From: Priapulus caudatus
Taxonomy: Eukaryota; Priapulida; Priapulimorpha; Priapulimorphida; Priapulidae
DNA: 64,000 nucleotides
Assembly (NCBI RefSeq): GCF_000485595.1
Contig: NW_014577187.1
Span: 220,256-284,255, forward strand
Direction: 5' to 3'
Position numbers and translations under genes: made by a program. Each line of letters begins with the position of its first letter. Positions within the stretch are counted from its first letter, which is position 1. Under the pieces are notes generated by a model. The model was not told where the DNA came from and searched no databases. It saw nothing but the letters and a program-made list of their open reading frames with translations. Below, one piece after another: positions 1 through 64,000 of the stretch.

Positions 1-935
1 AAATTTCCCTTGTTTATTGATGTCACACTCCTCCCTATTATCTACTCCTGACCCTCATGGACCTACCAAGCAATTCAAATGGCCATTGGAAACAGATCAA
101 TGCTGGGTTACAGAAGATGATATTCTGTGTACAATCAACACCCCATCTCTTACATTATCCTCTTCCAGAAAGTACTTTATCTCAGAAAACGATGCTGCGA
201 GGATTTCAAGTGTGCATCCGAACTTGATCATTGATGATCAATGAATTATTGATAATTGAAAACATGGTAATATAATGATTTTTCATTAAACTGAATAGTC
301 ATTTAGAATGTTATTGCCACCTGTCATTCTCAATCAGGTTATGTACAGCAAAGCCAATGTTTGGGATTAACTTGATATCCGAAATAGATTGAAATGGTAT
401 ACATATATGTGCCTACATATACAGCATTGCATAGGAATAGGCGTTATTGCACCTACTATGCCAACTTTGAGAAGAGCTGGAAAGCAAACAAAAAATATTA
501 TATCTCTAATTTTTGTATATTATGTAGAAAACATGTTGAGGTATAATTTTCAATGAAGTTCATCTCAAGGTTACGTGATCCACAGGGTCAAATTCAAGGT
601 CAAAAGGTCATCAAACTTTATACTGCTCCTATATAACAAATAATGACAGATTTGGATTGCCTATGCAATTAGCTTTCCAAAGACACCAATATCAACCAAT
701 TTGGCCTAGTAGTTACAGAGATATGACCATTTGAAAATTGACGGGTGCGTCCATTTTGGCCAAAATCGCCAAAAAAGGGCGTGCCGTAGCGCGAAAACCG
801 TTTGTCTGAGGGAGCTGAAATTTGAAATTTCAGCTTTTTCAGCCGAAATTACCCCATAAACCAAATTTCAGCCAATTTGGAAAGGGTAAGGTGTAACCCA
901 TTGGGTGATCTGACACTGACCCATACGTGTAATAT
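1..935 (+). repeat. Arm of a large foldback element, cut by the window edge
   Basis: This block reappears inverted at about 6838-7905 and in direct orientation, with many indels, at about 8240-9205. It contains AGGTCA-type half-sites near 580-610. Its outer end near 930 (bases resembling CTGACACTGACCCATACG) matches the inverted arm's start near 6838. It contains no coding frame I recognise. The class of the element is unknown to me. Confidence 0.7.
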
Positions 936-2631
936 TGTGTTTTTGATTCTTCGTTACAGTAATTTGACTGGAATATTTTATTGCTTTTATTTGCACGATA
1001 ATCGAAAACCAAAATGGCGATCATTTAGGCGTAGCACCATCTCTCACCAAGATTTCAGACTTTCAGATCTGAAACATTTATTTTCGCATCAAAACTAACC
1101 CTGAAACAAATCAGTGAAATTTCTATTAGTATAAAACAGGGAATAAGGACATTTGATCACATTTTGGTCCGTCATAAATGAAACGCTTACCAAATTTTAA
1201 ATGTCATCTCCCTCTTCTATCACACCCAAGGTGAACTATAGTGTCATTGACACTTTCATATAATTATGCAGTCATATTTTACATGTTAATTCTGTTGCAT
1301 TGTGCTTATCTGACAGAAGCTTTTTTAAATGCACAGACAGATACTAGACATAGTTTGTGTAAATGCTGCATAAAATGTTGGGAAAATAAATATGTCAGAA
1401 TAAATGCAGTCGAGTGGTTATACATTTCACCCAAATTTCAATTTGTTTTATTGCAGATACATCTCGAAAATGTTTCTTCGCGGGGATTCAGTTATTCTTG
1501 TTCTCAGAAATCCACTTGCAGCCGGAAAGTAGATTTAATAAGTTAGTTGAGTCTGTTGTGTAATTGTGCTTGTCATTCTTGTAAGTAAATGGTTAACCTG
1601 TAAAACTTTTACCACACTCGCTCTCAAGCACTTGAGAATATAATGTCTTGTACTTTCGTCACGCAATTATCTCACGCTTATCAGTTGATTTTGTCCACAA
1701 TATTAGTTTTCCTGTCAGTCTTCTTTACATGGAATGAAGTTTAATCGAGAACCTTTATAATGTGATTTCAAGAAGAATGATATACTTAGAATCATGAGAT
1801 GTATGTACGAGGTATTTACATTTCACTTGGCATATAACGGTTTTTTACGTGATCACTAATGCTAAGAAATTGCAGTGACGTTGCTATTTTATGAAATCCA
1901 TTATTACCGTTTTACTCAATGCGTGTTTACAGACATGTTCAGTCATTCCATGAGTCCAAATAAATCATTTGCATTTTGTAGAAAACAGTCCTAGTGCATA
2001 AGTATTAATTACCAAAAATGTAAAGCCGGCCATGTCTGTAGCGTCATATAATCATAAATATTAGCAGACATGAAATATGGACACATCAGGATTGAATAAA
2101 AACATCATAAGTCATAGACACAAGTACATCATTTGATACTGGTTTAATAAAAGAGTGGTAAAATGTACATAATAAATAATATGCTCTCACGTTAGGCATA
2201 ATATGCCCAACAGGAGTTCAGATGGAATCTAGCAAGTGAACATAGAGAGGTCAATACCTTTAAGAATGAGAAGGTACAACCAAATAATATTAACAAAATA
2301 CTGTATGCCATGAAAGTTCCATACCCATGTTTCTATACATCACAAATTTACACACCCTCCTAAGACCACATACCTTCCTTGATGTCCACTATCCATGATT
2401 AATTCCATGTCAAATGCAAATATCAGGAGGACATTAATTCACATATATTAGATATAATGCTAACTAGAAGTAGCAAGTAATGAAATTAAATTGATGGTGC
2501 TTTATACCCATTGGTAGAGATGGTGTTAAGTGAAATTCACACTATTTTTACCCACTAGCTGAAACTTGTGGACATCTTCTGGGGGGTGGGGGATAATAAC
2601 ACAACGCGTATACAGGCACCGGTAATCAGCA
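936..2631. other. Downstream flank of AP4M1 without a recognised gene
   Basis: This AT-rich stretch lies beyond the AP4M1 stop codon (gene on the minus strand). The only open frames are short and show no family features or splice context. It reappears with indels at about 9206-10957. I see no RNA gene or clear mobile element in it. Confidence 0.5.
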
Positions 2632-4815
2632 TCAGACTCTGAAGGTGTAGGAATCACTGAGCGTTACGTAACGCACCCAGCGATATGGCGTGAAGGAGTG
2701 AGAGCCATTGAGCACCAGCACCTGCGCAACCCTCAGCTGTGACGGCACGTAGTTGGAAACCTCAAACGTCAGCACGGCGGGCCCGATCTCCATGCGCTGA
2801 GCCTTCGTGCGTGTTGTCAGGAACAGCTACAAAATGGAAATATTTTGTGGACATTTGTTGGTATTGGTAGCATGACAAATATTATTTGGATATATAACAG
2901 TAAAGACAAGTCGAATAACTCACTGTCTGGTGTATGAGGGCACACTTATTGGTGGAAATCGGATCCAATGGGGTCGAAGATTAGTGGATCCAGCCGTTTT
3001 TGGAGTGGTGCTATTAAGGACACACCTCTTTTAATACTGAGTGTGATTAAATAGCCTTCATGCCATGGCATCAAAACTAATACCAAGAATGTCTTGTTAT
3101 TAAACTCGCTGAAGAATACAAAGCACGGGTACCTTAAATTGTGCGATGTGACTCGTCTCTCCCATCATGCTGTTCACTTTCCACAAAATTTGCTTCTCTT
3201 TGGGCTGGAATTCTGCCGTTTGCCCGGATAAGCCCAACTGATGTGACATCCTGTAAACGCAACACCCACTACCCAATCACAAATCAACATTGAAATTTTA
3301 GTCGTGTACTCAATTATGGAGTACTTAGGGTTAGAGATAATTAAATTTTAATATCAAGATATCAACAAAAGCTAATAACACATGTATTATTTATTAGCCC
3401 TTGATATTAATTTTGTGTTTCGCTAGTCCTCCCACCAATCCATCATGAATGACTCGAATCTTTCACAGAATATACATTGTTACTATTTTCCAACTGTAAC
3501 TTAATGGAATATTATATGCTACATATTTACAGTAAATGATGACATACCCTGAAGTCTCCTTCGGAACAGGTATAGTTAGAGAGATGTTCACTGCTTTAGT
3601 TCTTGCTGGAATATCACAGCGAAGCTTCAATATGACCTCCATGTCCCTATGAAACATTCACTAGAATAAGCTCAATGTAATGGGAAAACTGGATACTTTT
3701 GGTACAATCAACTATATAGTGCATATTTAATTTCATCATTGTAATTTGTAAAGTAGAAGGTAATGCAGAAACATTAAGATAAGCCAAAAATAATCACAGA
3801 ATACAGTATGTAGAAGCATTTCAGAAGTATGCCAAAGGAAGGAAATCAGAGTAGAGATGTATAGAGTTGAATTAGATTGAAAGCCATGCATGGACACTGA
3901 TTAGAACACATTGGAATCCAGTAGGATAAACATTTTGGAGTACCTGCTAACATCATAGTCCTCCACAACGGTCTGTAACCTGAATGGCAACGTGTGTCCT
4001 ACTTCTCCCCCAATCTGGTAGGTCAACACTGAAAACTAAAGACAAGTCAGATGACACAGGTTGGACCATTAGTTATAAAATTTTGCAATTATAAGATAGA
4101 AACTATTTAAAGTGATTACGTCACGAATTTCTAGTACCCTTCAAGTAGTATATTTGTGTGTTAATGTACAAAATAAAATGTATGAAAATACAATTAGTGT
4201 TTCTGTTTACTTTTCATGCTTATATACCTTCTTTATATGCCCTAATTTGCTGGTGAAAAACCGAGAGACGCCAGTATCTGAACAGTACTGGGGGAATAGT
4301 GTTAGACAACAGAAATTACCAAATCGTCTAGATTTTTGCAAATTTAACCAACGTAAATACATTTTTATCAGGTGAGAGCTTGAGGATATATTTAGTAACG
4401 TTAGTTCTTACTTTTAATGAAAAAAAAAAAAGGGATTTTTTTTTTTACAAATTTTACCGTGGAAAATTCGTGACGTAGTCAATTTCATGTGAAACAAAGA
4501 ATTGGAACTTTAGAACGAATGCTGTTAAAATAGATGCTGCTTGTTAGTTTAAATAGCAATTCTGCTCAAAATCAAAAGAAATTTTGAATACCACAATGTC
4601 TAGTGTGAAAATTACCAAGCACTACAGGGAATGGTTGACAAAGTAAAATTCTGTAAACACGGCTATTTAGAGAGATTAATTTTCTGCCAAGAACTGTGTG
4701 CAAGGATGACTCCTCACCTCGCCCTGAGGAGGGTTGATCAAGTAGTTGTTTCCTGCATCTGCCTTCTTTACACAATCATGAAATTTACAGCCTTCCAACG
4801 TGGTGCTGCCATAGC
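2632..4815 (-). CDS. AP4M1: AP-4 complex subunit mu, 3' half (five exons, clean copy)
   Basis: Mu subunit of the AP-4 adaptor, which sorts transmembrane cargo at the trans-Golgi network. Exons in transcript order are 4718-4815, 3944-4035, 3548-3646, 3133-3250 and 2632-2826, each with GT/AG borders and matching phase. They encode the mu-homology (cargo-binding) domain. Diagnostic pieces are the INPPQGE strand, DMEVILKLRCDIP, QTAEFQPKEKQILWKV and the C-terminal PYRWVRYVTLSDSYTFRV, which resembles the conserved AP-4 mu ending rather than AP-1, AP-2 or AP-3 mu. The first codon here is completed by the last base of the exon at 14201-14324, so both parts belong to one gene. In the assembly SNRPD2 and a duplicate of this block lie between them, which I read as a misassembly. 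The stop is TGA. Confidence 0.9.
4113..4481. mobile_element. MITE-like inverted-repeat element in an AP4M1 intron
   Basis: The ends are about 18-bp inverted repeats, TGATTACGTCACGAATTT on the left and the complement of TGACTACGTCACGAATTT on the right. A run of A followed by a run of T near 4423-4447 makes a further internal palindrome. No convincing target duplication was seen. The noisy copy carries it at about 12391-12755. Confidence 0.55.
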
Positions 4816-4904
4816 CTATGAGAATTTTTTATGAAGAAACAGTTATTTTTGTGCATTGAAATGCCTAAAAGCAACCACGTGTGTATTCCAGTATTAGTTG
4901 TGAT

Positions 4905-5240
4905 GTGTGAATATTCTCCTCTCTCTCTCGTGCTCCCTCTCTCTCTCCCTCCCCTATACCAGGAATTCTACCGCGCCGTGGAACCGGCTGCCGCTAGCGG
5001 CAGAGGCCGAGCGAGATCGGCAAGGCGCGGGACCGACCTGGACAATCGATTTCCAGGGCGACTTTTGCTTTTGGGGTCGCCCCCGATATCGTATTTTCGG
5101 GGGCTCTTTTTGGCATTTCGGGGGCGAAACCGCCCGCCGCCCCCGTGTATTTTTTCCCCTGTTGTTGAGCCCTAAATTAGCGTCAGATTATAAAAAAATA
5201 TAGGACAGATCTGATGGGCCTACTTGCAGTGGTAGTGCCT
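4905..5240. other. Junction region: CT-rich tract joined to GC-rich sequence upstream of SNRPD2
   Basis: A short CT tract (about 4918-4950) corresponds to the start of the long CT microsatellite at 13.2 kb. It is followed abruptly by GC-rich sequence unlike anything nearby. The reading frames across it show no family features. It may contain the SNRPD2 promoter and first exon, but I cannot locate that exon. The abrupt change fits an assembly join inside a microsatellite. Confidence 0.5.
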
Positions 5241-5292
5241 CAATTCAGTGTAGTCTGTAGTATGGTACATGTGCAATCTGTGTATTTTACAG

Positions 5293-6212
5293 GGCAGCAG
5301 TTTTGCAAAAACCAAAATCAGAACTTACTCCTGAAGAACTCGCAAAACGGGAGGAAGAGGAATTTAACACCGGACCCCTGTCTGTCCTTACTCAGTCAGT
5401 GAAAAACAATACACAAGTTCTCATAAACTGCAGAAATAACAAGAAGCTGCTTGCAAGAGTGAAAGCATTTGACAGGTATATTTGACAGTTTTATACCTAG
5501 TGTTACACTATATGTTGACTGTGATCCAATCAGCTTAATGATTTGTGATACACATAACCTATTTCCCTATAAAGTATGAATATGACCATCTAATCCACAT
5601 TGTTGAGAAATGCTAGATTAACTGACACCTTGTGTTGTTTGTAAATACTTAACCTTATCACCAATTTATATTTGTTTGTCAATTTTAAATGCTGGTTAGT
5701 AATATAAATCTCAATTGAAAATCATCTTCATGTGTTGTGAATGTAGTTGTAAAAGATTTCAAGTGGCATCCGCCGAATTGGAGGTTGATCTAATGTGAAT
5801 TCAGTGGTGAGGTTATATAAACTTCAAAGGGACACCAGGTGTCAGTTGTTCTAGCATTTGCAATTTGCCAACAGTGTGGATTAGACAGCCTTATACCTCC
5901 TTTAAAATTGTGATTTTTGAAATAAAATTGAAAAATGAAAATGTAGATGAAATAGTTCTAACTTATTCGCTGGAATATTACTGATTACTCCAGCATAAAA
6001 ATTACTGCGAGTTTGTGCTGTTTTTTTGCTATAAAACAGAAAAAGAACAGCAAACTTGCACTTGTATTCCTGCCATATTCGAGTGACTATATCGGTGCGG
6101 TTTTGAATTTCAGACACTGTAATATGGTCCTTGAGAATGTAAAGGAGATGTGGGTGGAACAACCAAAAACAGGCAAAGGCAAGAAGAAATCCAAACCAGT
6201 TAACAGAGACAG
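5293..6212 (+). CDS. SNRPD2: Small nuclear ribonucleoprotein Sm D2, partial (two exons)
   Basis: Sm D2 is one of the seven proteins of the Sm ring assembled on U1, U2, U4 and U5 snRNA. Exon 5293-5475 follows a TTTTACAG acceptor and encodes [36 protein letters not shown] and the Sm1 strand [14 protein letters not shown]. Exon 6114-6212 continues in phase with [13 protein letters not shown] and the basic [13 protein letters not shown] loop, ending at AG|GTAAGG. The Sm2 exon (roughly [19 protein letters not shown] in animals) is not found before the repeats starting near 6240, and the initiator exon is not visible either. The match to vertebrate Sm D2 is nearly residue for residue. The missing end is probably an assembly loss, because this protein is essential. 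Confidence 0.92.
5595..5895. mobile_element. Diverged relative of the TTAA-flanked element, in the SNRPD2 intron
   Basis: The stretch with ACATTGTTGAGAAATGCTAG, ACACCTTGTGTTG and ATGCTGGTTAGTAA follows the same order as the inverted ends of the element at 32261-32917, with substitutions. It looks like an older copy. The boundaries are approximate. Confidence 0.5.
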
Positions 6213-6254
6213 GTAAGGTTTCTCTCTTATTAGTTCACATTGACATCGTCAAGA

Positions 6255-6830
6255 TGAGCTATTGCCTTGGGGTGTCGTCCGTCGTACGTCCGTCCGTCTG
6301 TCCGTCAACATTTGGCTACGGTCAACAATAACTTGGGAACCATTTGACCCACATGTTTCAAATTGCATACAGTTGTTACTCCTATGGGAGAGATGTGAAC
6401 GTCCTATTTTGGAGCATGCCAGTTTACCTACTTTCGAGCCACGTCCACTTTTTGGCAAAAACGGAAATTGCCATAAGTCAGTTCAGGTTCAACGGATTTT
6501 GCTAATTTTTGGTATGTGAATGAATAAGGACTGGCCCCAAAACATATCACAGGGGTTTTGATATTTTTTTTAAATTATGCAAATTAGGTAGATTTTGCCA
6601 ATTTCACTATGCATTTCAGTGTCTGCCTACGGTCAATGATAACTCAAGAACCGTTTGACCCACATGTTTCAAATTGCATACAGTTGTTTACTCTATGGGA
6701 GGCGATTTGTACGTTCTATTTTAGAGCACGCCAGTTGACCTCTTCGAGCCACCGCTCTTTTTTGGCAAAATGTGAAATGGCCATCTAGATTTTCGATTTT
6801 GTTAAATTTACCTACCTACCTAATCTTACA
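6255..6830 (+). repeat. Imperfect tandem repeat, two units of about 320 bp
   Basis: The segment around 6310-6392 (GGTCAACAATAACTTGGGAA, then TTTGACCCACATGTTTCAAA) recurs with substitutions at about 6630-6705. The left edge carries a GTCCGTCC microsatellite. No coding frame is recognisable. It abuts the foldback element. Confidence 0.65.
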
Positions 6831-6837
6831 TACGGGT

Positions 6838-9205
6838 CATTCCGTGTCAAATCACCCAAAAAATGGAATTTACACCTGCCTCCTTCAAAATTGGCTGAAA
6901 TTTGGTTTATGGGTAATTTAGGCTGAAAAATGAAATTCCAAATTTCAGCTCCGTCGGACAAACGGTTTTCGCGCTACGGCACCCCTTTTTGGCGATTTTG
7001 CCAAAATGGACGCACCGTCAATTTTCATGGTCAGTATCTCTGTAACTACATAGGCCAAGATTGGTGAATTGGTGTCTTGTCGGAAATGACTATTGCATAG
7101 GCATCCAAATCTGTCATTATTTGTTATATAGAGCAGTATATAAGTGTTGATGAACCTTTTGGCGCTTTACTTTGCACTGTGGATTACGTTAACCTATGAG
7201 ATGAACTTCATTGAAAATTATACCTTCAACATGTTTTCTACATATATACAAAATGGAGAATATAATATTTTTTGTTGGCTTTCAGCTTCTTTCAAAGTTG
7301 GCATACGTAGGTGGCAATAACGCCTAGTACTTCCTATGCAATGCTGTACATGTAGGCACGATATGTATCCATACCAATCTATTTAGATATCAGTTACACC
7401 AAACATTGGCCTTGCTGTACATAAACTGATTTGAGATGAAGGTGCAATACAACATTACTAAATGACTATTCAGTTTAATGAAAAATCATATCTATAATTA
7501 CCATGTTTTCATTATCAGTATTCATTGATCATCAAATGATCAATCGGATGCACCTGAATCCTCGGCAGCATCGTTTTCCTGAGATGAACGTACGTTTCTG
7601 GAGAGGCGAGGTTAAGCTATGGGGTGTTGATTTATTGTACACAGAATATCATCTTCATGTTAACGCAGCATTGATCTGTTTCATGGCCTTTGATAGTTGT
7701 TGGTCATGAGGGTGCATTAATTGATGTGGTAGTCACCAACTCTCTGAATTTCTCACCATGCCAATCCACGGAAGCCGTCATAAAGACAACGACAAGTTTT
7801 GTTTTCTTTATTTATGATTGCACAGATGGTTATGGGATTCTAGTTATGCTATTACTGTCTCAGAATTTTGCAACATCACATAGGCAAAGGTGCTGTGAAC
7901 GTATATGAGGGACTGTCAGTAGGACTAGTCACCCAGGCTAGGCCTGCCAGCGCCATATAATTGACCGTTCTGACGCGCGACGAATTATGGATTTATGCGT
8001 GACAAGACTATCCTCAGGTATCACGTTTTTCATGTGAACCTGACAAACGAGGTGTAACTCATCAGGCTTCAGGTTAAAGGCGAGGTTTGATATGGTTGAA
8101 AACTATCAAAGAGACACTGCAATACCACGATTTGTCAGTTCACTCTATTGTACATGTGTAAAGTTTGCAGTAACCAAGCTGGACCTGCGGTTTAGTACAT
8201 GTTTTCAGACAGTTTCATGACGCAGACTGAACACGACCATCTGTGCAATTCAGAAATACAGGAACAAATTGATCTGCTGTCTTATGCGGCTTTCCGTGGA
8301 TTGATGGTTGATGGAAATTTCGGAGGAGTTTGGTGTTAACATCATTTTTGCACCTAATGGCCTACCAGCATTCAAATGGCCTTTGGAACAGGTCAATGAT
8401 GGGTTCAGAAGATGATATTTCTGTGTACAATCCACCCAATCTTTACTTATCTCTTCCGAAAGTTATTTATTCAGGAAATCGATGCACTGCGAGGATTTCA
8501 GTGTGCATCGACTTGATCATTGAATGATCCTGAATTATTGATATTTGAAACTGGTAATATATGATTTTTCATTAATGATAGTCATAGAATGATTATTGCC
8601 ACCTGTGCATCTCAATCGGTTATGCTACGCAAGCAATGTTTTGGGATTAACTTGATACCGAAATAGATTGAAATGGTATACATTTGTGCCATACGATTAC
8701 CGCATTGCCCATATGCGTAGGCCTTTTGCACTACTATGCATTTGAGAAGATTGGAAAGAACAAAAATATTTATCTTCTAATTTTTGTATATTATGTTAGA
8801 ACATGTTGAGGTATTAATTTTCAATGAGTTCGATCTCAAGGTTAGGTGAATACAGGGTTCAAATTCCAAGGTAAGTCATCAAACTTTATACTGGCTGCCT
8901 ATATAACAATAAGACATTTGGTTGGCCTTATGCAATTATGCTTTCCAAGACCCATATCAACCAATTTGGCAACTAGTGTTAACAGGATATGACCATTTGA
9001 AAAATTGACAGGGTGGTCCATTTTGGCCAAAATCGCAAAAAGGGCGTTTGCCGTAGCCGCGAAAACCGTTTGTCTGGGGAGCTGGAAATTTGAAATTCAG
9101 CTCTTTTCAGCCGAATTTACCCCATCAACCAAATTCAGCAATTTTGGAAAGGGTACAGGTGTTTAACCCATTGGGTTGATCTGACACTATGACATCGTGT
9201 AATAT
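6838..9205. mobile_element. Foldback element with arms of about 1 kb
   Basis: The left arm (about 6838-7905) is the reverse complement of the right arm (about 8225-9205), around a centre near 8060. For example, GGCAGCATCGTTTTC near 7565 is the complement of bases near 190 in the first copy of the right arm. The outer tips read ACGGGTCATTCCGTGTCAAA on the left. The right arm contains many one-base indels relative to the copy at 1-935. No transposase frame was seen. A long-armed nonautonomous DNA transposon is my reading. Confidence 0.6.
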
Positions 9206-10957
9206 TGTGTTTTTGATCTTGTTACAGTATTTGAATGGAATATTTGTATTGGCTTTTATTTGCACGTAATCGAAATAACCCAAAAGTGGTATCATTTATG
9301 GCCGTAGCACCAATCTCTTCACCAAGATTTCAGACTTCCCCGATCTGAAACATTTATTTTCGCTCAAACTAACCTGAAACAAATCACGTCGAAATTTCTT
9401 TGTATAAACAGGGCAATAGGCTTTGATCCATTTTTCGTCTAATGAACGCTTACCAATTTTTAAAGGTCATTCACGTTCTTCTAATTGACCCAAGTGTTGA
9501 ACATTAGCTGTCATTGCCTTTATATTTTTGCAGATCTATTATCATGTTATTCTGTGTGTCATTGTGCTTTCTGACTGTAGTTTTGAAGCTTTTTTAATGC
9601 TGGTTTGAGAGTGTGTGTTTTGGTGTGGTGTGCAGGAGGTGTGTTGTTGTGTGGAATATGTTCAGAATAAATGCGCAGTCGATTGGTAAGTACATTTCAC
9701 GGCATTTCATTGTGTTTATTGAGGATACATCGTCGAAAATGTTTTGCTGTCGCGGGATTCAGTTTTTCGTGTGCTTGTGCGAGAAATCCATTAGGCAGCC
9801 GGTAAGTAGAGTTTAAATTAGTTAGATTGGTCTGGTTGTAATTGCTTGTATTTGTAAGTAAATGGACTTAACCTGAGTTAAAACTTTACGCACACGCGTC
9901 GCGTCTGGCGGAGCATTGAGAATACTATGTCTATGTACTTTCTTCACGACATTATTTCTACGTTATCAGTTGTTTTGTCCACATATTAGTTTTCTGTCGT
10001 GCTTTTTACTGGAATGAAAGTCTTAATCGAGACCATTTATAATCGCTCGATTTCAAGTAGTGAATTACTTGAATATGAGATGTCATGTCGAGGTATTTAC
10101 TTTCCTTGGCATATAACGGTTTTTTACGTGTCCTAGATGCTAAGAAACTTTGCAGTGAGTTTGCTATTTTATGAAATCCATCTAATTTACCGTATTTTAT
10201 CACATGCGTGTTTCAGACATGTCAGTTTCATGGTCCAAAATAAATCATTGCATTTTGTTAGAAAACAGTCCGGTGTAGTGTATAAGTTTAAATTACCAAA
10301 AATTGTTAGACGGCCATGTCTGTGGTTCATTAATCTACATATTAGCAATGCAATGTATGGACACCATCTAGGATTGAATAAAACTCATAAGTCATAGGGC
10401 ACGAGTACATTTTGCATAATGGTTTTAATAAAGAGTGGTAATGTACATATAAATATATGCCTTCACGTTTAAGGCCATTTAATATGCCCAACTGGAGTTA
10501 GATGGCATTCTAGCAAGTGACATAGAGGGTCAATACCTTGTAAGAATGGACGTACAAACCAAGATAATATTACAAATATGTATGCCATGAAGTTCCTACC
10601 CATTGTTTCTATATCACAATTTCACCACCCTCCTTACAACCCATACCTTCCCTTCAGCGATGTCACTGATCCGAGCAGTCTTCAGATTCGCTGCTCAATG
10701 AAATTCGTGGAGGACATTAATTACATCTATTGATATAATTGCATAACTAGAGTAGCAAAGTATGAATTAATTGTATCGATGGTTGACTTCTCTACATTCG
10801 GTTAGGACCGATGGGCCAGTCACATGTTAAGTGAATCACACTAATTTCTTACCCACTAGTGACTTCCAGTGGACATCTTCTGGGGGACATCAACAAAGAG
10901 GTGGGAGATAATACACAAGGTATACAGGCCCACGGTATCAGCCATCAGACTCTGAAG
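9206..10957. other. Noisy duplicate of the AP4M1 downstream flank
   Basis: This segment follows 936-2631 in order and orientation but with frequent single-base gains and losses and a few short foreign runs, such as a GT-rich stretch near 9605-9660. It contains no separate gene. Confidence 0.6.
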
Positions 10958-13115
10958 GTGTAGGCATCGCTGAGCGTTACGTTAACGACAGATTATGGCG
11001 TGAAGAGCAGTTGCGAAGAGCCTGAGCACCAGACGTGCGCAATCAGCTGTAGGACGTAGTGGACTCAAACGTCAGCACGGTGGGCCCGCTCTCATGCGCT
11101 GAGCGCTTCGTGCGTGTTGTCAGGACGCTCAAATGGAAATATGTTGTTGGAATTTGTTAGCGTATTGGTGATTTTGGATATATAACAGTAAAGACAAGTC
11201 GATTAAACTCATGTCTGGTGTAATGAGGGCACATTATTGGGCTGGAAACGGTCCAAATGGCGGGTACGATGATTAGTGGATCAAAAAGCCGTTTTGGTGG
11301 CACGTGGTACTATTAAGGACAACCTCTATTTAATCTGAGTGTGATTAAACTAGCCTTCATCCATTGGCATCAAAACTTATACAAGAATGGCTTTTATTTA
11401 AACTCGACTTGAAGAATACAAAGCCGGGTACCTTTATTGTATGCGTATTGTGAATCGTTTCCTCTCTCCTGCTGTTCACTTTCCACATTTGCTTCTCTTG
11501 GGCTGGAATTTCTGCAGTTTTGCCGGATAGCCCAAACTGATGCGACTTCTGTAAACGACCCAAACCATACCCAATCACAAATCACATTGAACATTTTATG
11601 TCGTGTATCATTATGGGAGTACTTGGAGTTAGAGATAGTTAAATTTTAATATCAAGATTTTAACAACAGCTAATTACACATGTATTATTTATTAGCAGTT
11701 GATATTAAATTTTGTGTTTTCGATAGTCTCACCGATCTCATGAATGATCGAATCTTTACAGAATTATCATTGTTACTATTTTCCAACTGTATTATGGATA
11801 TTTTATGCTACAATATTTTACACGTAAATGATGAATACCCTGAGTCTCCTTACGGAACAGGTATAGTTAGATGAGATGTTCCTGCTTTAGTTCTTGTAGG
11901 AATATCACAGCGAAGTCTTCAATAATGTCCTCATGTCCCTATGAAACATTCACTAGAATAAGCTCATGTAATGGGAAAACTGGGATACTTGTGGCTACAA
12001 TCAACTCTTATGTGCATATTTAATTTCATCATTTGTAATTTGTAAAGTAAAGCGTTATGCGAACAATTATAGTAAGCAAAATGAATACAGATAAGTATGT
12101 AGAAGCATTTCAGAAGTATGCAAAGAGGAATCAGAGTAGAGTGTATAGGAGTTGAATTAGATGAGCATCATGACACTGATTAGAACCATTGGATCCAGTA
12201 GGATAAAATTTGGGTACTTTGACATTCATAGTCCTCACACGGTCTGTAACATGACCAAACGGCAACGATGATGTCCTTACTTCTCCCCAATCTGGCTAGG
12301 GTCAACACTGAAAACTAAGAGCAAGTCGATGAACAGGGTTGGACCATTAGTTATAAAATTTTGCATTTATAAGATAGAACTATTTAAAGTGATTACGTCC
12401 ACGAATTTATCTAGTACCTTCAAGTAGTATATTTGTGTGCTTAATGTACGAAATAAATGTATGAAATAAATATAGTGTTTCTGTTATACTTTTCCATGCT
12501 TATATACCTTATCTTATTATGCCTAATTTGCCGCGTGAAACAAGAGAGCGCCAGTATATGACAGATAACTGGGGGTAGTGTTAGACAATGATAATTACCA
12601 CAATCGTTCTAGATTTTTGCAAATTTAACCAAGTAACAAATTTTTCAGAGTGAGGCTTGAGGTATATTTTAGTAACGTTAGTCTTACTTTTATGAAAAAA
12701 AACGGCGATTTTTTTTTTACATAAATTTTACCGTGGAAATTCGTGCGTACGTCAATTTCATGTGAACAAAGAATTGGACTTTTAGAACGATGCTGTTAAA
12801 ATAGGATGCTGCATGTAGTTTAGAATAGCCCAATTGCATCCTCAAATCAATAAGAATTTATGAATCCACCAATGTCTAGTTGATGGAAAATTACAAGCAC
12901 TACAGGGAATGGTATGACAAAGTTAAATTCTGTTAAACACGGTTATTTAGAGGATTATTTTTGCAGAACTGTGTGCAAGGTATGACTCTTCCACTCGCCG
13001 CTGAGAGGGACAGGTGATAAGGTGGTTGTTTCCTGAAATCTGCTCTCTCTTACACATCATGAATTTACAGCTCTGTCACGTGGCTGATGCCATAAGCCTT
13101 ATGAGACATATTTTT
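10958..13115 (-). pseudogene. AP4M1: Indel-riddled duplicate of the AP4M1 3' exons (probable assembly artefact)
   Basis: All five 3' exons of AP4M1 can be recognised in the same order as at 2632-4815, including GLSGKTAEIPAQEKQ near 11480-11550. Every exon contains frameshifts caused by one- or two-base insertions and deletions, with comparatively few substitutions. A real pseudogene would accumulate mostly substitutions, so uncorrected long-read sequence is more likely. By position this copy is the one physically joined to the 5' exons at 14.2-17.1 kb. Confidence 0.75.
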
Positions 13116-13194
13116 ATGAAGAAAAGTTATTTTTGCTGCATTGAATGCCTAAAAGCAACACGTGTGTAATTCAAGTATTGTTGTGATGTTGTGA

Positions 13195-13926
13195 GATTTC
13201 TTCTCTCGTCTCGTGCTTCCTCTCTCTCTCCTCACTTTCCTGTCTCTGTCCTCTCTCCCTCTCTCTCTCTTCTCTCTCTGCTCGCCTCATTCTCTCTATC
13301 GTCTATCTCTCTCTCGCTATCTCTCTCCTCTCTCTCGCTCTCTCTCTCTTTCTCTCTCTTCATCTCTCTCGCTCTCTCTCTCTCTCTCCAACTCTCTCTC
13401 TCTCCTTCTCTCTTCGTCTTCGCTTCTCCTCTCTCTCGTCTCTCTCTCTCTCTCTCTCTCTTGCTCTCTCTCTCTCTCATCTCTTCCCCTCTTCTGCATC
13501 CTCTTTCTCTTCTCTCTCTGCTCTCTCTCTCTCTCTCTTCTCTCTTCTCTTCTCTCCCTCCTCTCTTCTTATCTCTCTTCTTCTCTTCTTCTCTCCGTCT
13601 CTCTCGCTTTCTCTCTCGCTCTTCATATTCTCTCCCTCATCCATCTTCTCTCTCAGCTTTCTCTCTCATGCCTCTGCTTCGTCGCATTTCTCGCCGCCCC
13701 TGCTATCTCTCTCTCTCTCTCCACTTCTCTCTTCCTCTCTCGTCGCTCTCTCTCCCTCTCTCTCGCTCTCTCTTCTCTCTCTTCTATCTCATCTCTATCT
13801 CTTCCTCCTCCTCTCTCTCTATCTATCCTCTCATCTTCTCTTCTCTCTTCTCTTCTCTCATTCTCTCATCTCTCTTCTCTGCTGCTCTTTTTTCTCTCTC
13901 TTCTCTCGATCTCATTCTCCTCTCTG

Positions 13927-13971
<45 letters not shown>

Positions 13972-13978
13972 CTCGCTC
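13195..13978 (+). repeat. (CT)n microsatellite, about 0.8 kb
   Basis: Nearly pure TCTCTC with interruptions. The Ser/Leu-rich and Arg/Glu-rich open frames across it are products of the repeat. It lies in the AP4M1 intron between exons 14201-14324 and 4718-4815 (or its noisy copy), and probably caused the break between contigs. Confidence 0.95.
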
Positions 13979-14200
13979 ATGTGTGATCGTATAAGGTTAC
14001 CCTCAACCGCATATTGCCAGTACACTGTATAAGCGAATGTAATGCCTTGGCATTATTCAGACAAAGTCTAAGGGTACACTTGCACAGGGCCTCTTGAGTG
14101 CAACATCTAATTGATCTAATTAATCTTACACCAAATTGATCTAATTGAGGACCATGGATTGAAACATCTAATTGTTGCCTCGTCGCCGTGGGTTACACAC

Positions 14201-17084
14201 CTGGCGCATGTCGGTCGTTGCCGATGACTATGTTGTCACTGAGTGCCATCTGGATGACACACGAGCCGGCAAGAAAGCTCTTCAGCTGGATCTGTCCACT
14301 GACCTCAGATCGCAGCACGTTCCCCTATAACGATGCAATTCGTGAACAACTGAACATCAAGGTTTATCCGGTGTTAACAATTGCAGATTTAAACCAGTAG
14401 TGTGATGATGCAGCACGGGTTTCCCCTGGAATTTCAGGTAGCACGTCGGGCTATTCATCCCTGATTGCTAATTGGAGTCAATTACGCACGTGTGTCATAA
14501 TCAGCCCCACTGTACAGCGGTGAACTTGATCAGTTCACAGACATATACATCGAGCTGTGAACACACAGCATGGGTGGTATTTGGATTCTCAAAGGTAAAC
14601 ACAGCTGAAAATTAGGGCAAGTTATTTTGACAAAAGATCAGGAGATTTATGGCATATAGTATGTTAGATTCAACTTTAAAGCAATGTCAGACCCAACATT
14701 GTGTTGAAGGCCTGGGTAGAACCCTGATGGAGTATAAACAGCTAAACTACACTGATTTACTAATGATCTCAGATGCCATAATTATACAATTTGGCACAAC
14801 AACACAAAATGCTTAGAGTATGTAACAACAAAGATTGTAATTAAATGATTTTGTTGTGATTTTATTGACCTTTTCACTAATTAGGTTAACATTTGGCTTG
14901 ATGTATCCCTTTTCTTGAACAATACTACATTAACTATCATACAATATTTACTTTTCATGTCTGTGTAAGAATGATTTATTGCTGAAAGAAGAGGTCTGTA
15001 AGAAATAAAACTTCCTAAATAGCTAACACATATAGCCTGAGGTACTAAACCTAACATTACCAGTACTCACATCACTCCCAAATAAGGCTGTCATTTTCTC
15101 AACCACATCAATGAACACCTCATTGCGTCTCAGTTCAAGATCAGCTTGAGATGGAATCACAGGCTTGTTGGCTGCACTTCCTGGTGCGATCCTTCTCTCT
15201 ACGCCAAACTACGCGACGAAACAAAAAAGGGAGATGGAAATGTGTATTTCGTACTAGTAGTTACAAAAACAAAAAATCACAAGTAAATAATAGGAAATCA
15301 TAAAAATAGGAAAATATTTTTGCCTTTTCTCACCTTGAAACTTTGACAATCGACGAACTGGTTATTATGTTTAGAACATAATTATATTTACAAAACAACT
15401 GCTGCACAATAGAGTTTGGATGAAAACCCAAACATGTAATATAAAGTTACCAGCCCAGTCTGTGCTACACAATCCTTATAGATTGGTGCTGGCTCGCTGT
15501 AGATAAAAGGACGTATCTTCTCTGTAGCTGTCTGCTGTATGATGCCACCATCTACAACTTCATCCAGCATCTCATGAATAAGAACAAAGTTCTTCAGCAG
15601 TGCTCCTTCGCTGACATCACCACAAAAGTCTTTGCACAGATAGAACAACCTGCACAGGTAAAAGAGTGTCGGTTTGCTAACTGCCGATCATGTTTCAGTA
15701 ATTGACCTGCTTAGTGTGACCTTTGCATAAAATTCACAGCTTTAGAGCAGTTGCTTTCAAAAGGTCTAATTTACCTACAGAAATCTTAATGAGTCTCAAT
15801 GTCAGCCGAATTGATCCTGTTAGTATAAACGCTGTAAACATCAAATTCGTTTTTTAGGGTCGAGGGACTTTGACTGAAGTTGAGTGTACTCTAAATAAGA
15901 CCAAGTGCTTGAGAATATCTCTATATAGCACCATAATCGTATATATATACATTGTACCATGATAATATGTATGCATATGTATATACACTGTATCATGATA
16001 ATATGTATACATATATATATATATATATATACATTGTACCATGATAATATGTATACATAAATACATATACAATGTATCATGATAATATGTATACATATAT
16101 ATATATACATTGTACCATGATAATATCAGGAGTAAGATAATATAGGATATCCTATATTATCTTACTCCTGATAATATGTATACATAAATACATAGGTTCA
16201 TGATAGCTATCGACAAATTTATTGACTTCTGTGGTTACCCTGATGATTGGCCTTCCCGATAAAGACACATGTACATAAACAGGGTTTTAGACAGAAGTTT
16301 ACAAAGGATTTATTTCACCCTCAAATGTAACATTAGGTGTTGAAAATCCCTCATAATTTTACCGATACTCTCAATTAGTGATGTCACGATCATCGATTAT
16401 ACTCGATCATCGGTTGAACAGTGGCTCGAACCAAGCGCTTAGTGATGTCACGATCATCGATTATACTCGATCATCGGTTGAACAGTGGCTCGAACCAAGC
16501 GCTTGGTTATCAAAATCCATAATCAATTTCATTAAAAAAAGTTTAAAGAAAAATTTTCAATTTATTTTTTTAATTAAACTTGAACAAGAAAACTTAGAAA
16601 AGTGATGAGAATCAGAGATATCATCGCTACTATACAAGTTATCCTTTATTAACATACATGTATTATACACACAGTAGTAAACAGTGCAAAACAAACAGTA
16701 AACAGGGCTAAACAAGCACATACATGCACACACGTACATGCACACGACGTTACGCACACGCAGGCATTAAACACCCCGAGCAACCGATTGTAACCGATCA
16801 TCGGTTACTTGGGTCCAACCGATGATCGATTACGAAATTACAACCGATTGACAACACTACTCTCAATGAATCATCATTACGTGTTTTACAGAATCCTCAC
16901 CTTTGTAAAAATTCTGTGATGAGAAAAGGTGAGACATCTTTCTCCACGGAGCAGGCAAAATATAAATCGCCTTTCTTAACATATTGATAAACGTTTCCAT
17001 CTTTCTCAAATCGAGGGGCTCCTGATCCTGTATGCAGATGTTCAAAAAATGTTTCTGTGACTTTCACAGGGACAGCTCCTCTAT
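14201..17084 (-). CDS. AP4M1: AP-4 complex subunit mu, 5' half (four exons)
   Basis: Exons in transcript order are 16901-17084, 15451-15649, 15071-15208 and 14201-14324, with GT/AG borders and matching phases. They encode the N-terminal longin-like domain (KKGDLYFACSVEKDVSPF), the LIHEMLDEVVDGGIIQQT helix typical of adaptor mu subunits, a linker, and the start of the mu-homology domain (RRNEVFIDVVEKMTALFG, then SGQIQLKSFLAGS). The first coding exon, expected to give about 23 residues ending in one base, was not found upstream. With the exons at 2632-4815 the product would be about 440 residues, close to the usual 453. The protein is cytosolic and acts at the trans-Golgi network. Confidence 0.92.
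15940..16126. repeat. TA-rich tandem repeat with ATGATAATATGTATACAT core
   Basis: Four or so units alternate the core with TATACATTGTACC or its near complement and runs of TA. The units supply several unoccupied copies of the ATAATAT site used by the neighbouring hairpin. It lies in an AP4M1 intron. Confidence 0.75.
16127..16170. mobile_element. 44-bp perfect hairpin element, CAGGAGTAAG type
   Basis: The sequence is an exact palindrome beginning CAGGAGTAAGATAATATAGG. It is flanked by direct repeats of ATAATAT at 16120-16126 and 16171-16177. The neighbouring tandem units show the same site without the insert (CATGATAATATGTATAC). Confidence 0.75.
16376..16859. mobile_element. Nonautonomous hAT-like element with 8-bp target duplication
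   Basis: The flanking direct repeat CTCTCAAT occurs at 16368-16375 and 16860-16867. The ends are TAGTGATGTCA and the complement of TAGTGTTGTCA. The first 64 bp are exactly duplicated in tandem (16376-16439 and 16440-16503). CGATCATCGGTT motifs recur near both ends. An 8-bp target site and TAGTG ends are hAT features. No transposase frame is present. Confidence 0.85.
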
Positions 17085-18470
17085 CTGCAATTGGGAGATA
17101 TCAAAAGTCAACATTAATCATTATGATCAGGATGTTCTTAGCACCTGTTCACACACTCCCAACTAACTAGTTGTATTCAGCTCATTCAATTATATATTAG
17201 ACCTTGATCATTAATTATCCTAACTTCCTAAGGTGACAGAGAGTGGTCGCTGCTAGAGTTTTACATCGTCTGTGGTTCATTTCTCACCCATTCCTGGAGA
17301 TGGGCCCCACAATTTACATGGTTATCTGAGCCACGGGGGATTCATAGACCCTAATGTTCAGAGCAGCTTTTTATAGCCCGAGAAGATTACCTACCCTAAC
17401 TGGGATCTTGGAATGTGTGATGAATATATATTGCATATTTAGGAGTCAGCTAAAGGTATGCCATCAAGTGCCAAACATATTTCTTATCACTTGTAAGCAG
17501 TGCTAAAATGCAGGTAACCTCAAGGTAGAAATACTAGCCAACGAAAATTTCAGTTCACTTGTCAAAAACTAAATTAGCTTTTCCAATTTATCCTTGATAG
17601 GGCTATTGACGTTTTCACTGTCCGAAAATGCAGAGGTTCACCGGTTTCACATCATTAGCCTCTTTATGGTTTATGATTAATTAAAAGCTCTCTTCGTTCC
17701 ATGACTCCTGCATTATTCTTGTCTTACTGTGTTCTTCAAACTTATATTGCCTCTCATTCTTTTTCTCTGTTTCTTCCTACTCTCCGCTTGGCAAAGATAT
17801 GTGGAATGAAGCACCATTTGTTATGGAAACAGGTGAGGGATGCTGGAAGTCTTTCTGCGGCAATAAGGGGGTCATACAACATAACAGAGCTCTATGATAA
17901 GGGGATATGGAGAACCCTACATACTAAATAGTCTATTTATTATTTCAATGCTGCCACTGCCATTTGTATAGACATGAATTATTAGCAGTTAGTTTTACTA
18001 TCATTCTCTATTCCAGGCTTATACTAAACAGAGCTGGAATTATAATATTTCAGCTAGAACTATTTAATTTATATATATATCCATTTCATTGTTATATTTT
18101 GTTTTGAGCAAGATATAACATCACTGCACCCATCTATAAATGTTTCTGTTCTGTCACCTCTTGTGACTAGGGGACCAGCTATTTCAAGCACACCTTGTAT
18201 GTTTTACTCAGGGGCGGATATAGGCCGTATTCCTGGTGTTCCGGAATACGGCCGTCATTTTTCAAATGCCCTACCAAAAATTTTATCAACATTTTATTTT
18301 TGAGAAATGTCTCTAAATTGCATCTCCGAGTGGCAAATTTGAAAAAAATTCTCCCCCTCCCCCCGTGCTTCCCCTGCCTCGGTGGCCTGCGGCCAGCTTG
18401 TGGTTGGTAACATGTTGACTTTACATGTAACATGTTAACGTGTAGAGCTCTGTCATTGCCAGTGGTGCTC

Positions 18471-18715
18471 ATAGGGTCTATGTCCCCCAGGGTACACCCG
18501 GAACGTACCCTGGTAACTATCTGATATGGTTAGGGTTAGGGTTAAGGTTAGGGAGTAGGCGTAGGCGACTCCCTAGACTCGTTAGTGGAGTAGGCGAGGT
18601 ACGGTCCGGCATATTAGATAGTACCAGCAGAGCATATAAATCACGTTGATTTATATGCTCTGGTACCAGGGTACGTTCCGGCAGTAACTTGGGGACCCTC
18701 TCAGCGCCAGTGGCA
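18471..18715. mobile_element. Inverted-repeat element carrying TTAGGG repeats, copy 1
   Basis: It shares GGGTCTATGTCCCCC, GGAACGTACCCTGG, GAGTAGGCGAGGTACGGTCC and a short TTAGGG array with 37169-37475 and 55645-55822, in opposite orientation. The TTAGGG array is internal. A 35-bp hairpin has inserted at 18628-18662. Confidence 0.75.
18628..18662. mobile_element. 35-bp hairpin element inserted in the telomere-repeat element
   Basis: The 16-bp arms CAGAGCATATAAATCA form a palindrome around CGT. GTACCAG is duplicated on both sides (18621-18627 and 18663-18669). The related element at 37242-37248 has one uninterrupted copy of the site, and 55720-55726 has it with one change. Confidence 0.85.
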
Positions 18716-19067
18716 CTTGGCACTGATTATCACTCACATTAATTGACATTGTTCATAATGATTACTGACTGTATGATTAATCATAAAGCTACACCAAACC
18801 ATCCTCTTTGGTGCCATTGCCAGTGTCATTGGGGTGGAAACAGCTAGTGTGTACTCGTCTCAGCCATGTCGAAGTATGAGTAATGTACACGTACGTATCA
18901 TCAAGATCGTATATAAAAGAAGGAGAGCGTACAACGGTGAAATGCTGAAACCATGTAGCAGTATTAGTCGAATTAATAAACTTTCCCAGTATTATTGATC
19001 AGCTGTCCTACCTTGTTAATATAAAACAAACCGCATGTCCCTACGATGCCTCTACGCTGAGATAATA

Positions 19068-19305
19068 GGCAGTGGCTACGGGTACGGTAGCCGTATCTTA
19101 ATGTCTCGAGGCTACGGGTACGGGAGTCCATTCGCTTTCATACTTAACGAGACAAAGATGGCGGCGGTGGCGCCAGATTTCGAAATAACGCCTTGGGAAA
19201 TAAATTCACGATTTGAGAGTTTAGATAAGCTAGAACCCTAACCCTAACCCTAACGCCAAAAAGGGGCTTCAACGACCGACGGCTACCGTACCCGTAGCCA
19301 CTGTG
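19068..19305. mobile_element. MITE with 9-bp target duplication and internal CCCTAA repeats
   Basis: GAGATAATA is repeated at 19059-19067 and 19306-19314. The inverted ends match over about 25 bp (CAGTGGCTACGGGTACGGTA). The interior has three CCCTAA units near 19236-19253 and an AAGATGGCGGCGG block near 19155. A 9-bp target duplication is usual for Mutator-like elements; the assignment is tentative. Confidence 0.8.
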
Positions 19306-20681
19306 GAGATAATAAGCGGTGAAAATCTGGTATTTTCGACGAAAACGCCGGAGCAGACTAAATAGCTGAATGATAATTAATGCTTGCTGAAAGGTGGAAC
19401 CAGGAATGTATGCCATGCCTGCAGCCTCCTGCTCCTGCCTGCACTGCAGCGCTGGAACTGGACCTTCCAGTTCCAGTGCCAGTGGCAGTGCCAGGCAGTG
19501 GAAGACAACCCATATTGTGGCATTTCTAATTGCAACTTACAGTGTTTTAAAAGTAATAGCTCTCCCCTGCCGTTAAGTATGCACAGGTATTGTAACATAA
19601 TTGCTTTTTCATTCTCAATTCACTCGTATAATTGTATACATGCCAATGATCAATACATAAATGCTGCATTAGGTGGGGGCTGCCATCTTGATCGGTCACA
19701 ACAGCGACACCTCTTGGTTATATAACACATATTATTATTAAGTATATATTTTAGAATAGTATTTTATTTCTTTTCTCTCACAACGAATATAACGAATATA
19801 TTTGTCTCATTAACTCCTGAAACACATGTATGTATCTATGGTGCTATCTACTGGATATATGTATGATCAGAGTATATTATCTTACTCACGTAAGTGAAAA
19901 TCGACACTTGACGTTATTAATAGCATGCTAAACAAATATATGAATAAAAGATATTTTATAAATACCCAAAAATATATTATATATTTATATAAAGCTTACA
20001 TAACATTCATATAAAACCTAATAACAAGCTTATCCATTATGCCTTCGCCATGGAATGATCCACATCAACCGTTATGATTTATGTTTAGAACTTTGTACAC
20101 GCAAAATAACCGTGTAACAGTTTGTGGCACATGGAACGCACGACCGAAAAGCACAACCGACTGGTGACAGGCATATAAATATTGACAGCACGGGTAGCAA
20201 AGTAATAACTTGTGAGATAATCAATTAATACATTATAGGATATTATAAAGAAAGGACACATGATATATATGGCGTAAACAGACAATCCTTCCGGCATGGC
20301 ATGTATGATAGAGAGATATCACGTCATCCACGTATTACCTAACACGAGGTGTACGTACTGGCCAGGTTGTAAGTAGCAGCAGAACATACAGCATATCTTA
20401 TATATTATGCAAACAAAACAATGCTGTATTGTTGGATCCAATCATCAAACTTTCTGAAAGCCTGGCAATGAAACCCGATCGAATCCTGACTTCAAAGTGG
20501 GATATGCTTCTTCGTTCTTTGTAATTGGTGGCTCGCATATTCCATGAGTTTACCTACTCGAGTACCCTAGGTACATCGTACATCCAGGTTGAGCCATTAT
20601 TTATATATAAGCTACAAATAAATAAGCCAATATTTCTAACTAATTATAAAATGTGGCACTGTTGAACGCCAGTGAGATCGA

Positions 20682-23600
20682 CTATATGTCCCAAGATTCC
20701 AGCCACTTAAGTCCATGCATCCTACTCGATTTGTCATTGGATTTGGGCCCTTCCATGCCGTAGCAAAGCGGCATGAAGAGGTAAAAACTGAAAAAAAGCA
20801 AATTTAAGGTAGCCATCATTGGTTGGTTTGGTGCAGTCATCAAACAAGAAAAAACCAATGTGTTATCGTCTTCAGAAATGATATCGTATGCCTTCTTTCA
20901 ACTTCCCCACGGGCCTATTCAGCCTTTTCCCATCCTAGCGCTGGCCACATCAGCACCTTCCTATCCTAGCACAGGCCTTATCAATACCAGTATCTTCCTA
21001 TCCTAGCACAGGCCTTATCAGTATCTTCCCATTCTAGCACAGTGCTCATAACTAGGCTTCTTCAAACTCTAGCACATGACTCATAAGCTTTTTGCAGCCC
21101 TAGCACCAGGGCCGTAGCTACCATTAGGCAATAGGAGGCAAATGCCTCCTACAAAATTTCTGGGGCCCTTAAGTGGGCCCCATACCCCCCGCCCTATTGG
21201 CTCGCTTCGCTCCTTGTTCTTTAACTCACATTTGCCTCCTACAAAATTAACCTCTGGCTATGGCCCTGCCTAGCACAGGCACATAAGCAAGATCGAGTTT
21301 ACATTTTATGATTACTATGTGTCAGTTGTGTCAGCTGCGACAGCAGGCCAACAGCATTTGTAGGTTACCTGTATGCAAGAACAGCAAGGAGTACACCCAA
21401 GCCAAAATGATGAATGGCAGACGACCCCTGTGGTGACTTTGAACTCAAGCGATTGGCAAATGATGCCTGCAGTACTTGTAAGATAAAGTCTAGAACCACA
21501 CCTGCAAAACAGTACAGCATAGTAAAGAAAAGAGCACAAACAATGATGACTATGAGGGCAAAGCATGAAGCTGCTCTTGCCATGATGACACTAGGACCAG
21601 CGATAACAAGATGCTTCTGTTTTGGTATGTTCTACAAACACAGCACCTATTACACTCTTAAACACATGCAGTATTCACCTAAGTTGCTCATTCTTTCCAA
21701 GATGTGTAGCATTAATGTCAATTGGTATTAATATGGCTTAACAGTAATGATTAAACGAAATAATCAACATGTAGTACCAAAAACAATAATTCTTTGGTAG
21801 GATATTTTTAGTCATAGCGACGTACTGCAGGCACATACACAAAATCACAGCAACAAGCTATCCTATCCCCAGCAAGTACCTGCTAGCATGCAGTTGAACA
21901 TTGCCGCAGGTAGGTAGTGATGAAAATAAAGTACTCGTGTCATAGGCCAAAATGGTAGATAGTTGAGTGCCCAGCCTAGATACAACCACCATGCAGCACT
22001 GAATGTCCGGTGCTTTAGCTCTGGAAATAGCACATGGTGATACAAATATACTACACAGATATATATTTTGGCTGAAGTCATGCTTTGCTGTGTTAGCTTC
22101 AAATGAATTTGGCAATTAAGAAAATTAAATTAAATCCTGTTTGGCAAACAAAAGACTAACAGATTAAAGGTTGTGCAAGAATTTCATGAGAATTCGAATA
22201 TCATAGATGGTTCTTATTGTTGCAATGAGAAACGTAAATTTCAACCACGCGTTTTACCTGTTATCTCAATTCTCTCTTCAACGTTCCTCTCCTCCCTCAC
22301 CCTAGCCACTGCATACATCACAGGGAAGATGAGCAGTACCATACAATTGATCCACCAGATTACTGGGTTTCCTAGCAAGAATATTCTGGGTTCCATTCCT
22401 GAAAAATGTTGGCCCTGAACAGGGTCAACAGAAACGAAAAAAAATACTGTTATTATGAGTCCTCAACCAAGACAGCCAATGAATACTCATCAAGTAACAT
22501 GCCAATACACTATTTTCCACTACATTTTGTATGATATATAACGCCTCATCAAGACAGCAACTAAAAGAACATTACTGTTACTTTGACATGCCAATCTAAT
22601 ATCCGTAGCTTGACCTCAAGCTAAGTTTCGTTTCGTGCTACTATACCTGCTGCACTAACATTGAAAGCCACACAGTGACACAGTATATAAACTATATATC
22701 AAAGTCACATACTTCATCATGGATTCACTCTTCACACACATATCTTTCGCTTGGTACAAACCTTGAGATTGAGAGGCCACATCCAAGGTCGTGATTGTAC
22801 AACCTCATGCTCTTTGGGTTTCAAGCCAGCATTGCCCTGTATGTGTAAGGGTTATAAGAACCTTAGTGATACTAATATCTAGGGACACAAAATGTAAATT
22901 TACACATGTAAAGGAGTATACAAGATTTTCTACCTAAAGATTTTAGCATGGTCAATTGCTGTGAATAACATAAGCGCAGTAAATATGCAGCCAATAAGTC
23001 AGACAGGCCAGCTTTGAAAGGTGCCATGCAATCAATAGATGGCTTCCTATCCTAAAAAACGTATAACACATTCAGAGCATAAAGAGTGTTATAAGCAATG
23101 TAATAAAAGTCCTGCATCCCATGTACTCAGGGGACATGAACATTACTCTTAATCTGAACTTTATTTCCATCCTAGTATTTTCATTTAACTCTGTTACATC
23201 ATTGATTAATCAGTGTATGTGTTTGAGAATGGTTATTACTTGCATTCATTATTGTGCATTATTAATTCGATTTCTAATATATAATGGAAGTCACTGTGAA
23301 AATGTGATTCACATCACATAATTTCATGTTACAAACGTTTCCTCTGGAACACCTTATTTCTATAGTATAGGATATTACTGTGTATAAAATCCAAATGTGT
23401 TCAATATGAAATACAAATAATTACATGTAAGTGTGTTAAATAACATATTTGTCTAACCTGGTGCATCACAGCATGGCTTTCCACAAGTTTCTCAAAAAAA
23501 GAAGGTGCATATACTTCCACACTGACATTTGGTACTGCAGACAGAGAGAAACACAATTTACAACCATGGCTTCTGCAGTGTTGTAACGAGTCACCCTCGA

Positions 23601-25725
23601 GTCTAGTCATAAGTCAAATCAAGTCAACAGTGGTCAAGTCACAAGTCAAGTCAAGTCATTTACTAATTTGCCCAAGTCAAGTCGTCAAGTAAAAAAATTT
23701 GCTCAAGTCAATTCGAGTCAGTTGTTGACTTCAACAAGTCATCTCAAGTCACTTATTCAGAGTGGCAGGTGACCCTTTTTACCAAGAGCCATTTTATGAA
23801 ATGTCAGATCCCCACTCTTGCATGTAGTTTGTTTAGTTCACTTTAGATAATTTTCTCAGCTACTTAGTACTAACGGCATTCTTGTTTTGTTTTTGACTGT
23901 TCTTGTTCTATTTCAATTGTTGGCCAAGTATCTTGCCCGACCACCTGATGAACTCAAATTTGAGTTTTGACATACATACAAATATTCATAATCTTTGTTA
24001 GCAGTGCTCTACAGGTGCCGCGGAATGATTTTTGAAGTGGGGGTGCTCAATTTGTTACGCTCCACAGTGGCCGATGCAGGATTTCGATGCGGGTGGTGAG
24101 AAACAGGTGGGGGTATAGGGGTCCTCCCCCAGAAAATTTTGAAAATGTAGATCGCAGGAGATGGTATTTGAGGCAGTTTTGAGTACATGTACAGACTTCA
24201 TTCTGACTACGACAATTCTCTTTTTAGTAGAACAATAATTGATGTGGGGGGGGGGCATTGTTTAGGTCGCGTTCATTATTGAATATGTAGTGGGTGACCA
24301 CCGCTGGGATGAAAGCGACAGCAAAACTCTTTCTTGGAAATGTAAAAAAAGCTGCAAAAGGGTTGTAACCTGCTTTGCCACTCAATTACATAATTTAACC
24401 CATGAATCAGGTGCCGTTTGGTTCAGACACGCGACTATTATACTTGGGAATAATTACCTAATTGGTAGGCTATATGTGTAAAAATATTGTTGACGTGCAC
24501 GCGAAGCGTGCGCAGGGGGTGGGTTCGCGCGAAGCGCAGAAGTTCTACGGGAGATGTTATAATCAGTTCTCTCTTCACTCTCTCTTTTTTTTTCTCTCCT
24601 CACTCTCTCTCATTTAATTTTATGTGGCGTCAAAGAGTGGGGGGTGCTCGAGCCCCCTTAGCACCCCCCCCCACCGTTCAGTGGGCCCTGCTCTATGCAT
24701 GTCAAAGGACCACACAAGACTTGCCCCTAACACACTAACAATAGGTCCGAAACTACTCTAGCAATCAATGCACTGCTGTCTGCACTACAGATTGTCCAGG
24801 ATCGTCAGATTCTGCCATGACAGCCACAATATCACTATCAGCCAATTAATGAATATCATTAAAATTGATTCAAAGAAGATGCAATGACTGCAGATGACAC
24901 GACTTTGGAAATAGATTGGAATCCTGATCACGCATCTCGCCGTAGTTGCCCGCGCGTGCACGTGCCTGTCACCATTAACTTGACTACGGCCACATCCGGC
25001 CATACCGTAACTTTACTTTAGCTACTTTCGCTGATTTCCAAGATACACGTACATGTACGTACGTCGTACACTGACACCATATCGCGCGCGGTCACCATAT
25101 CGCATGCACATGAACTGCTGGAGCCAGCGCATGTGATGAAAAACAAACATGTAGCCCATGTCCTCGTCCATCAAAATGTAAAAACAAAACATTTCAAAAA
25201 AACAGATTTAGCAAGTAATTTTAGCAAGTAACAAAATATTGTTTAATCTGTAGTGGCATTTGTCATGATTTTTAGCTAATTTCTATTATGGACTCTTGAT
25301 ATATAACTTAGAAGCACTTGAGTCATCAAACGGCGACTCGAGTCGTGTGCTTTGACTCGAGTCTCTGGCCAGGACTCGAGTCATATTGACTCGAGTCAAG
25401 TCATAACGGTCGAGTCAGAGTCAAGTCATTTTCATTGGTGACTCGAGTCAAGTCAAGTCATTTTGGGTTTCCGACTCGAGTCAAGTCAAGTCACCAGAAA
25501 ATGCGACTCGAATCGACTCGAGTCCGAGTCAGTGACTTGACTTGTTACAACACTAGGCTTCTGTGAGCAAACAATACATAAAGTTGTGACCAATGTTTGT
25601 TTGTTAACAATGCACTCCAGTCTTACTAATGCATTTTACTTCTACTAGAACTTGAACAAAGAAGATTAAACTTTTACCAGACTCAGTTTCAAGACACAGT
25701 GAATGAAATTGTAGTATAAACATTC

Positions 25726-25791
<66 letters not shown>

Positions 25792-28700
25792 CTATATATT
25801 ATATTTAATCACATAAAATGTTGGGTTGCATTAGGTAGGGGTAATGATAAAATTAATAGTGTAATTGACGAGAGAAAAGACGAGAAAAAAAGCCAAGTGG
25901 TGATCACATTATATCAGAATTCACATTATTGCAGGGCAGATTCTTATATAACGTAATCACCACTTGGTATACAGTAGAACCCCGCTATAATGTGCCTTGC
26001 AATAATGTGAATCAGGAAATATTTAATCACAAACAGATCAAGTAGAAGTAAAATATATGAACATACATACAAGATAGATAGTAACTATACAAAACTAGTC
26101 TACTAATCTACTAAACCATTTCACTCACATCTTGGAAAATAATTATCTTCTACATTCCATAACGTGTTCTTATCTTTGATCACAGGGTTGCAGGTCACTT
26201 CCAACTGTTCGAACCCCCTTCAAGGATGAGATTTGTCAATTTTATTAAAGATCACATAGAATTAAACATACTCAGCAGAAGCATATTGCATATGTGGTGC
26301 ATAAGACAACCATGTAATTTTGTGCACAAAAATCAGCAGTGTTTCCCCTGGCCAAAATAGTCTGTGAGGTGGTAAATTTTGTGTGTGTGTGTTTGCACAT
26401 TTCGAGGGCCTAGCAAAGCGAGCACCGCAGGTGCCTGCCCAGCTATGGGGTCCGGGGTTTCAAAATTTTTGAAAAAAAGGTGCAATTAGGACTATTATAA
26501 GCACTGTTCTACGGAAGAGCAGTGATTTTCGTCAGCGAGGTGGTGTTTTAGACAGATTTCTGTGTGGCGGCTGAGAATTTGAGCGAGGCAGCCCGCCTCG
26601 CTCGTGTCAATGCAGGGGAAACACTGATCAGCATAGGCAATATTATATGGCAAAATAAATTAATATAGTTAGACTACATACGACAAACATACCATTTAGG
26701 GTACTGCTTGCTGTGTGAGTGTAAGGCACACTTGGAGTTAACGTGTATGAATCTCAGGTTGCTAACAACCGTTCTGACAGGCACTCCATGTTTCTGTCCA
26801 TCCACTTCCACCCGCCAGATGTCGTTAGCGTCGCCGGTACCATTCTGAACACACATAAAGCAGACGTGCCAAAACCATGTCAAATTTAATTTAGTTGCTA
26901 TTTCACTACACATATTAGCTATATTTAAGGATCTACTCTTTTTCCCATTTGCATGCATGCACTCATCGCAGGGCACATAGCAAGGTGCACTGGCAAATGG
27001 CATCTATAATCACACCGATACAGCACTGTCCAGCCTGCCTTATGTACACTACTGAACTTTACAGACGTCATGCGATTTCAACCCACCATAAAGCAAGAGC
27101 GTGGACAAAATTAACAGATAATTCACTGTTTAGCAAGATTACGATGGAGAGTAACTCATTACTATGATGCTAACAAAATGCTAAAAGCTACAGAAAATTG
27201 CAGATCAAGAAAAAAGACAAAACAATACAGAACTTCATAGCCTGTTAGACATCATCCTTGTTTGGATATCAACCTGTCAACCCAAAGGATGATGGATTGT
27301 ATCCAATCCAATACAGAACTTCATAGCCTGTTAGACATCATCCTTGTTTGGATATCAACCCAAAGGATGATGGATTGGATCCAATTGGATTTCATCTCAC
27401 AGACTGATTAGGTACGTGCCTTCAATTTGCTTATGTAAATATAGAACAGAAACAAAGCAAAATTCTCTTCCAGATGCTTACAAAGATAGTAGAGAAATAA
27501 TAACTTTCTGTCTAGACAGTATAGTGTTTCAAGCCTGTGACCTGACTCATGAAGCAGGATTTTAATTAATACATGTAATAGCAGTGCAATGAGAAGTCAG
27601 TACAATGTGTAATGTGAAACCATAATAAGTTGTCAGCTGAGCGATAGGCAAAAGATGCTATACTCTGCTAACTGATAACTAACTTACCACTCCATAGCCA
27701 GTGACCTGAAAATGCCTCATTGTGATCGGGGCTGGCACACTGTGACTGTGCAGATTTCTTCGTGTGCTTAAGAATTTCGTGGAGAGAAAGGTGGCAAAGC
27801 ATTAAATTAAGTCTGTTGGCTGAATTCCTGTATATTTGACATAAATTATTTATTCAGCATGTAATTACTATGATACGACATCTTCACATAATAACACTAC
27901 CTACTACTAAGACTACTTTGCAAAATGTAACTGCCTAATGCTGCGTTTACACAATCGATTTTTGTCAGCAAATCGTACCGATTTCAAGTGCATTCCAACA
28001 CAATCGGCTGAAATTCGATTGTGTTGGAGTCGGAGTCGAAGTCAAGTCGCCGAGTTGGAGAAATAGAACGTGCTCCAACTCGACCCGATTTGCTGACAAA
28101 AATCGATAGTGTAAACGCAGCATAACAGTAACAAAACAGCATATATATAGAGAATTTGGCCACTCACACGTAATGCTCCAGACGTACAAGGTCTCCACTT
28201 CTCACAAGTTTTATGGGTGTTGAAACATTATGCACTTCTGAAATGACAGATGGACATGATGTACAATTCGACCTGGAGGCCTACAGGATCAGTCATCGAG
28301 CTTTCTGCACATCATCGACCGCTCGAGCACGTAATACTGTATACGCCATATTTTTCGCGTACAGATATATCTTTGCGAATTCAGACTTGACGGACAATTT
28401 CGCGAGTGGGTAATTTCGCGGTCGGTGAATTATGCATTATTCGGTATGATTTATTCGCGTGTTGTTATTTTTGTGGTCGAGGACGCGTTTGCGAAATTCG
28501 CGAAAATTAAACCACTGCGAAATATACAGCGTATACAGTAAGCGGTAACCAATAGTAGGCGATAACTTTCATCAGCAGCTTACAGAAATTTTGTTTGATA
28601 AAACAGTGTGGTGTTAACGATTCAAGAGGGTGTAACCTCGCAATTATGACCGAACAACTGACCAGGAGTTTCGCCTTCTACCTCCTTGATCACCCATTTG

Positions 28701-31700
28701 TTGTTGTCATCCTTGAAGAAGTACGATGTGATCTGCACAACAACCAAAGCAAGATCACATTAACACCTAGTAAACCAGCCATTCCCCATTCAACAAGCTA
28801 CAAAGTTTAAAAAAGCTTTGGCTTAATCTGAATTAATTGCGGTAGACATGTAACGAGTATAGTAATTGCAATATATGTCGGTTTTACTGCACTCATAAAA
28901 TAGTATGTTATATTGCCGGCAATGTGCTGCAGATTGTTAGTAATTACCTGGCCATGTGGTAGGCCTACTCCTTTAGGGTATAGAGACCAGTGTGAGTGAA
29001 GGTAGAGGCCTCCTACTCTGTAGTTCTTCACCGTCAGTATAGCACCGTATGCGACATCTGTGACAGCGCATATGAAGATTAGCATAACATGGATCAATAT
29101 TTACCATTATAAGCACCGAATCAGGCTCTCAGCAATTATAACAGTTTATAATGAGCAAGTGCCGCGGAGCGACAGCGCTCATCTAACGTCTACTGCGGTG
29201 ACTCTGTGGTAGAGTGGTGGGATTCTAGTAAACCCTGTTAGTCCCAAATGTGTTCATATACACGCCGAAACAGTCGAATGCACAAGGATGGTATCAGGAA
29301 CCTTCTCAAAGGAATGTTCGTTGGGATCGTTATGAAAGTTGCCACGAGATGGCGCGTACGTTTAAGTGTCTTCAGATTAAAGATGGAAGCTCCCATCGTA
29401 CGTAGTACTTAGCAACAACTATTTGCAAGACAGAATAGGTAAGCACTCATCCATTTATCTACGCAAGCCTACAGGCTGCCAATAGAGAGCTGCCACCTGT
29501 AAACCAAATTAACGCCAGGGCAAAAAACCCCCTACCACGAGTACCACACCACCACATTTGCACCGGCAGTGGCCACTACGTTTTACATGTTAACTACCTG
29601 ACAGTCTACAGATACTTTCCATAGAAATCGTATACGATTCTATACAGGAGCATAAACCTTCCTTCAAGTACGGCAATTTTAGCCTTTTGCAAATTTTCAT
29701 TGTGACATTTCGTTAGCCTACCATACATCAGCGCGCATGTATATGATTCTACCTAGCAAACCCGGCAGTACAAATCCTTCTCGTAACACGACAGTCAAAC
29801 CCAAGATCCATGTTTAAACCCTCCTCCTCTTGAGGCGGTCAAAGGGCTGTATTCCCGACACCCCTTCACTCCGTTCGCAGGTCTCAGCACAAGGTACCAT
29901 TTCATGCGTCCTTCTTCACTAAAAGCCATACAACGGCTCTTCAGGTCACCGCTGAAAACAAAGAAATGTTTTTCAATCGCCTGCCGTTCAGACCATGTCC
30001 TCAGAAAATGTCTAAAATCTGCCCTGTGCCCATTGACCTTTGACCTGTGACCTCCAATTTCGGCACAGTGATGGCTTTTCCTACCATGATGCTATACACT
30101 GACTATCACGAGCCTAGGTCGAGCCATTTAGATTTGTGCCGCAATTCTGCATTTCCTCACTATACCTTAAGTTAATGAGGGAATGTTCCCCCTTCTTTTA
30201 CACCTCTTGACCTTTGACCTTTGACCCCCCAGCTTCGACATCCCAACTCGTTTTTGACAATCCCCCCCCCCGACGTACCGAATATCGTGACCGTACGTCG
30301 AGCGGTTAAGATTTGTGCCCAACAGTTGACGCACGGACGGACGGACGGACGGACGGCCGGACGCACGCATGCACACACGCACGGACGATCATGCGATTCT
30401 ACAAGCCGCATCTGACTTCGTCAGATGAGCTAAAAATCGACATGTACATACATTCTGGCATGCTGGCATTGTTCAGAGGGTTTCCTTCCAACTGTGACTG
30501 AAAGGCTGAGCTGAAATAGCCCTCCGTATTCTGGCCACTGAAAAGTATCCAGAAGTGCTTAATTAAGTCTGTGTAAGCCAGCTACCCGAGTAAGCACGCA
30601 TAAACTATCAGCTGAAAACTCATAGTATCCGGCACATCCTCATCCACATAGATACTAGCAAGCACACTGCATGTACATCCACGAATGTGCATTTTTGTAT
30701 GTGTTCTTGGTGCACGAGTTGCAAGTGGTATATATATCTTCAGATCCTCCATATGCTAAGTATAGTCGGGTTGGCCACAATCACATCAATGTGAAAGTTT
30801 GTCCAATGGACATGGAAATCTTGCACTTACCTCTTTTTTAAAATGTGGAAATGGATGCCAAAGAAAGCTATGTAGATTGCAAGAGGAACACAGATCAAGC
30901 AGAGTGCCCGTGCTAAAAAATGCCTCGCTACATTCGACTGAAACACAAGAACAAATGCTAATTATAAAAAAAACATTATGCACATGATATACTTGCAACA
31001 GTTCACACCTTGATTGGATGAATTTCCACATCATGATTCATGAATGCTTTATCGTTTAACAGCCCCTGGCCTTCTAGCATCTATGATTAATTCCTCATTA
31101 AAAATTAACAAACATCACTACACCTATAAACCACAAAAAAAAATTACAAACGGTTCATAAAATATGTAGGGGCAACCCAGTGAATGTACCTCTTAATACG
31201 TAAAATGCAAGAAAGTAGATGGAAAAATCATGGTGGATCCTACCAAAGGTTTCCTCAGATCTCCGAGTATGTCCCATAAGTCAGCCACTGTGCTTATGCC
31301 GATGAATATCACCACAAATAAGCCAACAAACTTCACTCTGCAATTCGATATCTCAAATAAATGGCAAAAGAGAATCGACTAAATATCTCTAGAAAAGCTA
31401 ATTGAATTTATAAGGCTTCTAGAATAAAGGCACCGACTGCCTCGAATAACTTTCTAGCAAGGATATATAACAATTACGTGTAACATATCTTAAATTAAAT
31501 TGACTAAATCCATTTAAATTAATTGATTTGTGGGTTTTTAATCTTAGATTAAAATCTTATGCACCCAACGTTTGATAAGATGATTTTACATTCTTACCCA
31601 ACAGAACACGCTAGACTAGCCCCAGTGGATGTCAGCCAAAACCACCAGGGGGCAGTGTATGCCTTCTCCCCATAGGAGAGAAACTTCACCCAACAGTACA

Positions 31701-33941
31701 CTGGTAGCAGGATGAAACACATGAGCAGTGGATCCAGCAAAATGTACCTCGAAATAGTAACACTAGCTGTATCTGAAATAAAATAAATAAAAATCACTCA
31801 ATTACATATGATGACAGATCATTTATTGGAATGTATAGTCCTCTACACTTAAAAATTGCAAACATCTATTGCAGCTAGATTTAGCCAGCGTGAAGTGTGG
31901 GGGCAATTTGCAGTGGACGTGTGAAATAGTGTTATACGAACACATACCAAATGTGATGAAGAGGCTCGCTATACTGGCAGCAGACAAAGACAATGTCTTC
32001 TCCCACACAATGAGAAAGGTGAGCGGCACCAGTGCTGAACCAAAGACACAACATATCTGAAAATGACAGTTGATCGTTAGATGCAGGTTCATTTGCATCG
32101 TCAGCATGGTTCAGGTGAGATGTGACCACTTTAGTAAAATGCTATCAAAAATACCATCCACCTATTGGGATATGAGGTGTTATTGCACTGACTCTTAATT
32201 TACAGTTTTCCAAAAAAAAATCAACTCCCACCGTTTAGGCTCCAAGAATATTTGGCTTAAAGGCATACTAGGCCCATTGATTATGCAATGTTGACCAATG
32301 CTAGAGTAACTGGCACCTTGTGTAGTTAATAAGTACATAACCTTACAACCAAACGCGTATTAGTTTGTCCAATATCATTGCTGGTTACTAAGAAATGTCT
32401 AATTGAAATCCGCAGTCCAAGAAATCCGTTGTTTACAGTTTCAAACCGCTGCCGGCGAAGCGGGTGTGATACAGATTTATAGTGCACCGGACATTTTCAC
32501 ACGCATGCTCAGCCGTACGCAATGCTATCATCAGTGATTTCGTAAACACGGACGCTTGTGATAAGGAACTTTTTGTCAGGGCTGTCCATGTGCGTCCGTG
32601 ATTAGTACATGTGTTTTACTCCATTTCCATGTTTAGTCCGTGGCCGTGGTTACACCGCTGACACCTCCATTTCATCTGGCGTCCAAAAGATACGGGCCAC
32701 CCAAATGTTTATGTCATCGCTTGACTCCTAGATGACATTTACGGCACTTAAATGAATATCAACAACCGATTTCAAGTCTTGCTTGTAATGTAACCAGCAG
32801 TGATATTGGACAAACTAATATGCGTTTGGCTATAAGGTTATGTACTTATTAACTACACAAGGTGCCAGTTACTCTAGCATTCGTCAACATTGCATAATCA
32901 ATGGGCCTAGTATGCCTTTAACTTTCATGCTTTAAAGACAACTCAAGTGCTGGTATACTCACAGCTCGCATGCCTATGTATGGAGTGTCTCCATATTCAT
33001 TCCCTGGAGTCTCAAAAGCGAATGACCCATTGTAGCCAGATGCCACTCCCGCCAGGGCAATTAGCATCTGGAAAATTTAGGAACTTACTGAATATATATA
33101 GCCTATATATGATGATATATATATATATATATATATATATAGATATAGATATATCGTATTGAATATAACATAAAAAGAACATGACTATGTATAAACCACT
33201 CTATATGTAAAGTTTTATAATAAGAGATTCATTGAATATGATCACTACTCCCCTTCTATTTAATTTTTAGGTCCATACTAGACTAGACCAGACTATATAT
33301 AGAATAGTTAATTATATATAGTCTGTAGAATTTATAAATCCTTCCAAATATTATATATTTATCACAACTTCTTACCCTTGAGCAATGAGTCATGGTCGAT
33401 TACATCGTTAACAGGAAATAACAAACTATTCATCATCTCACCTTCCCTAGTGGAGGGTGCACATCAAAGAAGAATGTTCGATTGATGTACCAGCTTGCAA
33501 ACTTGCCAAAGTGTGTCTCATCCCAGCTGCAAAATTCAATCATATGAAATGTTCATTAAGGTGGGATTAAAGGATAAGCATGTAATTTATAAATGACTGA
33601 ATAAATAAATGAAATAAGAAAAATAAATAAACATATTAACATTTAAAAAATGAACAGACAAAGGTTCAATGTTTTCTACTAAAATCATTTGAAATTTAAT
33701 TGAGACACATGAAGAATTCACCTAGAAAATGCCTGGGCACTTATAAATACCATATGTGCTTGGGCTCATCAAGTCTGTAGAACCTTGTTGCAAAGCCGAT
33801 GGCTGTTATGCTGATGAAAGCCATGCACCACCAACTTGCATTCTGAGGATGCTGCTTAGTGCTGTCTGCCAGCTTAGCATTTTCTGCTGGCTTAGTGTTG
33901 TCTGCTGGTTTAGTGCCTCCAGTATTGTGTAATTTCGTCAT
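20682..33941 (-). CDS. POMT2: Protein O-mannosyltransferase 2 (20 exons)
   Basis: ER membrane enzyme that, with POMT1, transfers mannose from dolichyl-phosphate mannose to Ser/Thr of alpha-dystroglycan and other proteins (family GT39). Exons: 33751-33941, 33442-33526, 32963-33067, 31948-32056, 31598-31772, 31244-31337, 30831-30937, 30452-30537, 28948-29057, 28663-28732, 28168-28237, 27688-27766, 26693-26844, 26129-26217, 23458-23534, 22762-22836, 22258-22414, 21880-22020, 21369-21501, 20682-20787. They total 2,211 nt (736 aa plus stop); all phases agree. The first luminal loop has [10 protein letters not shown], with the conserved acidic pair, and [20 protein letters not shown] follows, then MIR repeats at about residues 320-510 ([31 protein letters not shown]). 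C-terminal membrane segments include [11 protein letters not shown]. The ending LKWLESWDI and [11 protein letters not shown] favour POMT2 over POMT1. The start is the first ATG of the open exon at 33941. Confidence 0.96.
20920..21106 (+). repeat. Tandem repeat with CTATCCTAGCACAGGCC core
   Basis: Units of roughly 30-45 bp share CCTAGCACAGG and TATCAGTATCTTCC, with decay toward the right. It lies in the last POMT2 intron. The CCTAGCAC target of the adjacent hAT-like element is part of this repeat. Confidence 0.7.
21107..21268. mobile_element. 162-bp hAT-like MITE
   Basis: CCTAGCAC is duplicated at 21099-21106 and 21269-21276. The ends are CAGGGCCGTAGCTA and the complement of CAGGGCCATAGCCAGAG. 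ATTTGCCTCCTACAAAAT occurs twice inside. The direct repeat lies in a tandem array of related units, so part of that match could pre-exist. Confidence 0.75.
23576..25555. mobile_element. Nonautonomous hAT-like element of about 2 kb, AGTCAAGTC subterminal repeats
   Basis: GGCTTCTG is duplicated at 23568-23575 and 25556-25563. The ends are CAGTGTTGTAAC and the complement of TAGTGTTGTAAC. Both subterminal regions (23590-23770 and 25330-25550) are packed with GACTCGAGTCAAGTCA repeats, which is typical of transposase binding arrays. The middle shows no transposase frame. It sits in the POMT2 intron between exons 14 and 15. Confidence 0.85.
25726..25789. repeat. (TA)n microsatellite
   Basis: About 30 TA units interrupt the same POMT2 intron. 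Confidence 0.95.
25890..26035. repeat. Inverted-repeat remnant with ACAGTAGAACCCCGCTATAA end
   Basis: AAGCCAAGTGGTGAT and ATCACCACTTGGTAT face each other, and AATTCACATTATTGCA is echoed in the complement of TGCAATAATGTGAATC. The ACAGTAGAACCCCGCTATAA motif resembles ends of pogo/Tigger-like DNA elements. The boundaries are unclear. Confidence 0.45.
26337..26626. mobile_element. 290-bp element with CAGTGTTTCCCCTG inverted ends
   Basis: The exact 14-bp inverted ends are CAGTGTTTCCCCTG at 26337-26350 and its complement at 26613-26626. ATCAGCA occurs at both edges, with a two-base overlap into the left end. The TIR sequence is hAT-like. It lies in a POMT2 intron between exons 13 and 14. Confidence 0.75.
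27222..27390 (+). repeat. Tandem duplication of about 80 bp
   Basis: The block from CAATACAGAACTTCATAGCC to GGATGATGGATTG occurs twice. The second copy lacks eight bases around CTGTCAAC. It lies in a POMT2 intron. Confidence 0.85.
27939..28122. mobile_element. 184-bp MITE flanked by TAA
   Basis: The inverted ends match over about 35 bp, starting TGCTGCGTTTACAC and continuing through ATCGATTTTTGTCAGCAAAT. TAA occurs on both sides (27936-27938, 28123-28125). A 3-bp TWA target fits PIF/Harbinger-like elements; the assignment is tentative. Confidence 0.8.
28337..28538. mobile_element. 202-bp MITE with TA target, rich in TTCGCG
   Basis: The ends are CTGTATACGC and its complement GCGTATACAG, each bordered by TA. 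The interior has many TTCGCGAA-like blocks. The TA target suggests a Tc1/mariner-type mobiliser. Confidence 0.65.
30020..30435. repeat. Repeat fragment with TGACCTTTGACCT blocks and ACGG microsatellite
   Basis: TGACCTTTGACCT occurs at 30034-30046 and as an extended triple half-site at 30208-30226. An (ACGG)n tract lies at about 30330-30362. A CATCTGACTTCGTCAGATG stem-loop is at about 30409-30427. It lies in the POMT2 intron just downstream of exon 8. Confidence 0.6.
32261..32917. mobile_element. 657-bp DNA element flanked by TTAA, with inverted ends of about 160 bp
   Basis: TTAA is present at 32257-32260 and 32918-32921. The ends begin AGGCATACTAGGCCCATTGA and the complement of the right side matches through ACCTTGTGTAGTTAATAAGT and the following bases. 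No transposase frame is visible. The TTAA target fits piggyBac- or Kolobok-type elements. A diverged relative lies in the SNRPD2 intron. It occupies the POMT2 intron between exons 3 and 4. Confidence 0.85.
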
Positions 33942-34266
33942 TGCAGGACATTCACATCAATTCTGTAAACAGAACTTCGTTCTATTACATGGAGCAAATG
34001 ACATGACTATAATATATTAGCCTGTACCTAAGGGTATCACATAGATTGGATTATACAATAACATACTCTGAACCAAGCATCTTGCACACTGCACTCATGT
34101 TGCATAAACCATAAGATTACTCATCGATAGAGAACATGTAAACTTAAAGACTTTGGTAGTAAATATAATTTATGTTTATTGACAATCATTTTATTATTGA
34201 AATGGCCCAAGTGTTGCCTGTGCCTCACACTCTAATCTACGACTGATTAGACTAGTCGATGGTTAA

Positions 34267-34513
34267 TGGCGTGTTTGTTTGGGACGAATCCGTCTGATTG
34301 AGATCATTTGATCCTGATCTGACCAAACAAACGCAAACTCACTTTCACCGGTTTACGTTTCGCTGTGACCTATCACGGAATGATTCATAACAAAGAACAA
34401 GCTTTGATTGGCTGAGGCGCGGCCCGCCATATTGGATCCTGTTCGAATCCACCTCGCTAGCAAGGTCGGGTTCGGTGGATCAAGATCAAGTGATCCGACC
34501 AAACAAACGCGCC
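34267..34513. mobile_element. 247-bp element flanked by TTAA
   Basis: TTAA lies at 34263-34266 and 34514-34517. The inverted ends share GGCG(T/C)GTTTGTTTGG followed by related TGATC-rich sequence. It has no coding content. Confidence 0.75.
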
Positions 34514-34524
34514 TTAAGACTAAG

Positions 34525-34600
34525 CACAGGCCCTTGGAGCCGCTTCGCTCTTTTACTCTTCTTGAAACTTGAAACTTAATTGAGCCTCCAAGGGCCTGTG
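34525..34600. mobile_element. 76-bp miniature element with 15-bp inverted ends
   Basis: CACAGGCCCTTGGAG and its complement form the ends, and GACTAAG is duplicated at 34518-34524 and 34601-34607. The size and target length are hAT-like. Confidence 0.75.
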
Positions 34601-34846
34601 GACTAAGACTAGAGTGCTGGCATGTCATTATCTACATCTATATGGTTACGTCGATCTGTCACTCTTGACAATTACTCAACGGTATCAAATAGACATCATT
34701 AAGATCGTGTTAGTTGCTGTAAGTGGGTCCTCGAAGTTTCGTGAATTGAGTGCATGGTTTACAGTGGAATGTTGATATCCCTTGAGGTATCTCAGTATCT
34801 GTGATTGCGGGTATTTTATTTACACGCCGTCGCTGCGTATACCCGA

Positions 34847-35235
34847 GTACCGGTGTACCGTAGAGTTTGGACGCTCGACCGAAACTGGACGCTCCTAAGT
34901 GCGCATGCGTGCAGGTGCCTCTTGTTTTGCAAGGACGCATGCACAGCATGCGCAGTAGTCATCTGCGCATCTCGCCCATCGAAAACGGTCACAATAAACA
35001 AACACGGCGGCCAACCTACGGCCTAGCTCCAAGAAGCGGTATTGCTAGGGTTAGAATACAGGTATTAGGTTAGGTGTATTGACGTTAGTCACACAGCCTG
35101 GTCGGGTTACCTACGGCCCTGCAAAACAAGATTCAAACAAGAAGAAAACAAGAGAAAAACAAAAGAGCATGCGCGCATGCGCACTTAGGAGCGTCCAGTT
35201 TCGGCGAGCGTCCAAACTCTACGGGACACCGGTAC
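34847..35235. mobile_element. Foldback element with arms of about 65 bp
   Basis: The left arm (GTACCGGTGTACCGTAGAGT onward to about 34911) is matched by the complement of about 35170-35235, including GAGTTTGGACGCTCG and AACTGGACGCTCCTAAGTGC. The centre differs. It lies upstream of both POMT2 and the esterase gene. Confidence 0.75.
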
Positions 35236-35815
35236 TGAGTGTACTCACACACTGTACAATAAATAATAAGTTAATAACCAGCAAACCCTTGAGCTTTCCG
35301 TATACATGTTCAATGATATGCTTATAATACCGAATGACAAATTATAACATACATACGTAAATTGTTTCGCCAAAAGCAAAGCACTCGCCCACTCGCGCGG
35401 CGTATATAATATACGGAAGAACACTAAATCGGAATACGTCTACAAATGGGCGCAGCCATGTTGGATTTACACCTGCGATTTGCGCGCCTCGTTTGGCGGG
35501 AAATCCAACTAGTCACAAAGCATGCAAGCACTGTAGTGGTAACGCCTTAAAATAGTGAACGGGATGCTGCGTTATAATCTTTTAAATAGCCCCTAAGAAC
35601 GTCCATCCAGTCTGATCTTTGCCTAATGTGATATACCCTTGCAATGAGAGCGTATCTTCACTAACTTCTGCATTGGACTCGTTTCCAATTTTATTGTAAC
35701 CTGCCAGGTGTGGTGATCACGTGATACAGGTAATCTCCGATAGACACAGAGCTTTGCGCAGCGTTGGCCATTTTTGAACGCTTTCGCTGGCATTTCGCTA
35801 TAATACCAAAGCAGC

Positions 35816-38800
35816 ATGTCAAAAACATTGTCGATAATTTGGTTTTGCGCGGCAGTGCTTGGCTTTAAGTTCTTGCGGGCTCAGATCCTGCCACCGCCTG
35901 TGTTCGAGGACCCAGTTGCTGAGACATTGAAAGGACACGTTCGTGGGAAAGTAGTGACATTCTGGGAGATTGATCCGAAGGATCCCTATCAAAATAAGAG
36001 GATATACTACAACATCAGTACCTTTTTGGGAATTCCGTATGCTCAGCCACCAGTCGTCAGTACCACGGGCACTTTACGATTTAAGGTAATAATTAATTAA
36101 TTATACATATGATCAGATCTATCCTCGATCACTAATTACTATTTTGTAAGGGTTTGATCCTTACGTCGGTCGGTGTCCTGGCCGTCTGGTAGAATGGAGC
36201 ACACTCAGTTGCTCCCAGGCGGTCCTTATATATGGTGGCAGCCGTGGCCTTGCCTGGCTTGCCGTGGATTCTGGGTCGAAGCCTGTAGGTGAGTCCAGTA
36301 GAATGGCTTCGACTCGTAGTTGCCGGTAGACACCTTACATTTTTATGTTGTTGTTGTTGTTGTTGTTGTTACTATTTTAATTTTTATTCTAGGTCGAAAT
36401 TGTCATTCTATTGAGTTGATTGTCATCGGAATCACGGCGGTGGGATGATTAAATACATAATATCAGGAGTGAATAATAATAGATAATCATAATATATAGA
36501 TAATAATATCTATTATTATTCACTCCTGATAATATATACAATGTAATTGGTCGTTCGTAAGTCATCTAAATTATGCGATTGTTTTTGCGCATTATTTGTG
36601 AACAAAAAGTCTTGTTGATACCCTGTGTTTTCCAATACTATAATTCATAAGAATTTCAGCCCGCGCTTAATTGTCTATTGTTACTATTGTATTATATAAT
36701 ACTTTCATGTCCACGCCAATGTTAGCGACATAAATGGTATATAATTATTCCCATGTGATTTTTTCGCCACATGTGATTTTTCGCCATGACTTCTTTGCTA
36801 ATTACAGTTTTTAACTAATTAATATTATTAGAAATCGCAATACAGCTAGTCTTTATAGTTGCGGCTATATATGTTGTTCTGAGAAAAACTCGAAGTATAT
36901 GTATACTTATCATTTTTGCTGTCTACAAAGTCTGCATTGTCTTCATTCAAAAGCTGTACCATACATTAATTATTCTTTACGATATTAGCTTTTGCTGTTT
37001 CACCGTTTGACCTCTAATGTTTAATAATTTGTTACCTAACACCGTGTTTGTTAGTATTTTTAAGTTTGCAATAAAAAGACCGTGATGGCAATCAAACATC
37101 TTTTATTAGGTGTTGGCTGTTACCAGCACATCCTCGTGCAAAACTAAACACTGGTAGCCCTAGTTGCGCTGAGAGGGTCTATGTCCCCCGGGGTACTGCC
37201 GGAACGTACCCTGGGTACGGTCCGGTATACCGGAACGTACCCTGGTACTATCTAATATGCCGGACCGTACCTCGCCTACTCCACTAACGAGTCTAGGAAG
37301 TCGCCTACGCCTATACTCCCTAACCCTAACCCTAACCTTAACCCTAACCCTAACCCTAACCCTAATCCTAACCCTAACCATATCAAATAGTGACCAGGGT
37401 ACGTTCAGGTATACCGGACCGTACCCAGGGTACGTTCTGGCAGTACCCTGGGGGACATAGACCATATGAGCCCTATAGTTGCTTATCGTATTCCTACCGT
37501 TATAATAAAAACGGCCTCGTGTTCAAACGCAATGTAATCATTGGCTGCGTAGTATAGTGGTTTAGGGCGCATATCGTAAATTATCGACAGCTGCACATAA
37601 GAAACATTTGAACACACGTTGTGCTTCTTCAGAAGTCAATGAGACACAGTAAGCTTAGCTATATATGTGCGCTAATCGGAAATAATTTTAAGTAACTGCA
37701 TGTATTGGCCCATCAAAAACAAACAAACAAACAAAAGCAGAACGTTACGATGAGTACTAGTCGTTTGTTTTTGTAATTTCATCTTGAAATATTCTTCCTT
37801 TCTCTCCATACCTAAGTGTAGAATAGTTATATATTATATTGCAAATATTGCATATAGTGCGTTTATATTGCAAACCGCAGTATATTTTAAAAACTGCTCT
37901 GACAATTTGATCAACATCAAACTCTATTTTTTCGTATAATGTTAAAAGGTTGTTGGAATGTCTTCGACTAGTGTCGTAACCATAAGCATAATTAAGCGAC
38001 GGGCACCATTGGTCGCCAGCGCGAATACAAAGATATTACATGTGCGTCGGATCCGGTTTGGCGTCCACGTCCCAGGTTAGCTGCTGCATGTGCAATATGA
38101 ACACATCATCTCACAAATTACAGTTCGTTGGTATGGTAACATTCGCCTAACCATCGTCGGACACTAGGCTGGTTCACTGTCGTGAGCGAATACATAGTGT
38201 TCGGATGGCCTGACCATGAAAATGTGTTTGTACGTGGACCAGTAAATGACTAGCTGTATACTCATTAATTATTATTCCCCTTAGGGAACTCGATTCCGAG
38301 TGAACGATAGCTAGGGTCTCTGTGACTGGAATAAATCCAACACTGTGGTTTAGCCAGCACTGCCATAGTCACGACAGTGCAACCAGGAACAGGGCCGGCG
38401 GAAGCAAATAAACATTGGTCAGCCCATTTAGCATCAATGTAACAGATGTCGACAGATGTCGATCAGTATAACAGATGTCGACGAACAGCTGGCCGAAGGT
38501 CAGGTGCCCACGGCGCAGCCGTGGCGGGGGAGCTCTAGGGGGGGGGGTTCCCCCTTGTCAAAGGGGGGTTTGGGGGTTCTCCCCCCAAGCAATTTAAAAA
38601 ATTTAAGACACCAAGATGCCTTTTAGAGCTTGAAAATACTTTTCAAAACTCTAACAAATATATATTTATACCTAATTATAGGCCTAATTATACCTAAGTA
38701 TAGGCCTAATTATTTCGGCATCTGCCAATTTACATGTCAAATTTAATGCGTGTGCACGTACACGTGCGGGCATGCGTGCATGCGTGTGCAGGTACACGTG

Positions 38801-41800
38801 CGGGCATGCGTGCATGCGTGTGCAGGTACACGTGTGTGCATGAGTGCGTTGGTGCGTACGTGCGTGTGTGTACAGGTACACGTGCATGCGTGCATGTGTG
38901 CATGCATGCGTGCGTGTGTGCATGCATGCGTGCGTGCGTGTGTATGTAAACGTGCGTGCATGCGTGCGTGTGTGCGTGTGCACGTATACGTGCGTGCGTG
39001 CGTGCGTGCGTGCCTACACGTGCGTGCATGTGTGCGTGTGCACGTACACGTGCGCGCGTGCGCGCATGTGCAAGTACACGTGCGTGCGTGTGTACGTACA
39101 CGTGCGTTCGTGCGTGCGTGCGTGCGTGTGCACTTACACGTGCGTACATGCGTGCGTGCGTGCGTGCGTGCGTGTGAACGTACACGTGCGTGCCTGCGTG
39201 CGTGTGTGCGTGCGTGCGTGTTCACGTACACGTGCGTGCGTGCGTGCGTGCGTGTTCACGTACACGTGCGTGCGTGCGTGTGAGCGTGTTCACGTACACG
39301 TGCGTGCGTGTTCACGTACACGTGCGTGCGTGTGTGTGCAGGTACACGTGTGTGCGTGCGTGTGCACGTACACGTGCGTGCGTGCGAGCGTGCGTATGCA
39401 CATATACGTGCGTGCGTGCATGCGTGCGTACGTGCCTGCGTGCGTGTGCAGGCACACGTGTGTGCATGGCGCGTGCGTGCGTCTGCGTGGTTTTGGGACT
39501 GTACACGTGCGGCACCGTGCATACCTGATATGCACGTTTACACATGCGTTTTCATGCGTGCGGTGCGTGGTGTGCACCGGTAAGACGTGGTGCGTGCGTG
39601 GCGGGTGAAACGTACAGTGCGTGCCGCTGTCGTGTGAACGTACAGTGCGTGCCTGCGTGCGTGTGTGAATGCGTGGTGTGTTCGCGTACCACGTGGTGAA
39701 TCTGTGTGTGTGCAGGTACACGTGCGGTGCTGGTGCATGCATGTGCACGTAGACGTGGCGCAGTGCCGTGCATGGCTGGTGCACGTACACGTGGCGTGCG
39801 TGCGTTGCGCACGTACACGTGCGTCATGAGTGTGTGGCGTGCGTGTGCAGATACACGTGCGTGCGTGCCGTGGCGTGTGTACGTAATAGCGTTGGCGTGC
39901 GTGTGTGATTGAATGGAAATATATCACCGTCATCTGCTTGCTGAACGGTTAACGTGTGCGCATTATGGGACGTCAATGTTATACAACATTAAAAACACGT
40001 CATGTAGTAGTATAGCTATGCGTGTATACTAAACTATATGTTGATTTCAGATCATTATATGTTTCCGGATTGCAAAATATTGTAGATCCGACCTGTGATG
40101 ACGAAAATGTGTTGCGCTTGAAAAAAATAATGATCGAGAAAAAATTATTAGTCGGCCATGGCCGTCATCTTGCGGCACCGGCTCCGCCGGCCTAAGGAAG
40201 ATGGATGGATGCGAAGGGCAAGTGAGTGGTTGCGGTGGATTGAATAGAGAGATATGTGGGTGGGCGGAGTCGATGGACTATGGAGGAGATGTGTATGGCT
40301 GCTAGGTGGTGGCTGAACGGAAGATATAGTGTGGTCGGAGAAAAATTGACTAAACGAAGGATGTGCAGGTAGGTCGATAGCTAGATGAAAGGTTGTGTGG
40401 AATGGGCCGGAAGGAATAGTGGGAAGGATGTGTGGTTGAGAGGTGGGTAAATGAATAGGAGGATTGTCGTGAGTAGAAGTAGGTTGATGAATATGTGCGA
40501 TATGTGCGTGGCGTGCGGTCGGTGAGTGCATATGGGTGCAATGATCATTACGGGGGATGTGGTGACGTTGGTAGGTGGATGAATAGAGTGAAATGAATGT
40601 ATGGGTGGTTTAAAATTGATGGGATAAGCGTGCGTGTGTGATGATTGGTGCGAACAAATGAGTGAATGGAGGATGTGTGGATCCGATGGGAAGAACGTAT
40701 ATTGTGGGTGGGGGTGTAAAAGGATGATGGCATTGATTTGGATACATGGCATGGATGGGACGAACGCGACGTGTGGATGAAACGGATGTGATAGTTGGTA
40801 AAGGATGGAATGGAGATGGGATGGACTGACGGTATGAGGATGCGGAGAGATGGAGCTGAAGATGGTGGAGATGCGGGTGGATGGATGGGCTGATAAATGG
40901 ATGAGTGGATTGGATCGTTGGGAAGGCGGGATTGTGCGAGGGGGGTCGATAAATGGAAGGACGTGTGAATGGTGACGTGTGTAGAAGACTCGTGTGTGTG
41001 GTGGATGAGCGGGAGGATGGTGTGTTAGCGTTAACTAGTACCAATAGCCTAGCCAAAAAATGATTTCGTAAACTGACATAATTATGAAATATTGGCGGCT
41101 GCTTGCGTATCGGGTTGGTCATGTTGATTTGCGTGCGCGCTGTCGGTCAGGCTTCGTTGGAAAGAGCACTATAGGTCGACAGTTGAGGGCTTATAAAATA
41201 AAGCATATAAAGCAAGCTTCGTTATATGCTCTTGTAAAATTCAGGAGTGTAATAATAGCATGTAATAGTGTATTATCACTCTGATAATCATTTCCTGTGT
41301 GCCAGTTGTCGCAAAATATGTCAGGCAACTATGATAATAATCATGAATATGTACGCAAATAATTTGTTTTGCTTAGAGCAACCGTATCGACTTGCAATAG
41401 GCCAGAACTAGCTGTTTTTTTAGTGAATTTATGAGGATTTGCTCAGTGAAGTTCGCTTGCTAAGGGAACGATTGGTAGAGCATAGTGATGTATACTCAGT
41501 ACGAGATGATTTCTTGTTGGCCGGAGTACACGACGAGCGACCCATTGTCCTATCATAATGCTGGCTATACTGTTCGCGGCTATTGATGAGAAACGTTTAT
41601 GATTAAACGACAGCAGTTAGAACATAAAAATCACGTTTTTCTACGAAGTGTTTGTGTTTGAATGAACCAAAAAAACGCCATATATATTGAACTTTACAGC
41701 AGTTAAATATATGCACAGAAAATATCAAATTAACGTTGTTTCATGGTTGACATGTGTAATATTACACGGCGTTGCATTGTACGCGTAGCAGGGCTACTCA

Positions 41801-42148
41801 CGCTCGCAATCCGCACCTGCTTTCACACGCTCTTACGCATGAGATCCCATCACACTTACACACTGTCATACGCATTTATTTCAATTATAATGTATTCTGT
41901 TCTTTCTGTGCATTTTTTAGATATTTGTTCTACGATTTCTTATCTGTTATTTCATTCGCTTGTATTTTAGATAATAAGCCTTTTCGTAACGACAAAACGA
42001 TGTTCCAGAGTCCATTTACCCTGTTGGTTTTACATAGTACGTATCTTATTTGCGCAGTCAAACAACCGTACAGTAATTTACACACGTGTCACTATCACTC
42101 ACGCACAGACAGCGCGATGCACGCACGACTGCCACCACACACATCACA

Positions 42149-42179
<31 letters not shown>

Positions 42180-43445
42180 GCGTATGTGTGCATGCATACC
42201 CTATAAACTATTTATTGTTTTATATTAAATTAAACCTGTCCGACATTACCGATTTTAAATGTATAGCTGACAATCCGTTTATTTGCATATCTATTTATTG
42301 ACTATTTAGTAACTAAAATTAATTTTCTATGATAAAAGTTCAGGAAATTGCAACTGTAGAATGCCCTAGGCTCGTCGGCCTGTTTATGAATGTAATGTCA
42401 AAGTAAAGGTCGACAAAGCTATGATTTTCTCGAGTGTAGGCCTATATAGGGCTCAATATAAGCGTATCCACTCCATAAATTCTTTAGTAAATAGTATTAC
42501 AATCCGACGCATTCTAACGAAAATATTTATATGAATTTCTACAATCTATTAATTAAATGATATGAAGTCTATTATAGAATGAAGGTAATATCCCTACTAA
42601 TAGCAATAGCAATCCTAATGTAAACTGCGCGCATTCTTTACTAGGTGCACTTTTGCATACGTGTATGTTGCAACTGCATATAACGCAGACGTCATTTGCG
42701 TGGCCGTTTCAGTTGCTTTTGCTGTAATTGGTTGGGTGATGTAACATTTTACTTCTTTCTCGTGTGGTAGGATTCTGACAATTACATCAAAAATCTCGTG
42801 GTAGTTTGGTTTTGCTCTCCGAGTATTGTAACGTTGCTTAGCTTGAATATCGGGCTTGAATAATAGCTTGAATAATCGCAATATAGTAGGCCTACTCGTT
42901 TTTTAGGGATGTTGTAATATTTCTAACTGGCCTGAATGGGGCGAACTAAATTGTGGCTGTCTGGGTTATAAATTATTGCTGTCGCCAGCCTGGCAGACGC
43001 CTGAGCAGTCGTTATGATATGATGAATAATGGACATCTCTCAGTGGAAGATGTAGCAACTTTACTGCTAAATTGTTTCTTCGTTAATACCAAACATGGCT
43101 TGGGTAATAACCACGTACCAGGAAAATATTAGAATCGAACTTCTAGCTATCCACTATGGATAATCGTTTATATAACCCTTGTATATATGTAATATGGAAT
43201 TGAATCAAAATAGGAAATCTGAAAAAAATATGAAAATGTTTTTTGATGTTGCTGCCTCCAGTGATAAATGTATTTTTAGTAAGGATATATATATATATAT
43301 TATATTATTATATATATATACTATGTGTGTGTGGTGTGTGTGTGCGTGCGTGCATGCGTGCATGCGTGCGTGCGTGCGCGCGTGTGTGTGCGGATTAATG
43401 TAAGCCTTTCTTCACAGCTCACGGGAGCATCATTTTTTTTTTTTT

Positions 43446-43476
<31 letters not shown>

Positions 43477-44410
43477 GTTTGTTTTTTTTTTTTTTTTTTT
43501 GTTTTTTTTTTTTTTTTTTTTGATGCTGGCAAGTATTTTAACATTTCACTCAATAAACGTTATAGAGACGATCGTCTGCTGGGAGTTGTTATTGTGTAAT
43601 GAACACAAGTCATTCATTACTCATACGAATTCAGAATCTTCCATTGTGAGATATATTGCTGTACTTAACTCGCGTGGTTACACTAGCAGGAAGATCAGAT
43701 CGCGTGGCTTCGTAGGGTAACGAGCGGCTTGAGATTGACAAAGTTCCATATGCATTTTAGTATCAGAGGCTGCAGGCCTTGGCAGGGTACACTAGAACGA
43801 AAGTGTACGGCAGCCAGCATGCCCCAGATGGTCCCAGGAAAACTTGGACAGCTGAATCAAGAAAGTTCATGAGGGACTTGCCTTTATCATAAACGTATTT
43901 CGCTCAAAGGTAAGCGATAACCTGATAGAGCAATTTGGTGCTCCTCTGCTTGAGCTGTTTTGAAATATTTTCGTTAAGTCATAAGAGCCACGCGTTTGTT
44001 TTAATAAGAAAAAGTAAACGTACGCGAAATATTGCATTTAACATAATTAATAAATGCCATATCACAAACACTGACTGGATATATCTGCCGCTCTCTTCAG
44101 TTCAGGATACGCCGCGAGTTTTCAAACCCTGCATGCGCTTAAAAAACACAAAGTTTACCACGCCTTACTTTTACACTTTGTTTTGCAAAAGGGTCGATGC
44201 CAGAAAAGTCACTTGTTATGATTATGACAAAACTCATTATAGTACTGTAGGCCCTATTATAGTATCTCACCGTTCATACGCCGAAGTTGCTCAGGTGACT
44301 GGAAGGCATACCCGGGGTACATTTTCCTCGTAGAATAGCGGCGCTATACATATATTATGTATGGTATTAATTATAATATATATATATATATATATATACT
44401 ATAGGAGAGA

Positions 44411-44467
<57 letters not shown>

Positions 44468-45811
44468 GGAGAGAGAGAGACGAGAGAGAGCGAGAGACGC
44501 TCAGATGGTGGGCGTGATGTATGTAACTGCTATATATGCTAGTGGGAACAAATAAAAAAGTGATTCACATTGCTTCTTTGTCTGAGAGTAGACGCTCGCA
44601 GACAATTGACCAGAAGTCCGCTGCGTCATCAGTCCAATCCATGCGGATCGTTCGACCATCCCTCGGGAGAGATATATACCGGTTTACAGCTCGCCACACT
44701 GGGAGTCAGTAGTCGCTCACGTTTAACTACCGACTCGGAGCGCCTCGCGTAACGACAAGGCTTGTTGGTTTGCGTGTGGTTGTTGTGTGCGTTGTTGTTG
44801 CTGTTGTTGTTGTGTTGCTGTGTGTTGTTGTCGGTGTGTGTGTTGTTGTGTAGTTCTGCCTGTGTGCTGTTGTGTTGCGTGTGTTGTGTGGTGTGTCTGT
44901 GTATGTTGTGTGTGCTATGTGTTGTTTGCTGTTTCTATGTTTTGTTAGTGCTAGGTACGATCAATGTAATCAGGCCGCGCAAACCATTTTGGAAATGTTG
45001 GTGGGACACAGTAGCGAGACACGCCGAAGGGGGGTGGCTGGTCGGGGGGTCAGAATTGTTTTTGAAATTAGACCCCGTCAGATGCGTTTTCTTGCGCGGC
45101 AGGAGCCGGTCCGCCGACCCCCTGACCCCCCCCCTACTGTACAGCCCCCTGCCACACACACACACACACACAGGACACAAACACACACCACGACCACACA
45201 CACACACACACACACACATGCCCATTTGGTTTTGAGATAAGATCACGAAGAAGGGTGTCCACTGTCCACGTGTATTTGCAGTCATACATAATCAAGAAAA
45301 CAAAAGCAGTAAAACCAATATCATTTGGTGCTTGAGGCTGATCAGACAAAATAAATTGGTGGTGTATTATTGTGTTGTCTAGTCATTTCATGATATGCGG
45401 TATATATATCATAAATTTTGCAAACGAAAATGTTACATTCATTAAACCGATGCTCAGTTACTGCCCAGTGTCCCTTGGCGTGAATATAGCTCGTGCGTCC
45501 CAGCTTAATCATTGAATCAGTGCCTAATGTTGGAGTGATATCTCCTTAACACTTTCATAAACATACTTTTCTTGATGATTGCTGCATAGAATTAGTTAAG
45601 ATATAAGAAAAAAAACGTGTAAAAAAGAAACGGTACTAAATGATCAAGACACATTTTCCTTAAGTTGTGCATGATCATATTATTTGCCTCTCAAATGGCC
45701 ACTTGAATGAAATGAAGCTGCGAAGAGAATCTAGAGAAGATGAAAACAAAGGCGAAAGAAGCCAATCCTTTGACGACACTATCCACACACAATAAAAAGA
45801 TTCTCACTTCA

Positions 45812-45860
<49 letters not shown>

Positions 45861-48800
45861 CACAACACTACACACACATCACACACTTACACACAAAATC
45901 GATGGTGATCAAAATCGGGGGGGGACATTTGAGTATCGATTCCCCCATCTGAAATATCGTGGCACGCGTGAGACATGTTCCTTCCTGTCCCCCCCCCTGA
46001 TTGGGGGTGGGTGCGGGGGCCCCTGAATGTAAGGGTTTACGTGTCTTAAGTTGCGCGATAGATGCGCTGACGAAGAGGTTACAGAGAATACAAGTAAAAG
46101 TAGCGTCAGCATGATTTAACTTAGTTTTATGACCTGCAATTGATTTTTACTGTTGGCATCGGTTTTCCGTTGCAACACTCTATAATATCTATCACTCTTG
46201 GTCATATTATTGCTCTGTAGCTTCATGTGTTGCCTGTTAATGGTGAAACTGTTATGCAGAACCATGTATTTATCATACGACACGGATTCCTTACGGCAAC
46301 AACGAGTCCACGACCAGGCCAATTACGGTATGTATGGATCAAGTGTATGGCCATGAAATGGGTTCGTGAGAACATACGGCCTTCACGGGCAATCCGGACT
46401 CGTGACCATCCATGGGGGAGAGTGCTGGTGCCGTAGTGTCGGTCTGCCACCTTCTATCAGAATGCAGTCTCAGGGTAGGTTTAGTATCAGCTCTGTGTAT
46501 CATCCTTGCTTCCCTTCGTGGTGGGATCAAGAAAAGTCAATAGTTGTAGTGTATCAAAGACATGGCACCTAAAGCANNNNNNNNNNNNNNNCGTGCGTGC
46601 ATGAGTGTGTGCGTGCGTGTGCACGTACACGTGCGTGCGTGCGCATGTCCACGTATACGTGCGTGCGTGCGTGCGTGTGCACGTACACGTGCGTGCATGA
46701 GTGTGTGCGTGCGTGTGCACGTACACGTGCGTGCGTGCGTGCGTGTGTACGTATACGTGCGTGCGTGCGTGTGATTGAATGGAACAATATCACGCATCTG
46801 CTTGCTGCCAACCGTTAACCTGCGCATATGACGTCAATGTTTATAAACATTAAAACAACGTCATGTAGTAGTATATATGCGTGTATACATAAACTATATA
46901 TGTGATTTCAGATCATTATATGCTCGGGATTGCAATAATTGTAGATCCGACCTGTGCATAACGAAAATGTGTGCTTGAAAAAAATAATGATCGGAAAAAT
47001 TATTGGTCCGGCCATGGCCGGACTTGCCGGACCGGCTCCGCCGGCCCTAAGGAAGATGGATGGATGGAAGGGCAAGTGAGTGGTTGGGTGGATGAATAGA
47101 AGGATATGTGGGTGGGCGAGTCGATGGACATATGGAGAGATGTGTATGGGTAGGTGGGTGAACGGAAATATATGTGGGTCGGAGAACAAATTGCTAAACG
47201 AAAGGATGTGCAGGTAGGTCGATAGCTAGATGAAAAGGTGTGTGGATGGGCCGGTAGGAATAGTGGAAGGATGTGTGGATGAGAAGGTGGGTAAATGAAT
47301 AGGAGGATGTGTGGATGAGTAAGTAGGTGGATGAATAGGAGGATATGTGTGGGTGGGTGGGTCGGTGAGTGTATGGGTGAATGAATGAACGGGAGGATGT
47401 GTGAGTTGGTAGGTGGATGAATAGGTGAAATGATGTATGGGTGGTTAAATTGATGGATAGGTGCGTGTGTGATGATCGGTGACGAACAAATGAGTGAATG
47501 GGAGGATGTGTGGATCGATGGAAGAACGTATATGTGGGTGGGCGGGTAAAAGGATGGATGGATTGATGGATACATGGCATGGATGGACGAGCGGACGGGT
47601 GGATGAAACGATGTGAAGGTTGGTAAATGGATGGATGGATGGATGGATGGATGGACTGACGGACGGAGATGGATGGCTGGATAGATGGATGGATGGGTGG
47701 GTGGATGGATGGCTGGATAAATGGATGAGTGGATGGATGGTTGGAAGGCGGGATGTGTGCGAGGGCGGGTCGATAAATGGAAGGACGTGTGAATGGGTAG
47801 ACGGGTGAGAAGACGTGTGTGTGGTGGTCCTGGTGGATGAGCGGAAGGATGTGTGTTAGCGTTAACTAGTACCACATCAGCCTAGCCAAAAAATGAATTT
47901 CGTAAAACTGACATAATTATGAAAATATTGCGGCTGCTGCGTATCGGGTTGGTCATGTTGATTTGCGTGCGACGCTGTCGGTCAGAGCTTCGTTGAAAGA
48001 GCACTATAGTCGACAGCATGAGGGCTATAAAATCAAGAGCATATAAAGAAGCTTCTTTATATGCTCTTGATAAAATCAGGAGTGTATAATAGTGTAATAG
48101 TGTATTATACACTCCTGATAAAATCCATTCTCCTGTGTGCCAGTGTCGCAAATATGTCAGGCAAATATGATAAATAATAATGAATATGATACGCAAAATA
48201 ATTTGTTTTTGCTAGAGCAACCGTATTGACTTGCAATAGCGCCAGCAACTATGTTTTTTTAGGAATTTATGGATTTTGCTCAGTGAAGTTCGTTGCAAGG
48301 GAACGATTGGTATGAAGCATAGTGATGTATACCAGTATACGAGATGATTTTCTTGTGCCAGAGTACACGACGAGCGACCCCATTGCTCCTATCATAATGC
48401 TGCTATACTTTCGCGGCTATTGAATGAGACGTTTATGATTAAACGACACAAGTAGAAACCATAAAAATACGTTTTTCTAACAGAAGTGTTTTGTGTTGAA
48501 TGAAAACAAAAAACGCCATATTAATTGAACTTACACAGTTTAAATATATGCACAGAAAAATATCAAATTAACGTGTTTCATGGTTGACATTGTAATATTA
48601 TACACGTGCGTGCATTTACGTACAGGGCTACTCACGCTCGCATCCGCACCTGCTTTCACACGCTTACGCATGGATCCCCCCCCATTCACACTTACACACT
48701 GTCATACGCATTTATTCAATTATTGTATTCTGTTCTCTTGTGATTTTTAGATATCTTGTTCTCGATTTCTTATCTTGTTATTCATTCGCTTGTATTATTA

Positions 48801-50325
48801 AGATAAATATAGCCTTTTCGTAACGACAACAACGATGTTCCAGAGTCCATATTACCATGTGGCTTTACATAGTACGTATCTTATTTGCACAGTCAACAAC
48901 CGTACAGTAATTTACACACGCACGTATTCACTCACGCACGCACACACGCATGCACGCACGCACGCACGCACGCAGCACACTACACACACCACCATCACAC
49001 GACCACACACACACACACACGCGCGGCGGCGCGCCGCGCTGGGTATGTAGTGCAGATACCTATAAACTATTATTGTTTTATATTAAATGTAAACCTGTCC
49101 GACAGTACGCGATTTTAAATGATAGGCTGACAAATCCGTTTATTTGCAATATCTATTTATGACTATTAGTAACTAAAATAAATTTCGTATGGATAAAAGT
49201 TCAGAAATTGCAACTAGTTAGTAATGCCCTAGGCTCGGCGCCTGGTTGATGAAATGTAATGTCAAAGTAAGGTCGACAAAGGCTATGATGGGCTCGAGTG
49301 GAGGCCTAGTATAGGGCTCAATAGAAGCGTAACCACTCCATAATTTTAGTAGATAGTATTACAATGCGACGCATGTCTAACGGAAAGTAGTTAGATGAAG
49401 TTTCGTACAATCTATTAAGTAAGATGATATGGAAGTCTATTATAGAATGAAGGTAAGCCCTTACTATAGCAATTAGCATCCTAATGTAAACTGCGCGGCA
49501 TCGTTACTAGGTGCACTTTTGCCCATACGTGTATGTGAGGCAAACTGCCACTATAAGCGCAGACGTTCATTTGCGTGGACGTTTCAGTGCTTTTGCTGTA
49601 ATGAGTTGGGGACCGAACATTTTGACTTCTTTTCGTGTGGTTAGGATTCTGACAATACATCAAAAATCTCGTGGTAGGTTTGGTTTTGCTCTCGAGTATT
49701 GTAAACGTGCCTTACTTGAATATCGGGGCTGAATAATAGCTTGAAATTCGCAATATAGTAGGCCTACTCGTTATTTTAGGCGATGTTGTAATATGTCTAA
49801 CTGCCTGTATGTGGGAACTAAATTGTGGCTGTCCTGGGTTATAATTAGTTGCTGTCGCCAGGCCTGGCAACGCCTGAGCAGTACGTTATGAGTATAATGG
49901 AATATGGACATCTCTCAGTGGAAGCATGTAGCAACTTACTGCTAATTGTTTCTTCGTTAATACAACATTGGCTTCGGTAAGAACCACGTTACCAGGAAAA
50001 TATTAGAATCGAACTATCTAGCTATCCACTAGGAGTAATGTTATATCACAACCCTCTGTATATTGTAATATGATTGAATTCAAAATAGGAAATCTGAAAA
50101 AAAATATGAAAATGTTGTTTGATGTTGCCTGGCCTCAGTGCATAAATGTATTTTTAGTAAGCGATATATATATATATATTATATTATTAGATAGATATAC
50201 TATGTGTGTGTGGTGTGTGTGTGCGTGCGTGCATGCGTGCATGCGTGCGTGCGTGCGCGCGTGTGTGTGCGGATTAATGTAACGCCTTTCTTCACAGCTC
50301 ACGGGAGCATCATTTTTTTTTTTTT

Positions 50326-50356
<31 letters not shown>

Positions 50357-52729
50357 GTTTGTTTTTTTTTTTTTTTTTTTGTTTTTTTTTTTTTTTTTTT
50401 TGATGCTGGCAAGTATTTTAACATTTCACTCAATAAACGTTATTAGAGACGAGCGTCGTGCCTGGGAGTTGTTATTGTGTAATGAACACAAGTCATTCAT
50501 TACTCATACGAATTCAGATATCTTCATTGTAGCATATATGCTGTACTAACTCGGTGGTTTACACTAGGGAACGATCAGACGGTGGTTCGTAGGGTAACGA
50601 TCGGCGGCTGAGATTGACAAATTTCCATATGCATTTTTAGTATCAGAGGCTGCAGTGCCTTGGCAGGGTACACTAGAAACGAAAGTGTACGGAGCAGCAT
50701 GCCCGCAGATTCCCCAGGGAAAACTTGGACAGCTAATCAAGAAAGTTCATGAGGACTGCCTTTATCTAAACGTATTTTCGCCAAACGTAAGTATAACTGC
50801 ATAGAGCAAATTTGGTCTCCTCTGCTTTGAGCTGTTTTGAAAGTATTTCGTTAATTCATAAGAGCACGCGTTTTTTTTAATTAATGAAAAAGTAAACGTA
50901 CGCGAAATATGCATTAACATATAAATAAATGGCCATATCACAAACACTGACCTGGAATATATCTGCCGCTTCTTCAGTTCGAGGATACGCGCGAGTTTCA
51001 ACCCTGCATGCGCTTAAAAAAACACAAAGTTTACCACCGCCTTACTTTACCTTTAGTTTTGCAAAAAGGTCGATGACCTCAGAAAGTCACTGGTGTTATG
51101 ATTATACAAACTCATTATTGAGTACTGTAGGCCCTATGTATAGTATCTCACCGTTCATACGCCGAAGTTGCTCAGGGACTGGAAGCATACCCGGGGTTAC
51201 ATTTCCTCGTAGAATAGCGCGGCTATAAATATATATGTATGTTGTATGGTATTAATATATATATATATAATTATATAGTATATTATTATATAGAAGGAGA
51301 GAGAGAGACGTAGAGAGAGAGAGAGAGACGAGAGAGAGAGAAGAGAAGACGAGAGAGACTGAGCTGAGAGAGAGCGAGAGAGGATGGTGGGCTGTATGTG
51401 TATGTAAACTGCAATATATAGTGCTTAGTGGGAACAAATAAAAAAGTATTCACATTGCTTGCTTTGTCTGAGAGTAGACGTCGCAGACAATGACCAGAAG
51501 TACCCGCGTCATCAGCCAATCCATGTGCCGGATCGTTTCACACGCGTTCGCGGAGAGATATATCCCGGTTTACAAAGCTCGCCACACTGGGAGTCGAGTG
51601 ATCGTCAGCGTTTACTACCGACATCGGAGCGCTCCGGTAAGACAATTTGTGCGTTGTGTGTGTGCTGTTGTGTGCTGTTGTGTGGTGTTGTGCGTTTGTT
51701 GTGTGCTGTTGTGTGTGTTGTTGTGTGTGCGTGTGTTGTTGGTTGCTGCTGTTGTGCTGTTGTGTGTTGCTGTGTGTTGTGTGGTTTCTGTGTAATGTTG
51801 TGTGTTGCTATTGTTGTTGTTGTGTTCTTAGTTTTGTTGTGCTGGTACTGAGACAATGTAATCGAGCGCGCAAATCCATTTTGAAATGTTTGGTTGGGCA
51901 CGTCCAGTAGCTGAGACACGCGAAGGGGGGGGGGGCGGTCGGGGGTCAGAATGTTTTTGAAATTAGACCCCTCAGATAGCCGTTTTCTGCGCGAGCAGAG
52001 GGGTCCGCGACCCCCCTGCGACCTCCCCCCCACCTGACACGCCCCTAGCACTACACACACACACACACAACACACAACATCACACATGCACACATCACAC
52101 ACACACACATGCATTTGGTTTTGAAGATTAAGATTACGACAAAAGTGGTGTCACTGTCCACGGTATTGCAGTCATAATAATCAAGAAAACAATAAAGCAG
52201 TAAAAACCATATCATTTGGGTGTGAGGCTGATCAGCAAAATAAATTGGCTTGTTGTATTAGTGTTGTCTAGTCATATTCATGATTTATGCCGTGTAATAT
52301 TATTCATAAATTTTGCAACGAGAATTACATTTCATTTAAAACGGATTGCTTCAGTTCACTGCCCAGTGTCCTGCTTTTGCCGTGAATATAGTCGTGTTCC
52401 CAGCTTAATCTTTGTAATCAGTGCCTAATGGGGAGTGATATCTCCTAAACACTTTCATCAAACATTACTTTCTCTTGATGTATGCTGCATAGAATTATGT
52501 TAACTATATAGAAAAAAACTACGTGTAAAATACTAAAACGTGCGTACTAAATTGATCAAGACACGATTTTCCTTAAGTTTGTGGCATGAGTCTATTATGC
52601 TTTACTCAAGCCACTTGAATGAAATGAAGCTGCGAAAGAGATATCTAGAGATAGATGATAGAACAAGAGGGAAGTAAGCCTAGCCTTTGACGACACTAAT
52701 CACACACAATAAAAAGATCTCACTTTCAC

Positions 52730-52786
<57 letters not shown>

Positions 52787-55700
52787 ACACACAAAATCAT
52801 GGTGATCCAAAATCGTGGGGGGACATTTGATATGATGTCCCCCCTCTGAAAATTCGTGGGGGGACATGTCCTCCTGTCCCCCCCCCTGGATTTGCGCCCC
52901 TGAATGTAATGTGTTTACGGTGTCTTAAGTTGCGGCGATAGAGGTGACGAAGGTTACAAGACAATATCAAGTAAAAGTAGCTGTCACGCATTATATTTCA
53001 ACTTAGTTTGTTATGACCTGATTATTTTTACTTTGCGCATGGTTTTCCCGTTGCAACACTCTATATATCTATCACTCTTGGTCATATATTGCTCGTAGCT
53101 TCATGTGTTGCCTGTAATGGTGAACTTGTATGCAGAACATTTTTAACATACGACAGGATTCCTTACGACCAACAACGAGTACGCACCAGGCAATTACGGT
53201 ATGATGGATCAAGTGATGGCCATGAAATGGGTTCGTGAGAACATACGAGGCTTCAACGGCGATCCCGGACTCGTGACCATCATGGGGGAGAGTGCTGGTG
53301 CCGCTAGTGTCGGTCTGCACCTTCTATCAGAGCAGTCTCAGGGTAGGTTATATATCAGCTCGTGTATCATCTTTCTTCCCTCGTGGGGAGATCAGAAAAG
53401 TGTCAATAGTTGTAGTGTATCAAAGACATGCACCTAAATGCATCTCTCGGGCATATTGTAATATGAACATGAAATTACATATATTTATATATATTTACTT
53501 ACGGATAATTACGACGTATCTAGATGCCCTGCGTAAAATTAGCTGGATTTAAGAAACTTTTCATTGATATTCTATAATCATGCCATAGATGATACCATCA
53601 TTCTAATAAACAATTTGAGCTTGGCATATATCCATACAAATATTAATTATGAATAGATATTGTTCCCTGTCATTGGTCATGTTTAAACGATCGCATCTCA
53701 GTCAAAACTCGCGTACGTGTTTAATTAGACTCACGTAATCGGATTAGATTATGAACGGCATGCGTCTTTCCGAAAATTACGAATTTTTCAATACTGAAAC
53801 GGAATTGACATTGTTCAACGCCATAAGCACGCACGCAGCAAACGGTTATGAGGGCCATAACCACGAAAGCGAATTTCGCGCTCCTTGCGATCTGCTTGTG
53901 ATTGCATCTGCGTTTATTATAGATCTATTTCACCGAGCGATATGTATGAGCGGATCTGGGCTAGCGCCGTGGGCGGTGTACACCAACAGAGACCAGGCCT
54001 ATAACCATACCAAAGAGCTCGGCCGCAAGACGGGCTGCTACACAGACGAGAAGAACCAGAAGCCGCAGGAGATTATCGACTGCCTAAACATCAGAACGTC
54101 GATCGATATATCGGAAGCGGTCGTCGTGGTAAGGCACACGTTTGTGCTATCGTGAAGGGGGAATCAGTTCCGCGATTTCTCATCGCATATATCGTATAAA
54201 TATATTTCCATATCAATCGATTTGGTTAATTTGGTCGTCGTGGAAAAGCACACGCTTGTGCTAAAATCATGGAGAAATATGGATTTCCCCCACTCTCTGC
54301 AATGTGCACCATGTCACATTTCCTGGTTCAGTCATGTCTATGATTTTGCCTCCCGTCTCGAATGTTTAAGCAACCAATATTAAAAGGTACTTTATTGAGT
54401 TCTGATCATACCTTACGTTGCAATCCACCACTGTCAAGCATGTATCTAAATAGCGCATGTGTCTTACTACTTCATACAGCCGGATTATGGGATGCGCCCT
54501 CCTTGGGCCCCGGTCGTGCAGGGCTACTACCCTTACGTGTTCTTGCAAGACGACCCAAGAAAGCTTCTGCAACACGGCGCCCTAGTGACCAAGGTTCCAG
54601 TGATGCAGGGAGTGGTGAAGGACGAAGCTGGCGCATTTCTCTGTATGTACAATAATTTATAGCGTTGCCAACGATATCTATGGCAATTAATGGGCTACTT
54701 GTGTATGGTATAGCATTAATGTCATACCGGAATAGTCATGTTATTTATATAACATAGACATTGTAACTAAACTTGCTATTTAATCAACGCAATTGACGAA
54801 TTTAGCAGAATTTTTGCCATTCCTCAACAAGAGTCTATCTTACCAGCTGCTCCGTGCATGCCTGTTTCTGCAGATGATTCGGACCCGGATTATTCGCTGA
54901 CCTTGCCAGAATTTTACTCCACGATTCGTGAGTTTGTGAAGAAGGAGAATTACTCACTAGAGGAAAGTGTAGTCACTGCTATTGGTGACTCAATGATATT
55001 CGAGTACACGTTTCACCCGGACGCGGAGAACCTGACCGTCGTGCGACAGGAGATGATAAACGTACGATATGTTTAACGTTGGGGGACATTCACGTGTGGG
55101 GAGATTTTGACATTTTACTATTTTTTACGTCGTTTATAACATGATCGGTCAACAAAAAAAGTTTATGTTATTGTGGGTCGTACTAAAATAAAATCTCCAT
55201 AAGGTCTATAAAATTGAATCTAGACGCGTGCTTCAGCGCGATGTTTCGTTAGTGCCTAGTCTAGTTACATTTACTGTGTGCGCATTGCGCGGTGCATTAT
55301 TTAAGATTCTAAACTTTAGTAATATTCGGTTCCCATTTTATAGTTGCTGTCAGATCACCAGTTTAATGCTCCCAACGAGCTATCTGCCAAATACCACGCC
55401 CAGCACGGATTGGATGTGTTCGAATACACATTCGATTACAGAGCCGACTTTAGTAGATACCCAAACTGGACGGGTATGTATAACAAGAAATACACTGTAT
55501 AGCGTGGAAATGCATTCGCGCAATATTTATCACGTTCATACCTTTAGTACTATTCGGTCTGGTGACTCTGGTCTACTAGTTATTAGTCTGCTAGTGTAGT
55601 CTATTAGTTCAGTTTCGACTAGCAGGATACCGCGCACATACAGGTGCTGAGAGGGTCTATGTCTCCCTGGGTACTGCCAGAACGTACCCTGGGTACGGTC

Positions 55701-56577
55701 CGGTATACCGAAACGTACCTTGGTACTATCTAATATGCCGGACCGTACCTCGCCTACTCCACTAACGAGTGTAGGAAGTCGCCTACGCCTACTCCCTAAC
55801 CCTAACCCTAACCCATACTAAACAAATCCATTAACAGATTTTACCACCCTTCCGAGGCTGGTTTATTCGGGAGACGGCAATGCAGAGGTTAAATGATATA
55901 TGCGTGTGTACGCAATTTACGATTCCTGTAATAAGATACGGAGTCCAGATCCTAGTATTCAACGTTCACAGGACTGTGTGCAATGGGGCAATGGTGGTCT
56001 ATGAAATGTCACACTTGACTTCGGACTGAGAGGTCCTGTCGTGGTCATTGCTGTTGTATTTCTGAGCAAGCAATCCATGCCGATTTGCTTCACTCAACAC
56101 CTGCTATGGAAATAGGTTTATCTTGCCGGATTGAGGCTCGCAACCTAACCTGCGTGACAGAGCGTAGCTTTTATGGACAAAGCCTATTAATGAAACTAAA
56201 GCAACTTAGTTGCCGAGGGCCCATGCTCCCCGATTGAAGTCAAGGGACTAAAAGAAAGAAGAATATGTTTCCAAGCCTATATACATACATGTGGCGATAT
56301 AATAATCACGATGTTTGCAACTCTGAGTCACTCGTCCGTCTCGATTTACAGGTGTGCCCCACGGAATAGAGTTAAACTACGTGTTTGGGATGCCGTTTCT
56401 GTTACAAGTCTATCCCGAATGGGAAGACTACGGCATGACCAACTACACACTCGATGACAGGAACGTCAGTGATTTCATGATGAATATGTGGATTAACTTT
56501 GCCAATTATGGGTGAGTAGGACGGTTTGTTCAGGCGGTTAGCTTGCAGTTAAAATGCATCGCGTGGCTTATATACTA

Positions 56578-56642
<65 letters not shown>

Positions 56643-57967
56643 GGAACGATATGGATCAGTCTCAAAGTGGGATCCACAAGAATCCTTATTTAAACCTTAT
56701 ACAGAACCCTGTAATTGATCCCTTATTAAAGCCTCTTTGTCAGTACCAAATAGTGGTACCTCGACTGCGAACCTCAGGATTACCCGCGTAACGTTTGCTC
56801 CCCAACAATCTTGGCCTTGTGAGCTATGGCCCCATATGTAAAACGGGGGTCTGTCGAGCCAGGACATGTTCAACAGAAAACTTGGGGCCGCCGCCATTGC
56901 TCAATAATGAGAGCCAGGGCAGTATTAGCTCCTTTTACTGTTATTCCGCTATAGAAATGCTGCTACGACCCATAAAGTCATAAGCATAAGGTCACCAAAG
57001 GACCAAAGCTAATCGATACTTTGCGATCTCATATTTAGAGATAACATATTCCCAGGCTGCGAGAAAAACCACCTACTACCTCGTTAGATATTTGGCGACT
57101 ATATCGTAGCCTACATATTTCATATTTCGATATACTATACAAAATTCAGTGATAATCAGAATAATCAGATCAGAGAATGTTTTAGTCACCAGGTTCGCTA
57201 TTTTGTTTACTAACTCCTTGTTCGGGTGTCTGCACGCGTGCTCGTGCGCGCGCGTGTGCGTATGCGTGTGCGCGGGCGTGCGCATGTGCGTGCGTGTGTT
57301 CGTGTGCGTGCGTGTGTCTGTGTGTTCGTGTGCGTGCGTTCGTATGCGCGCGTGCGTGTGTGCGTGCTTGTGTGTTCGTTTGCGTGTGTGCGTGTGTGCG
57401 TGTGTGCGTGTGTGCGTGCGTGCGTGCGTGTGTTCGCATGCATGCGTGCGTGCGTGCGTGCGTGTGTCTGTGCTTGTGTGTTCGTTGGCGTGCGTGCGTA
57501 TGTGTGCTTGGGTGTTCCCGTGAGTGCATGCGTGCGGGTCTGTACCTACGTGCGCGCGTGCGTGCGTGCGTGTGCGCGCGTCTAATCTCTGCTTGCCTTT
57601 GACGTGTACCAGGGAACCGGTGCCGGACGCATACAGCAACTTCCCGTACCTGTTCAAGAACGTCTCGCGCTGGTACAAGTACACGACCGATCGGCGCTTC
57701 TACCTGCAGATCAACTACACCTGCGAACACCTGGAGGATTACCTGCCGCATCGGTGCGCCTACTGGAACGACTACATTCCCGTCGCTTCCAAGATGGACC
57801 TGGTCACAGTGACACCGACGTATCACGGACTTAACCAGCAGCAGGCGAACGCATACATTGCGGCGACTTACTCGCTGGGAGCAGCAGCCTTCATCATGAT
57901 ACTGGCTCTATTCGTCGTCTGCTTCTTATCGGCGAAAAAAACGGACGATGGCACCGAATTCGACTGA
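35816..57967 (+). CDS. Membrane-anchored type-B carboxylesterase, cholinesterase-like fold
   Basis: Exons: 35816-36085, 50649-50786, about 51487-51636 (damaged), 53157-53342, 53923-54128, 54480-54642, 54874-55061, 55344-55473, 56352-56511, 57613-57967. Phases agree everywhere except around the damaged exon. The product is about 660 aa: signal peptide (residues 1-23), [20 protein letters not shown], catalytic Ser in GESAGA (codon 53291), Glu in KDEAG (codon 54624), His in GVPHGIEL (codon 56360), several N-glycosylation sites, one C-terminal membrane helix ([15 protein letters not shown]) and a 12-residue acidic tail. The triad is complete, unlike neuroligins. The region before HEDCLYLN lacks the Trp that binds choline in cholinesterases, so a true cholinesterase is unlikely. 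I infer an ectoenzyme of unknown substrate. Exons 2-4 lie in a duplicated stretch, with broken copies at 43.8-46.5 kb. Confidence 0.88.
36464..36528. mobile_element. 65-bp hairpin element, CAGGAGTGAATAATA type
   Basis: The arms CAGGAGTGAATAATAATAGA pair with the right side up to CTCCTG. ATAATAT is repeated at 36457-36463 and 36529-36535. The ends are shared with the hairpins at 16.1 and 48.1 kb. Confidence 0.75.
37169..37475. mobile_element. Inverted-repeat element carrying CCCTAA repeats, copy 2 (most complete)
   Basis: The left end (GGGTCTATGTCCCCCGGGGT...) and the complement of the right end match over about 75 bp, through GGTACTGCC and CGGTCCGGTATACC. The centre is an array of about ten CCCTAA units at 37318-37379. 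Copies lie at 18.5 and 55.7 kb. Confidence 0.8.
38740..39910 (+). repeat. GCGTGCGTG / CACGTACACGTGC satellite
   Basis: Units of roughly 25-60 bp combine GTGCGTGCGTG runs with the palindromic CACGTACACGTGCG. All six frames stay open for long stretches and give Cys/Val/Arg or His/Thr/Ala repeats, which are artefacts. The array restarts after the N gap at 46592-46770. Confidence 0.9.
40190..41035 (+). repeat. Degenerate GGATGGATG-type tract, noisy copy
   Basis: It corresponds to the cleaner GGATGGATGGATGG tract at 47050-47860. Long Pro/His/Ser-rich open frames on the minus strand are repeat products. Confidence 0.8.
43435..43521 (+). repeat. Poly-T tract of about 85 bp
   Basis: T runs interrupted by single A or G bases. 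An identical tract occurs at 50314-50401. Confidence 0.95.
43769..43909 (+). pseudogene. Frameshifted duplicate of esterase exon 2
   Basis: It aligns with 50649-50786 but has several one-base indels, so the EDCLYLN motif is split across frames. I treat it as sequence error within the duplicated block. Confidence 0.7.
44602..44748 (+). pseudogene. Frameshifted duplicate of esterase exon 3
   Basis: Segments [13 protein letters not shown] and fragments resembling a NYRLGAL strand are readable in different frames. The partner at 51487-51636 is also damaged, at other positions, so the two could be used to correct each other. Confidence 0.6.
46285..46474 (+). pseudogene. Frameshifted duplicate of esterase exon 4 (GESAG exon)
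   Basis: GGGGAGAGTGCTGGTGCCG, encoding the catalytic serine motif, is present, but the frame is broken before and after it. It aligns with the intact exon at 53157-53342. Confidence 0.75.
46577..46591. other. Assembly gap (15 N)
   Basis: Undetermined bases separate the two copies of the duplicated segment. Confidence 1.
48034..48069. mobile_element. 36-bp perfect hairpin, CAAGAGCATATAAAG type
   Basis: A perfect palindrome with arms CAAGAGCATATAAAGAAG. It is bordered by ATAAAAT at 48027-48033 and 48070-48076. A noisy copy is at about 41190-41225. Confidence 0.75.
48077..48117. mobile_element. 41-bp hairpin, CAGGAGTGTATAATA type, in tandem with the previous
   Basis: The 15-bp arms CAGGAGTGTATAATA flank an 11-bp loop. 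It is bordered by ATAAAAT at 48070-48076 and 48118-48124, sharing the first of these with the preceding hairpin. Confidence 0.75.
52732..52785 (+). repeat. (CA)n microsatellite
   Basis: About 27 CA units; the first copy is at about 45812-45859. Confidence 0.95.
55645..55822. mobile_element. Telomere-repeat element, copy 3, truncated
   Basis: It matches the left half of 37169-37475 and stops shortly after three CCCTAA units. It lies in the esterase intron between exons 8 and 9. Confidence 0.8.
56579..56640. repeat. (TA)n microsatellite
   Basis: About 31 TA units in the last esterase intron. Confidence 0.97.
57228..57592 (+). repeat. GTGCGTGCGTG low-complexity tract
   Basis: GT/GC alternation just upstream of the last esterase exon. 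The long open frames across it on both strands are artefacts. Confidence 0.9.
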
Positions 57968-58489
57968 TAAAGAGTTAAGACTATATTTTAAGACTATAAG
58001 AATTCGACTGAGCTGAGTTAAATCTGGGCAGTGGGCGCAGCGTGATGCGGTCTTCTGCTTGTACCATTGTATTGCCTGTCACCATTATAACCGCCTCCAG
58101 TAACCGATAGAAAATTTTCTCTCAATATTTCTTGTAGTTTTTTTTCTCTCTGAGCGTGGTAGAAAGTATCGCGCAATATTCAGAGGGAAAGCATTAAACA
58201 GCATGAAATTTCCATTTACTTGATTAGTCATAGTGTGAAGTTGTAATGTCATAGACGTTTTAATTCTCTGCCGTCATCTGTGTGGCCGCAAAATTCAGTA
58301 GATTTGAACTGTTGTACTAACCCATCCGGCACTAATGTTCGATCTGTAAATAAATCAGTTATTGCCAATGATGCAGCGTTTAACAATATGAGGGATTTTA
58401 TTGATGATTGTGTTTTTATAGCATCATTAAATTATAGAAGAGAAGTCGAGTTACGTCTACTGCCCAGACTTTTTCTTTCGTAGTCAATA

Positions 58490-58532
<43 letters not shown>

Positions 58533-60366
58533 GGTTTTAAATAGAAAGGGTACACCACGGATGTGGTTTAGAATAATTTTAAAACTGTTTGCTGCCCAAA
58601 CTGTATACACATTTCGGCAGCTCATTGTAAATATACACACTTGTAGTTTTTTATGACCAGATATTTTTAGACTTCATCGTATGCATTATTCAACAGGCCA
58701 ACCTGTTAACGTTGATGATTTGATTGGATAATGTAATCAAGAAATCGTTTGATTTACGTAAACGCGTTTGCTGAATCTTTATAATTGATGTTCTTTATGA
58801 AGACAGTAGAACTATTGTGGTTACCTTTAGAACTATATTGATATTGTGATTTTTAAACATATTAATCAATTATCTAAATTGCGTCATCCACGACATGTAA
58901 AGAATTGGATGTAACGTGCGGAATTGATTTGTTACTCAATTAATTGTTATTCACAACAATCACTGTAATCTTCATTAATGTGTTAAGTGCGGCAGCACAA
59001 ATCGAACATTATGTGTGTTACAAATGAAGATGTTTATGACTTTCAATCGTACAGAATTTAAAAAAGGTCATATTCACATTTAATCGCGTTTGTGACGCAA
59101 ACAAGGTTTGCCACGGTCTGTATTGATTTGTGTGTAAATGGATTTATCAGGAGATTATGGTTACAGATCAGCGATTGTGCGATCCTACATACTAGTAATT
59201 AGATGGTTTTACACAAGTGATTTATAATTTCATAAAAAAAATGCGGAAATCAACTAGCAATGCCACCAGTAACATGAAATGTTGTAACTTGTTGATATGC
59301 GGACGACTAGTTGAAACGTCGTGACGTACCATATGTAAATTATCGTTAACGAATAAATGCTGATTTTATATATAATTACTGATCAATTTCTAAATCGGTT
59401 TTTATTGCCTAAATAAATAGGTATAAGGTTTTTTTTATAATTAGAAAATGACCTTATGAAAGAAAAACATATCGCGGACCTATATTTGCATTACGAGAGA
59501 AATTAAGGAAATCGTCGAGCAGAATTTAACAATTGGAATGATGATGCACGCAGTAGTTAGTTAGTACAAGGGCGCATCCCGTATTTGAAGAAATGGGCGC
59601 CCTGCGAACAACGAGGTTGTGAAGTCCATGGCGGGGGCCCGGGAGGGGGCCCTCCCCGCAATTGTTTTAATGAACCTTCTTAGATCAAATTTCTTAGGTA
59701 TCTGACACCAATTGTTTTAATAATCACGCCTATTTTTGAAGGCAAACACGAAAATCATATCCCATATGCACACGCGCAAACGCACACGCACGTGCATGCC
59801 CCCTGCACATACACACACATGCAAATTACATATTAATATATACATTAATAAAGTTTATTAATTCAGTAAAATAGAATGCCTGAAATTGGCCATGCCTGAT
59901 TTTAGAGTCTGTTTTACCAGTCAGCTAGTACCAGAACACGCAATCTCCTACATTATTCCGAAAATGAGTTCTGTACTAACATTCGTCTCGGATATCTGCG
60001 AGCATATAAATATACATCGATGATCTTGTCGTACTGCAGTGGAATGGAAGTCGAGCGTACAAACATTTGACTGCAAAACTGTGTAGAAATATAAGTGGCG
60101 CCGGATTTAATTTTATTTATTTTGTTTTATTATTTCTTTTCCCTGTGCTTTATATTTTGTTTAAAAAACCTACAGATTGCGAAGTGATCGGCTTTGACTT
60201 GGACGAGCCATCCGACAATATTAGACCGCAACAAATTTTGCTTGGCAGAAATTATAGGGGTGGGGGCGCTCCGGCTGCACCCTCTTTGAATCTGCGCATG
60301 TTAGTAATTAATAAATTGATCCTACCCGGAGTCAATTATTATTATTATTATTATCATTAAATCGTT
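57968..60366. other. 3' flank of the esterase, no recognised gene
   Basis: It probably begins with the esterase 3' untranslated region; AATAAA-like signals are present but none is decisive. A (TA)n tract lies at 58494-58531 and a G/C-homopolymer repeat tail near 59620-59665. The open frame at 60067-60360 is low in family features and I do not call it. Confidence 0.5.
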
Positions 60367-60533
60367 ATTGCATGTAATTCAAATACAAATACATGTACTG
60401 AAGACAGTCTTTTTCATATAATCAAGAGCGTATAAAGAAGGCTTTATACGCTCTTGATATATATATATATATATAATATATGAAAAAGACTGTCTTCAGT
60501 ACATGTATTTGTATTTGAATTACATGCAATAAA
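60367..60533. repeat. Nested inverted repeat around a CAAGAGCGTATAAAG hairpin
   Basis: The outer arms of about 53 bp (TGCATGTAATTCAAATACAA onward to 60420, and the complement at about 60478-60533) are nearly identical. The inner hairpin is 60423-60456 (CAAGAGCGTATAAAGAAG and complement). A short TA run lies between the inner and right outer arm. Confidence 0.85.
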
Positions 60534-62638
60534 GATTTAAGTATATTATACACTCATTATACAAATACATACAGTCAGCTGATAACATTTTTTTTATAAC
60601 ATAGCTTGCTCTGTTATTAATTACAACAGTGCTCTGTGTAACAAGTTATATATCTGTATAAAACGGAGATTCAATTGCTGTGATGACGCTCCTGTGGAAC
60701 ATATACGGGCGGGGAACCTAATATAGGCATATATTCTCTTACTGAGGGTAAAAGAGGTACATTGTACCAACTATGCTGTTGTTTTCCTGTATATTATTTA
60801 TATGTTCTAATCCAGTTATCCTCGACCAAAATTGTTTACAGTAGGCCTACTGACTATTGCCGATGCACTAATGTTCGCCAGTCTGTCCGCGTTCCAATAT
60901 GTCTCGTTCACTCATACTCATATTTCAGCTCTATGTACATCCGTTAATTGTTTATATCTAGAGACATTTATTCATTCATTTTTTTTTAGTATATAGTCGT
61001 CTGCATAATAACTAATTCTATAGGGGCGGCTAACTTTGATGACCTGCGGGGTTTTCGCCGTCCCCGTGCTCCATTTAGTAATGATTGTATTTGTTGTTTT
61101 TTTGTTCACGGATTTATAATCAATGTGTGATTGTATATAACTTGTATTTATGCGTCTTATGCACAAATAAATTTCTTTGAATCTTGAATGTTGAGTATAT
61201 AGGGAAGCCACTAAAGGTGAGCAGCGTAGCCCATATAGAGCTCTCTGGGAAGGCGAAGATGTATCCACGGTCCCTTCCTTTCCCTTTCAGTGAGGTGGTC
61301 GAAGAGATCATATACTCTCTTATTCAGGAAGGTTTGGAGATATTCCACATTTTTTGAAAGATATTTTATATTTAAAATGTAGGCTATTTTGTAAGAGCTG
61401 TAATGATCATTATTTTCCTCTCATTACTAATGGTTAAACGTCGGAGAGTAGTGCAACATAAAATACTTTTTATACTTACTATTCTCTATTTTCAACGAGA
61501 TATAACATTAAGAAACATCCCTATATACAATTTCCGTGGATCAAGATTTTTTCTAATTAAAAAACACTACTCTCTCAAATATGGATGTACGGATATACGC
61601 CCATTAAGTCTGGGAGTGCCCATTGATAAAGCAGTAACATGCTTGTCTTTTTAAACACAATCGATATTTCCATAAGCACATGCATAATTTTATTATAACA
61701 ACTTTTATGAAAGATTTCCATGAGGACTTCTTTCACGATCTTATTATATATCTTCACATTCACGAAACATTGCACGTACTCTACATAATAATTAATGTCG
61801 AAAATTCAAAAGCCAATCAACGTGGGATTCTATAATGACAAATAATATTGTTTTCATTTTTGTTTTGAAAGTGTCCATTTTTGTTTTCAAATTGTTTTAA
61901 GAATTGTCAATTTGTCACTCATGATATCCGCTCACATAATTATTTTAGCTACGGGCAGCTACGGGTTATGTAGCGCCTTATTGCGGTAAAATGACAAAGC
62001 TGACAATTTTCACCTGCAGGTGGCGCTGGCGCACAGGTAGTTGTTGGTGTATATTTTTGGCGATGTACTTTGGTTATGTCATAACCAAACTTTGGTCATA
62101 ACCAAAACCATGCATGATTAGTCTTAATCTTATAATGATTGCGTCCAAGGACTGTATCGAAGACGAAGAGAGACCAAGTTGATCAAGTAGGCGGATCAAC
62201 ACTGCAGATTGCAGTAGGATCTTGTATTTTCCGCGAGTACTGCTCGGAGTAGGTCATAGGTGGGTTTACCGTTTTTTACCGTTCGTTTAGCCGAAGGGCG
62301 ACATTAGGCACTAACAAACTGATTGTATGCGTCGAGTCCTTTGTAGCATTCCAAATCTTCAGTCGTGTAGGGACTCGGAGTGTTGATAAGATAACTGTAA
62401 ATGTTTGCGTACTTAACTGATGGAAGATACGCAGGATCTGCACTAAAACTGTTACTACTATTACTAAATGGATCCAAATTGTTTATAACTTTCAATTTGT
62501 CCAGATATCGGGCTTTTGCTGTACTGTGTACAGTCGAGTGTTTCAAAGTAAGAGACTTTCGTAACACTTGCATTCAGACGTGCAGCGGGGCTTATGTCGT
62601 AACTAACGAGATCGTGACGTCAGCGAGACCACTCTCTC

Positions 62639-62692
<54 letters not shown>

Positions 62693-62876
62693 TTCAGCCC
62701 TCTGGCTCTACTACTAAACCGGTCTGAAGGTATTATACTATTAGTATTAAATTATAGAAGACACACTCTGATGCATATGCTATTTCTTCCAGCACATGAC
62801 AACATTGGGTGTTTTTTTTGCGATAACTTGTTCTACAACTACTCATTCATTTACGCTGCTGTTATCAAGAAGCTTG
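60534..62876. other. Intergenic, no recognised gene
   Basis: AATAAATTTCTTTGAATCTTGAAT near 61165 resembles the tail of a non-LTR retroelement, with no coding sequence beside it. A (TA)n/(GA)n tract is at 62639-62690. The remaining sequence shows nothing I can name. Confidence 0.45.
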
Positions 62877-63349
62877 TACGTAGGTAGCTCTAGTACTATA
62901 GCCCGCGTACAGTTGCCACTGGGCTATAGCATCAACAATTACGAGTGCTCGGGACCAACTTAGACGTGCTTATACGCAGCTATAAAACGTCTGTGGTAGG
63001 CAATTAATGCCTCTTATCCGAAGTGAATATGCCTTAAGTTATATCAGCTACTAAAATTTAACCTCTAAGTTCTAACTATCGTTGAAATGGTCTACTTGCG
63101 GTATTTCTGGTGAACGAACATTCGATTTGCCAACTTCAAACGGCCATTTCTGGCGGCGCTGCAGCAGCGCCAGTCAGCAGGAACTATGTATTTCCGAACG
63201 TGCAGGGCCGCCCACCCCTCCACGTGCGGAAATACATAGTTCCTGCTGACTGGCTGAAGTAAGTTGGTCCCGAGCACTCGTAATTGTTGATGCTATAGCC
63301 CAGCGGCAACTGTACGCGGGCTATAGTACTAGAGCTAGTACGTAGGTCA
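62877..63349. mobile_element. Nested foldback just upstream of KYNU
   Basis: The outer arms of about 80 bp (AGCTCTAGTACTATAGCCCG... near 62886 and its complement at about 63265-63345) differ by one base over most of their length. The inner arms of about 40 bp (GCCAGTCAGCAGGAACTATG near 63170 and complement near 63210-63252) form a second hairpin. It ends four bases before the ATG at 63353. Confidence 0.8.
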
Positions 63350-63406
63350 ATAATGGCAACTGTACGAGCCCATGATGCACTCTCTTCCACAGGTGGTCAA
63401 AGCACG

Positions 63407-63611
63407 ATGGACAGCATAATTCGCTATATAGGCCCTAATAAGCGAGCTAAGCTAATTGATTCGCATCCTGCCGAATTGATCGCAGCAAAAGCCAAACTGT
63501 TTGAGTGTAAGATCACGGATGAGGAGCTATCTACCAGGCTGGATGAAGAGGACCCTCTAGGCCATTTCAGGGAGAAGTTTCACATACCAAAAATGAGAGA
63601 CTTGCCCTTTA
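63407..63611 (+). CDS. KYNU: Kynureninase, first coding exon (partial)
   Basis: PLP enzyme that cleaves kynurenine and 3-hydroxykynurenine in tryptophan breakdown, cytosolic. The exon encodes ELSTRLDEEDPLGHFREKFH and IPKMRDLPF, closely matching the N-terminus of animal kynureninase (LDEED..RHFRE.F.IPK..DLP). The donor is A|GTAAGT after 63611, and the rest lies beyond the window. The frame is also open from an ATG at 63353, but CTCTTCCACAG ending at 63391 is a good splice acceptor, and the next ATG (63407) gives 44 residues before LDEED, nearer to the usual 32. I therefore prefer 63407. Confidence 0.85.
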
Positions 63612-64000
63612 GTAAGTTGACTTCTGTAATATTACTATTAAAGTAATGTACATACATGTACTAATAAGTGCAGCACGTGAAACCAATTCTACACAGGCAT
63701 AGATTTTGGCATGCATTATATGGCATTTCAGTGAGTATGACAATGTAGGCCTACATTTATGGCAAAATCTATATCAGCATCGAGTGTAGATCTAGAACTA
63801 TAGTAATCACAAGTATCTAATACATATTTGTTGAAGTTTCTCTGTTTGTCTGTTCTCGATTCAATTCAATATGGGTCACTCTAGATATGTCCAAGGATGG
63901 CCATTAGATGAAACATTGGATGCTCAATATCATGGGCATATTGGATTTGACCTCTGAGGTCATCTGACATCGCAAAAGGAAAAAATGATGCAAAAATGAT
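63612..64000. other. Start of the first KYNU coding-region intron
   Basis: AT-rich sequence after the splice donor; no exon or repeat recognised up to the window end. Confidence 0.6.

Follow-up and report, generated by a model that had tools for sequence, protein, structure and literature searches.

Six small hairpins lie in a 64,000-nt stretch of the Priapulus caudatus genome (contig NW_014577187.1, positions 220,256 to 284,255; hereafter the window), and they raise the question of whether such short palindromes are mobile elements in their own right or the traces of something larger. We concluded that each is very probably the excision footprint of a larger P-superfamily-like DNA transposon, whose end stubs were joined.

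All six hairpins (E1–E6) are present where the preliminary description had placed them (Table 1), and the exact 7-bp flanking repeats were confirmed for E1–E5. E6 has no exact 7-bp duplication, its flanks, ATATAAT and ATATATA, lying beside an AT repeat. Across the window, six stems of at least 14 carry an exact 7-bp flanking repeat (E1–E5 and one other), against 0 in 40 Markov shuffles. ATAAAAT is present in three copies around the tandem pair E4/E5. One repeated stretch of the window, rich in indels, surrounds a gap of 15 N and contains E4 and E5; the other four hairpins lie outside it. As the empty sites of E1 and E2 match exactly the flanks joined at a single duplication copy, DNA was inserted at both places with a 7-bp duplication; the window yielded no exact empty site for E3–E6.

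Table 1. Hairpins and related features of the window (positions are those of the window; "scar" stands for putative excision scar).
Feature	Position	Strand	Remarks
E1, scar	16127..16170	.	End type CAGGAGTAAGATAATATAGG; palindrome 22+22 bp; 7-bp duplication ATAATAT at 16120-16126 and 16171-16177
Empty-site counterpart of E1	16019..16067	+	Adjoining tandem-repeat unit; 49 nt exact to joined flanks
E2, scar	18628..18662	.	End type CAGAGCATATAAATCA; 7-bp duplication GTACCAG at 18621-18627 and 18663-18669
Empty-site counterpart of E2	37230..37297	-	Dispersed repeat; 68 nt exact to joined flanks
76-bp hairpin	34525-34600		Ends of other kind; exact 7-bp flanking repeat
E3, scar	36464..36528	.	End type CAGGAGTGAATAATAATAG; long filler with arm pieces repeated; 7-bp duplication ATAATAT
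E4, altered copy	41200..41234	.	Repeated stretch 39733-46573; coordinates by eye
E5, altered copy	41242..41283	.	Repeated stretch 39733-46573; coordinates by eye
E4, scar	48034..48069	.	End type CAAGAGCATATAAAGAAG; 18+18 nt of donor end kept; 7-bp duplication ATAAAAT
E5, scar	48077..48117	.	End type CAGGAGTGTATAATAGTG; adjoins E4; 7-bp duplication ATAAAAT common to E4
Larger palindrome containing E6	60365..60532	.	56-bp arms, AT-rich loop
E6, scar	60423..60456	.	End type CAAGAGCGTATAAAGAAG; 19+15 nt of donor end kept

An inverted-pair search, of the kind that the preliminary description had proposed, was carried out genome-wide on the 385-Mb assembly (2952 contigs). For one end class, CAGGAGT and ACTCCTG lay 20–50 apart (lengths 34–64) at 2036 places, against 5 for the reversed pattern, and 0–20 apart (lengths 14–34) at 517 places, again against 5, with length 34 counted in both figures. 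The flanks were checked for repeats of 7–8 bp, as also proposed. In a sample of 60 copies, composed of 40 of the first 43 listed of the 2036 places and 20 short scars hand-picked from 50 listed places of the 517, an exact 7-bp duplication was found in 36, an exact 8-bp duplication in 7 more and neither in 17, whereas flanks re-paired among the same copies gave a mean of 2.4 duplications and a maximum of 7. The three places left out of the first 43 had an exact 7-bp duplication in two cases and none in one. Two target duplications around a remnant, the arrangement of a P-type excision footprint, were thus observed in 43 of the 60 copies of the sample (36 with 7 bp and 7 with 8 bp). Three of the seven 8-bp duplications (L042, L050 and L055) sit in AT repeats and are ambiguous, and L103 and L104, both among the 36, have near-identical flanks and hence are not independent.

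The target itself is roughly ATANTAT: in the 23 exact-7-bp copies among the first 40, T was present at position 2 in 23/23, A at position 6 in 21/23, T at position 7 in 21/23 and A at position 1 in 19/23. Exact 7-bp duplications were also found in 13 of the 20 short scars (16–32 bp), in which ends or centres are cut down; the shortest scar with such a duplication measures 21 bp (L113), and the 16-bp scar has none.

The length of donor end that each hairpin retains was counted for the two end types whose donor sequence is known beyond the edge, using hairpins whose two arms each carry 16 nt or more of the end and lie no more than 30 nt apart, a pattern in which shorter stubs are invisible and longer ones, up to 31 nt, are visible. 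There were 47 and 43 such hairpins, against 0 for the reversed pattern in each case. Exactly 19 nt of donor end was retained by 62/94 and 63/86 arms (125/180) and 20 nt by three arms of each type (6/180), whereas none of the 180 arms retained more than 20 nt, though the donor ends go on. The stubs of these two end types have a fixed maximum length, as in a P-type excision footprint. A transposase cutting 19 nt inside the ends gives such a fixed stop, and free-standing mini-elements have no cause to show one; the 19-nt edge therefore probably marks the cut, made by a P-type transposase. An initial estimate of 22 nt for the cut, drawn from arm prefixes common to loci, was dropped, because palindromic centres lengthen matching arm prefixes and the donor-based counts give 19.

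At least 12 end types, nearly all beginning CARGAG, were read by eye among the arms of 61 hairpins. Arms of one type are alike between loci and then diverge, and the centres vary in length and sequence. The preliminary description had remarked on differing interiors, and this holds on a larger scale, with 31 distinct sequences among the 47 hairpins and 30 among the 43, differing in the centre, whereas copies of a MITE by definition have one interior in common. Most frequent is a direct join of 19+19 nt, which accounts for 11 of the 43 hairpins and, in two third-base variants, for 10 and 5 of the 47. The centres frequently contain filler that resembles the arms. In the 19 of 52 hairpins with at least 8 filler bases, 289/391 filler bases fell in 6-mers repeated elsewhere within the same hairpin, against 114 in shuffled filler; the 170-bp hairpin L016 accounts for 114 of the observed bases and 79 of the shuffled ones, and leaving it out gives 175/257 against 35. 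For E3, 27/29 filler bases lie within repeated 6-mers, against 8.9 for shuffled filler, and in 5 of the 19 fillers no repeated 6-mer was found. L016 was considered as a MITE and dropped, its interior consisting mostly of repeated arm pieces, which points to a scar with long filler. Variable junctions with arm-like filler, comparable to the templated filler of a P-type excision footprint, were thus observed in the hairpins.

The preliminary description had suggested looking for an autonomous hAT with the same ends. Larger relatives with these ends do exist as foldback elements of about 700 bp, and they are known for three end types; most of those read have 7-bp duplications at similar, ATANTAT-like targets. 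One such element, whose ends begin CAAGAGTGGATAATAGAGAAGAGTATGAC, was found beside a P-like exon (L073 and L077); a paralogue of this locus (L074) is without the foldback, so the element is a separate insertion. Half of the CAAGAGTGGATAATAGAGAAGAGTATGAC foldback matched 77 places, mostly inverted pairs about 700 bp apart (40/320 candidates scored). Ten copies picked from the inverted pairs were read as donors: their inverted repeats are closely similar, with GC, GG, AC or AA at positions 8–9, and an exact 7-bp duplication is present in six, by eye also in a seventh, one end of which is mutated, an 8-bp duplication within AT repeats in two and none in one. On contig C467, one inverted pair (170831-179947) is 9.1 kb apart and may be a larger copy.

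Ends of the E4/E6 type numbered 491 forward and 447 reverse; 100 of them were listed and included 23 facing pairs, 16 of them 37–70 bp long, one of 289 bp and six of 654–729 bp, and excision as the cause predicts just this split into scars and whole elements. Among the same 100 listed ends, 54 had no facing partner bearing an intact 18-nt end. In three long donors chosen from the seven wider pairs, CAAGAGCRTATAAAGAAGGAGAGCGTACAA is present at 5/6 ends and the sixth end has two changes; two of them have an exact 7-bp duplication, and the third has none, with 6/7 bases agreeing. Of the 13 donors read in all, eight have an exact 7-bp duplication, one has it by eye, two have 8 bp in AT repeats and two are without. 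The donors display the 7-/8-bp duplication and the CA..TG ends of the P superfamily.

P-type transposases are encoded in the genome: PF12017 has 14 matches, one locus (L069) contains four P-specific Pfam domains within one open frame, and a match to the solved P transposase 6p5a reached 2.2e-23. Between CARGAG ends, a P-type transposase was not found in 14 loci, each only about 3.1–3.3 kb long, and for this reason we infer the P assignment from the duplications, the target, the foldback form of the donors and the long stubs. The donor transposons most likely belong to the 7-bp branch of the P superfamily, like Galileo and 1360. The same origin presumably extends to all hairpins, including those of the CAGGAGT types, the commonest.

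The preliminary description had read the hairpins as extreme deletion derivatives of a hAT-like transposon or as products of a hairpin-based insertion mechanism, and neither reading is supported. A DNA-transposon origin with target duplications stands, but the assignment to hAT lacks support. The duplication of the hAT superfamily is 8 bp, whereas 36 of the 43 duplications here are 7 bp; a hAT deletion derivative was rejected on this length and on the 19-nt edge, and the target and the foldback donors also fit P better. A separate insertion mechanism for hairpins is superfluous, since the larger elements account for both ends and duplications.

Many P deletion derivatives come from interrupted gap repair, and internal deletion of larger elements by this route, not the joining of cut ends, would likewise leave two ends with filler between them. 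Scattered break points would then be expected, but the arms of the two counted types stop at 20 nt, and pairs of the E4/E6 type are sparse between 70 and 654 bp (1/23, at 289), so that we regard gap repair as an extremely unlikely source of the hairpins. Chance palindromes in AT-rich DNA or errors of assembly might be suspected from the position of E4 and E5 in the repeated stretch that surrounds the gap, but four of the window hairpins lie elsewhere, the duplications far exceed those of re-paired flanks, and the four counts against reversed patterns (2036 vs 5, 517 vs 5, 47 vs 0 and 43 vs 0) have already refuted such an explanation, whose probability is negligible.

A different possibility is that the hairpins are tiny MITEs, themselves mobile with a transposase of P-like or hAT type supplied in trans, which would suit their inverted ends, their target duplications and the occurrence of identical sequences at several loci. 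The recurrent sequence is, however, merely the direct 19+19 join, the edge is sharp although the ends continue in larger elements, and duplications persist around scars with truncated ends, down to the 21 bp of L113. The P element of D. melanogaster requires end segments of at least 138 and 216 bp (PMC1562414), and a 38-bp hairpin would not be expected to move, although the P-MITEs of Anopheles have less than 100 bp at each end. With the variable centres and arm-like filler added, it is very unlikely that the hairpins are small elements in their own right, as the preliminary description had them. Excision by a non-P superfamily with similarly deep cuts within its ends would agree with the 14 loci in which no transposase gene was seen between hairpin-type ends. 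Nevertheless, the 7-/8-bp duplications, the GTANTAC-like palindromic target, donors of foldback form and long stubs jointly fit P, and we know of no superfamily but P that combines them; an origin from another superfamily is accordingly improbable.

The 19-nt edge, together with centres that vary and filler that resembles the arms, indicates that the hairpins are joined ends left by excision of larger elements, and we propose the following model for their formation. A larger DNA transposon would insert at an ATANTAT-like site with a 7-bp, sometimes 8-bp, duplication and would later be cut out by a transposase whose cut on one strand falls some 19 nt into either terminal inverted repeat, so that about 19 nt would remain as a stub on each broken chromosome end. 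The stubs would then be end-joined, presumably by a polymerase-theta-like pathway, either directly or after synthesis of filler templated by the stubs, and the head-to-head union of two identical stubs would yield an almost perfect palindrome, about 38 bp long and variable at its centre.

Scars also occur in clusters. Besides E4/E5, a second side-by-side pair was found (L056), one scar is nested in another with its own duplication for each (L028), and in 2 of the 10 donors read (L089 and L093) a CARGAG sequence directly adjoins the element. Since a scar retains two target copies, repeated landing at scars is plausible; these copies and an often AT-rich centre might form a fresh landing site and so seed clusters. 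Tentatively, and with somewhat less than even confidence, we suggest that, by the pattern counts of one end class, about 2500 or more P-type excisions are archived, cut 19 and not 17 nt inside the ends, and that their scars seed clusters of landing sites. If this is true, excision with end joining both clears elements and makes insertion hot spots.

The genome seems to store a couple of thousand P-type scars of at least 12 end types (by eye). Such an archive would allow the cut position of a P-type transposase to be measured from sequence only, would show how breaks in the germline that bear long non-complementary tails have been rejoined in the course of evolution, and would let the frequency with which excision ends in a scar be gauged. 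It also advises caution: the centres and donors of short palindromes with target duplications should be checked before they are annotated as MITEs. Excision footprints as such, and P-type scars from fly experiments, are already known. A full-text literature search, which covered few subscription papers, returned no report of natural genome-wide P-type scars, and as far as this search extends, the novelty lies in the natural high-copy archive, in the variant with 7 bp and 19 nt and in the number of end types.

Several known systems resemble the present one in part. Genome-wide surveys in rice likewise read natural excisions and their repair from genomes, but they concern plants and found the excisions via species comparison (PMC4423477, PMC5023962). 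The P-MITEs of Anopheles, which retain less than 100 bp at each end, are also short and non-coding with P ends; they differ in having 8-bp duplications, a larger size and a defined interior, and are not scars (PMC1562414). Closer in duplication length is 1360 (Hoppel), with a modal duplication of 7 bp as in the hairpins, compared with 8 bp for P and for hobo (PMC3276498). Galileo has duplications of 7, rarely 8 bp, very long inverted repeats and the palindromic target GTANTAC, in which position 2 is T and position 6 is A as here, whereas its ends are unlike those of our donors, which measure about 700 bp; the available text on Galileo makes no mention of tiny hairpin scars (PMC4168063).

The closest likeness is to excision of the Drosophila P element, as described in the available portions of two reports. 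P transposase cuts 17 nt inside the 31-bp inverted repeats (PMC7776569), and excision of P{wa} leaves 17-nt non-complementary 3' tails on the ends (PMC2895639). The end-joining products have the same order as the hairpins, namely the 8-bp duplication, a stub of at most 17 nt, a microhomology or templated filler, a second stub and the duplication again; one product, in a table whose rows come from mutant flies, contains an insertion of about 50 nt with TTATTATT-like repeats (PMC2895639). Those products carry 8-bp duplications and 17-nt stubs and come from a laboratory assay (PMC2895639), whereas the duplication here is 7 bp and the stub probably 19 nt, and the hairpins, unlike the assay products, are fixed in a natural genome, in high number and with many end types.

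Two further sequences in the window resemble the hairpins that we read as excision footprints (scars) of larger, probably P-type transposons. The 76-bp hairpin is possibly a scar or MITE from a different family, and the minus-strand sequence looks like a scar with one arm cut down. The palindrome enclosing the scar E6 is a possible older foldback-like insertion, and the two pairs of inverted ends are perhaps hAT-like elements.

Further features of the window
Feature	Position	Strand	Details
Scar-like CAGGAGTAGATAATAGGGAGGAGTG	25-50	minus	One arm shortened
76-bp hairpin, ends CACAGGCCCTTGGAG	34525-34600		Ends differ from CARGAG scars; exact 7-bp duplication GACTAAG
Palindrome, 56-bp arms	60365-60532		E6 and AT repeat inside loop
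Inverted ends CAGTGGCTACGGG	19070-19303		25-bp arms
Inverted ends CAGTGTTTCCCCTG	26337-26626		14-bp arms
7-kb stretch, two copies	39733-46573; 46609-53438		Flanking gap of 15 N, one per side
Second direct repeat, ~5 kb	53-4948; 8353-13231

The copies of the 7-kb stretch were 85% alike with 489 gap openings, and the pair is perhaps a false duplication of the assembly; those of the second direct repeat were 81% alike, with many gaps. Open frames at 35804-57967 look, by our reading, like exons of a putative carboxylesterase or cholinesterase-like gene.

Elsewhere in the assembly, ends of the foldback family, whose elements of about 700 bp share their ends with some of the scars, lie in facing orientation 9.1 kb apart (G000:C467:170831-179947), and this interval is a candidate for a larger or coding copy of the family. 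In the P-type transposase locus L066, a segment of about 460-480 bp (approximately 2547-3009) has the opposite orientation to its counterpart in L065 and L071.
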